Below, piece after piece: positions 1 to 64,000 of a stretch of 64,000 bases of DNA. The DNA is taken from the NCBI RefSeq assembly GCF_035989285.1, contig NZ_CP108513.1:8556001-8620000 (forward strand). The letters are read 5' to 3'. This DNA is from Streptomyces sp. NBC_01235 (GTDB taxonomy: Bacteria; Actinomycetota; Actinomycetes; Streptomycetales; Streptomycetaceae). Each line of letters starts with the position of its first letter. The first letter of the stretch is position 1. The translations under genes were made by a program, and so were the position numbers. The notes beneath the pieces are model-generated. The model was not told where the DNA came from. It saw only the letters and a list, made by a program, of their open reading frames with translations, and did not search any database.

Positions 1-191
1 TTCCCCGCCCGGTGCCGGTCGTGAGCGGCTCGTACGCGGCCCGGCAGGGCCCTGTCGACCGGCACCGACCCGACCTCCACGTGCCCGACGAACAGGGTCG
101 GCGGCACATGGGCCCCGTACCGCGCGGGACGCACCAACCGTCGCATCACGCGCTCGGGACGCGCCTGAACCAGGGGCCGGTCGTCGTGCAC
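1..191 (-). CDS. Possible N-terminus of a GH38-type alpha-mannosidase (partial, runs off left edge)
   Basis: An uninterrupted minus-strand frame begins at a GTG at 189-191, preceded by a strong ribosome binding site (GAGGAGGG, four bases upstream), and stays open to the window edge. The 63 visible residues begin VHDDRPLVQARPERV and contain RPARYGAHVP. From memory these resemble the start of actinobacterial GH38 alpha-mannosidases, which open with HDDR and have a conserved RPA.Y.A.VP segment before the beta-sandwich domain. The catalytic part lies outside the window, so this is a family guess from about 60 residues. It diverges from the ATPase gene at 423 across about 230 bases in which I see no other gene. 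Confidence 0.35.
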   Translation of the reverse strand, partial: MHDDRPLVQARPERVMRRLVRPARYGAHVPPTLFVGHVEVGSVPVDRALPGRVRAAHDRHRAG

Positions 192-422
192 GGCACCCTC
201 CTCGGCGGTTCGGACGGGGCTGTCCGGCCCGACACCCACCCCTGGGAGGACTCGGGGAGCGCTCGGGAGCACTCGGGAGAGCCGCCCCGAGGCCCGCTCG
301 AACATGGCCGAACACCCGGTCGTTGATGATTCGACATGACTGGCCCGGTGTCGACCGGGCAAGGATCCCCGTGAACGTGTTCGAGCAGGAGGGGAACCGA
401 CATCGACACGCGGGCGGGGGTC

Positions 423-911
423 ATGGAGAGGCAGGCACGGGGAAGCGGTCCGACGGCGATCGCGGGCACCTCGGCGACGAGAAGGACAGGGGAGGACACG
501 GCCGAGGACCTGGCGGAGCAGGACCGGGCGTCGCAGCTCAGCCGCAGACTCGGACGGGCGGATCTGCGAGCGGTGCCCGAGGCACGGAGGGCGTTGCGGG
601 AACTGTTGCGGGACTGGGGGAGGCCCGGCCGGTCGGAGACGGCGGAACTGCTCACCAGCGAACTCGTCACCAACGCGCTCGTGCACACCGACGACGACGC
701 GGTTCTGACGGCCACCGTCTCCTCGTCCGGCCTGCGGGTGGAGGTGCGGGACTTCGTGGCCCGCCACCCCCGGCCGAGCGTCCCGACCGCCGACGACGGC
801 ACGCACGGCCGTGGCCTGGTCCTGGTGGAGTCCCTCGCGGACACCTGGGGCGTACGGGCACAGGGCGGCGGAAAGGTCGTCTGGTTCGAGTTGGGTGCCG
901 GAGCCGCCTGA
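423..911 (+). CDS. RsbW-like ATP-binding protein (HATPase_c_2)
   Basis: A 162-residue cytosolic protein with the histidine-kinase-like ATPase fold of anti-sigma-factor kinases. The N box SELVTNALVHTD lies at about residues 78-90, the G1-like region VEVRDF near 105, and the G2 box THGRGLVLVESLADTWGV near 127-144. Streptomyces encodes dozens of such stand-alone ATPases that bind or phosphorylate anti-sigma antagonists; the partner cannot be read from sequence. The G1 region has VARHP where DPSPR-like residues are common, so nucleotide binding may be atypical. The ATG at 423 has only a G-rich stretch before it. A better Shine-Dalgarno (AGGAGGGG, 388-395) lies about 28 bases upstream and has no standard in-frame start after it. 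A strong terminator follows. Confidence 0.85.
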   Translation: MERQARGSGPTAIAGTSATRRTGEDTAEDLAEQDRASQLSRRLGRADLRAVPEARRALRELLRDWGRPGRSETAELLTSELVTNALVHTDDDAVLTATVSSSGLRVEVRDFVARHPRPSVPTADDGTHGRGLVLVESLADTWGVRAQGGGKVVWFELGAGAA

Positions 912-1027
912 ACGACGGGCGCGGGCAACCGGCCGGGCGACTCGACGGGCCGGTCGGCGGGCAACGCGACCCGCGTGACCGTGACGGGCGACGGGTGACG
1001 GACGATGGGTGATGGGCGAACCACAAC

Positions 1028-1066
1028 GGGAAGGGGGCGCGACCGTCGTGGTCGCGCCCCCTTCCC
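1028..1066. terminator. Bidirectional rho-independent-like terminator
   Basis: A perfect 17-bp inverted repeat (arms 1028-1044 and 1050-1066, five-base loop GTCGT) lies between the converging ATPase and DUF2637 genes. It lacks a T tract, as is usual in Streptomyces, and is placed to end transcription from both sides. Confidence 0.8.
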
Positions 1067-1085
1067 GGTGATACCTGGCTGTCCG

Positions 1086-2147
1086 TCAGCCGAACTGCTG
1101 CTCCAGGTCCTTGAGCTTGCGCTCCAGGGAGTCGAGGCGCGGCAGGGCCATGGTGTCGTCCTCCGCGGTGAGGTCGACGGTGATCGACGAGTCGGAACCG
1201 TGGCGCACGGGCTGCAGGGAGGGCCGTGAGCGTGTGGGCAGCTGCTCCGTCGAGTTCGCTATGGCAGGCTCCGCGGAAACCCGCTCGGCCGTGGCGCGCT
1301 CCAGGGCGGCCTGGGCCTCCACCTGACGGCCACCGCCACCACCACGGCCGGGGAAGCGGCCGTGACCTCGGCTGATCGCCTTCAACTGGGCTCGCTCGAC
1401 CCGCTGCTGCTCACGACGGCGCAGCTTGGTCTCTTCCTTGCGAGCCTTGTCCTCGCGGACCTCCTCGACGGCTTCGTCCAGGCTGCGCACGCCCTCGAGG
1501 AGCATCAGCGACCAGGCCCTGTAGGTCTCACGAGGGGCACGAGCCCAGCGCACGACGCGGATCTGCGGCAGCGGACGGGGCACGAGACCCTGCTCGCGCA
1601 GCGCCGCACGGCGGGTCTGCTTCAGGGCCCGGTCGAAGAGCACGGCCGCGGAAAGGGACATGCCGGAGAAGAACTGCGGGGCGCCGTCGTGGCCCAGGCC
1701 CCGGGGCGCGTGCACCCAGTTGAACCAGGCCGCGGCGCCGGCGAACGTCCACACGAGTATCCGGGAGCCGAGCGCCGCGTCACCGTGGCTGGCCTCGCGC
1801 ACCGCGAGCACGGAACAGAACATCGCGGCGCCGTCCAGGCCGAACGGAACCAGGTACTCCCAGCCGTTGGTGAGCCCGAGGTTCTGCTGGCCGAAGCCGA
1901 CCAGGCCGTGGAAGGAGAGCGCGGCGGCGACGGCCGCACAGCAGAACAGAAGCACGTAGGAAGCGGTTCCGTATATGGCTTCCTTGCGCCTGCGGCGCTC
2001 TTCGGTGCGCTCCCACGAGTCGTCCGCGCTCGCGTTCGCCCCGGAGGAGCGCTTGCCGCGCGCGAGCACCGCAACCGCCGCCAGCATGCCCAGGAGCAGT
2101 ACGGCGCCGGGAAGCAGCCAGTTCAGCGATATGTCGGTCAGTCTCAT
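1086..2147 (-). CDS. DUF2637 multi-spanning membrane protein
   Basis: A 353-residue protein with four predicted membrane segments in its first half, at about residues 8-29, 55-80, 88-112 and 121-140. A charged cytosolic tail follows, rich in Arg, Glu and Gln, with a Gly-rich stretch and a C-terminal coiled coil (LDSLERKLKDLEQQ). This matches the DUF2637 family, which includes SpdB-like proteins of Streptomyces plasmids and chromosomal relatives. No enzymatic motif is visible and the function is unknown. The ATG at 2147 (MRLTDIS) is preferred over the ATG at 2189 because AAGGGA lies just upstream of it and the extra residues are polar. The gene converges on the ATPase gene and is monocistronic. 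Confidence 0.75.
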   Translation of the reverse strand: MRLTDISLNWLLPGAVLLLGMLAAVAVLARGKRSSGANASADDSWERTEERRRRKEAIYGTASYVLLFCCAAVAAALSFHGLVGFGQQNLGLTNGWEYLVPFGLDGAAMFCSVLAVREASHGDAALGSRILVWTFAGAAAWFNWVHAPRGLGHDGAPQFFSGMSLSAAVLFDRALKQTRRAALREQGLVPRPLPQIRVVRWARAPRETYRAWSLMLLEGVRSLDEAVEEVREDKARKEETKLRRREQQRVERAQLKAISRGHGRFPGRGGGGGRQVEAQAALERATAERVSAEPAIANSTEQLPTRSRPSLQPVRHGSDSSITVDLTAEDDTMALPRLDSLERKLKDLEQQFG

Positions 2148-2320
2148 CTGGGGGTCCCTTGCATTGGGATAGGGCGTAACGCCCGCCATAGTGGCCCAAT
2201 CCCGCCGTCCCTCAGGGGGTTTCGGGGCAAGAGGCCGCCAAGGAGGTGCAAGGGGATGCCCAGGGCGACGTTCTGCTCGAACTGCCGCTTGAGGGGCGGG
2301 AGTTGAGTTCGAATAAGACT

Positions 2321-2332
2321 ACCCGTACGGGT
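2321..2332. promoter_or_regulatory. Perfect 12-bp palindrome upstream of the DUF2637 gene
   Basis: ACCCGTACGGGT is a perfect palindrome about 175 bases upstream of the DUF2637 start, in an otherwise gene-free stretch (2148-2461) between the DUF2637 and reductase genes. It could be an operator. No regulator is identified, and such GC-rich palindromes can occur by chance. Confidence 0.3.
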
Positions 2333-2461
2333 GGTTCCACGGAAAGTTCCCGTGGCAAGTGAGAAAGTTGTGAATCGCCTGTAACCGAAAGGGAGTCTCG
2401 TGCGGGTGATCTTACGGGACGTACGGGCGTGTCCGGTCGCCGGGGGGTGTCTGAGTGTGCC

Positions 2462-3310
2462 TCAACTGACAGCGGCGGCCGTGAGCTTGGTGACGCGGTC
2501 CGCGTCGCAGGTGCGCGGGCAGGTGGCGCAGGTGTCCTCGGGGCGCACCGTGTAGAACATGCAGCAGCTCGCCCGGTCCCGGGTGGGCAGGGCCTCGCCG
2601 TCCGGTCCGGTCAGCTCACGGAAGGCCGCCGAGCCGACGTAGGGCTGCGTGGCGCCGGGCAGCAGCAGCTCCAGCTCCCGTCGCGCCCGCTCCGGCTCGC
2701 CCTCGCCGAGCAGGTGGGCGACGTACCAGAGCCCCTCGACGACCTCGTCGGTCACCATGCCCCAAAGGGCCCGGCCGCGCCGCCGCGCCCGCGGCCCGAA
2801 CCCGGCGAGCACCGGCTCGTGGTGCTCGGCTATCGCCGCCCGCACCTCCGCCCGCAGCGCCTCCTCGTCCCTGACCAGCCGGGCGCCGGGCAGCAGCGCC
2901 GCCGGGTCTCCCGGCAGACAGGCGAAGGAGGAGGGTGGACGGACTGCCATGCGCATGCCGTCGCCGGTGCGGTCGTACGAGACGTGCGTCACGGGGAAGC
3001 GGGGTACCCGGCGGTGCAGGAACCAGGGGACGGTGATCAGCAGGCAGGCGGGCCAGGCGTACCGATGCAGTCCGAAGCTCGCGACGACATCCGGGCGTGC
3101 CTTCTGTCCGTAGTCGCGGACGACCTGGGCGTCATCCCATGCGAGGAAGGCCTCCAGCGCGGATCCACCCTCCGCGAGCTCGGCCGCGGCGACCCAGCCG
3201 CCGCCCCGGGGAAACGGTTCCGCGTGCCTCAGCTCCGTGACGGTCAGGCCCGGGAAGACCTCCGTGAGACGGGTGTAGGCCTCCGCTGTGGCCGACGGGG
3301 CTGTGGGCAT
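2462..3310 (-). CDS. FhuF-like (2Fe-2S) ferric-siderophore reductase
   Basis: A 282-residue protein whose C-terminus carries CCMFYTVRPEDTCATCPRTC, the C-C-x10-C-x2-C arrangement that binds the 2Fe-2S cluster in FhuF-type ferric-siderophore reductases. Members of this family reduce iron in imported siderophores so the metal can be released in the cytosol. The N-terminal two thirds match the general alpha/beta layout of actinobacterial IucA/FhuF-like reductases without further catalytic motifs. The start is the ATG at 3310, which has only a weak ribosome binding site. A 17-bp iron box 29 bases upstream indicates repression by DmdR1/IdeR when iron is plentiful. It is divergent from the GntR gene and no siderophore genes are adjacent. 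Confidence 0.8.
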   Translation of the reverse strand: MPTAPSATAEAYTRLTEVFPGLTVTELRHAEPFPRGGGWVAAAELAEGGSALEAFLAWDDAQVVRDYGQKARPDVVASFGLHRYAWPACLLITVPWFLHRRVPRFPVTHVSYDRTGDGMRMAVRPPSSFACLPGDPAALLPGARLVRDEEALRAEVRAAIAEHHEPVLAGFGPRARRRGRALWGMVTDEVVEGLWYVAHLLGEGEPERARRELELLLPGATQPYVGSAAFRELTGPDGEALPTRDRASCCMFYTVRPEDTCATCPRTCDADRVTKLTAAAVS

Positions 3311-3338
3311 GCCGGGACCGCCGTTTCGGGAGCGATTA

Positions 3339-3355
3339 AAGGTAAGCCTTACCTT
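3339..3355. promoter_or_regulatory. DmdR1/IdeR iron box
   Basis: AAGGTAAGCCTTACCTT is a perfect 17-bp dyad matching the actinobacterial iron-box pattern TTAGGTTAGGCT.ACCTAA. It lies between the iron reductase gene and the divergent GntR gene, close to the reductase start, where a DmdR1/IdeR-Fe(II) dimer would block transcription in iron-replete cells. It could also affect gntR. Confidence 0.8.
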
Positions 3356-3466
3356 ACCCGGAATCGTCGGGATTTGAACTGACGGCCAGTACGCCTAAGG
3401 TGCTTGACGGACGAGTAACAACCCGCCGTAATGGCCCCAAGTACCGACAAGGCCGGAGGAGGCCCC

Positions 3467-4336
3467 GTGGAGCAGAGTGCGCAGGGCTCCACCGGTACGG
3501 GAACTCCGGCCGCGCGGGGGGCCGAGGGCCGTGCCCGGGTGCCGGCGCAGACGCGCGGCGGGGCCGCCGGGTACGGCGAGATCGGCGAGGGCGCGGACCG
3601 TGAGCGGTGCGGCCCGTCGGGCGCCGCGCGCGGTGAGCACACGCACAGCGAGACCCCCTCTCCCGCTCTCGGCTTCCCTCGGGCGGGGGGACCCCCGGCG
3701 GGTCCCCGACCGGTCGTCCAGCGCGCCTCGGTGCGCGGCCAGATCCTCGACGCCCTGCGCACCGCGCTCGTCGCCGGGGAACTGCAGCCTGGCGAGGTCT
3801 ACTCGGCGCCGGTCCTCGGGGAACGCTTCGGGGTCTCCGCGACGCCGGTCCGGGAGGCGATGCAGCAGCTCGCGACGGAGGGCGCCGTCGAGGTCGTCCC
3901 CAACCGGGGGTTTCGGGTGATCGTGCGGGGCACGCGCGAGCTCGCCGAACTGGCGGAGGTGCGGGCGCTGATCGAGGTGCCCGTGATGCTGCGGCTCGCC
4001 CGTACGATGCCCGCCGAGCGGTGGGCGGAGCTGCGGCCCCTCGCCGAGGCGAGCCTGCGCGCGGCGGCCTCCGGCTGCCGGGCCACGTACGCGGAGGCCG
4101 ACCGTGTCTTCCACCGGGCGATGCTCGCCCTCACCGGCAACGAGCAGTTGGTCGGGATCGCCGAGGACCTGCACCGGCGGTCGCAGTGGCCGTTGGTCGG
4201 CGGGCCCGTCGCGCGAGGACGCGCCGACCTCGTGGCGGACGCGACGGAGCACATGGCTCTGCTGGAGGCGTTGACGGCACGGGACCTGGACGCGGTGCGG
4301 GCGCTGGTGCGGGAGCACTTCGCGGGCGCAGCCTGA
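3467..4336 (+). CDS. GntR-family regulator, FadR (FCD) subfamily
   Basis: An approximately 290-residue DNA-binding regulator. After a long low-complexity N-terminal extension (about 85 residues rich in Gly, Ala, Pro and Arg) comes a winged-helix domain (QILDALRTALVAGELQPG through APVLGERFGVSATPVREAMQQLATEGAVEVVPNRGF). An all-helical FCD domain follows with the acidic/His residues (E.R..IE, D..FH, H..LLEA) that bind metal and ligand in this family. The GTG at 3467 is chosen because GGAGGAGG lies just upstream; an in-frame ATG at 3431 has no such site. The extension is unusual for a 220-240-residue family and includes a G/C palindrome of the mobile-repeat type. Ligand unknown. Confidence 0.85.
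   Translation: MEQSAQGSTGTGTPAARGAEGRARVPAQTRGGAAGYGEIGEGADRERCGPSGAARGEHTHSETPSPALGFPRAGGPPAGPRPVVQRASVRGQILDALRTALVAGELQPGEVYSAPVLGERFGVSATPVREAMQQLATEGAVEVVPNRGFRVIVRGTRELAELAEVRALIEVPVMLRLARTMPAERWAELRPLAEASLRAAASGCRATYAEADRVFHRAMLALTGNEQLVGIAEDLHRRSQWPLVGGPVARGRADLVADATEHMALLEALTARDLDAVRALVREHFAGAA
3655..3697. repeat. Streptomyces-type G/C palindromic repeat inside the gntR coding region
   Basis: A segment made of CCCCCTCTCCCGCTCTCGGC followed by TTCCCTCGGGCGGGGGGACC can fold on itself. It aligns with the element that interrupts tnpB copy 1 near 25885. It encodes TPSPALGFPRAGGPP within the low-complexity N-terminus of the GntR protein, consistent with in-frame acquisition of a mobile repeat. 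Confidence 0.55.
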
Positions 4337-4452
4337 GCCGACGGTTCGTGGTGCGCGGTGTGGCCGTCGGCGCCGTCTGCGCCGTGCAGCCTGTGCCGGC
4401 GCAGGCCGTGCCGTGGCGGTCCGTGCCGTGGCGCGCCGCGGTGGCGCCGGTT

Positions 4453-4530
4453 CGCTGGGGGCTGCCGCCCCCAGACCCCCGCTTCGGCCCTGAAGGGGCC
4501 TCGTCCTCAAACGCCGGACGGGCTGATTTG
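4453..4530. repeat. Streptomyces intergenic repeat (GGGGGCTGCCGCCCCC type)
   Basis: The sequence GCTGGGGGCTGCCGCCCCCA, then GACCCCCGCTTCGGCCCTGA, then AGGGGCCTCGTCCTCAAACG ending CCGGACGGGCTG, is a compound palindrome. It resembles the intergenic repeat common in Streptomyces that ends CCTCAAACGCCGG. It lies 3' of gntR and could act as a terminator. Family assignment is from memory. Confidence 0.55.
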
Positions 4531-4550
4531 CCGTCACCGGCGCTGATATG

Positions 4551-4676
4551 CCGCTCCAGCCGCTCCAGCCGCTCCAGCCGCTCCAGCCGCTCCAGCCGCT
4601 CCAGCCGCTCCAGCCGCTCCAGCCGCTCCAGCCGCTCCAGCCGCTCCAGCCGCTCCAGCCGCTCCAGCCGCTCCAG
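4551..4676. repeat. Perfect tandem array, 14 copies of CCGCTCCAG
   Basis: Fourteen uninterrupted copies of the 9-mer CCGCTCCAG fill 126 bases between gntR and the TPR gene, so most of the 357-base gap 4337-4693 is this array plus the palindrome before it. On the minus strand one frame reads as a run of LER tripeptides, but that frame is not continuous with the TPR protein. Perfect copies imply recent expansion by slippage. Confidence 0.95.
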
Positions 4677-4693
4677 CGCCGTCGCTGCCGCCC

Positions 4694-5470
4694 CTACGCC
4701 GTCGCTGCCGGCGGTGGTGCCAACTGCCGTGCCAGCCACGTCGGTACGCCGCCCAGCAGCCGGAACAGCCGTCGTGCCTCCTCCCGCAGCCGGGAGGCCT
4801 CCGGCTCCACTTCCGCGTCCGCCAGTGAGGCGAGCGCCGGAGCGGTGCCCACGAGGTAGCCCAACTCCTCCCGGATACGCAGGGATTCGGCGAAGCCGTG
4901 CCGGGCCTCCGCCATCTCCCCGTCGCGCAGGGCGAGTCCGGCGAGGTGGCGCCAGGTGAAGGACAGCAGCAGCGAGTCCGAGTGCGCCGCGGCCGCCGTG
5001 TGGGCTCGTCGGTAGGCGGCCCTCGCGGCCTGCGGGGAACGGGCGATGTTCTCGGCGAGCAGCCCCCGGCGGAAGTCGAGCAGCGCCCTGCCCGCAGCGT
5101 CCGGCGGGATCAGCGCCGCCGCCCGGCCGAGCGCGGCCCGCGCCTCGTCCACCCGGTCGCGCACTCCGTGCACCGTGGCCGCGTAGGCAAGTTGCCCGCG
5201 TTCACAAGCGGCGGCGCCCCGCTCCTCGTCGTCGTGGGCCAGCGCCTCCGCCGTGCGCAGCGCGTCCTCGGCGTCCTGCCAGCCCTGCTCGGTGTACAGG
5301 CACCGCTCCACGAGCAGCGCGGCCCGCTGGATCGCGCCCTCCGCCGTGTCCGGCGGGACGAGGGCCGCCGCGTCGGCCCAGCAGGCCCGCGAGCGCAGCC
5401 GCCAAACCGCGGTCTGGAGGGGGTCGTCACCTGAGGTCGTTCCGGTACCGGACATGGCGGTGTACGCCAC
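4694..5470 (-). CDS. TPR-like helical repeat protein
   Basis: An approximately 258-residue all-alpha protein. Repeating helix pairs rich in Ala, Leu and Arg run through most of its length (for example [38 protein letters not shown] and [18 protein letters not shown]), a spacing typical of tetratricopeptide repeats. Such proteins in Streptomyces usually mediate protein-protein contacts. No enzymatic motif or signal peptide is visible. The GTG at 5470 is preferred because GGGGAGGG precedes it by four bases; an ATG at 5455 is also possible and an ATG at 5566 would add an unlikely leader. The 14-copy 9-bp array begins 18 bases beyond its stop. Confidence 0.6.
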
Positions 5471-5660
5471 GTTGCCCTCCCCGAGCGCGCCGTCGAGCTT
5501 TGAGTGGTGGCCGCATCTCAGCACGAATCCCGGCACCGAGCCAAGGGGGCGGGTGAAGGATTTCACAAAGTCGTGGGACTCTCCGTCCCCGAAGGTTTCG
5601 ACGGGTGGTGACCTACAGGTAGTGACCGGTGTCCGTTTGTTGTCAGCTGTGTCAGCTGTG

Positions 5661-7352
5661 TCAGCTCATGCGCAGGGCCAGGAAGAAGTCCAGCTTGTCC
5701 TCGAGACGCGACAGGTCACGGCTCGTCAACTGCTCGATCCGCCCGACCCGGTAGCGCAGTGTGTTGACGTGCAGGTGCAGGCGGGAGGCGCACCGGGTCC
5801 ACGAACCGTCGCAGTCCAGGAACGCCTCCAGCGTCGGGATCAGCTCGGCGCGGTGGCGTCTGTCGTAGTCCCGCAGGGGGTCCAGGAGACGCGCGGTGAA
5901 CGCTCTGCGCACATCGTCCGGGACGAACGGGAGCAGGAGCACGTGCGAGGCCAGCTCCTGGTGCCCGGCCGCACACACCCGCCCCGGCCGGGCGGCGGCC
6001 ACCCGCCTCGCGTGCCGTGCCTCCTCCAGCGCCCCGCGCAGCCCCTCCGCCGAATGCACGGCAGCGCTGACTCCCAGCGTGAGCCGGCCGTCGCCGTCGA
6101 GACCCGACGAAAGCGGTTCCCGTACGGCCGTCAGGAGCGCGTCGGCGAGGACACCGCGCTCGGAGCCGTCGTGCTCGCTCGACACCGCAGGCAGCGGCAC
6201 GAGGGCGACGGCCTCCGCACCCGTGTGGGCGACGGCGATGCGGTCGGAGGGCTCCGGGCCCGTGGCGAGCGGGTCGACCAGGATCTCCTCCAGGAGCGAC
6301 TGGGCGACCGGGCCGGCCTCCAGGCGGCCGTCCTCCCACTCGACACGGGCCACGACCACCTGCCAGTGCGGCGCGGCCCCCAGGCCCGGCAGCAGCACCG
6401 GCGCGGCCACCCGCAGGCGGGCCGCGATCTCCGCCGGCGCCGCGCCCGTCTGGACCAGCTCCAGCACCTCCTGCGCCAGGCGCCTGCGCACCGTGCGCGC
6501 GGCGTCCCGGCGGTCCCGCTCCACCGCGATCAGCTGGGTGACGCCCTGGAGCAGGTCGAGGCGCTCGTCCGCCCAGTCCCCGGCGTCGGCCTCGACGGCC
6601 AGCAGCCAGTCCGACAGCACGCTCTCGCGCACGTCCCGGCCGGCCTGCGGGGTCTGGGCGGTCTGCGGGGCGCGGCCGCCGCTGCGGATCGGGAACAGCG
6701 AGTACGTCGCCTGGCCGACCAGCACCCGGTGCGGTCCGCGCCGGCCCGTGCGGACGGCCGCCAGATGCTCCGCCGCGAGCCTCGCGCACACGTCGGCCGG
6801 CAGGCCGGGGCCCGCCACCTTCGGGCCCGCGATGAGCCGGCCGGTGGGGGAGAGAACCCAGGCACGCAGGTCCAGGTCCGAGCCGAGCAGGTCCAGGACG
6901 ACGTCCGGGCCGCCGCCCGCCGGGCCCGAGGTCATCATCCGGCGGTGCCGGTCCACCACGGCCGCGAGGTCCCCGGCGCGCTCGCCGGACACCTGCCGCA
7001 CGACGTGCTCGGTGATCGTCGCGAAGGCCACCGACTCGTGCACCGCGAACAGCGGCAGACGATGCCGGGCGCAGGCCACGACCAGGTCTTCCGGGACGTC
7101 GCCCAGCTCCGCCTCACCCGCCGCGAGCGCGGCCACCCCGGCCTGCACCAGGATCCGCACGAACGGCTCGGAGTCCGCCGCGTCCCGGCGCCACGCCAGG
7201 CCCGTCAGCACCAGCTCACCCCCGGAGAGGTAGCGGCTGGGATCCCGCAGGTCGGTGGTCATGACACCCCGCACCGCGCGGTCCAGCTCTTCCTCGCCGC
7301 CGAGGAGCCTGAGGCCCAGCGCATCGGTGTCCAGCAGTGCGCGCAGCCGCAT
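5661..7352 (-). CDS. PucR-family transcriptional regulator (probable purine-catabolism control)
   Basis: A 563-residue regulator with an N-terminal PucR domain (about residues 1-120, containing the TTDLRDPSRYLSGGELVLTG signature), a degenerate GGDEF-like middle region, and a C-terminal HTH_30 domain (CASRLHLHVNTLRYRVGRIE). PucR proteins govern purine degradation in Bacillus and many actinomycete operons. Here the gene faces the xanthine dehydrogenase operon across a 410-base shared control region, which supports that role. The ATG at 7352 (MRLRALLD) follows GGCGGCGACGAG and matches the usual start of the PucR domain. Upstream in-frame ATGs would add about 40 atypical residues. Whether it activates or represses cannot be read from sequence. 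Confidence 0.85.
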   Translation of the reverse strand: MRLRALLDTDALGLRLLGGEEELDRAVRGVMTTDLRDPSRYLSGGELVLTGLAWRRDAADSEPFVRILVQAGVAALAAGEAELGDVPEDLVVACARHRLPLFAVHESVAFATITEHVVRQVSGERAGDLAAVVDRHRRMMTSGPAGGGPDVVLDLLGSDLDLRAWVLSPTGRLIAGPKVAGPGLPADVCARLAAEHLAAVRTGRRGPHRVLVGQATYSLFPIRSGGRAPQTAQTPQAGRDVRESVLSDWLLAVEADAGDWADERLDLLQGVTQLIAVERDRRDAARTVRRRLAQEVLELVQTGAAPAEIAARLRVAAPVLLPGLGAAPHWQVVVARVEWEDGRLEAGPVAQSLLEEILVDPLATGPEPSDRIAVAHTGAEAVALVPLPAVSSEHDGSERGVLADALLTAVREPLSSGLDGDGRLTLGVSAAVHSAEGLRGALEEARHARRVAAARPGRVCAAGHQELASHVLLLPFVPDDVRRAFTARLLDPLRDYDRRHRAELIPTLEAFLDCDGSWTRCASRLHLHVNTLRYRVGRIEQLTSRDLSRLEDKLDFFLALRMS

Positions 7353-7762
7353 CTCGTCGCCGCCGTTCTGTGTCTCGAAATCTACGATGAGTCTTGAAGG
7401 ATGTGGCGGGAAGGCACCCGCCGCCGCCCCGCCTTCCGGGGTCGGGCCGCTGCGGCGGACGGTCACGCACCGCATTCTTTGATTGCCAGGCTGTTTCCTA
7501 CGTTTCCACAGGAAAACGAGGAGGTTACTGATGGCCTCCGTTCATACGAATCTACAAGATGCCCCGGCCGACCAGCCAACTCCTTCATGGTTTCCGTGAC
7601 TGACCCGGTCGGAGCAAGGCGCTGTGTACTGGCCTCACTCCACGTGAACAGCACATGTACGAGCCGGGCCCGCCGCACCCGATTCTGGCTCGATCGATAC
7701 GACTGTCGACATGACAGCCGATACGACTCACGAGACTCATGAGACGAAGAAGAGAGCCGGTC
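7353..7762. promoter_or_regulatory. Divergent control region between pucR and the xanthine dehydrogenase genes
   Basis: The 410-base gap has lower GC than its surroundings and holds several repeats: TTTCC facing GGAAA near 7495-7515, two copies of CGATACGACT near 7695-7740, and CTGTC facing GACAG around 7705. It also contains a micro-ORF (7531-7599) with a strong ribosome binding site. The promoters of both flanking units should lie here. No single operator can be assigned to PucR. Confidence 0.5.
7531..7599 (+). CDS. Candidate 22-codon leader ORF upstream of xanthine dehydrogenase
   Basis: An ATG at 7531 is preceded by GAGGAGG at the right distance (six bases) and opens a 22-residue frame, MASVHTNLQDAPADQPTPSW then FP, ending at a TGA. 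It has the best Shine-Dalgarno in the intergenic region and lies upstream of the FAD-subunit gene on the same strand. It could be a leader peptide or the surviving start of a lost gene. No homologue is recognised and translation is unproven. Confidence 0.3.
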   Translation: MASVHTNLQDAPADQPTPSWFP

Positions 7763-8653
7763 ATGGACTTCCTTCGCCCCGCCAGCTGGGAGGAGGCGCT
7801 CGCCGCCAAGGCCGAGCACCCCACCGCTGTGCCGATCGCGGGTGGCACCGATGTGATGGTCGAGATCAACTTCGACCACAGGAGGCCCGAGTACCTGCTC
7901 GACCTCAACCGTGTCGGCGACCTCTACGAGTGGGAGGTCGGCGAGGAGAGCGTGCGGCTCGGTGCCTCCGTCCCGTACACCGGGATCATGGAGCACCTGC
8001 GCGCCGAGCTGCCGGGCCTCGCCCTCGCCTCGCACACCGTGGCCTCCCCGCAGATCCGCAACCGCGGCGGCGTCGGCGGCAACCTCGGCACCGCCTCCCC
8101 GGCCGGCGACGCCCACCCCGCCCTGCTGGCGGCCGGCGCCGAGGTCGAGGCCGAGTCGGTGCGCGGCACGCGCCGGATCCCGATCGACGAGTTCTACACC
8201 GGCGTGAAGCGCAACGCGCTCGCCCCCGACGAGCTGATCCGCGCCGTCCACATCAAGAAGGCCGACGGCCCGCAGCAGTACTCCAAGGTGGGCACCCGCA
8301 ACGCCATGGTCATCGCCGTCTGCGCCTTCGGCCTCGCGCTGCACCCGCAGACGCGCACCGTCCGCACCGGAATCGGCTCCGCCGCCCCGACCCCCGTTCG
8401 GGCCAGGACCGCCGAGGACTTCCTCAACGCGGCGCTCGAGGAAGACGGTTTCTGGGACAACGGAAAAGTCATCACCCCGTCGGTCGCCAAGCAGTTCGCG
8501 GACCTGTGCGCCGCCGCCTGCAACCCGATCGACGACGTCCGGGGAACGGCCGGTTACCGCCGTCACGCGGTGGGCGTCATGGCCCGCCGGACGCTGACCT
8601 GGACCTGGGAGTCGTACCGCGGCGCCCGCCGCACCACCGAGGGAGCTGCGTGA
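7763..8653 (+). CDS. Xanthine dehydrogenase family, FAD-binding (medium) subunit
   Basis: A 296-residue subunit of a molybdenum hydroxylase of the CoxM/XdhB type. It binds FAD and passes electrons from the 2Fe-2S clusters to NAD+ or another acceptor. Visible features are the FAD-binding loop PIAGGTDVMVEIN (about residues 24-36), the second loop GGVGGNLGTASPAGDAHPAL near 100-120, and the C-terminal CO-dehydrogenase flavoprotein domain. The ATG at 7763 (MDFLRPASWEEAL) fits the family N-terminus and follows AAGAGAG. Its stop overlaps the next ATG by one base, so the operon is translationally coupled. Substrate identity (xanthine or hypoxanthine) rests on the neighbouring PucR and NCS2 genes. Confidence 0.9.
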   Translation: MDFLRPASWEEALAAKAEHPTAVPIAGGTDVMVEINFDHRRPEYLLDLNRVGDLYEWEVGEESVRLGASVPYTGIMEHLRAELPGLALASHTVASPQIRNRGGVGGNLGTASPAGDAHPALLAAGAEVEAESVRGTRRIPIDEFYTGVKRNALAPDELIRAVHIKKADGPQQYSKVGTRNAMVIAVCAFGLALHPQTRTVRTGIGSAAPTPVRARTAEDFLNAALEEDGFWDNGKVITPSVAKQFADLCAAACNPIDDVRGTAGYRRHAVGVMARRTLTWTWESYRGARRTTEGAA

Positions 8654-9273
8654 TGCGCGTCAACTTCACTGTCAACGGACGTCCGCAGGAAGCCGACGAC
8701 GTGTGGGAGGGCGAGAGCCTGCTGTACGTGCTGCGCGAGCGGCTCGGGCTGCCCGGTTCCAAGAACGCCTGCGAGCAGGGCGAGTGCGGCTCGTGCACGG
8801 TCCGGCTGGACGGCGTCCCGGTGTGTTCGTGCCTGGTCGCCGCCGGTCAGGTGGAAGGGCGTGACGTGGTCACCGTCGAGGGGCTCGCCGACTACGCCAG
8901 GCAGCGCGCCGAGCACGGCGGTTGTGGAACCGGTTCCTGCGGCACCGCAGATGCGCCGGGTGTGTCGGGCGCGTCGGGGACCTCGCTCGACGAGGCCAGG
9001 GGCTGGCAGGCCAAGGGCCAGGACTCCCACACCGGCGAGGGCACCGAACTCGCCCCGATCCAGCAGGCGTTCATCGACGCCGGCGCCGTCCAGTGCGGCT
9101 TCTGCACCCCGGGGCTGCTGGTCGCCGCCGACGAGATGCTGGAGCGCAACCCGAACCCGACCGACGCGGACATCCGCGAGGCGCTCTCCGGCAACCTGTG
9201 CCGCTGCACCGGTTACGAGAAGATCATGGACGCGGTCCGCCTGGCGGCCGCCCGGCAGGGAGAGGCGGTCTGA
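8653..9273 (+). CDS. Xanthine dehydrogenase family, 2Fe-2S (small) subunit
   Basis: A 206-residue iron-sulphur subunit. The plant-type ferredoxin cluster is bound by CEQGECGSC and the following Cys in VPVCSCL (residues about 41-63). The second, helical-domain cluster is bound by CGFCTPG and CRCTGY near residues 152-190. Between the domains is a Gly/Ser-rich insertion of about 50 residues that includes an extra CGTGSC. The ATG overlaps the preceding stop (TGATG). It relays electrons from the molybdenum centre of the large subunit to the FAD subunit. Subunit order FAD, Fe-S, Mo matches CoxMSL-type operons. Confidence 0.92.
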   Translation: MRVNFTVNGRPQEADDVWEGESLLYVLRERLGLPGSKNACEQGECGSCTVRLDGVPVCSCLVAAGQVEGRDVVTVEGLADYARQRAEHGGCGTGSCGTADAPGVSGASGTSLDEARGWQAKGQDSHTGEGTELAPIQQAFIDAGAVQCGFCTPGLLVAADEMLERNPNPTDADIREALSGNLCRCTGYEKIMDAVRLAAARQGEAV

Positions 9274-9275
9274 CG

Positions 9276-11660
9276 ATGTCTTCCCCCAACGGCACCCCCA
9301 CCAAGATCACCCAGGGTTCGCAGACCAGGGGCGGCATCGGCGAGTCCACGCTCCGCCCCGACGGCACCCTCAAGGTCACCGGCGAATTCGCGTACTCCTC
9401 CGACATGTGGCACGAGGACATGCTCTGGGGCCAGATCCTGCGCTCCACCGTCGCCCACGCCGAGATCGTCTCCATCGACACGTCCGAGGCCCTCGCCACG
9501 CCCGGCGTCTACGCCGTCATGACGTACGACGACCTGCCGACCGACGTGACGAACTACGGCCTGGAGATCCACGACACCCCGGTCCTCGCCCACGGCAAGG
9601 TCCGTCACCACGGTGAGCCGGTCGCGATCGTCGCGGCCGACCACCCGGAGACCGCCCGCCGTGCCGCCGCGAAGATCAAGGTCGAGTACCGCGAGCTGCC
9701 CGTCATCACCGACGAGGCCTCGGCGACCGCCCCGGACGCGATCCTGATCCACGAGGGCCGCGACGACCACCACAGCGGTCACGTCCCGCACCCGAACATC
9801 CTCCACCGCCAGCCGATCATCCGCGGCGACGCGACCGAGGCCGCGCGGCGCGCCGACGTCGTCGTCAAGGGCGAGTACACCTTCGGCATGCAGGACCAGG
9901 CCTTCCTCGGCCCGGAGTCCGGCCTCGCCGTGCCGGAGGAGGACGGCGGCGTCCACCTCTACATCGCCACCCAGTGGCTCCACTCCGACCTGCGCCAGAT
10001 CGCGCCCGTCCTCGGCCTGCCCGAGAGCAAGGTGCGGATGACGCTGGCCGGGGTCGGCGGCGCTTTCGGCGGCCGCGAGGACCTGTCGATGCAGATCCAC
10101 GCCTGTCTGCTGGCCCTGCGCACCGGAAAGCCCGTCAAAATCGTTTACAACCGTTTCGAGTCCTTCTTCGGACACGTCCACCGTCACCCGGCCAAGCTCT
10201 TCTACGAGCACGGGGCCACCCGTGAGGGCAAGCTGACCCACGTGAAGTGCCGGATCGTCCTGGACGGCGGCGCGTACGCCTCCGCCAGCCCGGCCGTCGT
10301 GGGAAACGCCGCCTCGCTCGGCATCGGCCCGTACGTCGTCGACGACGTCGAGGTCGAGGCCATCGCCCTCTACACCAACAACCCGCCCTGCGGCGCGATG
10401 CGCGGCTTCGGCGCGGTCCAGGCGTGCTTCGCCTACGAGGCGCAGATGGACAAGGTCGCGGCCGAACTCGGCATGGATCCGGTGGAGTTCCGCCGGCTCA
10501 ACGCGATGGAGCAGGGCTCCCTGCTGCCGACCGGGCAGGCGGTCGACTCCCCGGCGCCGGTCGCCGAACTCCTGCGCCGTGTCAAGGCGATGCCGTTGCC
10601 GCCGGAGCGCCAGTGGGAGAGCAGCGAGGGCGCGGACGTACGGCAGCTGCCCGGCGGTCTGTCCAACACCACGCACGGCGAAGGCGTCGTTCGCGGAATC
10701 GGTTACGCGGTCGGCATCAAGAACGTCGGTTTCTCCGAGGGCTTCGACGACTACTCGACCGCGAAGGTCCGCATGGAGGTCATCGCCGGCGAGCCCGTCG
10801 CGACCGTCCACACGGCCATGGCGGAGGTCGGCCAGGGCGGTGTCACCGTCCACGCGCAGATCGCCCGCACCGAGCTGGGCGTCACGCAGGTGACCATCCA
10901 CCCGGCGAACACGCAGGTGGGCAGCGCCGGCTCGACGTCGGCCTCCCGGCAGACGTACGTCACCGGCGGCGCCGTCAAGAACTCCTGCGAGCTCGTCCGG
11001 GAGAAGGTCCTGGAGCTCGGGCGCCGCAGGTTCGGCTCCTACCACCCGGCCTGGGCCAACGCCGAGCTGCTCCTGGAGGGTGGCAAGGTCGTCACCGACG
11101 GCGGTGAGGTCCTCGCCGACATGGTGGACGTGCTCGGGGAGGAGGCCGTCGAGGTCGAGGCCGAGTGGCGGCACCGGCCGACCGAGCCCTTCGACCTGCG
11201 CACCGGGCAGGGCTTCGGACACGTCCAGTACTCCTTCGCCGCGCATCGCGCCGTCGTCGAGGTCGACACCGAGCTCGGCCTGGTGAAGGTCATCGAGCTG
11301 GCCTGCGCGCAGGACGTCGGAAAGGCGCTGAATCCGCTTTCCGTGATCGGTCAGATCCAGGGCGGCACGACCCAGGGGCTGGGCGTGGCGGTCATGGAGG
11401 AGATCATCGTCGACCCGAAGACGGCGAAGGTCAGGAACCCCTCCTTCACGGACTACCTGATCCCCACGATTCTCGACACGCCGACCATCCCCGTCGACGT
11501 GCTCGAACTCGCCGACGACCACGCCCCCTACGGGCTCCGTGGCGTCGGCGAGGCACCCACCCTGTCCTCGACCCCGGCCGTCCTCGCGGCGATCCGGAAC
11601 GCGACCGGGCTGGAGCTCAACCGCACACCGGTACGTCCGGAACACCTCACCGGAACGTGA
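9276..11660 (+). CDS. Xanthine dehydrogenase family, molybdopterin-binding (large) subunit
   Basis: A 794-residue catalytic subunit that hydroxylates its purine substrate at a molybdenum-molybdopterin cofactor. Diagnostic segments are GVGGAFGGRED (about residue 255), CGAMRGFGAVQ (about 370), EVGQGGVTVHAQI (about 515), and near the C-terminus LRGVGEAPTLSSTPAVLAAI, which carries the glutamate acting as general base in this family. Length matches CoxL/XdhA-type large subunits. The ATG lies two bases after the small-subunit stop and the operon ends at a perfect 10-bp terminator. The active-site loop should be modelled before assigning xanthine rather than another N-heterocycle as substrate. Confidence 0.93.
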   Translation: MSSPNGTPTKITQGSQTRGGIGESTLRPDGTLKVTGEFAYSSDMWHEDMLWGQILRSTVAHAEIVSIDTSEALATPGVYAVMTYDDLPTDVTNYGLEIHDTPVLAHGKVRHHGEPVAIVAADHPETARRAAAKIKVEYRELPVITDEASATAPDAILIHEGRDDHHSGHVPHPNILHRQPIIRGDATEAARRADVVVKGEYTFGMQDQAFLGPESGLAVPEEDGGVHLYIATQWLHSDLRQIAPVLGLPESKVRMTLAGVGGAFGGREDLSMQIHACLLALRTGKPVKIVYNRFESFFGHVHRHPAKLFYEHGATREGKLTHVKCRIVLDGGAYASASPAVVGNAASLGIGPYVVDDVEVEAIALYTNNPPCGAMRGFGAVQACFAYEAQMDKVAAELGMDPVEFRRLNAMEQGSLLPTGQAVDSPAPVAELLRRVKAMPLPPERQWESSEGADVRQLPGGLSNTTHGEGVVRGIGYAVGIKNVGFSEGFDDYSTAKVRMEVIAGEPVATVHTAMAEVGQGGVTVHAQIARTELGVTQVTIHPANTQVGSAGSTSASRQTYVTGGAVKNSCELVREKVLELGRRRFGSYHPAWANAELLLEGGKVVTDGGEVLADMVDVLGEEAVEVEAEWRHRPTEPFDLRTGQGFGHVQYSFAAHRAVVEVDTELGLVKVIELACAQDVGKALNPLSVIGQIQGGTTQGLGVAVMEEIIVDPKTAKVRNPSFTDYLIPTILDTPTIPVDVLELADDHAPYGLRGVGEAPTLSSTPAVLAAIRNATGLELNRTPVRPEHLTGT

Positions 11661-11684
11661 CCCCACGGGGTCTGAGCCGCTGAC

Positions 11685-11710
11685 GTCCGGGGGGCCTCGT
11701 CCCCCCGGAC
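11685..11710 (+). terminator. Terminator after the xanthine dehydrogenase operon
   Basis: GTCCGGGGGG, a six-base loop CCTCGT, and the exact complement CCCCCCGGAC form a 10-bp stem 25 bases after the large-subunit stop. Confidence 0.8.
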
Positions 11711-11818
11711 CCTTAACTGTTCGTCTCGGGCCGTCCCCCGGGTCGTCCATTCCCAAATCCCGTGGGCTCGCCGCAGGCAGCACACGGGTGTCCCTTTGAA
11801 CCTTGGGAGGAGGCGCAC

Positions 11819-13247
11819 ATGACCCAGCAGTCACTGGAGCCGAAGCCTCTTGCCGGGGACGCGGGCGAGGGGGCCCGCGTCCCGGCTGGACGGTCGTGGT
11901 TCGACCGCTACTTCCGCCTCGCTCGACCCGGATCCACCGTTGGGCGCGAGGTATGCAGCGGTGTCACCATCTACATGGCGATGGCGTACACCCTTCTGCT
12001 CAACCGTTCCTTGGCAGTGGACGGGGATGAGGCCGTCCACTGGCACGCCCCGAACGGTTTTGGGCGCACTGGTCCCCGGCGTACTCGACCCCGGGGCGGC
12101 GACACGCATCCCGTGCGTGCTCCGGTCCCAGGAGGCCAGTTCCCTGTGCGACCTGGCCACACAGATACGGTCAGAGGCGACGGAGAGGCCCTGAACCATC
12201 ACTCTGGTGGAGCAGGGGCCCCGCACACCGACACCGCACCTGGTGTCCCAGATCGCACAACCACGCTAGCCTGCGTGGCCCAGGGCACCGCAAGCCTGGA
12301 AGCCGACCATCACACCATCGAGTTAATTCGACCTCGCGCAACGCTCGGTGGGCAGTTGTCAACGTCCTGCTTCGGCGGGCGAACTCGCGGGCTGGCCCGT
12401 CCTGTTGTTCGCCGGCACGCTATTGTTGATCTTCATGCTCCAGGCCCGGAACGTCCCCGGCGCCATCCTCATCGGCATCGTCGGCGGCACGGTCGTCGCC
12501 GCGATCCTCGACGCCGCCGGGGTCGTCGACCCGAAGCAGTGGGCGGCCGGCGCCCCCGAACTGCACGGCAGTGCCGTCTCGATGCCCGACTTCTCGCTCT
12601 TCGGGGACGTGGAGTTCGGCGGCTGGGGCGAGGTCGGCGCGATGACCGTAGGCGTGATCGTCTTCACGCTCGTCCTCGCCGGGTTCTTCGACGCGATGGC
12701 CACCATCATCGGCGTCGGCACGGAGGCGGGGCTGGCCGACGACAAGGGCCGGATGCCGGGCCTGTCCAAGGCGCTGTTCATCGACGGCGCCGGCGGAGCG
12801 ATCGGCGGCGTGGCGGGCGGCTCCGGCCAGACCGTGTTCATCGAGTCGGCGACGGGTGTGGGCGAGGGAGCACGCACCGGCCTCGCCTCGGTCGTCACGG
12901 GGACCTTCTTCGCGGCCTGTCTGTTCTTCACCCCGCTCACCGCGATCGTCCCGCAGGAGGTCGCCTCCGCCGCCCTGGTCGTCATCGGCGCGATGATGCT
13001 GATGAACGCCCGCCACGTCGACTGGGCCGACCGGGGAACCGCTGTCCCGGTGTTTCTGACCGTCGTCCTGATGCCGTTCACGTACACCATCACCACCGGT
13101 GTCGCCGCGGGCGTCATCTCCCACGTCGCCATCAAGGCCGCGCAGGGCAGGGCGCGGGAGATCGGGGCCTTCATGTGGGGCCTGACGGTGATCTTCCTCG
13201 TCTACTTCGCCCTCCACCCGATCGAGAACTGGCTGGGCGTGCACTAG
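11819..13247 (+). pseudogene. NCS2-family purine permease with its middle replaced
   Basis: The first 64 codons from the ATG at 11819 (GGGAGGAGG upstream) read like the start of an NCS2 xanthine/hypoxanthine permease, with STVGREVCSGVTIYMAMAYT. From about 12390, in another frame, the C-terminal half resumes intact (WPVLLFAGTLLLIFMLQARN to the stop at 13247), including GFFDAMATIIGVGTEAGL and GGVAGGSGQTVFIESATGVG. Roughly 160 residues, several membrane segments, are missing and about 380 bases of unrelated DNA (12010-12390) lie in their place. That filler has no gene I recognise. Unless a C-terminal fragment is made from an internal start near 12435, the transporter is dead. Position between xdh and xdhC fits a lost purine importer. 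Confidence 0.8.
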
Positions 13248-13304
13248 CCGCTCCGCTCGACGAGCAACCGCCCTCCACACAACCGCAGTCAAGGAGACCG
13301 AGAG

Positions 13305-14546
13305 ATGCTGGACATCGCCGAGGAGCTGAACGGGTGGGTCGAGCAGGGCCGTGACTTCGCCGTGGCCACCGTGGTGGCCGTCGGCGGCAGCGCGCCCCGC
13401 CGGCCGGGCGCCGCCCTCGCGGTGGACGCCGACGGCACGGCGATCGGCTCGGTCTCCGGCGGCTGTGTGGAGGGCGCGGTGTACGAGCTGTGCCGACAGG
13501 CGCTTCAGGACGGGGAGTCGGTCCTCGAACGCTTCGGCTACAGCGACGACGACGCCTTCGCCGTGGGGCTCACCTGCGGCGGGATCATCGACATCCTCGT
13601 CACCCCGGTGCGGGCCGGCGATCCCGTCCGCCCGGTGATCGCTGCCGCCCTCGAGGCCGCCGCCTTTGGGCGGGCCGCCGCGCTGGCACGGATCGTGACC
13701 GGCCCGGCGGACCTGGTCGGCCGGGCAATGCTCGTCCGCACCGACGGGAATGACGACAGTAGCTGTTACGACAGCGGTTCCTACGGCCGCGGCCATGACG
13801 ACAGCGGTTCCTACGGTGGCGACAATGGCGACAGCGGTTCCCCCACAGGTGGCTTCGGTGCCCATCCCGAGCTGGACCGTACGGTCGCGGCCGAGGCCGC
13901 TGCCTTCCTCGACGCCGGTCGCACCGGCACGCTGGAGATCGGCGAGCAGGGCTCCCGCTGCGGGGCCCCGCTCACGGTCCTCGTCGAGTCGTCCGTGCCC
14001 GCGCCCCGGATGATCGTGTTCGGCGCGATCGACTTCGCGTCCGCGCTGGTTCGGGTCGGCAAGTTCCTGAACCACCACGTGACGGTGTGCGACGCGCGAC
14101 CGGTCTTCGCGACCGAGGCCCGCTTCCCGGAGGCCGACGAGATCGTCGTCGAATGGCCGCACAAGTACCTGGAGCGCACGGAGGTGGACGCGCGGACCGT
14201 CCTGTGCGTGCTCACCCACGACGCCAAGTTCGACGTACCCCTGCTCCAGCTGGCGTTGCGCCTGCCGGTCGCCTACGTCGGCGCGATGGGTTCCCGCCGC
14301 ACCCACCTCGACCGCAACGCCCGCCTGCGCGAAGTGGGCGTCACCGAGCTGGAGTTGGCGCGTCTGCGCTCACCCATCGGCCTCGACCTGGGCGCCCGTA
14401 CGCCCGAGGAGACGGCGCTGTCGATCGCCGCGGAGATCGTTGCCAACCGGCGTGGCGGCAGCGGGGTCCCACTCACCGGGGCGCACACGCCGATCCATCA
14501 CGACGTGACGTCCGTGCCGGCGGGGCGGATCGGCTCGGTGGCCTGA
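13305..14546 (+). CDS. XdhC/CoxI-family molybdenum-hydroxylase maturation protein
   Basis: A 413-residue protein of the XdhC/CoxI family, which binds molybdenum cofactor and delivers it (with its sulphido ligand) to xanthine dehydrogenase. The N-terminal XdhC/CoxI domain shows VAVGGSAPRRPGAAL, GSVSGGCVEGAVYEL and LTCGGIIDIL. The C-terminal Rossmann-like domain shows TVCDARPVFATEARFPEAD, CVLTHDAKFDVPLLQLAL, YVGAMGSRRTHLDR and SPIGLDLGARTPEETALSIA. An Asp/Ser/Gly/Tyr-rich linker (about residues 147-183) is encoded by three copies of a 30-bp repeat and is not typical. The ATG at 13305 follows AAGGAGACC. Its last 49 bases overlap the convergent LanC-like gene. Confidence 0.9.
   Translation: MLDIAEELNGWVEQGRDFAVATVVAVGGSAPRRPGAALAVDADGTAIGSVSGGCVEGAVYELCRQALQDGESVLERFGYSDDDAFAVGLTCGGIIDILVTPVRAGDPVRPVIAAALEAAAFGRAAALARIVTGPADLVGRAMLVRTDGNDDSSCYDSGSYGRGHDDSGSYGGDNGDSGSPTGGFGAHPELDRTVAAEAAAFLDAGRTGTLEIGEQGSRCGAPLTVLVESSVPAPRMIVFGAIDFASALVRVGKFLNHHVTVCDARPVFATEARFPEADEIVVEWPHKYLERTEVDARTVLCVLTHDAKFDVPLLQLALRLPVAYVGAMGSRRTHLDRNARLREVGVTELELARLRSPIGLDLGARTPEETALSIAAEIVANRRGGSGVPLTGAHTPIHHDVTSVPAGRIGSVA
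13768..13840 (+). repeat. 30-bp-period coding repeat in the XdhC linker
   Basis: The core CGACAGCGGTTCC recurs at exactly 30-base spacing (about 13770, 13800, 13830) and encodes repeated DSGS motifs. The period is a multiple of three, so copy-number changes would keep the frame open. Confidence 0.75.
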
Positions 14547-15805
14547 GCCGCCGTCCCGCGCACGGCCGGCTGGTCCGGCCAGGTGAACGCGTAGCGGGGG
14601 TCGCCGCCCCTGCTCAGCCGCACGTAGCGCAGCAGTTCGCGCGCGATGCCCGCGTTGCCCATCGCCCACCCGGTCTGCGGTTCGAGATCGCTCGGAGTGA
14701 CCCGGTGTTCGACGTTGGACCAGCGCGCGCCGTCGGCGTCCCGGGTCGCGTGCGAGGCCAGGTCCGCCACGAGGATCCGGGCGAAGTCGGCGGAGTCGCC
14801 GTCGGGGGAGTCGCCCTGCTCGGCGATCCGGTCGCAGGCCAGCGCCAGCACTCCCGTCGTGCCGCAGCAGCGGCCGTTGTTGTCCCAGAAACCGGGCCGC
14901 AGTCGTTGCGGCAACCCGGAGCGGGTCACGGTGTGCCAGCAGCGGTCGGCGAGGTCCGACCAGGAGGGCTCGCCGAGGACGTCCCTCAGCAGCCGGAAGA
15001 CCTGGGCGTCGCCGGCCGGGCCGTGACACCAGCCGAAGCTGTGGCGCTCGACGCGGTCGGAGCGGTGCTGCGGGTCGGAGTGCGGGACGAGGAAACCCTC
15101 CGGCCCGGCCTCGTCGCGGGACACGACCTCCGCGACCCCGGCCCTCGCGAGCTCGACGAGATCCTCGCGGCCCGTGGCCGCTCCGACGGCGGCGAGCGCG
15201 TACGCGATGCCGAGAGTGCCGTGCGCGAGGTGGTGCAGTCGGGGCTCGACCCCGCTGCGCCACTCCCAGGTCACGCCCGCCGCGGTCGGCTCGGCCATCC
15301 GCGTGTACGGCTCCAGCGCGCTGAGCGCCGCGTCGGCGTCGCCGCACAGCAGGGCACCCAGTCCGATGCCCGCGTTGCCGCCCATGAGCTCGAACAGGGC
15401 ACCCCAGCGCGTCCCGTCGAAACGTGACCGCACCCGTTCCAGGGCCCGGTCCGCGGCGGCGTCGGCCGAGCTGTCGCCGAGTTCGTGGTGGACGGTGCGC
15501 AGCACGAGGGCGATGCCGGTGAGGCCGAAGTACAGGGAGTCGTCGGGGTGGTCGTCGACGGTGTCCGCGAGGCTGCGGGCGGCACGCAGGGCGGTGTCGG
15601 CGTACGTGTCGTCCCCGAAGTGCCGCCAGGCCTCCAGGAGTACGGGGACGACCCCGGCCGTCCCGTTGTAGAGCATCGGGTCGACATCGTCGTCCGAGGG
15701 TCTGACGGGCCAGCCGAGCCCGCCGCCCCCGGTGTGCCGCGCGGCGCCCCGCATCCAGCGCAGGGCATCCACCGCGAGTTCCTCGACCGCGTCGACTCCC
15801 GTCAT
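14498..15805 (-). CDS. LanC-like lanthionine synthetase C family protein with CCG zinc motif
   Basis: A 435-residue alpha/alpha-toroid protein of the LanC/LanCL family. Helical-hairpin Gly motifs recur along the chain (YNGTAGVVPVLL, YFGLTGIALVL, MGGNAGIGLGAL, AHGTLGIAYALA, WAMGNAGIARELL). The catalytic zinc site is recognisable: Cys in GWCHGPAG at about residue 275 and the pair in RCCGTTGVLALA at about 320. Most stand-alone LanC enzymes have Cys-His (CHG) at that pair; this one has Cys-Cys, giving three cysteine ligands. The ATG at 15805 follows AGGGTGAG. No lanthipeptide precursor, dehydratase or transporter is adjacent, so a LanCL-like role is as likely as peptide cyclisation. Confidence 0.85.
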   Translation of the reverse strand: MTGVDAVEELAVDALRWMRGAARHTGGGGLGWPVRPSDDDVDPMLYNGTAGVVPVLLEAWRHFGDDTYADTALRAARSLADTVDDHPDDSLYFGLTGIALVLRTVHHELGDSSADAAADRALERVRSRFDGTRWGALFELMGGNAGIGLGALLCGDADAALSALEPYTRMAEPTAAGVTWEWRSGVEPRLHHLAHGTLGIAYALAAVGAATGREDLVELARAGVAEVVSRDEAGPEGFLVPHSDPQHRSDRVERHSFGWCHGPAGDAQVFRLLRDVLGEPSWSDLADRCWHTVTRSGLPQRLRPGFWDNNGRCCGTTGVLALACDRIAEQGDSPDGDSADFARILVADLASHATRDADGARWSNVEHRVTPSDLEPQTGWAMGNAGIARELLRYVRLSRGGDPRYAFTWPDQPAVRGTAAQATEPIRPAGTDVTS

Positions 15806-15842
15806 GAGCTCACCCTGACATGCGGACACGGTCCCCGAACAG

Positions 15843-16283
15843 TCATGCCCCGCGGAGGAGTCGGTTGACGGCCCGCCCGAACACCGAGCGGGCCGTGGCT
15901 CCGAGGAGCGGATCGAAGACAGGCGGCAGAAAACGCATCCGCAACTCCTCGCGCCAGATCACGTGGGCCCGCCCGCCCGGACCCGGCCATACCTCGATCT
16001 CGGCCCAGCCCAGCACGACCCGGCCGCGCTTCTCCAGTCGGCATCGCCCGGGCTCGTCGAGGGCCGGCGGCTGCCACACGGTCACCTCCATCCGGTCGGC
16101 GAAGGCGAACGGGCCGAAACCCGAACGCGCCACGAAGACCGTGCCCTCGCGGGTCGGTGGAGGAGTGAGCACGGAAACGCGGGTGAGCGGTACCACGTCA
16201 CCGTGCCGGGACCACTCGGTCAGCCGGCGCCAGGCGTCGTCCAGGGGAAGCGGTACCGTGCGTTCGAGCTGGAAGATGACCAC
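15843..16283 (-). CDS. SRPBCC (polyketide cyclase/START-like) protein
   Basis: A protein of about 146 residues with the pattern of the SRPBCC helix-grip fold: an N-terminal beta strand VIFQLERTVPLPLDDAWRRL, a central antiparallel sheet (RMEVTVWQPPALDEPGRCRL, RAHVIWREELRM), and a C-terminal amphipathic helix (GATARSVFGRAVNRLLRG). Such proteins bind hydrophobic ligands. No catalytic residues are assigned. The GTG at 16283 gives the usual family length; an ATG at 16463 would add 60 low-complexity residues. It is co-oriented with the LanC-like gene 37 bases downstream and may share a transcript with it. Confidence 0.7.
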   Translation of the reverse strand: MVIFQLERTVPLPLDDAWRRLTEWSRHGDVVPLTRVSVLTPPPTREGTVFVARSGFGPFAFADRMEVTVWQPPALDEPGRCRLEKRGRVVLGWAEIEVWPGPGGRAHVIWREELRMRFLPPVFDPLLGATARSVFGRAVNRLLRGA

Positions 16284-16431
16284 GTAGTGATCGTAGGGAG
16301 TCAGGACCGTCCGGCGGCGGATGACCCTCCGGCTCACAGGTCCGGCCCGCTTCCCGGCCGCGGTGCGCCATGGCGTGGTGCGGTGCGGTGGAGTGCGGTG
16401 CGATGTGGTGTCGTGCGTGCGCGATGCCGGG

Positions 16432-17220
16432 TCAGCGGTAGACCTGCCCCGGCTGTGCCTCACCGGGCGCCAGCAACTGAGGAACCGTCACGAAAACGTA
16501 TCCGCGCTCTTTCAGCGCGTCGATGATCCCGGGCACGGCCGGGACGGTCCCGTCGTAGATGTCGTGCAACAGGATGATGCCGTCCCGGTCGACCTGCGCG
16601 AGGACGCGGCGCTGGATCAGCGCGGAGTCGGTCGTCGTGTAGTCCTTGGCGGTCACCGTCCACAGCACCTCGGCGAGGCCCAGCTCACGGGAGATCTCGT
16701 GCACGGTCTCGTTCGTGCGGCCCTGCGGTGGGCGCATCAGGGTGGGGCGACGGCCGGTGAGGCGTTCTATCTCGTCGTTGGGGCGCTGGAGTTCCTCGCG
16801 TATCTCGTCCGGCGTGATCTGCGTGAGGATCTTGTGGTCCCAGGTGTGGCTGGCCACCTCGTGTCCCTCGGCGGCCATGCGTCTGACGAGTTCCGGGTAC
16901 TTCTCGATGTGCCGCTGACCCAGCAGGAAGAAGGTCGCCGGGACCTGTTTCTCCTTCAGGATGTCCAGGAGTCGGGCGGAGTTCTCGCTGGGGCCTGCGT
17001 CGAAGGTGAGGGCGACGCACTTCGCCTCCCGGCAGTCGACGGTGCCGAAGCGGGAGGCCTGGGTGGTGGCCGCGGGGTGGGCGCGGGCGGCGCTCGGGTG
17101 TGTGGTGTCGGCGCCGCCGCAGCCGGTCAGCGTGACCGTCAGGCAAGCAGTCGCCGCGGAGAGGGCGACGGCACGCAACCAGGCCCCCGTGTTCTTCATC
17201 TTCCTGGTCAGAAAAGGCAT
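16432..17220 (-). CDS. Secreted lipoprotein polysaccharide deacetylase (NodB domain, CE4)
   Basis: A 262-residue protein with a lipoprotein signal (hydrophobic segment then LTVTLTGCGG; acylated Cys near residue 34) and a NodB domain. CE4 motifs are visible: motif 1 ALTFDAGPS, motif 2 SHTWDH (H-x3-H metal ligands), motif 3 RPPQGRTN, and a late LLHDIYD. In motif 1 the usual TFDDGP has become TFDAGP, so the aspartate that completes the metal site in classical CE4 enzymes is absent; that form is also seen in other actinobacterial members. The probable substrate is cell-wall or chitin-type amino sugar. The ATG at 17220 abuts a 46-base operator; an ATG at 17199 is an alternative. Confidence 0.82.
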   Translation of the reverse strand: MPFLTRKMKNTGAWLRAVALSAATACLTVTLTGCGGADTTHPSAARAHPAATTQASRFGTVDCREAKCVALTFDAGPSENSARLLDILKEKQVPATFFLLGQRHIEKYPELVRRMAAEGHEVASHTWDHKILTQITPDEIREELQRPNDEIERLTGRRPTLMRPPQGRTNETVHEISRELGLAEVLWTVTAKDYTTTDSALIQRRVLAQVDRDGIILLHDIYDGTVPAVPGIIDALKERGYVFVTVPQLLAPGEAQPGQVYR

Positions 17221-17266
17221 GCCGAGACTATACATAGAGAGTATACACCCAATGTATAGTCTCGGC
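17221..17266. promoter_or_regulatory. Operator-like inverted repeat abutting the deacetylase start
   Basis: Two perfect 15-bp arms, GCCGAGACTATACAT (17221-17235) and its complement (17252-17266), flank a 16-base spacer that itself contains AGTATACACCC. The repeated TATAC/GTATA half-sites in an AT-rich island immediately before the start codon look like a repressor site, as seen for YtrA-type GntR regulators. No such regulator is adjacent. Confidence 0.65.
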
Positions 17267-17328
17267 GTCGTGCCGCCGTCGTGCCGCCGACGCGCCGTCA
17301 GTGGACCGACGTCACGTCGACGGTGGCC

Positions 17329-18777
17329 TCACTGGGCGTAGAACGTCGCGTCCCCCTTGTCCGTCGCCGTGCTCGGCGTCTGCACGTACAGCAGGTAGTT
17401 GTAGTGGCGGACGTAGCGGCCGGCGTAGTTGTACGACTCGTACGAGATCCCCGCCGAGTCGGCGAGACCGGCCCGCTGGTAGAAGGTCGCGTCGGAGGCG
17501 AACGTCGACGTGCCGTCGTTCTTCTCCAGCCACACCTCGAAGTTCTTGTGCCGCAGGTAGTAGCCGGGGAAGTTGGCCGATTCCAGGGAGACCGTGCCGG
17601 TCCCCGCGAGACCGGTCACCACCCGGAACTGCGAGTCCGCGAGCGGGCTGACGTTGGCCTCGATCTTGGCGCGGTACTCCCAGTGGCGGATGAACCGGTC
17701 CGCGTAGTTGTAGGAGGAGAAGCGCTGCGGGGTGACCCCGTCGGCCACCGGGATGCCGAAGTCGGGCGTGCCGTCGGCCTTCCAGTACAGCTTCTGCACG
17801 CGGGTGCGGCGGTTGGGGTCGTTCAGCGGGTCGCCGGTGATGTCCTTGTAGCTGCGGTCGTGGTAGACGAGGATGTCCGACTTGCCGTCCTCGGAGACCG
17901 TGAACGAGTTGTGGCCCGGCCCGTACTGCGAGGTGGAGGCGTTCGTGGTGAAGACGGGCTGTGAACCCTTGGTCCAGGACGCCGGGTCGGTCAGGTCGGC
18001 CGTCGCGGAGGCGGTCAGCATGCCCAGGCAGTAGTTGGCGTCGGTCGCGCTCGCCGAGTAGGTCATGAAGACCTTGCCGCCGTGCTGGATCACCGCCGGC
18101 CCCTCGTTGACCTTGTAGCCGACGGTCTCCCAGGACAGGGTCGGCTGGGAGATCTCCGCCGGAGTGCCGGAGATCGTCCAGGGGTTGGCCAGCTTGGCGA
18201 TGAACAGGCTGGTGTTGTTGTTCTCGGACGGGTTGCGCTGCGCCCAGGCGAGATAGCGGACACCGTTCACGACGAACGTGGTGGCGTCGAGCGAGAAGCT
18301 CTGCCACGTCGTCGTGATCTGGCCCTTCTCGGCCCAGGTCGCGGTGAGCGGATTGGAGCCGGTGCCTTCGAGGACGTACATCCGGATCGCCCACTGGTCA
18401 CTGGTGGACCCGGCCGCGAAGTACACGTACCACTTGCCGTCGATGAAGTGGATCTCCGGTGCCCAGATGTGGGCGCCCATGACCCCGCTGCTGTGCTTGG
18501 TCCAGATGGTGACCTCCTGGGCCGTGGACAGGCCCTGGATGGTCGTGGCCCGGCGCAGCACGATGCGGTCGTACTCCGGGACCGTGGCGGTGAAGTAGTA
18601 GTAGCCGTCGGTGTGCTTGAAGATGTGCGGGTCGGCGCGCTTCTCGGCGATCGGGTTGGTGTACGTCACCGCGGGGGAGTCGGGCACGGCGGCCTGGGCG
18701 GGGGCGCCCAGGCCGGTGAGGACGGTCGCGAGGGCGACGAGGCCGGCCAGGAACAGCCGAACGGCGTTGCGTCTCAA
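17329..18777 (-). CDS. Secreted GH43 glycosidase with C-terminal AbfB (CBM42) domain
   Basis: A 482-residue secreted enzyme. A signal peptide (RRNAVRLFLAGLVALATVLT, cleavage near AQAA) is followed by a five-bladed GH43 domain with the catalytic set: Asp in EKRADPHIF, the WAPEIHF motif, and the acid Glu in KVNEGPAV. From about residue 340 there are three AbfB-type repeats (ADRFIRHWEY, GYYLRHKNFEVWLE, GRYVRHYNYLLYV), a beta-trefoil that binds arabinose side chains. The substrate is probably arabinoxylan or arabinan. The TTG at 18777 is taken as start because AGGAGAA sits five bases upstream and no ATG or GTG fits the signal peptide. It follows another GH43 gene in the same orientation. Confidence 0.88.
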   Translation of the reverse strand: MRRNAVRLFLAGLVALATVLTGLGAPAQAAVPDSPAVTYTNPIAEKRADPHIFKHTDGYYYFTATVPEYDRIVLRRATTIQGLSTAQEVTIWTKHSSGVMGAHIWAPEIHFIDGKWYVYFAAGSTSDQWAIRMYVLEGTGSNPLTATWAEKGQITTTWQSFSLDATTFVVNGVRYLAWAQRNPSENNNTSLFIAKLANPWTISGTPAEISQPTLSWETVGYKVNEGPAVIQHGGKVFMTYSASATDANYCLGMLTASATADLTDPASWTKGSQPVFTTNASTSQYGPGHNSFTVSEDGKSDILVYHDRSYKDITGDPLNDPNRRTRVQKLYWKADGTPDFGIPVADGVTPQRFSSYNYADRFIRHWEYRAKIEANVSPLADSQFRVVTGLAGTGTVSLESANFPGYYLRHKNFEVWLEKNDGTSTFASDATFYQRAGLADSAGISYESYNYAGRYVRHYNYLLYVQTPSTATDKGDATFYAQ

Positions 18778-18833
18778 GGGAGTTCTCCTGATGGGAGGGG
18801 AGAGGGGGAAGGGTGACTGGGGGGAGGGGGGAG

Positions 18834-18884
18834 TTGAGTCCGGGGGTTTGAGTCCGGGGGTTTGAGTCCGGGGGGTTGAGTCCG
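18834..18884. repeat. 14-bp tandem repeat in a G-rich spacer
   Basis: Three copies of TTGAGTCCGGGGGT(G) plus a partial fourth lie between the two GH43 genes, within a run of G tracts from about 18790 that could form G-quadruplex structures on the plus strand. Confidence 0.85.
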
Positions 18885-18908
18885 CGGTGTCTCGGGGGGC
18901 TTCGGGGG

Positions 18909-20399
18909 TCAGGTGGTCGGCACGAGGCGCCACTGCTGGCAGTTGTTGTTCAGCCAGGTCCACTGCCGTACGTCCGTGCCGTTGGCCGTCCCGCAGTTCG
19001 CCACGTCGGCGACCTTGCCGCTGTTCTCGCCCACGAGTCGGACGTAGTCGCCGCTCGCGGTGAAGACGAGCCGGAAGCGCTGGCACTTGTTGTTCAGCCA
19101 GGACCATTGGCGCAGATCGGCGCCGTCGGCGGTGGAGCAGTCGGCGGTGTCCATCACCCCGCCGGTGGCCACGTTCACCAGCCGGCTGGTGTCGTCGCCC
19201 TGGTCCTCGATCCGCCACTTCTGGTTGGCGCCGCCGGTGCAGGTCCACTGGAAGATGTTCGTGCCGTTGGCGGTGGCACCGCCTTCGACGTCCAGGCACT
19301 TGCCGCTGTTGCGGTTGACGAGGGTGTACGCCGTCGGGGTCGCCGCCGTCTCGCCGGACGGGCCGGGGAGCGTCGTACCGAGCGCGACCGGCGTGCCGAA
19401 GTTCGGGGTGCCGTCGGCGTTCCAGGTGAACTTCTGGGCGCGGGTCGTCCGGCCGTTGCCGCAGCCGCCGCTCGCCGAGGAGTTGGCGTGGTAGACGATC
19501 CAGTTCTCGGTGCCGTCGGGCGAGGTGAAGAAGCCGTTGTGGCCCGGGCCGTAGACGCCGTTGGTGTCACTGCGCTGGAAGACGGGCGTCTGCTTCTTGG
19601 TCCAGGACGCCGGGTTCAGCGGGTCGCTGCCCGTCAACTCCAGTTGGCCCAGCTTGTAGTCGGCGGTCTGGCAGGAGCTCGCGGAGTAGGTGAGGAAGGT
19701 GCGGCCGTCGTGGTACAGCGGCTCGGGGCCCTCGTTCACCGGTGAACCCGAGGTCTCCCAGCTCAGGGTGGGGCTGGAGATCACCGTGAAGGTGTTGCTG
19801 GACAGCGTGTACGGGTTGCTCATCGGCGCGATGACCAGGCTCTGCGTGCTGCCGTTCACGAAGCCGCTTCCGACGAGGAACAGGTTTCCGTTCGCCTGCA
19901 GGACGCTCGCGTCGATCAGCCAGCCGCCCGGCGTGAGGTTGGAGCCGGTGAGGGAGCCCTTGTAGGTGTAGGGGCCCAGCGGGTCGGTGCCGGCGCTCTC
20001 CAGGACGTGGGTGCGCTGGGAGTCGCAGCAGGCGGTGCCGCCCTGGCCCGCCGAGTAGTACAGGTACCAGTGGCCGTTGAACTGGTGGATCTCCGGCGCC
20101 CAGATGTTGTTGTTGCGGGTCGAGGTGGTGTCCGACCACACCTGCACGGTGGGCGCGGTGGCGAGACCGGCCAGGGTCGGAGCCTTGCGCATACCGAGGA
20201 CACCCGTGAACGTCGTGGTGACCAGGTAGTAGTTGCCGTCGTAGTACTCCAGCCAGGGGTCGGCTCCCTTGGTGGACTTCAGCGGGTTGGTGTACGGGCG
20301 ACCGTCGGCCGCGGACACCGGCTGGGTCGCCGCCACCAGGGCGACGAGGAGCGCCAACACGCAGACGAGCAGGGGTCTGCGGCGGTACATCCGAGGCAT
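18909..20399 (-). CDS. Secreted GH43 glycosidase with C-terminal ricin-B (CBM13) domain
   Basis: A 496-residue secreted enzyme. After a signal peptide (LLVCVLALLVALVAATQPVS, cleavage near VSAAD), the GH43 five-bladed domain shows the catalytic Asp in KGADPWLEYYDG, NIWAPEIHQF, and the acid Glu in PVNEGPEPLYH. From about residue 360 a ricin-type beta-trefoil carries three repeats ending in Q.W/Q.F signatures (GGANQKWRIE, NNKCQRFRLV, NNNCQQWRLV). Probable substrates are arabinan or xylan side chains. The ATG at 20399 is chosen because GGGACGG precedes it; ATGs at 20420 and 20390 are alternatives. It lies upstream of, and in the same orientation as, the GH43-AbfB gene. Confidence 0.88.
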   Translation of the reverse strand: MPRMYRRRPLLVCVLALLVALVAATQPVSAADGRPYTNPLKSTKGADPWLEYYDGNYYLVTTTFTGVLGMRKAPTLAGLATAPTVQVWSDTTSTRNNNIWAPEIHQFNGHWYLYYSAGQGGTACCDSQRTHVLESAGTDPLGPYTYKGSLTGSNLTPGGWLIDASVLQANGNLFLVGSGFVNGSTQSLVIAPMSNPYTLSSNTFTVISSPTLSWETSGSPVNEGPEPLYHDGRTFLTYSASSCQTADYKLGQLELTGSDPLNPASWTKKQTPVFQRSDTNGVYGPGHNGFFTSPDGTENWIVYHANSSASGGCGNGRTTRAQKFTWNADGTPNFGTPVALGTTLPGPSGETAATPTAYTLVNRNSGKCLDVEGGATANGTNIFQWTCTGGANQKWRIEDQGDDTSRLVNVATGGVMDTADCSTADGADLRQWSWLNNKCQRFRLVFTASGDYVRLVGENSGKVADVANCGTANGTDVRQWTWLNNNCQQWRLVPTT

Positions 20400-20430
20400 A
20401 CAGGACCGTCCCTTGTCCATAAAACTGCCT

Positions 20431-20463
20431 GTTCGTAATTTCGAACATGGTTCGTAACTTCGG
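20431..20463. promoter_or_regulatory. Candidate carbohydrate-regulator sites upstream of the GH43 pair
   Basis: GTTCGTAATTTCGAAC (20431-20446, GTTCG facing CGAAC) is followed after three bases by the near-copy GTTCGTAACTTCGG (20450-20463). Duplicated sites close to the GH43 start resemble the TTCGAA-centred operators reported before Streptomyces hemicellulase genes. The remaining bases to 20806 hold no gene I can identify. Confidence 0.4.
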
Positions 20464-20806
20464 CCAGAAGATATGGGGCCACCATGTCCTCGTCAATGGG
20501 TTCGACAGACCCGGGCCTGCACGGATGGCCCGGACGAAGTGCGGCACCCCCGTCCGGGCCGTCCGTCCGGGCCTCGGCCCGCCGCCTACGCCAAGGCCCA
20601 CCCACCCCGCCCCCGGCGTTTTCCCGGCAGCCTCGCCGCCGTACGCGACCGGCTCGGGCTGTCCGGGCCGGGCCAACGGGGGCGACCGACGGTGCGCGTG
20701 TAGGACGACGGTCGCGACGCTACGCGGCCCCGACGCGACCGACGCGGAACGCGCCAGGGCGCCCGGCTCGGCCTGTGCGGGCCGGGCCGGACGCCCTGGA
20801 TGTTCT

Positions 20807-20835
20807 GGTCGGACCGCGCAGGACGCGATCCGACC
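20807..20835 (-). terminator. Weak terminator after katG
   Basis: GGTCGGA (20807-20813) pairs with TCCGACC (20829-20835) across a 15-base loop, just beyond the katG stop at 20844. Confidence 0.35.
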
Positions 20836-20843
20836 GGGTCGGA

Positions 20844-23571
<2,728 letters not shown>

Positions 23572-23579
23572 ACCGCCGA

Positions 23580-23630
23580 ACCTACTTCATAAACACGAGT
23601 GATTCAAGAAAACGAACAGTGCAAGTCTGG
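23580..23630 (-). promoter_or_regulatory. AT-rich furA promoter/operator region
   Basis: Reading toward furA, the stretch containing TTCTTGAATCACTCGTGTTT is the most AT-rich of this part of the window and ends about nine bases before the furA ATG. It resembles AT-rich autoregulatory sites of actinobacterial furA genes, but no dyad is clear enough to delimit it. Confidence 0.4.
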
Positions 23631-23691
23631 GAAACTGTGCAGGTCGGGGGAACCACGACCCAGGGATCAGGGGCAGGGATCAGGGGCCAGG

Positions 23692-23747
23692 GGCCGGGCG
23701 TCAGAGGCCCGACGTCAGAGGCCCGACGTCAGAGGCCCGGCGTCAGA
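23692..23747. repeat. 14-bp tandem repeat covering a stop codon
   Basis: Four copies of GGCCCGACGTCAGA, the first and last slightly diverged, run into the 3' end of the cysteine-desulfurase-like gene. Its stop codon lies in the last copy. Confidence 0.85.
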
Positions 23748-24981
23748 GGAACGTGGCGAGGCCGTCGAGGAGCCTGTCGACGTCCTCGGTGTCGGTGTAG
23801 GGGGCGAGTCCCACCCGCAGCGCGGGGTCGTCGAGCTTCAGCGCGGTGAAGGGCTCGTGGGCGTAGAACGACCCGGCCGGGGCCACGACCCCTCGCGCGG
23901 CCAGGTGGGCCTGCGCCTCGCGCGCGTCCCGGCCCTCGAGGGTCATCAGGGCGGTCGGGGTGCGGTCCGGCGCCTTCGAGTGGACGGTGACGGCGTCGCC
24001 CAGTGCCCGCAGTCCCTCCTCCACCCGGGCGCGCAGCGCGTTCTCGTGCGCGTGCAGGGACGCCAGCGACCGCGCCAGCCGCTCTCTGCGCGACACCCCC
24101 GCCGCCGGCGCGTCGCCCGGGCCCGCCGTGTCCGCCGTGTGCGTCGTGTCCATCGCGGCCAGGAAGTCCACGGCGGCGGTGGCGCCCGCCAGGATCTCGT
24201 AGGGCAGCGTGCCGAACTCGAAGCGCTCCGGCACCGCGTTCGTGGACGGCAGCAGCTTGTCCGGTTCCAGGGCTTCGAGGACGTCGGGGAATCCGGCGAG
24301 CACACCGCAGTGCGGTCCGAGGAACTTGTACGGCGAGCAGACGAACAGGTCCGCCCCCAGCGCGGGCACGTCCACCAGGTGGTGCGCGGCGTAGTGCACC
24401 CCGTCCACGTACAGCAGGGCGCCGGCCTCGTGGGCCCGGTCGGCGATCCGGCGCACGGGCGGCTTGGTGCCCAGCACGTTCGACGCCGCCGTCACCGCGA
24501 CCAGCCGCGTCCGCGGCGACAGGGCCCGTTCGTAGGAGTCGAGGTCGAGTTCCGTGGTTTCGGCGTCGATCTCGATCCAGCGGACGGTGACCCCGGCGTG
24601 CTCGGCCGCCTGTATCCAGGGACGCACGTTGGCGTCGTGATCCAGACGGCTGAGGACGATCTCGTCACCGGCCCGCCAGCCCTTGGCCAGGTGTCGTGAG
24701 AAGTCGTATGTGAGCTGGGTGGCGCTGCGCCCGTGCACGACGCTGTTCGCGGGCACGCCGAGCAGGTCGGCGTAGGCGGCACGGAACTCGGTGACGGCCC
24801 GCTCGGCGTTGCGCTCGGACGCGCTGACGAGTCCCCGGTTGGACAGGGGGCCGGTCAGTGTCCTGGTGACGGCCTCGGCGACGGGGGTGGGGGTCTGGGT
24901 TCCGCCCGGCCCGTCGAAGAAGGCGAGGCCGTGCGTGAGGGACGGGAAGTGGGCCCGGAGGGCGGCGACGTCGATGGCCAT
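23743..24981 (-). CDS. PLP-dependent cysteine desulfurase-like protein (class V aminotransferase fold)
   Basis: A 412-residue class V aminotransferase-fold protein of the cysteine-desulfurase-like subgroup. The start has FFDGPGGTQTP, DGVHYAAHH carries the PLP-ring aspartate, and SPYKFLGPHCG carries the Schiff-base lysine. It most resembles the uncharacterised actinobacterial branch rather than IscS/SufS, and I see no mobile catalytic Cys loop typical of desulfurases, so sulphur transfer is not certain. An Ala/Thr/Gly-rich loop (TADTAGPGDAPAAG, about residue 285) is an insertion. The ATG at 24981 (MAIDVAALRAHFP) matches the family start; the ATG at 25023 adds a low-complexity leader. Its operon partner is unclear and TnpB element copy 1 begins 87 bases upstream. 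Confidence 0.8.
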   Translation of the reverse strand: MAIDVAALRAHFPSLTHGLAFFDGPGGTQTPTPVAEAVTRTLTGPLSNRGLVSASERNAERAVTEFRAAYADLLGVPANSVVHGRSATQLTYDFSRHLAKGWRAGDEIVLSRLDHDANVRPWIQAAEHAGVTVRWIEIDAETTELDLDSYERALSPRTRLVAVTAASNVLGTKPPVRRIADRAHEAGALLYVDGVHYAAHHLVDVPALGADLFVCSPYKFLGPHCGVLAGFPDVLEALEPDKLLPSTNAVPERFEFGTLPYEILAGATAAVDFLAAMDTTHTADTAGPGDAPAAGVSRRERLARSLASLHAHENALRARVEEGLRALGDAVTVHSKAPDRTPTALMTLEGRDAREAQAHLAARGVVAPAGSFYAHEPFTALKLDDPALRVGLAPYTDTEDVDRLLDGLATFL

Positions 24982-25068
24982 GGCCCCGACTCTGGCACCC
25001 GGGGCCGGGGCCCACCAGCACATCGCTTCGGTTCGACCGGATCACGTCGCACCCGAGAAAGGTGTCAG

Positions 25069-25330
25069 ACCGTTCCTAGAGACTGAGCGGGAGTGAGTCC
25101 TGTCGCCAGGTCTCATGCTCGGCCGAACGCCCCGGACGGTGTTGGGCGTTCTGGTTGCCCGCGTTCGCTCCGCGTCCGGGCGGCACGGATCGTGTCCGTG
25201 GTCCGGGGATGCGGGGGCGGGTTCCCTCACGCCCAGGAACCCCCGGTCGGGCCTGGACGGTCCGATGCCCCTGCTCATCACTCCGGTGAGCAGGGGGCGG
25301 TGCCGTCCGTCGCCGGATCGGGTGTCCCTG
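25069..25330 (-). ncRNA. Putative TnpB guide RNA (omega-RNA/reRNA) of copy 1
   Basis: The 3' part of tnpB and the right end can fold into GC-rich hairpins on the minus-strand transcript. One is a perfect 10-bp stem (25268-25277 with 25287-25296, loop TCACTCCGG). Another pairs GGGTTCC (25219-25225) with GGAACCC (25236-25242). Copy 2 keeps these structures. In TnpB systems the RNA derives from this end and its 3' extension beyond the element is the guide; here that would be minus-strand sequence reading CTGACACCTTTCTCGGGTGC. Boundaries are approximate. Confidence 0.45.
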
Positions 25331-26758
25331 GGCGCGCCTTCCGATCGCCACGGCAGCAGCCTCGTGGCGAGTGGTTGTGCGGGTTGTGGTGGTGAGGGGC
25401 TTCTGCCAGTGCTGGGCGCCCCAGCGGCTGGTGTAGGCCGGGTCGACGGCGATGACCGCGATACCCGTGGCGTCGGCCATCGAGGCCAGCCGGGCGCGGA
25501 GCTTGCCGGTGGGCATGCCGGAGATGAGCTGCCGGAAGCGTTTGCGGCGGCCGTGTTTCTCCCGGGTCTTCTCCGCGCCGAAGTCCAGATCCTCCACCGC
25601 GATCGCCTTCACGCCGCAGGTACGGGCCCAGTGCAGGACACGGGTGAGGGCGTGGCGGACCTGGGCATCCCGGTGCTCGGCGGTACCGGTCAGGCCGTAG
25701 AAGAAGCGGCGCGGGGCGCCAATCGGGTTGCCGTGGATGTCCAGGCGCCAGGCGCCAGGCGGGCAGATGGTCGACGTTCATGTCGACGCCGATCACGCCG
25801 TGGGCGAGCGCGGCATCGAGGGGGAGGGTGGGGGTGGGCGGGAGCTGCCAGGAGGCGGTCACATACCAGCGGTCCCGGCCCATGTCGATGGGGGTCCCCC
25901 CGGTCGGGCGAAGTCGAGAGTGGGGGAGGATGCGGTAGGCGATCGCCCGGCCGGCTGCAACGCGGTCCGCCCACTCGGTGCCCCGGTGCCCCGGTGCGCG
26001 AACGTGACCCTGCTCGCGAGGACGTACCGTCCGTGCGGGGCGTTGGCCAGATGTGTGAGCGGCGCGGGGAGTTTGATGCTCACCTCGCCGTCGGGGCCGA
26101 CGCGGATCGTCTCGTTGCCGTAGCGCTTGCCGGGCTCACCGTCCGCCTGGCAGAACCAGCGCTCGGCCTCCCAGCGTCCGCGCCATCCGGACTCGGTGAG
26201 CTGGGCCGCCTCCAGGTGGTGCCGGGCACGGGCCAGGCGCTTGCCGCCGCGTACGACGTGCACAACTCCGGCCTCGCGGTCGGCCCGCGCGGCAGTCAGC
26301 CGGTCTTCCAGCACCCGCAGCCGCCTCGACTTCGCATGCCACTGGCGCCGCGACCGGTACCCCCCGGGCGCCTTCTTGGTTCCCTTCTGCCCGATCGGCA
26401 GGGACAGCCGGTGCGTGAGGGTGCGGATGCCCGCTTCCAGATTCTGGATGTGTGCGAGCTGGCAGCGGCGGGCCAGCGCCCACTGGTCGTGCGAGGCCTT
26501 GGTGATCGCCCCGGCCCAGCGCGACGACGCGAGGGGCGTCAGCTCCCGCTTACGCACCGCCCACGCCTCACCGGAGTACTCCAGGCCGTCCCGGCAGCGC
26601 GCCTTGAGATCCTTCGAGGCCAGCGACCCCAGATGCGCGCCCACCACACGCAGCACCTTCTCATCGTCCGACGCCAGGTCCTTCAGGCGGGTCCGAATGG
26701 CCACACCACTCGGACCGGACGCGACGAACGACGCCGCCACACTCCTCAGCTCACCCAT
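25076..26758 (-). pseudogene. Broken tnpB (RuvC-like RNA-guided nuclease family), copy 1
   Basis: This is the counterpart of the intact ORF at 50755-52386. Relative to that copy it has a 7-base duplication (GCGCCAG) near 25745 and an insertion of about 38 bases near 25885-25925 matching a Streptomyces palindromic repeat. Together these split the frame into an N-terminal part (from MGELRSVAASFVASG, ATG at 26758) and separate RuvC parts. The catalytic segments VDMNVDH and AIAVEDLDF are still readable in separate frames. A full-length nuclease cannot be made, although the RNA-forming 3' end is preserved. Confidence 0.85.
25885..25925. repeat. Palindromic repeat inserted in tnpB copy 1
   Basis: About 38 bases (ATGGGGGTCCCCCCGGTCGG then GCGAAGTCGAGAGTGGGG) are absent from copy 2 at the equivalent position, so they are a clean insertion. 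The sequence is of the GGGGGTCCCCC/CGAAGTCGAGAG class that recurs in Streptomyces genomes and aligns in reverse with the element in gntR at 3655-3697. Confidence 0.75.
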
Positions 26759-26988
26759 CCCGTCACCCCCGCCCGGCCCCACCCGAAGATCCTTTTGCCA
26801 TGGAAACGAGCGTCGCCTGTGAAGGTCACGCATTCGATGAGAGAACGTCAGTTCCTCACTGAAACCGACACCACGGCCGAACCACATGACACGACACAGA
26901 CCACCCACACTCACTCCCGCTCACCTGAACACCTTCGAACGCACTCCAGCGGCAGCAGCTCCAAACCCTTGACTGTCTCGGTTCTGAC

Positions 26989-27438
26989 GTGATCAACCCC
27001 GACGAGCGGCCCGAGGGCGTGTCCGACCCGGACTTCATCCGCGCCCTGCCGGCGCACGACCTGTGGCGGGCGTCCACCTACCGCTTCCACGCCCTGGTCC
27101 TGCAACGGTGGCGCGTGCGGCGGCGGTTCCTCCTCGGCGACGCGGCACACATGGCCCCGCCGTTCCTCGCGCAGGGCATGTGCCAGGGCATCCGTCCTCC
27201 CCCGCACACGAGGCCGAGGACGGCCTCCCCCTCGGACTCGTCCGTCCCGTCGACCCCGTCGAGGACGCCGCGCCCGCCCGACCGGACGAGTGCCGCGGTA
27301 CTGGCCCGCCCCGACCACCGCGTCGTCGGCGGCGTCCGCGTGGTGGACGGCCTCGGCGTCCGGCTCGCCGCCGTCCGTCGGCAGCTGCGCGCAGCGCCAC
27401 CGGAGTCGGTCTGCGGGACGGGGCGCCCGCCGGGGTGA
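26989..27438 (+). pseudogene. Fragment of an FAD-dependent aromatic hydroxylase (MhpA type)
   Basis: The frame from 26989 reads HDLWRASTYRFHALVLQRWR then RRRFLLGDAAHMAPPFLAQG, followed by MCQGI. This is the conserved C-terminal FAD/NADPH motif of class A flavoprotein monooxygenases (GDAAH.MPPF.GQG), especially 3-(3-hydroxyphenyl)propionate hydroxylase. The N-terminal FAD domain is absent. After this core the frame turns into Pro/Arg-rich nonsense while a neighbouring frame keeps ARPDHRVVGGVRVVDG, so it is also frameshifted. The TnpB element ends 20 bases upstream, but whether that insertion caused the truncation is unknown. Confidence 0.7.
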
Positions 27439-27474
27439 TTGCGGGGACGGTCGACTTCCTTGCTGTGGAGGGGG

Positions 27475-27975
27475 TTTGACCAGACCGCTCTGGTAGGCGG
27501 CGACGACGAGCTGGGCGCGGTCGCGGGCGTGGAGTTTGGTCATGGCCCATTGGATGTGGCTGCGCACGCCCAGGGGCTCAGGACGAGTTCGGCGGCGATC
27601 TCGGCGTTGGACCTGCCGTGTGCGGCCAGGGCCATGACCTCGCGTTCGCGGTCGGTGAGGGCCTTGAGGACGTCGGGGAGGGGGAGGGAGTCGTCGGTGT
27701 CCGGGGCGGCCAGGAAGCGGGTGGTGGGGGCCCGGGTGGCGGTGGGGGAGAGGAGGGAGTCACCGGCCGCGACGGTGCGGATGGCCGACAGCAGGACGTC
27801 GGGGCTGACGCCCTTGCCGAGGAAGCCGCTGGCGCCGGCCCGCAGGGCCTTGGCGACGTTCCGGTCGTTCTCGAAGGTGGTGAGGACGAGGATCCGGGTG
27901 GGGGACCAGGGCGAGCGCGATCAGGACGGCGACGACCACGGCGTCCGCGGCGCACAGGCCCATCTTGGTCAGCAT
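27475..27975 (-). pseudogene. Deletion-fused remnant of a two-component system (kinase start joined to NarL-type regulator end)
   Basis: From an ATG at 27975 the frame reads MLTKMGLCAADAVVVAVLIA then LALVPH, like the first membrane segment of a NarX-type sensor kinase. Near 27905 the sequence becomes the second half of a NarL/FixJ receiver (RILVLTTFENDRNVAKALRA, GASGFLGKG) and then a LuxR helix-turn-helix (LTDREREVMALAAHGRSNAE). A one-base frameshift follows the segment ELVLSP near 27575; the rest (VRSHIQWAMTKLHARDRAQL) continues in another frame. A deletion has removed most of the kinase and the start of the regulator. Non-functional. Confidence 0.7.
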
Positions 27976-28015
27976 CGGGACACCGGAGCGTGCCGAGACC
28001 GGAGCGTGGCGCGGT

Positions 28016-28426
28016 TCAGGCCCAGGGGGTCTCGGGGGCGGGGCGGCGCGCGGGCCGGCGGCGCTCGCGGTAACCCGCGACGAGGCCGCCGGCCGCGCCC
28101 AGGGAGACCAGGCCCATGGCAGCGGCGGCGATGACGCCCTTGACGCCGTCCATGGCGAAGTACATCGCGACGGCCGTGCCGCCGTTGAACAGGAACAGGA
28201 ACCACAGCGTGCCGGGCCTGGACAGGAACGCCTTGATCCTCGGCTTCTTGGCGATGCGCGAGCCGGCGAGGAGCGAGACGACACCGCCGACGGCGGTGGC
28301 CGCGTCCTTCTGGGTGCCGTCGAGGACCGCGCCGGCGCCTGTGCTCGCGGCGAGACCGCAGGCGAAGAAGGTCCAGAGCAGCAGGTCGGTGACGAACTTC
28401 CTGACGGCGGCGAGCGGAGAGGCCAT
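28016..28426 (-). CDS. Small membrane protein of unknown function
   Basis: A 136-residue protein with four hydrophobic segments: about residues 10-32 (FVTDLLLWTFFACGLAAST), 45-58, 72-90 (TLWFLFLFNGGTAVAMYFAM) and 95-118 (GVIAAAAMGLVSLGAAGGLV). It ends in a basic Arg/Pro-rich tail. I do not recognise a family with a known role. The ATG at 28426 is supported by AAGGAAG; the open frame extends upstream but without membrane-protein character. It is divergent from the VOC gene. Confidence 0.6.
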   Translation of the reverse strand: MASPLAAVRKFVTDLLLWTFFACGLAASTGAGAVLDGTQKDAATAVGGVVSLLAGSRIAKKPRIKAFLSRPGTLWFLFLFNGGTAVAMYFAMDGVKGVIAAAAMGLVSLGAAGGLVAGYRERRRPARRPAPETPWA

Positions 28427-28688
28427 GGGGATCTTCCTTACGAGCGGGACGCGAGGTCCGGGCGTGGGATCTGCGGGAATCGGTGACCGGGACCGGTCGC
28501 GATCTCTGTCGTCCACGATCCCGGCCCCCGCTCGTCGCCACGAGGGAGCGGCCTCCCGACTTCGGGGTGTAGCCCGCTCCACCCTCGGCCACCCCCGGTC
28601 GCCTTCGGCCCTGAGCCGCTGTGCCGACGCGCGATTGTCGGTGCCGGATGTCACGCTGAAGTCCCAGGACCTGCGAAAGGGAATCGAC

Positions 28689-29495
28689 GTGATCACCACC
28701 GACCTCACACCCGGCTCCCCCTGCTGGCTCGACCTAGGTGCCCCCGACGTCCGGGCCACCGCGGCCTTCTACGGCGCGGTGCTGGGCTGGGAGTACGAGC
28801 CCATGGGGGGCGAGGGGGAGGAGATGGAAGGGGGGATGTTCCAGAAGGACGGCAAGACCGTCGCCGGGCTCGGCAAGCTCACCGAGGAGGGCGCGCGCTC
28901 GGCATGGATGATCTACTTCACCGTCGACGACGCCGACGCCACGGCCCAGGCCGTGGAGCGCGCGGGCGGCACGGTGCGGGTGCCGACGAGGGACCTCGAG
29001 GACTGGGGTCGGATGGCGCAGTTCAACGACCCGCTGGGCGGCCAGTTCGCGGTCTGGCAGCCGGGGAAGAACACGGGCTTCGAGCTGGTGGACAAACCGG
29101 GCTCGCTGTCCTGGACCGAGCTGTACACGAGCGACGCCGCGGCCGCCAAGGAGTTCTACGGCGGTGTCCTCGGCTGGCAGTTCGGCGACATGGAGCTGCC
29201 GGGCGGCGGGGGCACGTACACCCTGATCACGCCCGCCGGGCTTCCCGAGGAACGTATGCAGGGCGGCCTCATGGAGGTCACGAAGGAAAACCTCGCGCCG
29301 GCGAACGGGCGGCCGTACTGGCACCCGGTGTTCGCCGTCACCGACTGCGACGCCGCGGTCGCCAAGGTCACCGAGAACGGCGGCAGCGTGCAGATGGGAC
29401 CGACGGACGCGGAGGGTGTCGGCCGGCTGGCCGTCTGCCTCGACCCGTCGAACGCGGACTTCGTGCTGCTCACCCCGGCCCGGGGGACGACCTGA
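28689..29495 (+). CDS. VOC-superfamily protein with two glyoxalase-like domains
   Basis: A 268-residue protein made of two VOC (glyoxalase/bleomycin-resistance/dioxygenase) modules. Repeat 1, about residues 10-128, begins PCWLDLGAPDVRATAAFYGA. Repeat 2, about residues 137-265, begins SLSWTELYTSDAAAAKEFYG. The same FYG..LGW pattern occurs in both. Metal-ligand positions are not clearly conserved (few His/Glu at the usual sites), which is common for the hydroxylase-like VOC proteins of Streptomyces. No substrate can be assigned. The GTG at 28689 fits the family start and follows AAGGGAATC. It stands alone, divergent from the small membrane protein gene. Confidence 0.82.
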   Translation: MITTDLTPGSPCWLDLGAPDVRATAAFYGAVLGWEYEPMGGEGEEMEGGMFQKDGKTVAGLGKLTEEGARSAWMIYFTVDDADATAQAVERAGGTVRVPTRDLEDWGRMAQFNDPLGGQFAVWQPGKNTGFELVDKPGSLSWTELYTSDAAAAKEFYGGVLGWQFGDMELPGGGGTYTLITPAGLPEERMQGGLMEVTKENLAPANGRPYWHPVFAVTDCDAAVAKVTENGGSVQMGPTDAEGVGRLAVCLDPSNADFVLLTPARGTT

Positions 29496-29544
29496 AGGCC
29501 GGTGGGCGGTCCTGCGCACCCGTGTCCCAGCGGACCGGCCGAGG

Positions 29545-29919
29545 GCGCTCACAGGGCGGCGGCGTCGCGCTGATCGAGGTCGCGCAGGTCCAGCGAGCGG
29601 ATCCGCGCGGCCTCCTCGGCGGTCCGCCCGCCCCGGTAGAGTCGAGGCCGGTGACCTGGTAGGCGGAGTGGACGCAGCCCGGGTCGACCGCCCTGCCGCC
29701 GAAGGTGCCCCGCAGCCACCGCTCCCGCTCGGAGCGGGCGGCGACGCCGGAACCAACCGAAGTCGCGGGCGAAGACCTCCGACCGGTCCGGGTCGGCTTC
29801 TCGAACTCCAGCCGGGCCAGGTCGGCCACCTTGATCACCGGGTTGCGGGACCGCCCCGGGTGCTCGCCGCGCAGGGCGCCCTGTTCGCTGTGGAGGTCCT
29901 GGTGGGGCGTCCGAGGCAT
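29545..29919 (-). pseudogene. Decayed VOC ring-cleavage dioxygenase (catechol 2,3-dioxygenase-like)
   Basis: From the ATG at 29919 the frame reads MPRTPHQDLHSEQGALRGEH then PGRSRNPVIKVADLARLEFE and KP. This is the start of actinobacterial 2,3-dihydroxybiphenyl/catechol dioxygenase-like VOC proteins. It then shifts frame: AARSERERWLRGTF and RIRSLDLRDLDQRDAA appear in pieces and most of the catalytic domain is missing. The intact divergent TetR gene at 30068 and the operator at 30014-30027 were probably its control system. Confidence 0.6.
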
Positions 29920-30013
29920 GGTCTCCGCCAAGAGGCGTCGCGCAGGAAGCATCACCGTAATGAGGAAATCATCAGATTTGACAGAATTCTCGTTCGAGGC
30001 GCATCGGAAAGAA

Positions 30014-30027
30014 TGATGGAACCATCA
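30014..30027. promoter_or_regulatory. TetR-type operator TGATGGAACCATCA
   Basis: A 14-base dyad (TGATGG, two-base centre, CCATCA) lies 41 bases before the TetR start, in the divergent region shared with the decayed dioxygenase. It is positioned for autoregulation. Confidence 0.55.
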
Positions 30028-30067
30028 GAAGTGCTGTTACTTCCGTTGTGGCGGCTAGACTCTGGGC

Positions 30068-30703
30068 ATGTCTTCGTCAGCCCCGCCCCGCAACCGCTTC
30101 GAACGGCGCCGCGCCGAGACCCGTGGGGCGCTCGTGCGCGCAGCCCGGCAGATCCTCGCCGAGACGGGGGACACCAGCGCGAGCATCCAGGCGATCGCGG
30201 AGCGCGCGGACGTCGGCTTCGGCTCGTTCTACAACCACTTCGAGTCGAAGACGGAGCTGTTCGACGCGGCGGTGCGGGACGCCCTCGAAGAGCTCGGCCA
30301 GACCTTCGACGAGCATCTGCAGGGCATCGACGACCCGGCGGAGCTCGTCGCGGCGGGCTTCCGGCTCGGCGCCCGCATGGCCACCTCCCGGCCCGAACTG
30401 ATGCAGGTCCTGCGCCACCGCGGACTCGGTCACATCCACGCCGACTCGGGCCTGGCCCCGCGCGCCGTGCGTGACCTGGAGGTCGGTGTCGCCTCGGGCC
30501 GGTTCACCGTCACCGACCCGACCGTCGCGCTGGCCGCCCTGGGCGGCTCCCTGCTGGCGCTGGTCGAGCTGCGGTTCGCCCGGCCGGAACTCGACGGCGA
30601 CGAGGCCGCCTCGAACCTGGCCGAGATGCTCCTGCGCATGCTGGGAGTCCCGCCGGAGGACGCCCACGACGTCGCCCGGCGTCCGCTGCCCGACCTCGAC
30701 TGA
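30068..30703 (+). CDS. TetR-family transcriptional regulator
   Basis: A 211-residue repressor. The helix-turn-helix (SIQAIAERADVGFGSFYNHF) lies at about residues 40-60, followed by a helical ligand-binding domain (ELVAAGFRLGARMATSRPEL, FTVTDPTVALAALGGSLLAL). It is divergent from a ring-cleavage dioxygenase pseudogene, and a hydroxylase fragment lies 3 kb away, so it was probably the repressor of an aromatic-degradation operon and may now control only itself. The ATG at 30068 gives an N-terminus (MSSSAPPRNRFERRRAET) usual for the family. The ligand is unknown. Confidence 0.88.
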   Translation: MSSSAPPRNRFERRRAETRGALVRAARQILAETGDTSASIQAIAERADVGFGSFYNHFESKTELFDAAVRDALEELGQTFDEHLQGIDDPAELVAAGFRLGARMATSRPELMQVLRHRGLGHIHADSGLAPRAVRDLEVGVASGRFTVTDPTVALAALGGSLLALVELRFARPELDGDEAASNLAEMLLRMLGVPPEDAHDVARRPLPDLD

Positions 30704-30893
30704 CGAGCGGCCGAGCCCGCGGCGGACGCCGCCGACCGGTCACGCGGACGACGCGTCCGGGCGGAAGGTGACCCACTCGCCGGTGAAGCGGGCGCCGATC
30801 CCGCTCTCCGCGGTGGTGACCGACCGCAGACGCGGCCCCTCGGGGGTGTTCCGCACGGTCGACGACGGTGCCGCCGACCAGCGACACCGCGAC

Positions 30894-30947
30894 GGACGTG
30901 GCGGACGTGGCGGACGTGACGGACGTGACGGACGTGACGGACGTGAC
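30894..30947. repeat. 9-bp tandem array (GGACGTGRC x 6)
   Basis: Six copies, two of GGACGTGGC and four of GGACGTGAC, lie in the gap 30704-30998 between the two TetR genes. The rest of that gap holds a minus-strand frame ending in TGEWVTFRPDASSA that I cannot assign and that the array interrupts with meaningless RHV/SRP repeats. Confidence 0.9.
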
Positions 30948-30998
30948 GGCGAGGATCCCTCGCAGGCTCCCCGGGGCGGGGGAACTCGCGAACAGGCG

Positions 30999-31757
30999 TC
31001 ACCGTGACGCGGCACGCTCACGGGCTCCTCGTCGTACGGGGACTGGTGCACGCGCTTTCCTCGCGGGAAGGCCGGGTTGTTCGGGGAGGTCGGGGGCTCC
31101 CGCGCTGACGCGCTCGGGGTCGGGGCGGGCGAGCCGGTGGATCCGGGTGGCGGCGAGGTCGCCGTCCGCCCCCGCCGCGATCAGTGCGGCGGTCGCGCTG
31201 CGTGTGCCGTCGTCGCGCCAGGTCCCGGCGTTCACGCACTCCAGGAGAGCCAGGAGAAGCCCTTCGAGCGCTCTGCTGAGCGGGCCGGGCGGAACGCTGG
31301 TCCGGAAGACGCCCTGCTCCCGGCCTCGTTCGATGATCGACCGTGCGATGTCGCGGGCGGGGGCGAGGATCTCGTCGACGCGCTCCGGCCTCAGGTCCTG
31401 CGGCGAGAGCCTGAGCAGCGTGCGATAGCGGTCGCCGACGGGCCACAGGGCCAGGATGAAGCGTGCCATCGAGGTGGCGGCGTCGGCGTCGGGGTCGGCG
31501 TCGGGGTCGCGGTCGGTCATGGCCGTCAGGGCGCGGCGCAGCGCCTCCGCCGCCTCCGCGGCCAGCCCCTCGATCAGCGCGGGCCGGCCGCCGAAGTGGT
31601 CGTAGACGGTGCGGCGTACCACGCCGGCGGCTTCGGCGATGTCGCCGAGGCTGCTGTCGGGGTCGCGGCCGAGTTCCCGCCGTGCGGCTTCGAGGATGCG
31701 GGCCCGGGTGAGCTGTGTCTGTCGGCGTCCGCCGCCTGTGACGAGTGGGCCGGTCAT
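30999..31757 (-). CDS. TetR-family regulator, probably of the adjacent DHA2 exporter
   Basis: A 252-residue TetR repressor. The helix-turn-helix (SLGDIAEAAGVVRRTVYDHF) is near residues 36-56 and is followed by a helical sensor domain. An Asp-rich loop (DRDPDADPDADAATS, about residue 83) is encoded by short GGGTCGGCGTC repeats and is unusual. The C-terminal 40 residues are Pro/Arg-rich. It is divergent from the DHA2-family exporter at 31914 with paired operator-like sites between them, the standard arrangement for a drug-responsive repressor and its pump. The ligand is unknown. Confidence 0.87.
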   Translation of the reverse strand: MTGPLVTGGGRRQTQLTRARILEAARRELGRDPDSSLGDIAEAAGVVRRTVYDHFGGRPALIEGLAAEAAEALRRALTAMTDRDPDADPDADAATSMARFILALWPVGDRYRTLLRLSPQDLRPERVDEILAPARDIARSIIERGREQGVFRTSVPPGPLSRALEGLLLALLECVNAGTWRDDGTRSATAALIAAGADGDLAATRIHRLARPDPERVSAGAPDLPEQPGLPARKARAPVPVRRGARERAASR

Positions 31758-31813
31758 GTCGGACCTCCGGTCGTGTCGGACCTCCGGTCGGGGGTGGGAG
31801 GACGACTCGATAC

Positions 31814-31858
31814 TTGCACACCGATGAGCAATAAACTAGCCTGCACATCGTTGGGCAA
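31814..31858. promoter_or_regulatory. Paired operator sites between TetR and the DHA2 exporter
   Basis: TTGCACACCGATGAGCAA (31814-31831) and TGCACATCGTTGGGCAA (31842-31858) are near-copies. Both are bounded by TGCAC and GCAA and their starts lie 28-29 bases apart, as expected for two repressor dimers overlapping the divergent promoters. A 16-base direct repeat (GTCGGACCTCCGGTCG) adjoins at 31757-31790. Confidence 0.5.
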
Positions 31859-31913
31859 ATAACTGGCCGCCCATGGTGCCGCTTCGCCCCCGCTTCACCC
31901 TGAGGAGCTTCCG

Positions 31914-33536
31914 ATGCCGCTCTTTGTCAGCACACCCGCCGAGAAGATGACCGAGCCGTATCCACGGCGCTGGTGGGCCCTGCTCGTCCTGTGCCTGAGC
32001 CTGCTGATCGTGGTCATGGCGAACACATCGCTGATCGTGGCGGCGCCGGACATGACGGAGGACCTCGGGCTCTCCAGCAGCGACCTGCAGTGGGTCATCG
32101 ACGGCTACACCGTCCCGTACGCCGCGCTGATGCTCGTGCTGGGCTCGATAGGCGACAAGTACAGCCGTCGCGGCGCGCTGATCCTGGGGCTGCTGATCTT
32201 CGCGGGCGGCTCGGTGACGGGCGGACTGGTCGACGGCGCCGACCAGGTCATCATCGCCCGCGCGATCATGGGCGTCGGTGCCGCCGTCGTCATGCCGGCC
32301 ACTCTGTCCCTGCTCGTGGCGATGTTCCCGAGGGCGGAGCGCGCCAAGGCCATCACGGCCTGGAGCGCCACCTCCGGCCTCGCCATCGCCGTCGGTCCGC
32401 TGGCCGCCGGCTGGCTGCTGGAGGACCACGCCTGGGGCTCGACCTTCCTGATGAACGTTCCCCTCGCGGTCCTCGGCGTCGTCGGCGCACTGCTCCTGGT
32501 GCCGCCGTCGAAGGCGGAGAACCTGGGCGCGATCGACTACGTCGGCGGTCTGCTCTCGATCGTCACCGTCGGCAGCCTGGTCTACGCGACCATCGAGGGC
32601 CCGCACTTCGGCTGGGGCGCCGGTCCGATCGCCGCCGCCGTGGTCGCCGCCGTCGGCCTGCCGGGCTTCGTCGCCTGGGAGCTGCGCCACCCCCACCCCA
32701 TGCTGGACGTCCGCAAGTTCGGGAAGCGCCCCTTCAGCGGCTCCATGCTCGCGGTGCTGTTCTTCTTCTTCGGCACCTTCGGCGCGATCTACTACTCCAC
32801 CCAGTTCCTGCAGTTCGTCCTCGGCTACAACGCGCTGGAGACCGGCGTACGGCTGCTGCCGCTGGCCGGGGCCGTCTTCGCCGGCGCCGCGGTCACCGGG
32901 CGGGTGGCTCCCAGGCTGGGCGTGAAGCCGGTGGTCGGCGCCGGCATGGTGATCGGCACCGCAGGGGTCTTCCTGCTCACGCGGATCGAGTCGGGCTCGA
33001 CGTACACCGACTTCCTGGCGCCTCTGCTGCTGCTCGGTTTCGCGATCGGCCTGAGCCTGTCCCCGGCCACGGACACCATCATGGGCTCCTTCCCCGAGTC
33101 GGAGCTGGGCGTCGGCGGCGGCGCCAACGACACCGCGCTGGAACTCGGCGCCTCCCTCGGCATCGCCGTCCTGGGCTCGCTGCTCGCCACGTCCTACAAG
33201 GACAAGCTGGCCGACCTGGTCGGCGGCCACCTCCCGGCCGCCGCGATGGACACCGCCAAGGACTCGGTGGGCGGCGGCCTCGCGGTCGCCGAGCAGGTCG
33301 CGAAGAACCCCGACGGCGGACCCCAGCAGGCCCAGAGTCTCATCGAGGCGGTCCACGAGTCCTTCGCCCACGCCATCGCCCACACCAGCCTCGTCGGCGG
33401 TGTCATCATGGCCGCCGGAACCGTGGTCGTCCTGCTGGTCCTGCCCGGCCGCAAGGCCGCCGGCGAGCACCGTCAGCCGGAACCGTCGGCGGCGGAGGCC
33501 GACCGGGACGGGGAGTACGCCGACTCGGTCCACTGA
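31914..33536 (+). CDS. MFS transporter, DHA2 family (14 transmembrane segments)
   Basis: A 540-residue drug:H+ antiporter of the EmrB/QacA group. The first membrane segment carries LLIVVMANTSLIVAAPDM. Loop 2-3 has LGSIGDKYSRRGAL (motif A). Helix 5 has the antiporter motif C variant SATSGLAIAVGPLAAGWLLE. Fourteen hydrophobic segments can be counted, with an extended loop near residues 435-480. The ATG at 31914 has GAGGAGC upstream. Expression is probably controlled by the divergent TetR gene. Substrates cannot be predicted. A 27-bp perfect hairpin terminates the gene. Confidence 0.9.
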   Translation: MPLFVSTPAEKMTEPYPRRWWALLVLCLSLLIVVMANTSLIVAAPDMTEDLGLSSSDLQWVIDGYTVPYAALMLVLGSIGDKYSRRGALILGLLIFAGGSVTGGLVDGADQVIIARAIMGVGAAVVMPATLSLLVAMFPRAERAKAITAWSATSGLAIAVGPLAAGWLLEDHAWGSTFLMNVPLAVLGVVGALLLVPPSKAENLGAIDYVGGLLSIVTVGSLVYATIEGPHFGWGAGPIAAAVVAAVGLPGFVAWELRHPHPMLDVRKFGKRPFSGSMLAVLFFFFGTFGAIYYSTQFLQFVLGYNALETGVRLLPLAGAVFAGAAVTGRVAPRLGVKPVVGAGMVIGTAGVFLLTRIESGSTYTDFLAPLLLLGFAIGLSLSPATDTIMGSFPESELGVGGGANDTALELGASLGIAVLGSLLATSYKDKLADLVGGHLPAAAMDTAKDSVGGGLAVAEQVAKNPDGGPQQAQSLIEAVHESFAHAIAHTSLVGGVIMAAGTVVVLLVLPGRKAAGEHRQPEPSAAEADRDGEYADSVH

Positions 33537-33555
33537 GCCGGTGCGGACGGGCACC

Positions 33556-33614
33556 GGTACGCCGCACGGGCGGGTACGCCTCCCGACGAGGCGTACCCGC
33601 CCGTGCGGCGTACC
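33556..33614 (+). terminator. 27-bp perfect hairpin terminator
   Basis: Arms 33556-33582 and 33588-33614 are exact complements with a five-base loop (CCGAC), which is very stable. It ends the exporter gene and stops ten bases before the likely start of the next gene, so it also bears on that gene's leader. Confidence 0.9.
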
Positions 33615-33623
33615 GTCGACACT

Positions 33624-35831
33624 GTGGACGTCACCGCGGACAGTCTCATAGCTCGTGCCGCGCATCATGAGCTCAGCCGGAGCGCGGACACGCTGATCGC
33701 CGACGTGGAGCGGTGCCTGCGGCGCGAAGTCCCGGAACTCTGGGAGGACCCGGGCATCGCCCACATGACCTCGCAGAACATCGCCGAGCACCTCCTCGGT
33801 GCGCTGGCCGACCTCGAGCACGGCATCGAGCCGAGCCGGATCGGTCCGCCCGCCGCCAGTGTCGAACGCGCCCGTCGGCTGGCCCGGCACGGGATACCCG
33901 TCACGGCGATGCTGCGGGGGCACCGGCTCGCCCAGGGCATCGCGCTCGACCGGCTGCTCGACATCCTGCCCCGGCTGACCAGAGACCCCGATCTGATCAG
34001 CGCGGCGACACGCAGACTGGTCGGGACGACGACCGGGTACGTCGACCGCGCGTCCGAGCAGGGCGTCGTGGCGTTCCAGGAGGAACGGGACCGCAGACTG
34101 CGGTGGCGGCTGTCGATGGTGAACGAGGCCGGCCTGCGCATCGGCACCACCCTGGACATCACCCGCACCGCCCAGGAACTGGCGGACCTCGCCACCGAGC
34201 ACTTCGCCGACACCGTCACCGTCGACCTGCTCGACGGTGTGCTCCACGGAGACGACACCCCGGCGCAGACACCCCTCGTCCTGCGCCGGCTCGCCCGGCG
34301 GTCGGTGACCGGTGACGACGACCAGGCACCTGCGATCACACCGCAGGAGATCCACACCTACCCGGACGGATCACCGCCGGCCCGCGCCCTGACCACCGGC
34401 CGGCCCTCGCGGCACCACGCCGACGGCAGCCGCACGGCGGAGCCGCACCCGATCCACTCCACCCTGGTGGTGCCGCTGCGCGCCCGCGGCACCACCCTGG
34501 GCGTCGCCCGGTTCTCCCGCCGGCGCAACCCCGACCGCTACGACGACGAGGATCTGCTCCTCGCCCAGGAGATCACCGCCAGGGCTGCCGTCGCCGTCGA
34601 CAACGCACGCCGCTACACCCACGCCCGCACCACCGCCCTCAGCCTCCAGCGCAGCCTGCTTCCCTCGCGCATGCCGGAACAGTCCGCCGTGGAGGTCGCC
34701 TGCCGCTACCTGCCCGCCGGCGCGCAGGCCGGCGTGGGCGGTGACTGGTACGACGTCATCCCGCTGTCCGGCGCCCGGGTCGCCCTCGTCGTGGGCGACG
34801 TGGTCGGCCACGGCATCCGTGCCGCCGCCACCATGGGCCGGCTGCGCACCGCCGTACGCACCCTGGCCGACATCGACCTGCCGCCCGACGAACTCCTCAC
34901 CCACCTCGACGACGTCGTCCTGCGCCTGTCCGCCGAAGCCGCCACCGACCCGGACACCGCGGCCGACGGAGGCGTCGAGGCCGACGGGGACATCGGCGCC
35001 ACCTGCCTGTACGCGGTCTACGACCCCGTCAGTTCCTGCTGCACCCTGGCCCGCGCGGGCCACGTACTGCCCGCCGTGGTGCGCCTGGACGGCAGCGTCG
35101 ACACCCTCGACCTGCCACCGGGCCCGCCGCTCGGCCTGGGCGGCCTGCCGTTCGAGACTGCGGAGGTCGAGCTGCCCGAGGGCAGCCTCCTCGCCCTCTA
35201 CACCGACGGCCTGATCGAAGCCCGCGACCACGACGTCGAGACCGGCCTCACCCTCCTCCACCAGGCCCTCGCCCGGCCCGCCCCCTCCCTGGAGGCCACC
35301 TGCGACACCGTCCTCGAAGCCCTGCTGCCGCCCCGCCCGGACGACGACGTCGCCCTCCTCCTGGCCCGCACCCACGCCCTCGGGGACGGCCAGGTCGCCG
35401 GCTGGGACCTGGAGCCCGAACCCGCCGCGGTCCCGCGGGCCCGGGCGAGCGTCTCCCGGCAACTGAGCGCCTGGGGCCTGGACGAGCTCGACTTCACCAC
35501 CGAACTGGTCGTCAGTGAACTGGTCACCAACGCCATTCGCTACGGTCGGCCCCCCATCCGGCTGCGCCTCATCCTCCCCCAGACCCTTGAGGGGCTGGGA
35601 GGCGCCCCCATCCGCAGCCTCCTGTGCGAGGTCTCCGACACCAGCAGCACCACCCCGCACCAGCGCCGCGCCCGCGTCCACGACGAGGGCGGCCGCGGCC
35701 TGTTCCTGGTCGCCCAACTCGCCGAACACTGGGGCACACGGCACGCCCGCCACGGCAAGACGGTCTGGGCGGAACTGACGGAACTGGCCGAACTGGCGGA
35801 ACTCGACGAGACGGTGACGATGCCGGGCTGA
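33624..35831 (+). CDS. GAF-PP2C (SpoIIE)-HATPase regulatory phosphatase with N-terminal RsbR-like helical domain
   Basis: A protein of about 735 residues that could set the activity of a partner-switching sigma-factor pathway. Order of parts: a helical RsbR/RsbT-antagonist-like region (about 1-160, VERARRLARHGIPVTAMLRG), a GAF domain (about 170-330), a PP2C/SpoIIE phosphatase domain (about 340-570) with VGGDWYDVIPL, VVGDVVGHG and GSLLALYTDGLIEARD, and an RsbW-type ATPase domain (about 600-725) with SELVTNAIRYG and DEGGRGLFLVAQLAEHWG. It thus joins phosphatase and kinase modules. The GTG at 33624 is preferred; an ATG at 33603 lies inside the preceding terminator. A G/C palindrome (ILPQTLEGLGGAPI) interrupts the ATPase domain in frame. 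Confidence 0.88.
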   Translation: MDVTADSLIARAAHHELSRSADTLIADVERCLRREVPELWEDPGIAHMTSQNIAEHLLGALADLEHGIEPSRIGPPAASVERARRLARHGIPVTAMLRGHRLAQGIALDRLLDILPRLTRDPDLISAATRRLVGTTTGYVDRASEQGVVAFQEERDRRLRWRLSMVNEAGLRIGTTLDITRTAQELADLATEHFADTVTVDLLDGVLHGDDTPAQTPLVLRRLARRSVTGDDDQAPAITPQEIHTYPDGSPPARALTTGRPSRHHADGSRTAEPHPIHSTLVVPLRARGTTLGVARFSRRRNPDRYDDEDLLLAQEITARAAVAVDNARRYTHARTTALSLQRSLLPSRMPEQSAVEVACRYLPAGAQAGVGGDWYDVIPLSGARVALVVGDVVGHGIRAAATMGRLRTAVRTLADIDLPPDELLTHLDDVVLRLSAEAATDPDTAADGGVEADGDIGATCLYAVYDPVSSCCTLARAGHVLPAVVRLDGSVDTLDLPPGPPLGLGGLPFETAEVELPEGSLLALYTDGLIEARDHDVETGLTLLHQALARPAPSLEATCDTVLEALLPPRPDDDVALLLARTHALGDGQVAGWDLEPEPAAVPRARASVSRQLSAWGLDELDFTTELVVSELVTNAIRYGRPPIRLRLILPQTLEGLGGAPIRSLLCEVSDTSSTTPHQRRARVHDEGGRGLFLVAQLAEHWGTRHARHGKTVWAELTELAELAELDETVTMPG
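35572..35612. repeat. Palindromic repeat within the phosphatase coding region
   Basis: CCTCCCCCAGACCCTTGAGG followed by GGCTGGGAGGCGCCCCCATC folds on itself and inserts about 13 residues between RLRLI and LLCEVSD of the ATPase domain, where relatives have a short loop. It resembles other Streptomyces G/C palindromes. Confidence 0.5.
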
Positions 35832-35931
35832 TCGTGGACGGGTGGAGTGACGCACGGGGCGGTGATGAGGGCCACCCGGCGGGCGAGAGCACGATCACGC
35901 GAGGTGACGCGCTATTGGCCATGAACCCGAC

Positions 35932-36065
35932 ACACGGTACCGTCGCTCTGATATCGACGACGGCATCACGGAAGCCGGTGGGAATCCGGCACGGTCGCGC
36001 CACTGTGGTCGGTCCGCCTCTCTCGACGGGGCGCACCGCGAGTCAGACCCGGGACCGTCGTCCTG
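35932..36065 (+). promoter_or_regulatory. Cobalamin riboswitch upstream of cbtBA
   Basis: The leader contains the B12-box core GAAGCCGGTGGGAATCCGGC, then ACGGTCGCGCCACTGTGG, and the downstream GAGTCAGACCCG, in the order and spacing of the cobalamin riboswitch. It ends about 45 bases before cbtB. Adenosylcobalamin binding should hide the cbtB ribosome binding site (AGAGGAGG) or end transcription. Boundaries are approximate. Confidence 0.88.
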
Positions 36066-36109
36066 TGCACCACCGAGATGGGACGCGTACTCCCAGAGGA
36101 GGCCCTGCC

Positions 36110-36331
36110 ATGGCTCAGCATGTCGCCCAGCCGACCGTCAACACCCCCGTCGTGCCCGCAAAACTGCCCCTGAAGGCCATCGCCCCGTGGGCGGTCTTCT
36201 TCGGCGTCCTGATGCTGGTCCTGCTGTACTTCGTCGGCGCCGAGCAGGGCGCCACCTCCGTCGTCTCCGGCGGGGACGTCCACGAGTGGGTGCACGACGC
36301 CCGCCACCTCCTCGGCTTCCCCTGCCACTGA
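36110..36331 (+). CDS. cbtB: CbtB, small subunit of predicted cobalt transporter
   Basis: A 73-residue protein with one membrane helix (PWAVFFGVLMLVLLYFVGAE, about residues 26-46) and a His-rich C-terminus (HEWVHDARHLLGFPCH). This is the CbtB signature, in which the terminal His motif is thought to bind cobalt. It forms a two-gene unit with cbtA 22 bases downstream under a cobalamin riboswitch, the usual context for this predicted B12-regulated cobalt transporter. The ATG at 36110 follows AGAGGAGGCCCTGCC. Confidence 0.92.
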   Translation: MAQHVAQPTVNTPVVPAKLPLKAIAPWAVFFGVLMLVLLYFVGAEQGATSVVSGGDVHEWVHDARHLLGFPCH

Positions 36332-36353
36332 CCTGAGGGACGCCGTACACCAC

Positions 36354-37112
36354 ATGAACTCCGCAACGGTAAGAAACCTGCTCGTGCGGGGCATGCTCGC
36401 CGGCCTCGGCGCGGGCGTGCTCGCCCTGATCGTCGCCTACTTCCTCGGTGAACCGAACGTCGACAGCGCCATCGGCTTCGAGGAGTCCCACGCCCCCGCC
36501 CACGAGCACGAGGTCGAACTCGTCTCCCGCAGCCTGCAGTCCACCGCCGGTCTCGCCACCGGGGTGCTGGTCTACGGGGTGGCCTTCGGCGGCATCGCCG
36601 CCCTGGCCTACTGTTTCGCGCTCGGCCGCGTCGGCCGCTTCGGCCCCCGGGCCACGGCACTGCTGCTGTCGACAACCGCCCTGCTCGCCGTGTACGTCGT
36701 GCCGTTCCTGAAGTACCCGGCCAACCCGCCGTCCGTCGGCGACCCGGACACCATCGGCAGGCGCACCACGCTGTACTTCCTGATGATGCTGCTCAGCGTG
36801 CTGCTGACGATCGCCGCCGTGATCGTGGGCAAGCGGCTCGCGCCGAAGCTGGGCAACTGGAACGCCACCGTCGTCGCCGTCCTCGGCTTCGTGCTCGTCA
36901 TCGGGCTGGCGTACGCGTTCCTGCCCGTCGTCAACGAGGTCCCGGGGGACTTCCCGGCCACCCTGCTGTGGCGGTTCCGGCTCTCCGCCCTCGCGATGCA
37001 GGCCACGCTGTGGGCAGGCTTCGGCCTCGTCTTCGGCGAACTGGCCGAGAGACTCCTGCACCCGAAGCCCGCCCCACTGTCCGCGGGCACGGCGGTGGCC
37101 GCACCGCACTGA
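36354..37112 (+). CDS. cbtA: CbtA, membrane subunit of predicted cobalt transporter
   Basis: A 252-residue integral membrane protein with about six helices. The first (GMLAGLGAGVLALIVAYFLG) is followed by a His/Glu-rich external loop (EESHAPAHEHEVELVSR) that may gather Co2+. LKYPANPPSVGDPDTIGRRT near residue 120 is typical of the family. With CbtB it is predicted to import cobalt for cobalamin synthesis, and the shared riboswitch would shut it off when B12 is plentiful. Transport is inferred from regulation and family knowledge. A terminator follows. Confidence 0.92.
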   Translation: MNSATVRNLLVRGMLAGLGAGVLALIVAYFLGEPNVDSAIGFEESHAPAHEHEVELVSRSLQSTAGLATGVLVYGVAFGGIAALAYCFALGRVGRFGPRATALLLSTTALLAVYVVPFLKYPANPPSVGDPDTIGRRTTLYFLMMLLSVLLTIAAVIVGKRLAPKLGNWNATVVAVLGFVLVIGLAYAFLPVVNEVPGDFPATLLWRFRLSALAMQATLWAGFGLVFGELAERLLHPKPAPLSAGTAVAAPH

Positions 37113-37126
37113 CATGACCGACACCA

Positions 37127-37162
37127 CGAGAGGGCCCGCGGAACCGTCCGGGGGCCCTCTCG
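37127..37162 (+). terminator. Terminator after cbtA
   Basis: CGAGAGGGCCC (37127-37137) pairs perfectly with GGGCCCTCTCG (37152-37162) across a 14-base loop, 15 bases after the cbtA stop. Confidence 0.75.
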
Positions 37163-37261
37163 CGTTCTCCGGGCAGCGACAGCGACGACTCGGACCGTGG
37201 ACATGCCGCAGCGGCCCGGACGGCCGGCAGGGTCCGACAACGCGAGCAGCGGAGAGCACGA

Positions 37262-37540
37262 GTGAGCAGACGGCCACAGTCGCGCCGCGTCACCCTCGCG
37301 GGCCGCGAGGCGGTCGCCCTGACCCCGCAGGAGTACGAGCAACTCATCGCGAGCCGACGGCGGATCGGCGGCCGGAGCGCCCGCGTGCGCGTGCTCGGCC
37401 GGCAGGCGAAGCGGTCCGAGCGGCTTTTGGACGAACTGGAGACACTGGTCGCGGTCCCCGGCCCGGGGCTGCGAGCGGGCGGACGTGGACCCCGACTGCC
37501 CGCGCTGCGCGACAGCGGCACTGCTGCGCCGTCACCGTGA
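37262..37540 (+). CDS. Small basic protein of unknown function, possible C-terminal frameshift
   Basis: A 92-residue frame from a GTG at 37262. The first 60 residues (SRRPQSRRVTLAGREAVALT, PQEYEQLIASRRRIG and ERLLDELETLVAV) look like a genuine helical protein. The remainder is Gly/Arg/Pro-rich in this frame, whereas a neighbouring frame reads GCERADVDPDCPRCATAALL, a more protein-like end with a possible CxxC site. Either the gene is frameshifted or the visible stop is not the biological one. It sits between cbtA and the convergent phosphatase-like gene. I do not recognise the family. Confidence 0.45.
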   Translation: MSRRPQSRRVTLAGREAVALTPQEYEQLIASRRRIGGRSARVRVLGRQAKRSERLLDELETLVAVPGPGLRAGGRGPRLPALRDSGTAAPSP

Positions 37541-37547
37541 CGCGGCA

Positions 37548-38150
37548 TCATGACCCGCCGGAGTGAGGCTCGGCCGGGTCAAGGGGATGCCCGACCCGCA
37601 GGTTCCAGCGGCCGCTTCGCCCGCTGATCGTGGTGGCTGTCAGCGGCGGCACGTCGACCCGCCAGAAGGCCGCGGGGGAAGCCCCCAGCACGTGGACCAC
37701 CGCGGCCCGCACGACCTCCGGTTCGACGACGGCGAGCGTACGGCCGTCCAGGTCCTGGGACGTCTCCAGCCAGCGCGTCACCCGCCCGCACAAGTCCTCG
37801 ACGGACTCCCCGCCGTGGGGCGCGGACGCGGGATCGGCGAGCCAGCGGGCCACCGCCTCCGGCTCGCCGGCGCCGACCTCGGCGAGGGTCAGGCCCCGCC
37901 AGCGCCCCACGTCGAGCCCCGCCAACTCGTCCGCCTCCACCGCCTCCGCCGTATCGAGACCGAGTGCGGCCGCCGTCTCCCGGCAGCGCACACTGGGAGA
38001 CATCACGATCCGCACGGCCGCGGGCAGGGTTCCGGCCGCGGCACGGGCCCGGGCCTCCCCGCCGTCGTCGATCGAGCTCCCGTCGTCGAAGCGGGCCTGA
38101 CGCAGCGACGAGTTCGTCGCGGGCGAGACGAAGACGACACGGCTGGTCAC
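37548..38150 (-). CDS. Histidine-phosphatase-family (CobC-like) protein lacking the catalytic RHG motif
   Basis: A 200-residue protein with the fold pattern of the branch-1 histidine phosphatases: MSPSVRCRETAAALGL, LAGLDVGRWRGLTLAEV, ADPASAPHGGESVEDLCGRV and EPEVVRAAVVHVLG. The family's nucleophile motif (RHG near the N-terminus) is replaced by FVSPATNSSLRQARFD, and the second catalytic His before VVRAAV is replaced by Glu-Pro. The GTG at 38150 is chosen because GAGGAG precedes it; an ATG at 38186 is possible. It is downstream of btuFCD in the same orientation and next to cbtBA, where a CobC-type alpha-ribazole phosphatase is expected. Catalysis by the usual mechanism is unlikely. Confidence 0.78.
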   Translation of the reverse strand: MTSRVVFVSPATNSSLRQARFDDGSSIDDGGEARARAAAGTLPAAVRIVMSPSVRCRETAAALGLDTAEAVEADELAGLDVGRWRGLTLAEVGAGEPEAVARWLADPASAPHGGESVEDLCGRVTRWLETSQDLDGRTLAVVEPEVVRAAVVHVLGASPAAFWRVDVPPLTATTISGRSGRWNLRVGHPLDPAEPHSGGS

Positions 38151-38216
38151 GTGGTGGCTCCTCGTGGTGCGGTCATGGACGTTCATGGTCGGTCATGAGT
38201 GGCTGGACCGCCCCCA

Positions 38217-39017
38217 TCACCGTGGGCCCAGGAACCGTATGTGCGGACGGTCGTCCGGGCCGGTGCGGGTGACGGTGGCGCGTACGCCGTAGACGTCGGC
38301 GATGAGGGTCTCGGTGAGGACGTCCTGCGGGCTGCCGCAGGCCACCACCCTGCCCTGCCGCAGGACGACGAGCCGGTCGCAGTACATCGCGGCCAGGTTC
38401 AGGTCGTGCAGCGCGACGACGCTGGTGAGGCGGAGTTCCGTGATCAGCGTCAGCAGGCCGAGCTGGTGCTGGATGTCCAGGTGGTTGGTGGGCTCGTCCA
38501 GCAGCAGTTCCCGTGGCTGCTGGGCGAGGGCGCGGGCGATCTGGACGCGCTGGCGCTCACCGCCGGAGAGAGTGTGCCAGGGGCGGTGCGCCTTGTCGGT
38601 CAGGCCGGTGCGGTCCAGTGCGGAGCGGACGGCCTCCTCGTCCTCGGGCGAGGCGGGCGTCCAGGCCCGACGGTGCGGGATCCGGCCGAGGCGCACGACG
38701 TCGAGGACGCTCAACGCGACCTGGGTGTCGGCCTGTTGCTCGACCACGGCGACACGCTGGGCGACCGCGCGGCGCCCCACCCGCTCCAGCGGGCGGTCGT
38801 CGAGCGTGACGACGCCGGCGGCCGGGGAGATCACGCCGGCCAGCAGACGCAGCAGGGTGGACTTGCCCGAGCCGTTCGGGCCGAGCAGGCCGGTGACGGT
38901 TCCGGGGCGTGGGGTGAGGCTGACCCCGTCCAGGACGAGCGTGCCGCCGGCCGTGTGGGCGACCCGCTCGGCACGCAGTCCGGTGCCGCCGTGGGTGCCG
39001 TCGTCGGTGCCGGTCAT
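38217..39017 (-). CDS. btuD: ABC transporter ATPase, cobalamin/siderophore type (BtuD-like)
   Basis: A 266-residue ATPase of the iron-siderophore/B12 importer class. Walker A is GLLGPNGSGKSTLL (about residues 44-57), the Q loop VVEQQ, the signature LSGGERQRVQIARAL, Walker B ELLLDEPTNHLD and the switch ALHDLNLA. It would couple ATP hydrolysis to corrinoid import through the adjacent permease. Its ATG overlaps the permease stop (ATGA). Assignment to cobalamin rather than siderophore rests on the riboswitch at 41185-41345 ahead of the operon and on the cbtBA neighbours. Confidence 0.88.
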   Translation of the reverse strand: MTGTDDGTHGGTGLRAERVAHTAGGTLVLDGVSLTPRPGTVTGLLGPNGSGKSTLLRLLAGVISPAAGVVTLDDRPLERVGRRAVAQRVAVVEQQADTQVALSVLDVVRLGRIPHRRAWTPASPEDEEAVRSALDRTGLTDKAHRPWHTLSGGERQRVQIARALAQQPRELLLDEPTNHLDIQHQLGLLTLITELRLTSVVALHDLNLAAMYCDRLVVLRQGRVVACGSPQDVLTETLIADVYGVRATVTRTGPDDRPHIRFLGPR

Positions 39018-40066
39018 CGCGTACCCCTGGTCCGGTACAGCACGAGGACGAACGCCGGGACGCCGATCAGTGAGGTCACCACGCCCACCGGCACCTCCTG
39101 CGGGTCCAGTACGGTCCGGGCGAGGGTGTCCACCCACACCAGGAACACCGCGCCGGCCAGCGCGGTGGCGGGCAGCAGCCGGGTGTGCCCGGGGCCGGTC
39201 AGCGCGCGGGCGGCGTGCGGGAGGACGAGGCCGACGAAGCCGATCGCCCCGGCCGAACCGACCAGGGTGGCCGTCAGCAGGGCGGTGGCGCACAGCAGGA
39301 CCAGCCGGGTGCGCGCCACGCGCACGCCCAGGGAGGCGGCGGCGTCCTGCCCGAACGCGAACGCGTCCAGCGTCGTCGCGTGGGCGGCGCACACCAGCAG
39401 CGTCGCCACCAGTACCGCCAGGCCCACGCCCACATCGCTCCAGCCGGCCCCGCTGAGCGAGCCGAGCAGCCAGAACAGCACCCCGCGCGTGGTCTCCGCG
39501 TCGGCGGCCGTCATCACCACGAACGAGGTGAGCGCGGAGAACAGCTGCATGGCCGCAACGCCGGCCAGGACCACCCGGTCCGTGGTGCCGCCGAGGGTGT
39601 GGCTGAGCAGCAGAACCAGCGCGAAGGAGACCGCCGCGCCCAGGAACGCGCCCCCGGAGACCGACAGGACACCACCGCCCACGCCGAGTACGACGACCAG
39701 GACCGCGCCGGTCGAGGCGCCGGAGGAGACACCGAGGACGAAGGGGTCGGCGAGCGGATTGCGCAGCAGGGACTGCATCACCGCGCCGCACACGGCCAGG
39801 CCGGCCCCGCACACGGCGGCGAGCAGCGTGCGCGGCAGCCGCAGGTTCCACACGATCCCGTCCCGGATCGGCGTCAACCCCGCCTGCCCCCAGCCGAGAT
39901 GGGCGGCCACGGTCGCCCAGACGTCACCGACCGCGATGTCGGCCGGGCCGATGGTGATCGCCACGGCGACGGACGCGCACAGCAGCGCGAGACCGGCCGT
40001 CCACGGCAGCGAGCGACGCAGTCCGCGCACCGCTGCCGGCGCCTCTGACGACGGGGCGCAGCTCAT
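39014..40066 (-). CDS. btuC: ABC transporter permease, FecCD family (BtuC-like)
   Basis: A 350-residue permease with about ten membrane helices. The family signatures are visible: LRLPRTLLAAVCGAGLAVCG and MQSLLRNPLADPFVLGVSSG around residues 75-112, the coupling helix LGVRVARTRLV, and GLVLPHAARALTGPGHTRLL near 275. It forms the channel for the substrate delivered by the lipoprotein. Start and stop overlap both neighbours by four bases (ATGA), so the three genes are translationally coupled. Confidence 0.9.
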   Translation of the reverse strand: MSCAPSSEAPAAVRGLRRSLPWTAGLALLCASVAVAITIGPADIAVGDVWATVAAHLGWGQAGLTPIRDGIVWNLRLPRTLLAAVCGAGLAVCGAVMQSLLRNPLADPFVLGVSSGASTGAVLVVVLGVGGGVLSVSGGAFLGAAVSFALVLLLSHTLGGTTDRVVLAGVAAMQLFSALTSFVVMTAADAETTRGVLFWLLGSLSGAGWSDVGVGLAVLVATLLVCAAHATTLDAFAFGQDAAASLGVRVARTRLVLLCATALLTATLVGSAGAIGFVGLVLPHAARALTGPGHTRLLPATALAGAVFLVWVDTLARTVLDPQEVPVGVVTSLIGVPAFVLVLYRTRGTR

Positions 40067-41115
40067 CCCCCGAGGCCGTACGCGCGCAGCGCAGCCGCCA
40101 CCTTCTCCACACCCTCGACGGTCCGGACGGTCGGGTTCATGGACTGCCCGGACAGCAGCACGTACCGCTTCTTCCTCACCGCGGTCATGTTCTTCGTGAC
40201 CGGGTCGGACTCCAGGAACTCGATCTTCTTCGCCGCGGTTTCGGCCGTCTGCTGCTTACGGCTCAGGTCGCCGATGACGAGCACGTCGGGGTCGCGGTCG
40301 GCGACGGTCTCCCAGTTGACCTGGGGCCACTCCTCGTGGGTGTCGTCGAAGGCGTTCTTCGCGCCGAGTTCACGGGTGATGATGCCGGGGGCGCCGCAGC
40401 AGCCCGCCAGATACGGCGACCGGGAGTCGGCGAACCAGTACATGAGGCTGACGTTCTGGACGTCGAGCCCCGAAGTGGCCTTCTCCACCCGGGACTTCAG
40501 TTCGGAGACCAGCTTCGTGCCGCGTTCCTCCACGCCGAAGATCCTCGCCAGTTCGGTGACTTCGCCGTGGACCGCGTCCATCGTCAGCGGCTCGGTGCGC
40601 GAGCCGTCGCCGTCGCCGGTGTTGTCCTTGCCGACGCAGTCGGCGGGGGAGAGGTAGGTGGGCACGCCCACCTTCTCGAACTGCTCGCGGGTGGCGACGC
40701 CGCCCTTGCCGAGGGTGGAGGCGAACGAGGAAGCCACGAAGTCGGGTTCGGCGTCCAGGACCTTCTCGAACGAGGGGGCGTTGTCGGCCAGCCGCGTCAC
40801 CTTCGCACTCGCCTTCTCCAGCCCCTTCGCCACCGGGTCGGTCCAGGTGGCGGTGCCCACCATGCGGTCGGCCAGCCCGAGGGAGAGCATGATCTCGGTC
40901 GTGCCCTGGTTGAGGGAGACCGCCCGCCGCGGAGGGCCGTCCACGCGGACCTGCTGCCCGCAGTTGTCGAGCGTGACCGGATAACCGGCGGAGCTCCCCG
41001 CCGCCGAGCCCTTGGCCGACGAGGCCGACGAGGCGGGGGAACCGCCGCAGCCGGTCAGCAGCAGGGTGCCGGCCAGGAACAGCACGGCAGGACGGACGGG
41101 GCGTGCGAGCGGCAC
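40063..41115 (-). CDS. btuF: Cobalamin ABC transporter substrate-binding lipoprotein (BtuF-like)
   Basis: A 350-residue lipoprotein. The signal ends in LLLTGCGGS (acylated Cys near residue 23). The mature part is a class III binding protein with RAVSLNQGTTEIMLSLGLAD, EPDFVASSFAS and PDVLVIGDLS, the pattern of corrinoid/siderophore receptors. An unusual Cys pair (AGCCGAPG, about residue 240) may form or constrain a loop. The GTG at 41115 follows AAGGAAG. The upstream cobalamin riboswitch is the strongest evidence for the ligand class; cobinamide or another corrinoid is also possible. Confidence 0.88.
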   Translation of the reverse strand: MPLARPVRPAVLFLAGTLLLTGCGGSPASSASSAKGSAAGSSAGYPVTLDNCGQQVRVDGPPRRAVSLNQGTTEIMLSLGLADRMVGTATWTDPVAKGLEKASAKVTRLADNAPSFEKVLDAEPDFVASSFASTLGKGGVATREQFEKVGVPTYLSPADCVGKDNTGDGDGSRTEPLTMDAVHGEVTELARIFGVEERGTKLVSELKSRVEKATSGLDVQNVSLMYWFADSRSPYLAGCCGAPGIITRELGAKNAFDDTHEEWPQVNWETVADRDPDVLVIGDLSRKQQTAETAAKKIEFLESDPVTKNMTAVRKKRYVLLSGQSMNPTVRTVEGVEKVAAALRAYGLGG

Positions 41116-41184
41116 GGAACTTCCTTCGGCGTCGAGGGCCCTTGCGCGAAGCCCGGTCGTACGGTGCTCCCCCGGCCGTTCTCC

Positions 41185-41345
41185 GGCGTCGGAGGCCGCC
41201 AGCAGGTCTTCGGACTCGGGGTCACCCGGACGAGGCGCCTTCCCGGAGCGCGATCACGCTCCAGTGGCCAGTGCCCCGCCCGTCGCCCTTACCGCTGCGC
41301 GTCAGCTCCGGAGTCGCACCGGATTCCCTGACCCGCGCGCGTACG
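41185..41345 (-). promoter_or_regulatory. Cobalamin riboswitch upstream of btuFCD
   Basis: On the minus strand the leader contains GGGTCAGGGAATCCGGTGCG, then ACTCCGGAGCTGACGCGCAG, CGGTAAGG, CCACTGG, GGGAAGG and GAGTCCGAAGACCTGCTGGC, the ordered conserved blocks of the cobalamin riboswitch. It lies 70-230 bases before btuF. The remaining bases to 41612 hold a minus-strand fragment (AWTVGAVALAVFGTRTRSAR) like a transporter C-terminus but no complete gene. Confidence 0.95.
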
Positions 41346-41612
41346 GATACGCACATGGGTACGACTGGCCTCGGCAAGCTACCACAGGCCCCCCGCGCCC
41401 CCGGCTCAGGCGGGGACGCTCACGCGTTGCCGCTCCGCCTCGGCGAGGCGTGCCGAGCGTGTCCGGGTGCCGAAGACGGCCAGGGCGACCGCGCCGACCG
41501 TCCAGGCGCTCCCGTCGCCTCAGCGGAGGGCGTTCACACTGTCGTCGGCCCTGGACGCTCCCAGGTTCGGTCGCGCGGTCCCGACAGGATCCGCGCAAGC
41601 CTTCCGAGCAGG

Positions 41613-42731
41613 TCACCGCCGCTTCGCGGTCCCGGGCCCGCTCTGCCGAGTACCCGGTGGCCCGGGGGCCCAAGCGACGCGCAGCGCCGTGGCGCCCTCG
41701 CGCCAGGCACCGAGCAGCCTGTCCGCCAGGCGGTCCTCGAGATGGGTGGTCGCGCGGATCCCGAACACCACGTCGGCGTCCAGGCGCGGTTCGTTCTCCA
41801 GGAGCCCGCCGACGACGTCGTGCCGTACGACCTGTTCGTGCACCGCGTCCGCCTCCACGTGCTCGGTGTAGAACCGTACGGCCGCCGGGCCGGCGCCCAC
41901 CCGGCGCAGAGCCTCCGCGAGGCGGCGCGAGGCCGGGGACGAGGTCACCTCGACGGCCGCGAAGTGCCCGACGAGCGCCGCGCGCAGCGCTCGGTGCAGA
42001 CCGAACAGGGACATCAGGTTGACGGTGGCGAGTGCCTCGGCCGGCGCCGCGTCGACGTAGTGGCCGTACGTCGGGTCGAGTCCCAGGTCCTCCATGAGGT
42101 CGGCGAACAGCTGCGCGTGGATCTCGTCGGCGCGGCCCGCACCGAACTCGTCGAACTCCACGGCGACCATGGCCGCTTTGGCCCGCCCGTGGAGCCGGGG
42201 GAGGACCCAGGCATGCGGATCCGCTTCCTTGAGGTGGTACAGCGAGCGGACCGCCGCGTATTCACGCAGGTGGTCGAGGCTGCCTTCGTCCCGCAGGAAG
42301 TGGGAGACGCCGCCGTCGTCGACGACCGGTTCGAGCTGGAGTTCTTCCAGCGCCTGCTCGGCCGTCTCCGTGTCGTCGACGGGCACGTCCCCGCGCAGTG
42401 CGCCCAGGAAGCGGTTCTCGATCGCACCGCGGCAGGCCAGCAGGCCGCTGTCCCACTCGAGGCTGTCCGGGACGTCCTGGAAGCCCTGGTAGTGCAGCTC
42501 GTAGAGGATGTACAGGGCGAGCTGCAGGTCGTCGCCGTAGGCGGAACACCCTTCGGGAGACGGCACAGGCAGCGGCGCACTCCCGGGGGGTGATCCCCGC
42601 AGCAGGGCCGTCACGGCGGCGGACAGCGGTCCGCGCGGCTCGGGCAGCGGCGGAGGCCGGAGCCGGAGCTGGTCCCGGGAGCGGGAGCGGGAGCGGGCGC
42701 GGGAGCCGGAGCGCGAGCGGGAGCCGGTCAT
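41613..42731 (-). CDS. Iron-containing redox enzyme family protein (haem-oxygenase-like diiron oxidase fold)
   Basis: A 372-residue protein with an Arg/Ser repeat N-terminus (RSRSGSRARSRSRSRD, from GGGAGC repeats) followed by an all-helical domain of the haem-oxygenase-like diiron family. Candidate metal ligands: Glu in QLALYILYELHYQGF, the cluster VAVEFDEFGAGRADEIHAQL and EHVEADAVHEQVV, an E...E.x6.H...E.x3.H pattern expected of these oxidases. The reaction is unknown; relatives do oxidative decarboxylation, N-oxygenation or C-C cleavage. Its ATG overlaps the stop of the CDGSH gene, which could supply electrons. The ATG at 42731 is chosen on that overlap. Confidence 0.8.
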   Translation of the reverse strand: MTGSRSRSGSRARSRSRSRDQLRLRPPPLPEPRGPLSAAVTALLRGSPPGSAPLPVPSPEGCSAYGDDLQLALYILYELHYQGFQDVPDSLEWDSGLLACRGAIENRFLGALRGDVPVDDTETAEQALEELQLEPVVDDGGVSHFLRDEGSLDHLREYAAVRSLYHLKEADPHAWVLPRLHGRAKAAMVAVEFDEFGAGRADEIHAQLFADLMEDLGLDPTYGHYVDAAPAEALATVNLMSLFGLHRALRAALVGHFAAVEVTSSPASRRLAEALRRVGAGPAAVRFYTEHVEADAVHEQVVRHDVVGGLLENEPRLDADVVFGIRATTHLEDRLADRLLGAWREGATALRVAWAPGPPGTRQSGPGTAKRR

Positions 42732-42994
42732 GCGGCCCCGCCCTCTTCCACGCGACCCGGTTCCGGGCCGGCACGGGAGCCCGGGCCGGACGGTGTGCAG
42801 CGGCGTCGATGGCTGGTGTCGCACCAGGGAAAGACGCGGCTGCGGCGACAGGTGCACACCGCCACCGCGAAGCGATCCGAGACCGTCACCTCGCCGTCCT
42901 CGCCCACCACTTCGACCGGTCCCTCGATGAGCAGGGGCCCGTCGCGCTGGACGCGGACGCGGACGCGGCGGGGGCGTTCAGGCGGGTTCGGCAC
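42728..42994 (-). CDS. CDGSH iron-sulphur domain protein
   Basis: An 88-residue protein with CTCRRSRVFPWCDTSH at about residues 47-62. This is the CDGSH cluster motif (C-x-C-x2-S-x3-P-x-C-D-x-S-H) that binds a redox-active 2Fe-2S cluster through three Cys and one His. Gly of the name-giving CDG is Thr here. A basic strand-rich segment precedes it (RRVRVRVQRDGPLLIEGPVE). It overlaps the methyltransferase gene upstream by 17 bases and the diiron protein gene downstream by four, suggesting one protein complex or pathway. Electron donation to the diiron protein is inference from position. Confidence 0.87.
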   Translation of the reverse strand: MPNPPERPRRVRVRVQRDGPLLIEGPVEVVGEDGEVTVSDRFAVAVCTCRRSRVFPWCDTSHRRRCTPSGPGSRAGPEPGRVEEGGAA

Positions 42995-43655
42995 GGATCA
43001 CCACCAGCTCCTCCGTCGTCCCGTCGGCCGTCAGGCCTTGGTCGCGCAGCCAGGCGAGCCGTGAACGCAGCACCCGCCCGAAGGGCAGGCGGGTCCGCTC
43101 GACGACCGCGGCGCGCAGACCGGCCTGCTCCAGGCGGGTCAGCGTGGCGCCGACGCCGCACAGGTGCGAGTGCACGATCAGAAGCGTCCCCGTCGGACGC
43201 AGGACCGTCGGCGCGGTGTCGCAGATGCGGTCGATCAGCAGGCGGCCGTCCCTCCCGGCGTCCCAGGCCCTGGCGAGGCCCCGGGGCGGCGTGGCGCTCG
43301 GAGCGGGCACATAGGGCGGGTTGGCGGTCACCAGGTCGAAGCGGCGGCCGGGCACGGCCGTCGCCAGGTCGCCGTGACGCACGTGCAGGCTCTGTCCGTT
43401 CAGCAGGGCGTTCAACCAGGTGGCGGCGATCGCCCGCCAGGAGATGTCGACCGCCGTGACCCGGCCGCCGAGCCGGGCCGCCTCCACCGCGAGCAGGCCG
43501 CTTCCGGTGCCCAGGTCCAGTACGTCCGTCTCTCCCGTGATCCTCTCGCGCCGCATCGCCCGCTCCAGGAGCCGGGTGTCGGCCTGAGGGGGATAGACAC
43601 CCCGGGGGACCCAGCAGCGGAGCTGGGGGGCGGCGGTGAGGGGTTCGGCTTTCAT
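42978..43655 (-). CDS. HemK2/Mtq2-like class I methyltransferase
   Basis: A 225-residue SAM-dependent methyltransferase. Motif I is VLDLGTGSGLLAVEAARLG (about residues 45-63), motif II VTAVDISWRA, and the catalytic NPPY is in DLVTANPPYVPAPS. NPPY enzymes methylate glutamine N5 or an exocyclic amino group of a base; the short single-domain form resembles HemK2/Mtq2 rather than PrmC, which has an extra N-terminal domain. It is the first gene of a three-gene overlapping operon with the CDGSH and diiron proteins. The ATG at 43655 follows AAGGAGG at a long spacing; an ATG at 43676 is possible. Confidence 0.82.
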   Translation of the reverse strand: MKAEPLTAAPQLRCWVPRGVYPPQADTRLLERAMRRERITGETDVLDLGTGSGLLAVEAARLGGRVTAVDISWRAIAATWLNALLNGQSLHVRHGDLATAVPGRRFDLVTANPPYVPAPSATPPRGLARAWDAGRDGRLLIDRICDTAPTVLRPTGTLLIVHSHLCGVGATLTRLEQAGLRAAVVERTRLPFGRVLRSRLAWLRDQGLTADGTTEELVVIRAEPA

Positions 43656-43672
43656 GGGCGCCCGCGCCTCCT

Positions 43673-43801
43673 TCAACCGCGTGCCCGCGACGGCAACGCG
43701 GCCAGGGCCCCGGGGATCGGCGCGTCGTCGCGCTCACAGCGGAGGTCGACGACCCGTACGGACGCCCGCTGGGGAGTGCGGTCGATGACGAGTGCTTTCA
43801 C
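43673..43801 (-). CDS. Short ORF resembling a truncated dehydrogenase N-terminus
   Basis: From a GTG at 43801 a 42-residue frame reads VKALVIDRTPQRASVRVVDL then a Pro/Ala/Arg-rich tail, stopping just before the methyltransferase ribosome binding site. The opening resembles the MKAL-type start of zinc-dependent alcohol dehydrogenases, so this may be a cut-off gene head or a short upstream ORF of the operon. Confidence 0.25.
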   Translation of the reverse strand: MKALVIDRTPQRASVRVVDLRCERDDAPIPGALAALPSRARG

Positions 43802-44392
43802 GCTTGCTCCGACGTCGGAGGACGGGGACGGGTGGCCCGCTGTGCGGACACGAGCCGACAGCGCCCCACGAGTACCCCCCGACAGCGGACGTAACGACGT
43901 TCACTGCTCCCGCATGGACGGCGAGGCCGGTGGGGGACGGACACCAGGCGCCCGGCCGCGGCCCGCGGCGTCGACGCGGTCGTGCGCCTCGGCGACCCTC
44001 TCCGGCGGGCGACGCCGCCGACGTCGAACGCCGACGAGGGCGAGGCCGCCGGCCTCTTCGCCGTCAAGAAGGACTCCGACTTCACCGACCTGCTGCTGCG
44101 CGCGGTGACCGACACGCGGGACACCGACGGGCTCGCCGACCTGGTCAGCGGCTTCGGCAACAAGCTGGGCCGACGCGCCCACGGTGAGGGCGCCGACGGC
44201 GGCAGCGGCGGTGAGGTCGCGGGTGGCCTGTCGTTCCGCCTCGGCGGGGAAGTCGTCGCCGCCGAGCAGGCGCGGCGTGGTGTCGGCGAACGGCAGCGGC
44301 CAGAAGGGGACGCGGGGGCGGTCGTCGCGGGTGGCGTGTTCTGCGGCTCGCGATGCTGCGGCTCGCGCCGCGCTCCTGCTCAGCGGCCCGCC
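43802..44392. other. Gene-poor stretch with unidentified remnants
   Basis: A 591-base gap between the dehydrogenase-like ORF and lacI. On the plus strand 43982-44187 has a protein-like segment (LFAVKKDSDFTDLLLRAVTD then TRDTDGLADLVSGFG). On the minus strand next to lacI another reads RVPFWPLPFADTTPRLLGGD. Neither has a clean start or end, and both look like fragments of genes I cannot name. A 12-base direct repeat (TGCGGCTCGCGA/C) lies near 44345-44370. Confidence 0.5.
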
Positions 44393-45424
44393 TCATGCCT
44401 CCCGTGCGCCGAGCGCGGGCTGCTCGCCCGAGCCGCGGACGATCAGCCGGGTGGGCACGGAGATGGTGCGGGCCCGGGTGCGGTCGCCGTCGAGCCGGGC
44501 CAGGGCGGTGGTCGCTGCCGTTCTGCCGATTTCCTCGGGGTCCTGGGCGACGACGGTCAGCGCCGGTTCGAGTGCCTCGGCGAGTGACACGTCGTCGAAG
44601 GTGACGACGGCCACGTCCTTGCGCTTGGTGCGGGCGAGTTCGGCGACTATGCCCAGCGCCATGATGTTGTTGCCGGCGAACAGCGCCGTGGGGGGATCGG
44701 CCAGGTCGAGCAGCTTCGACGTCGCGGCCTCGGCCCCTTGCTGGTCGTGTGCGCTGGCGACCAGCGAACGATCGTGGGGGAGGCCGGCCTCCTCCAGGGC
44801 CGAGCGGTAGCCGGCGAGGCGTTCGCGGCGGGTGTAGAGCTTGGTCGGCAGGTCGCCGATGAAGCCGATGCGCCGGTGTCCGTGGGCGATGAGGTGGGTG
44901 ACGCCGTCGTGGGAGCCCGCGCGGTTGGTGCTGACGACACAGTCCGTGGCCAGGCCCACGCCCGGACGGTCGATGAAGACGACGGGCAGGCCCGTGGCGC
45001 GGTGGGTCTTGAGGTGGGAATGGTCGGCCCCGACGGACGGCACGACCATCAGGACGCTGACGCGCCGGGCGAGGAACTTGTCCGTCAGCGCCCGTTCGCG
45101 GGCGGGCTCGTCCGCGGAGGAACCCATGAGCAGGGTCAGGCCCCGGTCGCGCACGGTGTCCTCGATACTCCTGGCCACCGCTCCGAAGAAGGGGTTGCCG
45201 AGGTCCGGAATGACCAGTCCTACGGTGGTGTCGGGTCCGCCGACGCGGATGTTGCGCGCCATGAGGTTCGGCTGGAAGCCGAGCTTGGCCACCGCGGCGA
45301 GGACCTGTTCCCTGGTCTCGGCCGAGGCGGGTCCGTCCTCGTTGAGGACGCGGGAGACGGTCTTGGCGCTGACGCCCACTTCGCGCGCGACGTCTGCCAG
45401 GGTCGGGCGGCGGTTCGCTGCCAT
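44393..45424 (-). CDS. LacI-family transcriptional regulator of the sugar transport cluster
   Basis: A 343-residue LacI-type repressor. The N-terminal helix-turn-helix and hinge read TLADVAREVGVSAKTVSRVL, then NEDGPASAETREQV, with LMARNIRVGG entering the core. A periplasmic-binding-like sensor domain follows (VGLVIPDLGNPFFGAVARSI; FIDRPGVGLATDCVVSTNRA; FAGNNIMALGI). It lies downstream of and co-oriented with the ABC transporter genes. TGTCA..NN..TGACA operators before the transporter/kinase pair and before the dead GH32 gene are its probable targets. The inducer is probably the transported sugar or its phosphate. Confidence 0.9.
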   Translation of the reverse strand: MAANRRPTLADVAREVGVSAKTVSRVLNEDGPASAETREQVLAAVAKLGFQPNLMARNIRVGGPDTTVGLVIPDLGNPFFGAVARSIEDTVRDRGLTLLMGSSADEPARERALTDKFLARRVSVLMVVPSVGADHSHLKTHRATGLPVVFIDRPGVGLATDCVVSTNRAGSHDGVTHLIAHGHRRIGFIGDLPTKLYTRRERLAGYRSALEEAGLPHDRSLVASAHDQQGAEAATSKLLDLADPPTALFAGNNIMALGIVAELARTKRKDVAVVTFDDVSLAEALEPALTVVAQDPEEIGRTAATTALARLDGDRTRARTISVPTRLIVRGSGEQPALGAREA

Positions 45425-45488
45425 CGAGGAAACAGTCTCCTGTGCTCGTCGGTTCCGGCCGCGGCCTCGGCCGGAACCTGTGAGTGCT

Positions 45489-46325
45489 TCAGTTGGCCTG
45501 GACTCCCGCGGCCTTGGCCGCCTCGGAATCCGCTACGACAGTATCTCCGGCCTCGTCGACGGTGAGAGCGCCGGTCATGATGGCGACGACCTCGGCCATG
45601 GAGTAGTCGGAGGGCTTGATCACGGCGGCGCGCCGGCCGAGGCGGTGGACGTGGATCCGGTCGGCGATCTCGAAGACGTGCGGCATGTTGTGGCTGATCA
45701 GGACGACCGGCATGCCCTTGTCCCGGACGCGCCGGATGAGGTCCAGTACCTGACCGGACTCCTTGACGCCGAGGGCGGCGGTGGGTTCGTCCATGACGAC
45801 GACGCTGCTGGCCCAGGCGACGGAACGGGCGACCGCGACGGCCTGCCGCTGTCCGCCGGAGAGGGTCTCGACCGACTGGGTCAGCGAGCGCAGGCCGATC
45901 TTCAGGTCGGCCATGTGCTCAGAGGCCTCCTGGCGCATGCGCTTCTTGTCCAGCATGCGGAAGACACTGCCGAGGACACCCGGGCGGCGCAGCTCCCGGC
46001 CGAGGAACATGTTCGAGGCGATGTCCATGGAGGCGGCCACGGCGAGGTCCTGATAGACCGTCTCGATGCCGTGGGCGCGGGCGCTCTGCGGACCGGAGAA
46101 GGCGATGGGCTCGCCGTTGAGTCGTATCTCGCCCGCGTCGGGGACCACCGCGCCGGTGAGCGCCTTGATCAGGCTGGTCTTGCCGGCTCCGTTGTCGCCG
46201 ATGACGGCGAGGACCTCGCCGGGCAGCAGGTCGAAGTCGGCCCCGTCGATGGCGGTGACATGGCCGTAGCGCTTGACCAGACCGCGGGCCTGGAGCACGG
46301 GCGTGGGGGACGAGGTGGCGGTCAT
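45489..46325 (-). CDS. CUT2-type sugar ABC transporter ATPase (single domain, FrcA-like)
   Basis: A 278-residue ATPase. Walker A is AVIGDNGAGKTSLIKALTGA, the signature is LSGGQRQAVAVARSV, Walker B is VVVMDEPTAALGVKE and the switch VVLISHNMPHVFE. D-for-N changes and the one-domain form place it with the FrcA-like ATPases of CUT2 importers, in contrast to the two-domain RbsA. The ATG overlaps the permease stop (ATGA). With the downstream kinase and GH32 remnant, fructose is the best substrate guess. Confidence 0.88.
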   Translation of the reverse strand: MTATSSPTPVLQARGLVKRYGHVTAIDGADFDLLPGEVLAVIGDNGAGKTSLIKALTGAVVPDAGEIRLNGEPIAFSGPQSARAHGIETVYQDLAVAASMDIASNMFLGRELRRPGVLGSVFRMLDKKRMRQEASEHMADLKIGLRSLTQSVETLSGGQRQAVAVARSVAWASSVVVMDEPTAALGVKESGQVLDLIRRVRDKGMPVVLISHNMPHVFEIADRIHVHRLGRRAAVIKPSDYSMAEVVAIMTGALTVDEAGDTVVADSEAAKAAGVQAN

Positions 46326-47317
46326 CGGGCCTTCTTCCGGGAGATCTGGTCGACGGTCACCGCGAGGATCACCAGGACACCGGTGATCAGGGTCTGGTAG
46401 ATGGAGGCGACACCCATCAGTTGCAGGCCGTTGCGGAAGACGCCGACGATGAGGACGCCGATGAAGGTGCCCAGGACCGAACCGCGTCCGCCGAAGAGGC
46501 TGGTGCCTCCGAGGACCACCGCGGTGATGCTGTCGAGGTTGTCGGTCTGGCCGGCCTGGGGGTCGCCGACCCCGGTGCGGGAGATCAGCAGCAGGGCGGC
46601 GATGCCGTACAGCAGACCCGCCACGGTGTAGATGCCGATGGTCAGGCGGGAGGTGCGGATGCCGTTCAGCCGTGCCGCTTCCTGACTGTTGCCCAGGGCG
46701 TAGACGTGCCGGCCCCAGCCGGTGTTGCTCAGCGAGTAGGCGAGGAGGAGGAACAGGGCGATGGTGACCAGGGAGCCGTAGGTGATGTCGGTGTGGCCGA
46801 GCGGGAAGGTCTCGCCGAGGGCGGTCAGCGGGCCGGGCAGGTTGGTGACCGTCTGTTCCTCGGAGTAGATGTGGGTCAGCGCGAACGCCACGTTGAGCAT
46901 GCCGAGGGTGACGATGAACGGCGGCAGCGGGATCTTCTGCACCAACAGACCGTTGAGCAGCCCGAACCCACCGCAGACGGCTATGCCCAGGGCGATGGCG
47001 AGGAACGGGGACAGGGAGCCCTCGGCGGCCATCTTGGCGATCACGATGCTGCCGAACGCCATCACGGCCCCGCACGACAGGTCGATGCCCGCGGTGAGGA
47101 TGATCAGGGTCTGTCCGATGGCGAGGGTGCCGACGACCATGACCTGCTGCACGATCAGCGAGAAGTTGCCGCCCGTGAGGAACTGGTCGGTCGAGAAGGC
47201 GAAGAAGGCGCAGGCCAGGAGGAGGGCGACCAGTGGGCCGGTGGTCGGCGCCGTGAGCAGTCGGCGGGCCGTGGTCGGTGCTTTGAGCTCGGCGTACGGC
47301 GTGGTCGTGGCTGTCAT
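46322..47317 (-). CDS. CUT2-type sugar ABC transporter permease (RbsC/FrcC-like)
   Basis: A 331-residue permease with about nine membrane helices in the RbsC pattern: TLAIGQTLIILTAGIDLSCG (the conserved first loop), GLLVQKIPLPPFIVTLGMLN, YALGNSQEAARLNGIRTSRL (ATPase-coupling loop) and VVLGGTSLFGGRGSVLGTFI. It forms the channel for the sugar delivered by the binding protein. A stem-loop in the 152-base gap after the binding-protein gene probably lowers permease expression relative to the binding protein. Confidence 0.9.
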   Translation of the reverse strand: MTATTTPYAELKAPTTARRLLTAPTTGPLVALLLACAFFAFSTDQFLTGGNFSLIVQQVMVVGTLAIGQTLIILTAGIDLSCGAVMAFGSIVIAKMAAEGSLSPFLAIALGIAVCGGFGLLNGLLVQKIPLPPFIVTLGMLNVAFALTHIYSEEQTVTNLPGPLTALGETFPLGHTDITYGSLVTIALFLLLAYSLSNTGWGRHVYALGNSQEAARLNGIRTSRLTIGIYTVAGLLYGIAALLLISRTGVGDPQAGQTDNLDSITAVVLGGTSLFGGRGSVLGTFIGVLIVGVFRNGLQLMGVASIYQTLITGVLVILAVTVDQISRKKAR

Positions 47318-47377
47318 GCGAAGTCCTTGTCGGAAGACAGTGGTCGTTGTCCTTCCCGGTCGGAGGACAAGAGGACG

Positions 47378-47421
47378 AGCGGGCGGCCGTCACCCGGTCG
47401 GGAGGGGACGGCCGCCCCGCT
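47378..47421 (-). terminator. Intra-operon attenuator between the binding-protein and permease genes
   Basis: GGGCGGCCGTC (47381-47391) pairs with GACGGCCGCCC (47407-47417); three further pairs extend it beyond a one-base bulge. Located after the binding-protein stop, it is placed for partial termination, which would keep the receptor more abundant than the membrane parts. Confidence 0.5.
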
Positions 47422-47469
47422 GAGGGGAGAGGCGGAGGCGTACGGGCCTCGGGTCTGCCCGGGGGCGGC

Positions 47470-48486
47470 TCAGCCCCAGCAGTTCTCCAGGCCGAAGGCG
47501 GTGTCCTTGGACGTGACCCCGGCCTGCGCCTTGTCGGTGATCAGCGTGACGCCCGTGTCGGTGTAACCGGACGCCTTCTTGCCGTCCTTGGCGTACGTCA
47601 CGACGGCCTTGACGCCCTCGGCGGCCATCTTCAGCGGGTACTGCTGCGACGTCGCGGCGATCTTGCCGTCCTTGACCGCCTGGGTGCCGGTGCAGCCGCC
47701 GTCGACGGAGACGATCAGGACGTCCTTCTCCCGGCCCTTGGCCTTGAGCGCGGTGTACGCGCCCAGCGCGGCCGGCTCGTTGATGGTGTAGACGACGTTG
47801 ATGCCGGGCTCCTTCTGGAGACAGTTCTCCATCGCCGTCTGGCCCTTGGCCTGGTCGCCGCCGGTGTCCTGGGCGCACACCACGTCCTTGTCGGTGGCGC
47901 CGAAGCCCTTCAGGAAACCGTTGTGCCGCTGGACGCCGACAGAGACGCCCGGCGCCAGGTCGAGGGCGGCAATCTTCGCCGTCTTGCCCTTCATGGCGGC
48001 CTTGGCGTACTCGCCGATCAGCTGGCCGGCCTTGAGGTTGTCGGTGGCGAAGAGGGCGTCGACCGCGCTCTCCGGCTCGGTCGGGGTGTCCAGGGCGATG
48101 ACCAGGACGCCCTTGGCGCGGGCCTTCGCGATCGCGGGCACGATGGCCTTGGAGTCGCTCGGGGTGATCAGGATGCCCTTCACGCCGGACGCGACCATGT
48201 TCTCGATGGCCGTGACCTGACCGGCGTTGTCGCCGTCGAACTTGCCTGCCGCGGTCATCAGCTTGACGCCCTCGGTCTTCGCGGCCTTCTCGGCGCCCTC
48301 CTTCATCTTCACGAAGAAGGGGTTGGTGTCGGTCTTGGTGATCAGGCCGACCTTGACGTCGCCCGAACCGGTACTGGCGGAGTCCGATCCGGAGCCGGAT
48401 CCGCAGGCCGTCAGGGTGAGGGCCGCGATGCCTGTGCACGCGGCGACTCTGAGGAGCGAGAGGGGCAGACGAGTGGAGCGAGACAT
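47470..48486 (-). CDS. CUT2-type sugar-binding lipoprotein (RbsB/FrcB-like)
   Basis: A 338-residue lipoprotein with signal [11 protein letters not shown] (acylated Cys near residue 27) and a type I periplasmic-binding fold: [55 protein letters not shown] and [20 protein letters not shown]. Its motifs (TNPFF, NEPAA) are closer to fructose-binding FrcB-type receptors than to ribose RbsB, but that is from memory. The ATG at 48486 follows GCAGGAG. First gene of the transport operon, divergent from the kinase gene with shared operators. Confidence 0.88.
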
Positions 48487-48545
48487 GAACGACTCCTGCG
48501 GGATTGCGAGCGGTACGGCCGGCATCGGAACATGCCGTCCCGAGG

Positions 48546-48575
48546 TGTCATCGTTGACTTATGTCATCGTTGACA
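48546..48575. promoter_or_regulatory. Tandem LacI-type operators between the transporter and kinase genes
   Basis: TGTCATCGTTGAC occurs twice (48546-48558 and 48562-48575, the second continuing to TGACA). Each full site is TGTCA-N4-TGACA. They lie 60 bases upstream of the binding-protein gene and 157 bases upstream of the divergent kinase gene, so one LacI tetramer could control both. Confidence 0.75.
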
Positions 48576-48731
48576 CTGCATGGCGAGGATGATGGACTCC
48601 GTCTCCCGGAAACGTCAATGCCCTGCACTCGTCACAAATCGGCAACGCAGGCGGCCGCCCCCCGAAGCCGTCCGCCGGCCGCGCCACGACGCGCCCGGTA
48701 GGCCCGTACGCCCGTCAGAGAAGAGCAGCCC

Positions 48732-49694
48732 ATGAGCCCGCGTCAGATCACCGTCCTGGGGGAGTGCGTCGCGGACGCGTTCACCGAACCCGCGAGTGCC
48801 TCGAACGAACTCGCCCTGCGCGTCCTGCCCGGCGGCGGACCCGCGAACACGGCAGTGTCCCTGGCCCGGCTCGGCACCCCGGTCCGCTTCCTCGCGCGGT
48901 TGTCCGGCGACGTGTTCGGCCGCTTGTTCCGGGCCCACCTGGAGGCCTCCGGGGTGGACCTGTCGAGTGCCGTCGAGGCCGCGGAGCCCAGCACACTGGC
49001 CGTGGCGGAGCTGGACGCCCAGGGGCAGGCCACGTTCTCCTTCCACGCGCAGAACACGGCCGACTGGCAGTGGACGGCCGAGGAACTGGCCCGGGTCGAC
49101 CTGTCCGGGACCGCCTGCGTGCACACCGGATCCCTGGCCCTGGTCCGGGAACCCGGCGCGGCGGTGGTGGAGGACTTCCTGGCCTCGGCCGCCCCCCGGG
49201 CGACCATCAGCATCGACCCCAACGTCCGGCCGCTGCTGGTGCGTCCCGACGTCTACCGCGCCAGGCTGGCGCACTGGTGCGCCCTCGCCGACGTTCTTCG
49301 GCTGAGCGAGGACGACCTGGAACTCCTGCTGCCGGGCACACCGCCCGAGCAGGCGTGCGACATCTGGCACGCGGCCGGGGCGCGGCTCGTCGTGATCACC
49401 CACGGTGCCGACGGCGCCCTGGCCTCGCTCGACGGCGAACGGGTGAGGGTGCCCGCCGTCGCGACGAGCGTCGTCGACACGGTCGGGGCGGGCGACTCCT
49501 TCACCGCCGGGATGCTGCACCACCTCGGCGCCCACGGACTTCTCGGCGGCCGGCTGACGGAACTCCGCCTCGACGACGTCGCGGAGGCGTGCCGGTTCGC
49601 CTCCCGGGTCGCGGCCCTGACCTGCTCGGTCGCCGGTCCCAACCCGCCGTGGCGGAGCCGGTTGGAGCAGCCCGCCGCAGCCGGCGGCGTATGA
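48732..49694 (+). CDS. PfkB-family carbohydrate kinase (fructokinase-like)
   Basis: A 320-residue ribokinase-fold kinase. The N-terminal signature is LPGGGPANTAVSLARLGTPV (about residues 33-52). The C-terminal ATP/anion-hole motif VVDTVGAGDSFTAGML contains the catalytic Asp of GAGD near residue 254. The protein should phosphorylate the sugar brought in by the divergent CUT2 transporter. Fructose is favoured over ribose because a GH32 (fructan-cleaving) pseudogene follows and shares an operator. The ATG at 48732 has GAAGAGCAG upstream. Confidence 0.87.
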   Translation: MSPRQITVLGECVADAFTEPASASNELALRVLPGGGPANTAVSLARLGTPVRFLARLSGDVFGRLFRAHLEASGVDLSSAVEAAEPSTLAVAELDAQGQATFSFHAQNTADWQWTAEELARVDLSGTACVHTGSLALVREPGAAVVEDFLASAAPRATISIDPNVRPLLVRPDVYRARLAHWCALADVLRLSEDDLELLLPGTPPEQACDIWHAAGARLVVITHGADGALASLDGERVRVPAVATSVVDTVGAGDSFTAGMLHHLGAHGLLGGRLTELRLDDVAEACRFASRVAALTCSVAGPNPPWRSRLEQPAAAGGV

Positions 49695-49778
49695 CCGGCA
49701 GGCCGGTCGCGCGACGGTTGCGTCGCCCCTGAGCCGTTGACGTATCGGCCGGACCACGTCCATCATCGGGCCACGCGG

Positions 49779-49792
49779 TGTCATCGATGACA
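49779..49792. promoter_or_regulatory. Perfect LacI-type operator before the GH32 remnant
   Basis: TGTCATCGATGACA is a perfect 14-bp palindrome of the same TGTCA-N4-TGACA form as the two sites at 48546-48575. It lies just before the decayed GH32 gene, linking that gene to the same regulon. Confidence 0.7.
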
Positions 49793-49794
49793 CA

Positions 49795-50250
49795 GATCGA
49801 CGACGACACCCTTTTCTCGGCGCCGTGGACCACGGCGCCGAGAAGGCGTTGCCCGGCGAGCCGGTCGACCGCCTGGCGTCCCTGCGGCAGACCGCGCCGA
49901 CGGCGACCGGCGAGAACATCTCACGGCCCTTGATCGGCCCCGCCGCCAAGGGCGGGGTGCTCGACTTCGGGGCGACTTGTCCCTCGAGGGCCCGAACGCT
50001 TCGGCCTGAGGTCACGCAAGGGTGCGAACGGCGAGGAGACCGTCATCGGCTACGACACCACGACGCAGGAGCTGTACGTCGACCGCCCCAACTCCGGTGC
50101 CGCGGACTTCAGCAGCGACTTCCCCGGCGTCCAGCGAGCACCGCTGAGGCCGAGAACGGCAGGGCCGAGCTGCGCGTCCTCGTCGGCCGGTCGTCGTCGA
50201 GGTCTTCGGCGGCAGCGGCGAAGCCGTGATCACCGACCAGATCTTCCCTG
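49795..50250 (+). pseudogene. Decayed GH32 fructosidase/levanase C-terminus
   Basis: Segments of the GH32 C-terminal beta-sandwich are spread over several frames: VDRLASLRQTAPTATGENIS then RPLIGPAAKGGVLDFGAT, SRKGANGEETVIGYDTTTQE then LYVDRPNSGAADFSSDFPGV, and EVFGGSGEAVITDQIFPDP. These correspond to the conserved end of levanases and sucrose-type hydrolases (GYD..T.EL..DR, D.SS.EVF). The catalytic N-terminal propeller is absent and at least two frameshifts separate the pieces. The upstream LacI-type operator is intact. Confidence 0.75.
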
Positions 50251-50316
50251 ACCCCGACCGACCCCCATCGCCCCCGACCGACCCCCACCGACCCCCACCA
50301 CGGAGGACATCACACC

Positions 50317-50610
50317 GTGAACAAGACCCTGCTCGCCGAGTTCACCGCCCGCGAGGGAACGGAGGACGAGGTCACCCGTCTGCTCCTGGAGTACGCGAAG
50401 AAGGTGCGCGAGGAAGAGGGCAACCTCGCCTTCGACGTCTACACCAAGTCGTCCCACCCGCGCGCCTTCTGGATCTTCGAGGTGTACCGGGACGAGGACG
50501 CCTTCCAGGCCCACCTGAAGGCCCCGTACGGCGGCCCGTTCAACACCACGCTCGTCCCGCTGATCGAGGAGGACGCCTCGGTGCTGACCTTCCTCGATCC
50601 GGTGACCTGA
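50317..50610 (+). CDS. Antibiotic-biosynthesis-monooxygenase (ABM/YgiN) domain protein
   Basis: A 97-residue dimeric alpha/beta-barrel protein of the ABM superfamily: LLAEFTAREGTEDEVTRLLL, EEGNLAFDVYTKSSHPRAFW and IFEVYRDEDAFQAHLKAPYG, the regular family pattern with the conserved Glu-Gly and the FW.FEVY..E.A...H core. Members act as cofactor-free quinol oxygenases or have no known substrate. The GTG at 50317 is preceded by GGAGGACATCACACC. It stands alone between the GH32 remnant and TnpB element copy 2. Confidence 0.85.
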   Translation: MNKTLLAEFTAREGTEDEVTRLLLEYAKKVREEEGNLAFDVYTKSSHPRAFWIFEVYRDEDAFQAHLKAPYGGPFNTTLVPLIEEDASVLTFLDPVT

Positions 50611-50747
50611 GCTCGTCCCATCCGGTGACGGACGTCGGCCGGGCCCGCCCACCGGGCCCGGCCCTCACCCATGTCCCGACCGCCGCGCGGCACTGTGGGG
50701 ACATGAACGCGGACGAGAGGGACACCCTGGCCGGTGCGCGCGTGGCT

Positions 50748-51010
50748 ACCGTTCCTAGAGACTGAGCGGGAGTGAGTCCTGTCGCCAGGTCTCATGCTCG
50801 GCCGAACGCCCCGGACGGTGTTGGGCGTTCTGGTTGCCCGCGTTCGCTCCGCGTCCGGGCGGCACGGATCGTGTCCGTGGTCCGGGGATGCGGGGGCGGG
50901 TTCCCTCACGCCCAGGAACCCCCGGTCTGGCCTGGACGGTCCGATGCCCCACCGCATCACTCCGGTGCTGTGGGGGCGGTGCCGTCCGTCGCCGGATCGG
51001 GTGTCCCTGG
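50748..51010 (-). ncRNA. Putative TnpB guide RNA (omega-RNA/reRNA) of copy 2
   Basis: The hairpin equivalent to that of copy 1 pairs CCCCACCGCA (50947-50956) with TGCTGTGGGG (50966-50975) around the same loop TCACTCCGG. Nine of ten positions pair, and three pairs differ from copy 1 on both sides, so pairing is kept while sequence changes. The predicted guide, the minus-strand bases beyond the right end, begins AGCCACGCGCGCACCGGCCA. Boundaries are approximate and expression is unproven. Confidence 0.5.
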
Positions 51011-52386
51011 GCGCGCCTTCCGATCGCCACGGCAGCAGCCTCGTGGCGAGTGGTTGTGCGGGTGGTGCTGGTGAGGGGCTTCTGCCAGTGCTGGGCGCCC
51101 CAGCGGCTGGTGTAGGCCGGGTCGACGGCGATGACCGCGATACCCGTGGCGTCGGCCATCGACGCCAGCCGGGCGCGCAGCTTCCCGGTGGGCATGCCGG
51201 AGACCAGCTGCCGGAAGCGTTTCCTGCGGCCGTGCTTCTCCCGGGTCTTCTCCGCGCCGAAGTCCAGATCCTCCACCGCGATCGCCTTCACACCGCACGC
51301 GCGGGCCCAGTGCAGGAGGCGGGTGAGGGCGTGGCGGACCTGGGCATCCCGGTGCTGGGCGGTACCGGAAAGGGCGTAGACGAAACGGTGCGGGGCGCCG
51401 GCCGGGTTGCCGTGGATGTCCAGGCGCCAGGCGGCCAGATGGTCGGCGTTCATGTCGACGCCGATCACGCCGTGGGCGAGCGCGGCATCGAGGGGGAGGG
51501 TGGGGGTGGGCGGGAGCTGCCAGGAGGCGGTCACATACCAGCGGTCCCGGCCCATGTCGTAGTGGATGCGGTAGGCGATCGCCCGGTTGGCCGCGACGCG
51601 GTCCGCCCACTCGGCGCCCCGGTGCGCGAACGTGACCCGGCAGGCCAGGACGTACCGTCCGTGCGGGGCGTTGGCCAGATGTGTGAGCGGTGCGGGGAGT
51701 TTGATGCTCGCCTCGCCGTCGGGGCTGACGCGGATCGTCTCGTTGCCGTAGCGCTTGCCGGGCTCACCGTCCGCCTGGCAGAACCAGCGTTCCGCCTCCC
51801 AGTGTCCGCGCCATCCGGACTCGGTGAGCTGGGCCGCCTCCAGGTGGTGCCGGGCACGGGCCAGGCGCTTGCCGCCGCGTACGACGTGCACAACTCCGGC
51901 CTCGCGGTCGGCCCGCGCGGCGGCCAGCCGGTCTTCCAGCACCCGCAGCCGCCGGGCCTTCGCATGCCACTCCCGCCGCGACCGGTACCCCCCGGGCGCC
52001 TTCTTGGTTCCCTTCTGCCCGATCGGCAGGGACAGCCGGTGCGTGAGGGTGCGGATGCCCGCTTCCAGATTCTGGAGGTGGGCCAGCTGGCAGCGGCGGG
52101 CCAGCGCCCACTGGTCGTGCGACGCCTTGGTGATCGCCCCGGCCCAGCGCGACGACGAGAGCGGCGTCAGCTCCCGCTTACGCACCGCCCACGCCTCACC
52201 GGAATGCTCCAGGCCGTCCCGGCAGCGCGCCTTGAGATCCTCCGAGGCCAGCGACCCCAGATGCGCACCCACCAGCCGCAGCACCTTCTCATCGTCCGAC
52301 GCCAGGTCCTTCAGGCGGGTCCGAATGGCCACACCACTCGGACCGGACGCGACGAACGACGCCGCCAAATCCCTCAGCTCACCCAC
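50755..52386 (-). CDS. tnpB: TnpB-family RuvC-like protein without a recognisable zinc ribbon
   Basis: A 543-residue protein of the IS200/IS605 OrfB/TnpB superfamily, ancestors of Cas12 and, in active forms, RNA-guided DNA nucleases. RuvC-I is GVIGVDMNADHLAAWRLD (about residue 305, catalytic Asp) and RuvC-II is VKAIAVEDLDFGAEKTRE (catalytic Glu). The usual zinc ribbon (two CxxC) between RuvC-II and RuvC-III is not recognisable: the equivalent segment is DPAYTSRWGAQHW. RuvC-III is RHEAAAVAIGRRAQG, where the catalytic Asp is not obvious. The last 85 residues are low-complexity and overlap the putative RNA. The GTG at 52386 matches the ATG of copy 1. Activity is uncertain. Confidence 0.82.
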   Translation of the reverse strand: MGELRDLAASFVASGPSGVAIRTRLKDLASDDEKVLRLVGAHLGSLASEDLKARCRDGLEHSGEAWAVRKRELTPLSSSRWAGAITKASHDQWALARRCQLAHLQNLEAGIRTLTHRLSLPIGQKGTKKAPGGYRSRREWHAKARRLRVLEDRLAAARADREAGVVHVVRGGKRLARARHHLEAAQLTESGWRGHWEAERWFCQADGEPGKRYGNETIRVSPDGEASIKLPAPLTHLANAPHGRYVLACRVTFAHRGAEWADRVAANRAIAYRIHYDMGRDRWYVTASWQLPPTPTLPLDAALAHGVIGVDMNADHLAAWRLDIHGNPAGAPHRFVYALSGTAQHRDAQVRHALTRLLHWARACGVKAIAVEDLDFGAEKTREKHGRRKRFRQLVSGMPTGKLRARLASMADATGIAVIAVDPAYTSRWGAQHWQKPLTSTTRTTTRHEAAAVAIGRRAQGHPIRRRTAPPPQHRSDAVGHRTVQARPGVPGREGTRPRIPGPRTRSVPPGRGANAGNQNAQHRPGRSAEHETWRQDSLPLSL

Positions 52387-52674
52387 CCCGTCACCCCCCG
52401 CCCGATGCCACGCGACGCCCCCTGTCACCGCGTCCAACGAGCAGTTCCCGCAGAAGGTCACGCATTCGGTGCAAGAACGTCAGTTCCCTCCTGAAAACCG
52501 ACACTACGGCCAAGGCACGCGACACGACACCGACCACCGGCACTCACTCCCGCTCACCAGAACCCTCTTCAACGCACTTCAGCGGCAGCAGCTCCAAACC
52601 CCCTGCGGTCGGGTCGACCTCCGGGCGAGGGAGGAATTCCCCCCTCGCGCAAGCCGTGTCAGGGCGCGATGCTG

Positions 52675-52733
52675 TGCGACGCCCCCTGAGCAACAGCCGT
52701 GCGACGCCCCCTGAGCAACAGCCGTGCGACGCC
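52675..52733. repeat. 25-bp direct repeat near the element left end
   Basis: TGCGACGCCCCCTGAGCAAC plus AGCCG occurs at 52675-52699 and 52700-52724, with a third partial copy to 52733. A related GCGACGCCCCCTGTCAC lies inside the left end of TnpB element copy 2 near 52413. The surrounding gap 52602-52861 holds no gene I can support. Confidence 0.8.
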
Positions 52734-52861
52734 TCCGCCGTACGGCGGTCGCACGCCACCCTGGAAGGAGAGGCACCGAATGTCACCCGGCCGACTGGAG
52801 GCCGGTGAGACGCCGGGGGGCGCACGACCCGCGTCCGGCGGCACCATCACCTTGCGAGCGG

Positions 52862-53527
52862 CTACGGCTTGGCGGCGCGCGGCGTGTACTGGCCGAGGAA
52901 CATGTCGACGCCGCCGGCGACCAGACGGTCGGTGAGGTCGTCGTCGATCGTCGTGCCGTAGGTGCTGAACACCAGGTGCGGAAAGAGCAGGAGCGAGTAC
53001 AGCTGGAGAGTGGCCACCTCGATGTCGGGGATGTCGAGCCGGCCCTGGTCCGCCAGGTGTCGCAGCGTGTTGGCCACGGCGGGGTGATGGCCTTCCGGTC
53101 CCGCCTGGTGCCAGACGGCGCCGAGTTCGGGGAAACGGTGCAGTTCGCGGCCGACGACGTTGCGCAGGGCGAGGACGTCGGGGTTGGCGCGGGTGCTGTG
53201 AACCCAGGCGCGAGCTGTGTCGGTGAGAGCCTCTCGCAGGTCGTCGGCCTCGGCCAGGCGGTCGATGGCGCTGACCGCCTCGCCCCCGAGCGGGGCGTCG
53301 AGCGAGTCCTTGACGACCCCGATGAACAGCGCCTCCTTGCTGCCGAAATGGTTGTAGACCGTCACCTTCGACACGCCCGCCGCCACGGCGATCGCGTCCA
53401 CGCTCACCTCGAAGCCCTCGCGCAGGAACAGCTCGCGGGCCGCCGTGACGATCGCGCGCCGCTTGGCCTCGGCGCGGGGTCCGGCGGGTGGCTGCTTGGA
53501 GACGGACGCGGAGTTCGCGGAGTTCAT
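52862..53527 (-). CDS. TetR/AcrR-family repressor of the adjacent MFS exporter
   Basis: A 221-residue TetR regulator. The helix-turn-helix (SVDAIAVAAGVSKVTVYNHF) lies at about residues 41-61 and is followed by KEALFIGVVKDSL and a helical sensor domain with LRNVVGRELHRFPELGAVWH, the pattern of AcrR-type repressors. It is divergent from an MFS exporter with a 40-base double operator between them, so it should repress both genes until a drug-like ligand binds. The ATG at 53527 follows no strong ribosome binding site. Confidence 0.9.
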   Translation of the reverse strand: MNSANSASVSKQPPAGPRAEAKRRAIVTAARELFLREGFEVSVDAIAVAAGVSKVTVYNHFGSKEALFIGVVKDSLDAPLGGEAVSAIDRLAEADDLREALTDTARAWVHSTRANPDVLALRNVVGRELHRFPELGAVWHQAGPEGHHPAVANTLRHLADQGRLDIPDIEVATLQLYSLLLFPHLVFSTYGTTIDDDLTDRLVAGGVDMFLGQYTPRAAKP

Positions 53528-53550
53528 GGCATCAGTCTACCCGGCACCTG

Positions 53551-53590
53551 AACTGAACGGTTGAGTTCATATGAACTGCACCGTACAGTT
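53551..53590. promoter_or_regulatory. Double TetR operator
   Basis: AACTGAACGGTTGAGTTC (53551-53568) and GAACTGCACCGTACAGTT (53573-53590) are inverted near-copies (15 of 18 matched) around ATAT, with a perfect 12-bp core GTTCATATGAAC. The first arm begins 24 bases from the TetR start. Confidence 0.7.
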
Positions 53591-53676
53591 CAACCTGGGC
53601 GGGCGCAGAGAGCCGCCCGCCGTGGCCCGAGCCTGCCCGGCCGCCATTGTCATGGGCCGTCCACAAGGGAGTCGTC

Positions 53677-55104
53677 ATGAGCAACGCCCACCCCACCCTC
53701 CATGCGGAGCACGCGTCCGCACCGCCCGCGCCCCGCCGCCGGCTGATGCTGGCGCTGCTCTGCGTGGCCCAGTTCATGCTCATCCTGGACGTCACGGTCG
53801 TGAACGTGGCCCTGCCCGACATGGCCGCGGACCTCCACCTCGGCCGCGAGGCCCTCACCTGGGTCGTCACCGCGTACACCCTGTGCTTCGGCGGGCTGAT
53901 GCTGCTCGGCGGCCGTCTGGCCGACGCACTCGGCGCCCACCGGACCGCGCTCGCCGGACTGGCGGTGTTCACGGCCGCCTCGCTCGTCACCGGCCTCGCC
54001 ACGGACGCTCCGACGCTGATGAGCGGACGCGTCCTGCAGGGCATGGGTGCCGCCCTGCTCTCCCCGGCGGCCCTGGCGATCGTCACCACCACCTTCCACG
54101 GCTCCGAGCGCAACAAGGCCCTCGGTGTGTGGGCGGCGCTCGGCGGCACCGGATCTGCCGCCGGCGTCCTGCTCGGCGGCGCCCTGACCGACGGCCCAGG
54201 CTGGCGGTGGGTCTTCTTCGTCAACGTCCCCGTCGGTGTCGTCCTCCTGGCGGCCCTGCCCGCGCTGCTGCCGCGCCGCGCCCCGCAGCCCGCGCGGCTC
54301 GACCTGCCCGGCGCCGTGCTGGTCACCGCGGGCACGGCCTCGCTCATCTACGGCCTGGTGCGGGCGGGCGACGCGGGTTGGGCCGGCACGACGGCCGGTC
54401 TGCCGCTGCTCGGCGCGCTCGTCCTGTACGCCGCGTTCGCCGCCGTGGAGCGTGCGAGCCGGGCCCCGCTGATGGACCTGCGGATGTTCACCCGGCGCCC
54501 GGTGCTGGCGGGCGCGTTCCTGATGCTCGTCGCCACCGGGCTGCTCATCGGCTTCTTCTTCCTCGGCTCGGTCTACCTCCAGCAGCTGCGCGGCTACAGC
54601 CCGCTCGCGACCGGGCTTGTGTTCCTGCCGGTCGCCGTGGCCACGGGCATCGGCGCCCACCTGGGATCGCGGTTGGTCGGCCGGATCGGCAGCCGTACGA
54701 CCGCGGTGGCCGGTCTGGCGGTCGCCGCGGCCGGAACGGTGCCGCTGGCCTGGCTCCCGGCGGACGGCAGCGTGTACGCCGGGCTGCTGCCCGGCCTTGT
54801 CGTCGCCACGGTCGGCATCGGCGCCGTCTTCGTCACCGCCACCACCACCGCGCTCGCCCTGGTCGTCCCGGACGAGGCGGGTCTTGCTTCCGGGGTCGTC
54901 AACACCTTCCACGAGGTGGGCGGTTCGATCGGTGTCGCCGTACTGTCCACCGTCGCCGCGTCCGGCATCGAACACGACGCGGCCGACGGCTTCACCAACG
55001 CCTTCACCGTCAGCGCGATCACCGCCGCAGCGGGTGCGCTGATCGCCCTCGTCCTCGTACCGCACACCAAACCGCAGACAGCCGGCGGCCCGCACGTGCA
55101 CTGA
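53677..55104 (+). CDS. MFS transporter, DHA2 family (drug exporter)
   Basis: A 475-residue exporter with about 14 membrane segments. Helix 1 is LLCVAQFMLILDVTVVNVAL, the classic DHA2 motif D1 with LD.TVVNVALP. Motif A is GGRLADALGAHRTAL. Motif C is ALGGTGSAAGVLLGGALTDG, diagnostic of drug:H+ antiporters. Substrates cannot be told from sequence. The ATG at 53677 follows AAGGGAG; an in-frame ATG at 53647 is less likely. It is controlled by the divergent TetR gene. Confidence 0.91.
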   Translation: MSNAHPTLHAEHASAPPAPRRRLMLALLCVAQFMLILDVTVVNVALPDMAADLHLGREALTWVVTAYTLCFGGLMLLGGRLADALGAHRTALAGLAVFTAASLVTGLATDAPTLMSGRVLQGMGAALLSPAALAIVTTTFHGSERNKALGVWAALGGTGSAAGVLLGGALTDGPGWRWVFFVNVPVGVVLLAALPALLPRRAPQPARLDLPGAVLVTAGTASLIYGLVRAGDAGWAGTTAGLPLLGALVLYAAFAAVERASRAPLMDLRMFTRRPVLAGAFLMLVATGLLIGFFFLGSVYLQQLRGYSPLATGLVFLPVAVATGIGAHLGSRLVGRIGSRTTAVAGLAVAAAGTVPLAWLPADGSVYAGLLPGLVVATVGIGAVFVTATTTALALVVPDEAGLASGVVNTFHEVGGSIGVAVLSTVAASGIEHDAADGFTNAFTVSAITAAAGALIALVLVPHTKPQTAGGPHVH

Positions 55105-55424
55105 AGGCGCGGACACCATCGGGGAGGGGAAGAGCCCGCGCGGCCACCGGCCCTCCCCCCTCTGGCTTGTCAGCTCCTGCTAAGGAGCTGGTCAGCCTCG
55201 GCGATCCCGGCGGTCCGTGCGGTGACGATGTCGTCGGCCGGGGACGTGAACGGGCCGTACTCGCCTCGGCCGCCGGCAACCCGGCCGGCGGTCCCGCCGC
55301 GCCCGCGCCGAGAGAGGGCCGCTCGCGGCGAAGAAGCCGACCAGGAGAAAGGCGGCCGTCCGGGGTCGCGCCGGTCAGGCCGCTGGAACCCGCGGAACGG
55401 TGCCGCGGGGAGCACCGAGTCGCG
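55105..55424. other. Intergenic stretch without a supportable gene
   Basis: The 320 bases between the exporter and the DUF6174 gene contain a hairpin terminator at 55171-55190 and minus-strand frames such as GRGEYGPFTSPADDIVTART, which looks like a gene fragment but has no start, end or recognised family. Confidence 0.4.
55171..55190 (+). terminator. Terminator after the MFS exporter
   Basis: CAGCTCCT, loop GCTA and AGGAGCTG form a perfect 8-bp hairpin 67 bases after the exporter stop. Confidence 0.55.
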
Positions 55425-55892
55425 CTAGCCGGGGGTCGGTTCAAACGAGCTGATCGTGTACAGGGCTTCGTCGTCGATGGAGTTCTTGTCCCAGTCCAGG
55501 GAGATCCGAACGGGGCGCCCGTCGGCGGCGTAGCCCGCCTCCGCCGTGTCCGCGCCCTCGCTGCGGGCCCGATCCAGCGTCTGCAACAGCGTGCCGATGG
55601 TGGGCACTTCGCCTGGCAGATCGTGCGCCTGCCGCCGACTGTCCTCGTCGGCCCCGACCGCCTCCGTCACCTTGCCGTCCCGAACCGCCACCCGGAAGGT
55701 CCCCGCCAGGACCTGCGTGCTCGATGTCAACGTGTAGGAATACGAGGCAGGTTCCTCCCAGGTGCTCTTCGGCCCGTCGGTTTCGGCGGATTCCGCGGAC
55801 GGCGAGGAGCCGCAGCCCGCGGTCGTGGACAGAAGGGCGCCGAGCAGTGCGGCCGTGGCCACGCCTCGAGCACGGGAACGTCCGGCGGTCAT
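55425..55892 (-). CDS. DUF6174 lipoprotein
   Basis: A 155-residue lipoprotein with signal ATAALLGALLSTTAGCGSSP (acylated Cys near residue 27) and a domain of the DUF6174 type: YSYTLTSSTQVLAGTFRVAV, DGKVTEAVGADED, VPTIGTLLQTLDRARSEGAD and ISLDWDKNSIDDEALYTISS. This fold is small and secreted or cell-surface anchored; no enzymatic function is known to me. The ATG at 55892 is supported by GAGGGAG; the frame continues upstream but without signal-peptide character. It is monocistronic and divergent from the secreted hydrolase gene. Confidence 0.8.
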   Translation of the reverse strand: MTAGRSRARGVATAALLGALLSTTAGCGSSPSAESAETDGPKSTWEEPASYSYTLTSSTQVLAGTFRVAVRDGKVTEAVGADEDSRRQAHDLPGEVPTIGTLLQTLDRARSEGADTAEAGYAADGRPVRISLDWDKNSIDDEALYTISSFEPTPG

Positions 55893-56117
55893 GGTGACTC
55901 CCTCGAAGTCGGTTACCGCTGTGACGCCGGGCGACTCGAGAACGTTCATGGCAACGTGGTCGTGCCGGAGGTGGCGACCCGCGCCGCGTGATACCGCGCC
56001 GTCGAGCGGCGCGAGCATCCATGGGGCGTTCATGGCCGTGCGTCCGGCGGCGGTGAGGTCCGCGATCTCGGGGGTGTCCGGGCCGACGGTCCGCGCCCAT
56101 CAAAGGTGGGCATTCTC

Positions 56118-56147
56118 TTGACGGCCGCAAGAAATTGGCCCTACATT
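56118..56147 (+). promoter_or_regulatory. Likely housekeeping promoter of the secreted hydrolase
   Basis: TTGACG (56118-56123) and TACATT (56142-56147) are 18 bases apart, a good match to Streptomyces HrdB-type promoters, 74 bases before the hydrolase ATG. The rest of the gap 55893-56220 shows no gene. Confidence 0.55.
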
Positions 56148-56220
56148 CCTCGACGCTTTCGTTCAGTGCACCGAGCGTCTGCTCCGGCCCCCGCCCCCCA
56201 CTCGCCCAGGAGCCGCCCCC

Positions 56221-57633
56221 ATGCCTGTCAGCACCCGTCTCCGCACGCCCCGCGCTCGTCTGCGTATCGCCCTGGCCGCCCTGGTCACGCTGGCGTCCGC
56301 AGCGCTCACCACCCTCCCCTCGCCTGCCGCCCAGGCGGACTCGCCGGTCGGCGGCCACCTCACCGGCACCCTCTCCGACGGCGCCACCTGGGTCGCGGAC
56401 GTCCCCGAGCGCTGGAACGGCACCCTGCTGCTGTTCAGCCACGGCTTCGGCCCCACCGTCGCCAACAACGCCCCCACCGACGCCGTACGCGCCGAGTTGC
56501 TCGCCGAGGGCTATGCGATGGCCGGGTCGTCGTACGACCCCCACGGCTCGATGTGGGCCCTGAACAGCGCCGAACGCGACCAGTTCGCCACTCTCGACGC
56601 CGTCACCGCGCAGATCGGCACCCCGCGGCGCACGCTGGCCATGGGCACTTCGATGGGCGGGCTCGTCAACGCGCAGCTGGCCCGGGACGGCGGCGGGCGC
56701 ATCGACGGCGCGCTCGGCCAGTGCGGTCTGGTCGCGGGCGGCACGGACCTGGACAACTACCAGCTGGACGCCGAGTACACGATCGCCCGCCTGCTGCTGC
56801 CCGGACAGGACGTGAAACTCGTGCGGTTCGGCAGCTCCGCCGAGGCCTCCGCCACCGCCGACCTGCTCACCAAGGCGGTCACCGCCGCCCAGAACACCCC
56901 GCAGGGCCGCGCCCGGATCGCGCTGGCCGCAGCCTTCCTCAACCTGCCCACCTGGGCGCCCGGAAAGGACCGCCCCGCCCCGACCGACTGGGCGGGGCAG
57001 GAGGAGCAGCAGTACGACTGGTTCGCCCAGGGCATCCTGTCGTTCGTCGAGGGCGGCCGGTACGCCGTGGAGCTGTCCGTCGGCGGCAACAACTCCTGGA
57101 ACCGGGGCGTCGACCACGCCCGCCTGCTCGCCGGTTCCGCACACGCACCCCAGGTCCACGCCCTCTACCGAGCGGCCGGTCTCGACCTGCGTGCCGACCT
57201 GCGCACGCTGACCGAGGGCGCCACGATCACCGCCGATCCCGCCGCCGTCCGCACCGCGCAACGGACGTCCTCCGCGGGCCAGGGACTCGAGGTGCCCCTG
57301 CTCGACATCCACACCACCGCCGACAACCTGGTTCCGGTGGAGCAGGAGAACCGCTTCGCCGCCCGCGTGCGCGCTTCTGGCGACGGCGCGCTGCTGCGGC
57401 AGGCGTTCGTCGAGCGACAGGGCCACTGCACGTTCACCACCGCCGAGACCGTGGCCGCCCTGCACGCGCTCGAACACCGCGTCAGCACCGGCCACTGGGA
57501 CGACGTCGCCACCCCGGCCGCGCTCCAGCGGTCCGCCACCGCACTCGGTCTGGACGGGGCGGCATACGTCCCCTACCGCCCGGCACAGCTGACGGTCGGC
57601 CGCGACCGCCCGGCGCACCCCACCCACGGCTGA
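56221..57633 (+). CDS. Secreted alpha/beta-hydrolase-fold protein
   Basis: A 470-residue secreted protein. A signal peptide (RLRIALAALVTLASAALTTL, cleavage near AQADS) precedes an alpha/beta-hydrolase domain with the oxyanion region LLLFSHGFGPT, the nucleophile elbow AMGTSMGGLVNAQLA (Ser about residue 143), an acid candidate in LLDIHTTADNLVPVEQE and the catalytic His in ERQGHCTFTTAE (about 405). The overall length and cap insertion resemble secreted hydrolases of the tannase/feruloyl-esterase-like or prolyl-aminopeptidase-like groups, but no group can be assigned. The ATG at 56221 lies 74 bases after a good promoter. Confidence 0.83.
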   Translation: MPVSTRLRTPRARLRIALAALVTLASAALTTLPSPAAQADSPVGGHLTGTLSDGATWVADVPERWNGTLLLFSHGFGPTVANNAPTDAVRAELLAEGYAMAGSSYDPHGSMWALNSAERDQFATLDAVTAQIGTPRRTLAMGTSMGGLVNAQLARDGGGRIDGALGQCGLVAGGTDLDNYQLDAEYTIARLLLPGQDVKLVRFGSSAEASATADLLTKAVTAAQNTPQGRARIALAAAFLNLPTWAPGKDRPAPTDWAGQEEQQYDWFAQGILSFVEGGRYAVELSVGGNNSWNRGVDHARLLAGSAHAPQVHALYRAAGLDLRADLRTLTEGATITADPAAVRTAQRTSSAGQGLEVPLLDIHTTADNLVPVEQENRFAARVRASGDGALLRQAFVERQGHCTFTTAETVAALHALEHRVSTGHWDDVATPAALQRSATALGLDGAAYVPYRPAQLTVGRDRPAHPTHG

Positions 57634-57935
57634 GGTCTGCACCCGCGCATGTCAGAACCCCGCGCCAGGAACCGGGGCCGATCCGATCGCCGCTCACCAC
57701 GCCGTAGGCGAAGCGGTCGTCGAGGTGGTCACTGGTGAGGTGCTCGATGGCCGCAGCCGGGCAGGAAAGGCCGCGGGGCCGACCGTTGCCGGGAGCCAGA
57801 GGGGTGCAGCGTCGCGGCGCCCCTCTGATCACCGACGCAGCGCCATCAGGAGGTGGACAGACGCGTCCGTGGCCGCGGCCCGGAGGGCACGGAACGGGCC
57901 GGCTGTGGGTGGGCGAGGAGGCCGCGGCCAAGAAC
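57634..57935. other. Intergenic stretch with a possible TetR-end fragment
   Basis: No intact gene. On the minus strand around 57690-57750 the frame reads AAAIEHLTSDHLDDRFAYGV, reminiscent of the C-terminus of TetR-family proteins, but it continues without a regulator domain. A perfect hairpin (AGAGGGGTGC/GCGCCCCTCT type) lies near 57798-57827. Confidence 0.35.
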
Positions 57936-58508
57936 CCTGACACATCCTTGACGCCTCACGACATCGCGCACGCCGCCGCCGGACCCGGCTGGTTGTACGG
58001 CGCCTTCCAGCTGACCAGTTCACTGCTGCTGCTCGCCGCGGCCAGCTCCTCCTTCCAGGCCGGACCCGGACTTCTCAAGGCCCTGGCCGGAACATTCGAG
58101 CGGCCCGGGGTACTGCCGCCGGTGCTCGGGCGGGCCAACAGCCACCACACCCCGTACTGGTCGGTGGTCGTCCACCTGGCCGCCGCCGCGCTGATCATCG
58201 TGGCCGCGGCCGGCCAGGAGCAGAAGCTGGTCCTGTTCTACGCGGTCGCCGTCTTCGTCAGCTTCCTGGTGGGCCTCGTCGCCATGGCCCGCTTCGCGCG
58301 CCGGGAGAACAAGACGGCCCTGGCCTGGGTCAACGGCCTGGCAGCCGTGGCGGTGGCCTTCACTTTGGTGGTGAACCTGCTGCGCGGCCGGCCGACGCTG
58401 ACCCTGGCGGCGACCGTCCTCATCGCGGCCGGCCTGTACGTCCGGTGGACGCGGGCCGGACGCCCCACCGGCATCGAGGACGTCGAGGCCCGGGCCGAGG
58501 CGACCTGA
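57936..58508 (+). pseudogene. C-terminal fragment of an APC-type amino-acid permease
   Basis: The frame from about 57936 reads LTPHDIAHAAAGPGWLYGAF, LLLLAAASSSFQAGPGLLKA, LPPVLGRANSHHTPYWSVVV and LVLFYAVAVFVSFLVGLVAM. These are helices from the end of actinobacterial APC-superfamily permeases (SSFQ.GP.LL, LGR.N..HTPYW). The first two thirds of the protein, including the substrate-binding helices, are missing. The upstream extension of the same frame is not homologous. Non-functional or a remnant. Confidence 0.65.
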
Positions 58509-58634
58509 CCCCGTGGTCGTCAACGGTCATGCGCCGGCCGGCGCCGACGAGCGCGCGCCGCGCCCGGACCTCTGGTACGGGAGCGCATGATCCGTCGTCC
58601 GAGATCAGCCGTTTGTCTCAGCGGCGTCGCCCGG

Positions 58635-59168
58635 TCAGGGTTGTGCGGCGCTGCCCATCTCCGAGGCGAAGAGCACCGGGTCGCTGTCGAACCCCTGGAT
58701 CAGCCCGTGGAACGCCCACGCTCCAGAGGCGTCCCTGGTGAACTCCGCGACCGTCGTGGCGGTGGAGTCGGCGACCCCCGCGAAGTCGTCCTTGAGCAGC
58801 TCCGTGTACCCCTCGACGACCAGCACTCCCGCGTTCGACAGGTCACCGAAGGTCTTGGGGCCGGTGTTCTGGTGGATCGCCACGCCCACGACCACCCGAG
58901 CGAAGGAGGATGCCAGGCGGTCGAGCTCCAGGACCATCACCTCGACGAAGCCGAAGCCCTGGCCGGTCTCGCTGTGCCGGCTCATGTTGATGGTGCCGTC
59001 CGGCGAGCGGCTCTCGGTGTGGACGACGTACACCGGCCTTCCGTACGGGGCGTCGGCGGAGTAGGTCGCGGCGATGATGTCGAGATGATGAGGTGGCCGG
59101 CCCCAAGGACTCGGGTCCCACCGGAGCCGCACCTCGGTCTTTTCCGTTCCCCTGCTGACGCTGCTCAC
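58635..59168 (-). CDS. TerD-domain stress protein
   Basis: A 177-residue TerD-family protein, cytosolic or membrane-peripheral, calcium-binding in known members and linked to tellurite and general stress responses. The pattern is clear: SSVSRGTEKTEVRLRWDPSP, HLDIIAATYSADAPYGRPVY, GFGFVEVMVLELDRLASSFA, VVVGVAIHQNTGPKTFGDLS and a C-terminal AWAFHGLIQGFDSDP. The calcium-ligand stretch (D.I....S...) is partly altered. The GTG at 59168 starts the usual SVSRG N-terminus; the frame reads further upstream but without similarity. It is monocistronic. Confidence 0.87.
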   Translation of the reverse strand: MSSVSRGTEKTEVRLRWDPSPWGRPPHHLDIIAATYSADAPYGRPVYVVHTESRSPDGTINMSRHSETGQGFGFVEVMVLELDRLASSFARVVVGVAIHQNTGPKTFGDLSNAGVLVVEGYTELLKDDFAGVADSTATTVAEFTRDASGAWAFHGLIQGFDSDPVLFASEMGSAAQP

Positions 59169-59400
59169 CGGACGCTGCCCCTCCCGAATCCGGCCATCAC
59201 GGGACGTCCCCCGCATGGTCAAGTATGGCCCCTCGAAGCGCTCTTGATGCCAGGTGAGCTCGCTGAACGTCACGCCATGAGTTGTCCCGGTCGGCTGCGC
59301 AGGCGGGCGAGCGCGTCGGGGCCGGTCGAGGACATCCCCCCGGCCATCCGTCAGGTGGAGAGCGCAGTGGTCGACCCGTTCGGTGAGCAGCGCGTCCTGC

Positions 59401-59613
59401 TCACCACGAAGGACGGGCGGCTGGTCTGGGCCCGGCCGTCCCGTCGAGGACCAGAATCCGGCGCCGGGCGGGGGCCGCGGCCACCGCACGCAGGGTGTCG
59501 GTGAGGGCCGCCTCGGCGAGCACCGCCCCCTCCTCGGGCGTGAACGGCGGTGTGAACCGGGTCTTCACCCGTCCTGGCCCGGGTTCCTCGGCGATGACGA
59601 GCAGGGTGGTCAT
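59401..59613 (-). pseudogene. Truncated DUF2064/TIGR04282-type glycosyltransferase
   Basis: From the ATG at 59613 the frame reads MTTLLVIAEEPGPGRVKTRF, TPPFTPEEGAVLAEAALTDT, LRAVAAAPARRRILVLDGTA, the start of a DUF2064 (TIGR04282) nucleotide-sugar glycosyltransferase. After about 65 residues similarity ends abruptly and the frame runs into unrelated sequence; a full family member has more than 200 residues. Its ATG overlaps the stop of the GT2 gene. On the plus strand at 59277-59440 a short frame (EDIPPAIRQVESAVVDPFGE) may be another fragment. Confidence 0.65.
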
Positions 59614-60332
59614 CGACGGATTCCTCCGTGCGTCAGCGCTTCGGCCGCCGCGGGTACGACGGGCGCTTCGGCCAGGACGCGGCTCATGTCCCGTACCGCC
59701 TGCCAGGTGCCGCGCCAGGTCCCGGTCACCTTCGAGGCGCCGGAGCGCGGCAGGTACGGGACGTCGTACTCGGTGACGCGCCAGCCCGCGTCGGCGGCGC
59801 GCACGACCATCTGCAGCGGGTATCCGCTGCGCCGGTCGGTCAGGTCCAGGCCGAGCAGTGCCTCGCGGCGGGCGGCCCGCAGGGGACCGAGGTCGCGCAG
59901 CCGCACGCCGGTACGGCGGCGCAGCATCAGGGAGAGCGCGAGGTTGCCGGCACGGGCGTGCGCGGGCCAGGCGCCCCGGCCCTGCGGTCGGCGCCGCCCG
60001 AGCACCAAGTCGGCTCCGCCGTACCGTACTTCGCGCACGAAGGGGATGAGCTGGGCAGGGTCGAGCGAGGCGTCGCAGTCGCAGAAACACACGATGTCGG
60101 CCGTCGCGGCGCTCAGCCCCGCATGGCAGGCGGCACCGAAGCCGCGGCGGGGCTCGTGGACGACCGTGGCGCCGAGTCCCCGGGCGAGCTCGGCCGAGCC
60201 GTCGGTGGACCCGTTGTCCACGACGAGGGCACGCCAGCCAGGAGGGATGCGGTCGAGTACCCAGGGGAGGGCTTCGGCCTCGTTGAGACAAGGGAGGACG
60301 ACATCGACGTCCTCGGGTGCGGAAGGGGTCAT
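59610..60332 (-). CDS. GT2-family glycosyltransferase (DPM1/DPG synthase-like)
   Basis: A 240-residue membrane-associated or cytosolic glycosyltransferase of GT-A fold: DVDVVLPCLNEAEALPWVLD (nucleotide-binding strand), VVDNGSTDGSAELARGLG, GFGAACHAGLSAATADIVCF then CDCDASLDPAQL (DxD-type metal motif), and LRDLGPLRAARREALLGLDL (acceptor region). No C-terminal membrane helices are visible, unlike polyprenol-mannose synthases. It is coupled to a truncated DUF2064 gene and divergent from a two-component system. The acceptor is unknown. The ATG at 60332 (MTPSAPEDVDVV) is preferred over 60344. Confidence 0.85.
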   Translation of the reverse strand: MTPSAPEDVDVVLPCLNEAEALPWVLDRIPPGWRALVVDNGSTDGSAELARGLGATVVHEPRRGFGAACHAGLSAATADIVCFCDCDASLDPAQLIPFVREVRYGGADLVLGRRRPQGRGAWPAHARAGNLALSLMLRRRTGVRLRDLGPLRAARREALLGLDLTDRRSGYPLQMVVRAADAGWRVTEYDVPYLPRSGASKVTGTWRGTWQAVRDMSRVLAEAPVVPAAAEALTHGGIRR

Positions 60333-60458
60333 CACGGCTTTCACCCTACGAACGCGAACGGCGCATATCGGACTCCGGTTCCTTACGAAACAGGGACGTC
60401 ATCGCCTGCGGACGGCTGGAGGGCGACGCGGAAGAGCGCGCAGTGCGAGGCTGGCCGC

Positions 60459-61214
60459 ATGGAACAGCAGCCGTACGAGTCGGCGGCGGACGCCTCCGCC
60501 GACCGGGGGATCGGGGACGCCCGCGTCCTCGTCGTGGACGACGACCCCACGGTCGCGGAGGTCGTCTCGGGCTACCTCGATCGCGCCGGGTACGTCGTGG
60601 ACCGGGCCGGGGACGGGCCGACCGCACTCGCCAGCGCCGCCGCGCACTGGCCGGACCTGGTCGTACTCGATCTGATGCTGCCCGGCATGGACGGCCTGGA
60701 GGTGTGCCGCCGGATGCGCGGCCGCGGCCCCGTCCCGGTCATCATGCTCACCGCCCGCGGCGACGAGGACGACCGCATCATGGGCCTGGAGGTGGGCGCG
60801 GACGACTACGTCACCAAGCCGTTCAGCCCCCGCGAGCTGGTGCTGAGAGTGGAGTCCGTACTGCGCCGCACGCGGCCCCTCGCGGGCACGCGTTCCCTGG
60901 CCGCGGCCGGACTCACCGTCGACCCGGCCGCCCGCCGCGCCGCCAAGAACGGCGCCGAACTCGCCCTCACCCTGCGTGAGTTCGACCTGCTCGCGTTCTT
61001 CCTCCGGCATCCGGGCCGGGCGTACAGCCGCGAGGACCTGATGCGCGAGGTGTGGGGCTGGGACTTCGGAGACCTCTCGACCGTCACGGTCCACGTCCGA
61101 AGGCTGCGCAACAAGCTCGAGGACGATCCGGCCCGGCCCCGACTGATCCAGACGGTGTGGGGCATCGGTTACCGCTTCGAACCCAACGGCACGCGAAACG
61201 ACGGCGAGGAGTGA
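60459..61214 (+). CDS. OmpR/PhoB-type response regulator
   Basis: A 251-residue regulator. The receiver domain (about residues 20-135) has the acidic pair in LVVDDDPTV, the phospho-acceptor Asp in LVVLDLMLPGMDG, the conserved Thr in IMLTARG and Lys in YVTKPFSP. The C-terminal winged helix (about 150-248) has LTLREFDLLAFFLRHPGRAY, REDLMREVWGWDFGDLSTVT and VHVRRLRNKLEDDP. It is activated by the kinase two bases downstream. The ATG at 60459 is used; an earlier frame lacks similarity. It is divergent from the GT2 gene, whose promoter it may control. Confidence 0.93.
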   Translation: MEQQPYESAADASADRGIGDARVLVVDDDPTVAEVVSGYLDRAGYVVDRAGDGPTALASAAAHWPDLVVLDLMLPGMDGLEVCRRMRGRGPVPVIMLTARGDEDDRIMGLEVGADDYVTKPFSPRELVLRVESVLRRTRPLAGTRSLAAAGLTVDPAARRAAKNGAELALTLREFDLLAFFLRHPGRAYSREDLMREVWGWDFGDLSTVTVHVRRLRNKLEDDPARPRLIQTVWGIGYRFEPNGTRNDGEE

Positions 61215-61216
61215 TC

Positions 61217-62329
61217 ATGAGCGACACCCTGCTCATCGCCCTGTACGCCCTCCTCGGTGCCGGCGCGGCCGGGCTGCTCGGCGCGGGAACCCTGTGGCTG
61301 CTGCGCCGCCGCTCAATGACCACCTCACTCACCGTGGTGGCCTCTGTCGCCGTGACAGCGATGCTCGCGGGCACACTGGCCGTGGCACAGGCGATGTTCC
61401 TGTCCGCGCACGACCTGTCCGTGGTCACGACGGTGGTCGCCATGGCAGCGGTCGTCTCCCTGGTCACCGCGCTGCTGCTGGGCCGCTGGGTGGTCGCCCG
61501 CAGCCGCGAACTCACTCTCGCCGCCCGCTCCTTCGGTGACGGCGGCGACTTCACCGCGCCCCACGGTCCGGCCACCGCCGAACTCGCCGCGCTCAGCCGA
61601 GAGTTGGAGGCCACCAGCGCGAAGCTGGCCGAGTCCCGGGACCGCGAACGCGCCCTTGAGTCCTCCCGCCGTGAACTCGTCGCCTGGATCTCGCACGACC
61701 TGCGCACCCCTCTCGCGGGCCTGCGCGCGATGGCCGAGGCGCTGGAGGACGGCGTCGCCGCCGACCCCCACCGCTACCTGCGTCAGATCCGCACCGAGGT
61801 CGAACGCCTCAACGGCATGGTCGGCGACCTCTTCGAACTCTCCCGCATCCACGCCGGCGCCCTGGCCCTGTCGCCCTCCCGGATGTCCGTCTACGACCTG
61901 GTCGGCGATGCCCTCGCCGGGGTGTATCCACTGGCCCACGAGTACGGGGTGCGACTCGTCGGAGGCCGCGTCGAGCCCCTGCCGGTGGAGGTCGACGGCA
62001 AGGAGATGAGCCGCGTACTGGGAAACCTCCTGGTCAACGCGATCCGGCGCACCCCCGCCGACGGCACCGTCATGGTGGCCGCCGAACGCTCGCCGGACGG
62101 CGTGGTGCTGTCTGTCTCGGACAGCTGCGGCGGCATCCCCGAGGAGGACCTGCCCCGCGTCTTCGACACCGGCTGGCGCGGCACCCACGCCCGCACGCCT
62201 CCGGCGGGCGCCGGGCTCGGTCTCGCCATCGTCCGCGGCATCGTGGAGGCCCATCAGGGCCGGACCACGGTACGCAACATCCCAGGCGGCTGCCGCTTCG
62301 AGGTGCTGCTGCCCGCGGCAGCTTCATGA
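61217..62329 (+). CDS. Membrane sensor histidine kinase
   Basis: A 370-residue kinase with three or four N-terminal membrane segments (about residues 5-28, 36-60, 68-92) and almost no extracytoplasmic loop, so it probably senses a membrane or intracellular cue. A short HAMP-like linker leads to the HisKA box WISHDLRTPLAGLRAMAEAL (phospho-His near residue 162) and a HATPase domain with N box VLGNLLVNAIRRT, G1 SDSCGGIPEE and G2 GAGLGLAIVRGIVEAH. It partners the preceding response regulator (AGGAG before the ATG). The stimulus is unknown. Confidence 0.92.
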   Translation: MSDTLLIALYALLGAGAAGLLGAGTLWLLRRRSMTTSLTVVASVAVTAMLAGTLAVAQAMFLSAHDLSVVTTVVAMAAVVSLVTALLLGRWVVARSRELTLAARSFGDGGDFTAPHGPATAELAALSRELEATSAKLAESRDRERALESSRRELVAWISHDLRTPLAGLRAMAEALEDGVAADPHRYLRQIRTEVERLNGMVGDLFELSRIHAGALALSPSRMSVYDLVGDALAGVYPLAHEYGVRLVGGRVEPLPVEVDGKEMSRVLGNLLVNAIRRTPADGTVMVAAERSPDGVVLSVSDSCGGIPEEDLPRVFDTGWRGTHARTPPAGAGLGLAIVRGIVEAHQGRTTVRNIPGGCRFEVLLPAAAS

Positions 62330-62753
62330 ACGCGGGCAGCACCACCGGTCCACCACGGTTTTCCCCGAACCTGGGAGGGCGTGGGGCGGGCACGGCCCCG
62401 AGGGTCACCATCCGGCCGTGACCGGCGCCCCGCGCGTCTTCAGTACCTACCGCACCCACATCGAGGACACCAGGTCGCGCAGGGCGATGACGTCCTTGTT
62501 CGTCCTGACCGCGGGCACCCAGGTACGGCGGCGTCGAAGAGGGCGGAGCGCAGATCCTCGGCCTCGCGCAGCCCTTCCCGCCACCAACGCTCGGCTTCCT
62601 CGCTCTTTGCGCCACGCCTCCCTGCCCGCGCGAACTCGCGCAAGCCCTCCGTGAAGCCGACGTCGCGCCGACGGAAGCCGGCAATGACGAGGAGACGGTC
62701 CGCCGCCGAGCAGCACCGCCGGCGGGGTCGACATGTTCCTCGGACACCACGGT
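62330..62753. other. Gene-poor stretch with a frameshifted remnant
   Basis: The 424 bases between the kinase and the multicopper oxidase terminator have no intact gene. On the minus strand 62440-62690 a helical frame (RRGAKSEEAERWWREGLREA then EDLRSALFDAA) and a neighbouring frame (WVPAVRTNKDVIALRDLVSS then MWVR) look like two halves of one small gene broken by a frameshift. I do not recognise the family. Confidence 0.4.
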
Positions 62754-62783
62754 CCGGGGCGGGACCGCTGGATCCCGCCCCGG
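62754..62783 (-). terminator. Terminator of the multicopper oxidase gene
   Basis: CCGGGGCGGGA and TCCCGCCCCGG form a perfect 11-bp stem with an eight-base loop (CCGCTGGA), 17 bases beyond the oxidase stop. Confidence 0.75.
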
Positions 62784-62799
62784 GCGGGGAGCCGAAGGC

Positions 62800-64000
62800 T
62801 CAGGCTCCGTAGGCCACGAGCGCCATCATTCCGGCTTCGCCGTGGTAGGCGTTGTGACAGTGCAGCATCCACTGGCCGGGGTTGTCCGCGTCGAAGACGA
62901 CGGACACCTTCCTCTTGGGCAGCACGATGGTGGTGTCCTTGCGCGGACCGGTGTCGCCGAGCTGGTAGGTGTGGCCGTGCAGGTGCATCGGGTGCCACAT
63001 GTTCGTGGTGTTGACGAAGTCGAGCCGCACGCGCTGGCCCTCCTCGACGAGCAGCGCGTTCGCGGCCGGGTCGGCCATGTCGTACCGCTTGCCGTTGATG
63101 GCCCAGTCGTACTTGTTCATGCTGCCGGTCAGCGCGATGTGGTGAACCCGGTCGGTCTTCTTCGCCTCCAGCCGTACGTCGTCGGCCGCGCGCAGCTGCG
63201 AGGCGGTCACGATCCGGCCGTCCAGTTCGGCCGGTCGTACGGTCGGCTTCGGAGTACCTCCCGACCCGGTGCGCATCACAGCCATGCCGACGGTGTCCTT
63301 GCCCTCGGCGAGCGCGACGAGGGGGAAGACGCCGTCCCCGAGGGTGACCAGGACGTCGTACCGCTCACCCATTCCGATCAGCAGCGCGTCGACCTGCTGG
63401 TGCTCGACGGGGAAGCCGTCGGTGTGGGTGATGGTCAGCTTGTGGCCGCCGAGCGCCACACGGTAGGCGGTGTCGCCGCCCGCGTTGATGATCCGCAGGC
63501 GGACGCGCTTGCCCGACTTGCCGGTGTAGACGGCCGGGTCGGTCGGCACTCGCCCGTTGACCAGGTGGTACGGGTACTTCACGTCCCCCGCGTCGCCGCC
63601 GAGCAGCGGGCTGGTGGCGCCCATGAGCATGAACCTCATCGACATGCCGTCGCCGGAGGACGCAGGCGGCGAGGCCGTCGTCTCGTCCATGCCGGAGCCA
63701 CTCATGTCCATCCCGCTCATGTGCCCCATGTCGTGACCGGACGAGGCGGTCGAACCGGAGGGAGCCGACGCGTCGCCGGAACCGCCCATGTCCATGCCGC
63801 CCATGCCGCCCATGCCCTGCCTGAGCTCGGCGAAGGCTTCGTCGGGAGTGCCGGTCACGCCGTCCAGCCAGTCGTCGAGAACGACGACCCACTCGTCGTC
63901 GTACGACAGCGGCTCCTTGGGGTCCTCGACGATCAGCGGGGCGTGCAGGCCGCGGTCGAGCTGGACACCCACGTGCGGGTGGAAGAAGTACGTGCCGGGT
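62800..64000 (-). CDS. Multicopper oxidase with Met/His-rich insertion (partial, runs off right edge)
   Basis: The last 400 residues of a secreted laccase-like oxidase. Copper ligands are visible: GTYFFHPHVGVQ at the edge (type 2/3 centre), HPMHLHGHTYQL near the C-terminus, and HCHNAYHGEAGMM at the end (type 1 Cys, His ligands and axial Met). Between the first and second cupredoxin domains lies a Met/His/Gly-rich insertion (GGMGGMDMGGSGDAS, SGHDMGHMSGMDMSGS) that suggests copper handling. The oxidase is predicted to detoxify copper or oxidise phenolic or metal substrates. The N-terminus and export signal are beyond the window. It ends at a strong terminator. Confidence 0.9.
   Translation of the reverse strand, partial: PGTYFFHPHVGVQLDRGLHAPLIVEDPKEPLSYDDEWVVVLDDWLDGVTGTPDEAFAELRQGMGGMGGMDMGGSGDASAPSGSTASSGHDMGHMSGMDMSGSGMDETTASPPASSGDGMSMRFMLMGATSPLLGGDAGDVKYPYHLVNGRVPTDPAVYTGKSGKRVRLRIINAGGDTAYRVALGGHKLTITHTDGFPVEHQQVDALLIGMGERYDVLVTLGDGVFPLVALAEGKDTVGMAVMRTGSGGTPKPTVRPAELDGRIVTASQLRAADDVRLEAKKTDRVHHIALTGSMNKYDWAINGKRYDMADPAANALLVEEGQRVRLDFVNTTNMWHPMHLHGHTYQLGDTGPRKDTTIVLPKRKVSVVFDADNPGQWMLHCHNAYHGEAGMMALVAYGA

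Follow-up and report, generated by a model that had tools for sequence, protein, structure and literature searches.

A divergent tnpB-only IS607-family element in Streptomyces with a covarying right-end structure inside the tnpB frame

Introduction

TnpB guide RNAs are located in the right-end region of the tnpB element. In the IS607 elements ISXfa1 (PMC10711439) and ISFba1/RAGATH-18 (PMC11061315), TnpB and its reRNA occur with a transposase of the serine-recombinase family, a fixed right-flanking base, a G-rich motif in the left flank and a structured right-end RNA that runs up to the guide. The element described here is alike in all these features. Different from ISXfa1 and ISFba1, its TnpB has no zinc ribbon and is encoded by a frame that stays open over some 550-570 codons, and the RNA domain lies inside this frame, extends almost to the element end and has no match in Rfam. 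The RAGATH-18 reRNA is described as independent of the coding sequence (PMC11061315).

The IS200/IS605 TnpB systems with omega-RNA (ISDra2 type and AmaTnpB; PMC10278001) also carry the RNA at the tnpB end, with a 3' subterminal hairpin near the guide. The present element differs from them in transposase family and in its GGGT target with a matched dinucleotide. In the same genus, the right ends of canonical TnpB elements terminate with GTCAA or a similar sequence. Cas12f is among the best fold matches to the present TnpB (residues 40-497), although the identity is about 12-15%, the TM-score is low and the present TnpB lacks the zinc ribbon. The TnpB clades with rearranged RuvC-III (RIII-r4; PMC10278001) are alike by description only, in having a non-canonical RuvC-III motif.

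The present element is a divergent relative of the known RNA-guided, DNA-cutting TnpB systems, and its frame reads through the presumed guide RNA. We provide a covariation-backed RNA model for this common, zinc-ribbon-less TnpB lineage, which scores below the curated cut-offs. It makes two questions accessible to test: how a single transcript can serve both the ribosomes and the folding of the guide RNA, and from which strand the RNA originates. Should the nuclease prove active, its G-rich motif would make it a TnpB that fits GC-rich genomes. Among open-licence publications, no title or abstract on this TnpB family was found; absence from print is not claimed.

Results

Two copies of a tnpB-only IS607 element

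The window is a stretch of 64,000 nucleotides from Streptomyces sp. NBC_01235 (contig NZ_CP108513.1). It contains two copies of the element on the minus strand, which are 91% identical over the element. Copy 1 (25069..26968) has its right end at 25069, the fixed T, and its left end at 26966-26968, a minus-strand GGG; its tnpB is broken. The tnpB remnant (25076..26914) ends as in copy 2 and contains three in-frame stops before the last stop of the frame read. Copy 2 (50748..52601) carries an open tnpB frame of 568 codons (50755..52461), the start codon of which is uncertain.

The sequence-only reading had placed these elements in the IS605 family. By sequence, they are of the IS607 family, with one relative autonomous, because a serine recombinase is present in a relative, the T at the right end is fixed, and an empty site shows a matched dinucleotide. 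The same genome holds a 75%-identical relative with a serine recombinase; at L010, the 191-aa ORF ahead of tnpB matches the resolvase domain PF00239 with 68.2 bits (cut-off 23.3, E 1e-18). Scanning by regular expression, we found a TnpA-like motif upstream of tnpB at 14 of 90 loci; three loci had too little upstream sequence, and the motif is absent upstream of the window copies. The scan of named genomes covered the best 80 of 445 relatives. Of 295 genomes sampled from the genus, 80 contain the TnpB lineage (E 1e-30).

The right-flanking T is fixed in 79 of 79 right ends, and conservation falls sharply directly past it. One relative has a clean empty site, TCAAGGGTCTGAC, where the bases that follow the G-rich flank are identical to those of the copy 1 right flank. 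In this one clean empty site, the insertion is of IS607 type, at a matched dinucleotide (GG or GT) and without further target duplication. For copy 2 and L002, no junction-spanning empty site was present among 150 genomes each. The right flank of L004 also stands behind AAAGGG in relatives, yet this site was set aside as not clean because the genome that carries L004 lacks about 240 bases beside the left end of L004.

From the empty site and the fixed T, the predicted guide of copy 1 comprises the 20 bases directly past the T (25049..25068, minus strand), and the fixed T places that of copy 2 at 50728..50747 (minus strand). The predicted TAM sides are minus-strand AAGGG (26966..26970) in copy 1 and minus-strand GGGGG (52599..52603) in copy 2.

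A covarying hairpin in the right-end domain

The right-end RNA domain, predicted at about 225-240 nt, occupies 25070..25310 in copy 1 and 50749..50989 in copy 2 (both minus strand); its probable 5' limit was set where coding constraint is lost. At its 5' side lies helix 1 (25268..25296 and 50947..50975, minus strand), which is defined by sequence, covariation and pairing counts. In copy 1 the arms CCCCTGCTCA (25268-25277) and TGAGCAGGGG (25287-25296) form 10 of 10 pairs; in copy 2 the arms CCCCACCGCA (50947-50956) and TGCTGTGGGG (50966-50975) form 9 of 10, with one C.T mismatch. Both copies share the loop TCACTCCGG. On the plus strand, three pairs are changed on both sides between copy 1 and copy 2 (T-A to A-T, G-C to C-G and T-A to G-C). 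The stem, its three two-sided changes and the mismatch were read directly in both copies, just as first described.

Helix 1 was then followed over 80 right ends (79 distinct) in alignment A1, from which 10 of 90 right ends had been dropped because they had no exact GGAACGG close to where the match ends. Two-sided changes occur in six of the ten pairs, and pairing is kept in 95.4% of cells. Against 100 tree- and rate-preserving null alignments, the A1 pairs 122/144, 123/143, 124/142 and 126/140 have scores that no pair in any null alignment reached; pair 127/139 has an E of 0.02, and pair 125/141 (E about 7) is not significant. The middle pairs of helix 1 thus covary beyond the tree-based null among 80 homologues, and covariation and retained pairing bear out the claim that these TnpB elements have, at their right end, a structure selected for base pairing.

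In the same 80 right ends, helix 4 covaries weakly and helices 2 and 3 also retain pairing. The conserved paired structure at the element right end runs to the predicted guide. Helix 4 (GAACGCCC/GGGCGTTC), the second covarying helix, is located at 25125..25151 in copy 1 and 50804..50830 in copy 2. Helices 2 and 3 lie at 25158..25221 in copy 1 and at 50837..50900 in copy 2, where helix 2 is formed by 50837-50841/50896-50900 and helix 3 by 50866-50868/50874-50876. The 3' subterminal tetraloop hairpin is located at 50762..50801 in copy 2 (CCGAGC..GAGACCTG-GCGA-CAGGACTC..GCTCAG) and at 25083..25122 in copy 1; all of these are on the minus strand. A larger set of 172 rows was obtained from 195 loci after removal of three incomplete right ends and 20 duplicates. 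The tetraloop is GNRA in 104 of the 126 rows that have one; GCAC, GCAG, GCAU, GCUA and CCAA are also found, and because non-GNRA loops occur, the loop was not used as a strand marker.

A second stem, GGGTTCC/GGAACCC, had also been called conserved. Both window copies have it in full, whereas only 5 of the 80 right ends can form the seven pairs together, and it is therefore not conserved in the family. With Rfam, neither element gave a match at the gathering score, and the region around copy 2 gave, at E up to 1, an unrelated miRNA model alone (E 0.83).

The tnpB frame runs through the hairpin

The tnpB frame is open through the RNA region (in copy 2 to 50755), and its stop begins 9 bases before the element end in 71 of 80 right ends. 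The pN/pS is 0.34 in RuvC-III vs 0.84 in the hairpin, as computed from 61 of the 80 rows; the other 19, a subgroup with a one-base deletion, were left out of these tests. Clear coding constraint ends at the hairpin. The stem had been said to overlap tnpB codons: the open frame really runs through it, but protein constraint ends shortly before the stem, which therefore overlaps the open frame more than the selected protein. The open frame was rejected as proof of a protein tail, because a second forward frame likewise has almost no stops (5 of 80 rows have any) and because the pN/pS past RuvC-III shows no clear drop below that of column shuffles (15 of 200).

A divergent TnpB of Cas12f-like predicted fold

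On sequence grounds, the TnpB of these elements is homologous to known TnpB but divergent. The copy 2 protein scores below the curated cut-offs of NF040570 (46 of 100 bits), TIGR01766 (30.2 of 32) and PF07282 (19.5 of 26.3). Its predicted fold is Cas12f-like, residues 490-568 being predicted as disordered. The RuvC residues are D336, E397 and E474; the first two are invariant in a 59-member alignment (A2, from which 29 of 89 proteins were removed by length or motif filters, and L008 besides). The RuvC-III motif is RHD or RHE: among 89 members, residue 474 is D in 75, E in 11, Q in one and H in one, with no match in one. Both window copies have E here, as do five of the nine own-genome copies (L001, L002, L004, L005 and L006). 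The position of the zinc ribbon is taken by DPAYTSxWGAxxWQ in 87 of 89 members, and no CxxC is present within -90 to +70 residues of this site in any of the 89. Because copy 1 is broken and both copies have E for the usual RuvC-III D, the window copies of TnpB may be without cutting activity.

The right-end RNA and its strand

We favour, with a probability of about 0.62, a sense-strand reRNA/omega-RNA for TnpB, which would be cut from the tnpB transcript and carry its guide just beyond the right end. In this model the last 225-240 bases of the tnpB-only IS607 element would be transcribed with tnpB and processed into the guide RNA. The 5' hairpin of the RNA would be helix 1, free in sequence but held in pairing, followed by an internal helical domain, helix 4 and the 3' subterminal hairpin about a dozen bases ahead of the guide. 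The scaffold would end in ...AGGAACGGU, in which the last U corresponds to the fixed flanking base; the host sequence past this U would serve as guide. The zinc-ribbon-less, Cas12f-like TnpB would bind this RNA and find the empty site by an RGGG motif ahead of it; sites from which the element has been lost would be cut and then refilled. The sequence-only reading had also proposed omega-RNAs with guides just outside each right end. The selected structure, the drop of conservation past the T and the empty site of copy 1 agree with it, but G-U tolerance, calibrated on RNase P, fails to confirm the minus strand for the right-end RNA.

Several observations favour an antisense RNA to tnpB, started outside the element or at its right end and running inwards, which would regulate tnpB or have at its 5' end a guide derived from the flank. 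On the antisense strand the consensus fold has the lower energy (-63.4 vs -56.0 for sense) and the higher strand effect (2.43, Fisher 1.9e-07, vs 0.88), and the non-Watson-Crick cells of the antisense fold are mostly G-U wobbles (672 vs 64 A-C). In wobble polarity, helix 4, the outer helix and, slightly, helix 1 lean antisense. In the outer extension of helix 1 (GGACGG/CCGTCC on the antisense strand), two variable pairs read as A-C on the sense strand are G-U wobbles on the antisense strand (30 and 41 of 172 rows). When the last 225 bases of each of the 80 right ends were folded singly, antisense gave the more stable structure every time, and the folding z-scores (mean of 12) are -2.88 for antisense and -2.11 for sense. 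The polarity measure finds the true strand clearly in RNase P (3.04 for the correct strand, 0.82 for the wrong one; 50 rows fetched of 59 matching genomes) and weakly in the right ends of canonical TnpB elements (2.02 vs 1.20, not significant at p 0.18; energy -37.7 vs -28.5; 40 right ends, of which one was not cut out and three duplicates were removed).

However, with the helices fixed the strand effect (0.65, leaning antisense) is not significant (Fisher p 0.087), and the 3' hairpin and helix 2 lean sense. The sense strand is A-rich and T-poor, and composition therefore favours the antisense fold; the bias shrinks when third codon positions are considered (17 G-U vs 31 A-C). Neither strand of copy 1 with its flanks shows a promoter in a scan for the sigma-70 consensus, a weak test confined to this promoter type. 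A Cas12f-like protein with a left-flank motif would also suit a 3' guide. We know of no TnpB guide RNA with an opposite-strand arrangement. On balance we consider the antisense RNA unlikely, and we equally doubt that this actinobacterial IS607 lineage takes its right-end RNA from the strand opposite tnpB, with the guide at the RNA 5' end or as an antisense regulator within the tnpB frame.

Pairing could also be kept at the DNA level, either as an inverted repeat read by a protein or as a quasipalindrome made perfect by template switching or by whole-stem exchange between copies, with no RNA function. Several features speak for this: G-U cells are rare in helix 1 (8 of 790), double changes are many and single ones few (343 double events over four helices), and the 5' arms are few and recurrent (16 among 80 rows; 32 among 172). 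The diagonal non-pairs 123/142 (E 0) and 124/143 (E 0.03) also exceed the null, which we read as linkage of stem alleles. On the other side, several separate helices retain pairing where clear coding constraint is gone, and the region is the usual location of TnpB guide RNAs. A higher rate of exchange of stem cassettes than of other segments was not supported, the 34 changes on the tree for 16 stem alleles being ordinary next to other variable hexamers of the region. We regard a purely DNA-level origin of the pairing as improbable. It is still harder to credit that the RNA-protein complex, at least that of the window copies, binds without cutting (nuclease-dead or transcription-factor-like). 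The E474 of these copies and the intact RNA domain beside the broken tnpB of copy 1 speak for it, the prevalent D474 and the invariant D336 and E397 of the family against it.

Copy 1 also carries subterminal repeats, TGAGCGGGAGTGAGT on the right (25084..25098, inside the 3' hairpin) and, inverted relative to it, ACTCACTCCCGCTCA on the left (26909..26923); their equivalents in copy 2 are 50763-50777 and 52542-52556. These repeats are perhaps a recombinase site.

Proposed RNA domain at the right end of the elements

Copy 1 (25069..26968) and copy 2 (50748..52601), both on the minus strand, are tnpB-only elements. Read directly, the sequence carries the 10-bp hairpin in both copies where the sequence-only reading had placed it (helix 1; 25268-25277/25287-25296 in copy 1 and 50947-50956/50966-50975 in copy 2). 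The conservation claimed for a second stem, GGGTTCC/GGAACCC, failed. We aligned 80 right ends, 10 from the source genome and 70 from 80 named loci, which are the best 80 of 445 relatives (73/80 Streptomyces). Covariation was scored by our own script, modelled on the R-scape idea and not R-scape itself. It combines a G-test, average-product correction and a null in which substitutions are dealt out again along a tree with column rates kept. The hairpin covariation proposed from the two copies held in this larger alignment; pairs 122/144, 123/143, 124/142 and 126/140 (alignment columns) were reached in 0 of 100 nulls. The diagonal non-pairs 123/142 and 124/143 likewise exceed the tree-based null. 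Hairpin pair 127/139 has an E of 0.02 and helix-4 pair 292/316 an E of 0.05; hairpin pair 125/141 is not significant against the 100 nulls. Combined, the four helices are paired in 96.9% of cells, with a covariation score of 0.363; shuffles score 0.105 and slid versions no more than 0.088. Among 172 distinct right ends of an enlarged set, the hairpin has at most one unpaired position in 165.

The tnpB frame is open to a TAG starting nine bases from the element end in 71/80 right ends; three stop earlier and six have no stop there. Coding constraint was measured in 61 rows, those that lack a one-base deletion. It is strong at RuvC-III (pN/pS 0.34, as low in 0/200 column shuffles), undetectable in the hairpin (0.84; 68/200) and at most weak beyond it (0.67; 15/200). 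Because constraint fades from RuvC-III to the hairpin, the hairpin marks the 5′ border of some 225 bases that are maintained by something other than protein. An Rfam search of the right-end region returned no matching model.

Three papers (PMC10711439, PMC11061315, PMC10278001) already describe TnpB right-end guide RNAs, the IS607 fixed base and 3′ subterminal hairpins. Added here are a TnpB lineage without zinc ribbon that scores below model cut-offs, an RNA domain embedded almost whole in the open tnpB frame, its covariation-backed structure and its contradictory wobble polarity.

Strand of the proposed right-end RNA

In an RNA made from the sense (tnpB) strand, G-U should be better tolerated than A-C. 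An RNase P control from the same order (50 rows) shows this, with a strand effect of 3.04 for the true strand (p 3.2e-07) against 0.82 for the wrong strand. In canonical TnpB right ends from the genus (36 rows) the values were 2.02 (p 0.18, not significant) vs 1.20, and the sense-strand fold was better. The window family, scored on fixed helices, has an effect of 0.65 (p 0.087).

An RNA made antisense to tnpB is improbable in our judgement, even though several measures point that way. Scored on each fold, the strand effect is 0.88 for sense and 2.43 for antisense, and the antisense fold also has the lower energy. Folded as single sequences, the last 225 bases are more stable as antisense in 80/80, and dinucleotide-controlled z-scores of 12 sequences average -2.11 for sense and -2.88 for antisense (antisense lower in 10). 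One-sided departures lean to antisense in helix 4 (35 A-C vs 11 G-U), in the outer helix GGACGG/CCGTCC (40 vs 8) and slightly in helix 1 (22 vs 15). Helix 3 has no lean (2 and 2), whereas helix 2 (2 A-C vs 7 G-U) and the 3′ hairpin lean to sense. The sense strand is 10.5% T and 19.5% A; this composition and a hydrophilic open frame disfavouring T could explain the antisense lean without any antisense RNA. Restricted to third codon positions, the bias shrinks yet persists (17 G-U vs 31 A-C). Unpaired third positions change from C to T more often than from G to A (155 vs 72), which would favour G-U, contrary to the A-C excess there. Wobble polarity in these sequences is contradictory; we keep the sense-strand reading as the probable one because of the protein family, motif side and guide geometry.

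Element family, ends and candidate TAM

The single-contig genome of 11.09 Mb, of which the window covers 8,556,001-8,620,000, has the element in nine near-complete copies (87-100% identity to copy 2), besides one 75% relative (L010) and six shorter fragments. In L010, a 191-aa protein directly ahead of tnpB carries a resolvase domain (PF00239, E 1e-18); this serine recombinase therefore places the group in IS607, and the earlier IS605-family assignment was not borne out. The L010 terminus, AGGAACGGT, is the same as that of the window copies. Both window copies lack tnpA; a TnpA-like motif lies upstream of tnpB in 14/90 loci.

Right ends read ...AGGAACGG, then T in 79/79 rows with enough flank and near-random sequence beyond; since rows were picked by GGAACGG, only the flanking T is informative. 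It directly follows the right end in 170/172 of the enlarged set. A model of own copies, itself beginning with GGG, located 38 left ends, of which 36 are followed by GGGT and 37 preceded by a purine. An uninterrupted copy 1 site, which the sequence-only reading had suggested seeking in sister strains, is present in relative G062 (87% identity over 380 bases spanning the junction). It reads ...GACTGTCAAGGGTCTGACAATATC...; in the window, the left end of copy 1 reads ...GACAGTCAAGGG and its right end GGTCTGACACC. The right flank of another own-genome copy, L004 (G000:C1:6066120-6067966), lies behind GAAAGGG in relatives G181 and G024 and behind GAAAGTG in G068. Its left flank in G181 is about 240 bases upstream of the right flank; these bases are missing beside the L004 left end, with the breakpoint at GGG, so a deletion occurred after or along with insertion. 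The left-end, G062 and L004-relative sequences suggest a candidate TAM of about RGGG, in agreement with the published G-rich TAMs of IS607 TnpB.

The mechanism we propose takes its steps from the named families; the sequence features alone are observed. tnpB would be transcribed from the left side, and TnpB or a host nuclease would trim its transcript down to the structured right end with the adjoining flank. The RNA-TnpB complex would check RGGG and then the guide-matched stretch beyond it, in other words the site emptied when the element moves. It would cut there, and repair from a sister copy would bring the element back. Relatives such as L010 may provide the recombinase.

Variant copies and other features

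Copy 1 tnpB has a GC-rich stretch at about 25889-25929 (GGGGGTCCCCCC...GTGGGGGAGG) that is missing from copy 2, one among several indels between them. The TnpB of L010 contains a comparable in-frame stretch at the equivalent position, and loci L073 and L080 carry a similar-looking 27-base insert in the RNA region. L011 (G000:C1:7243080-7243385) is a solo right end of about 300 bases without tnpB and with its own flank; its hairpin, of a different stem sequence, stays paired, and it is possibly a stand-alone guide RNA or a relic. In loci L030 and L036, the RNA region ends some 23 bases short of the usual right end, followed by other sequence; about 1.3 kb downstream there is a further GGAACGG, which in L036 has a right-end-like context. 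Besides the divergent TnpB family, the canonical TnpB model NF040570 matches the source genome nine times at an E of 1e-60 or better. Elsewhere in the window, two cobalamin riboswitches score above the Rfam gathering score, at 41202-41354 on the minus strand (86.7 bits) and 35918-36073 on the plus strand (32.8 bits).
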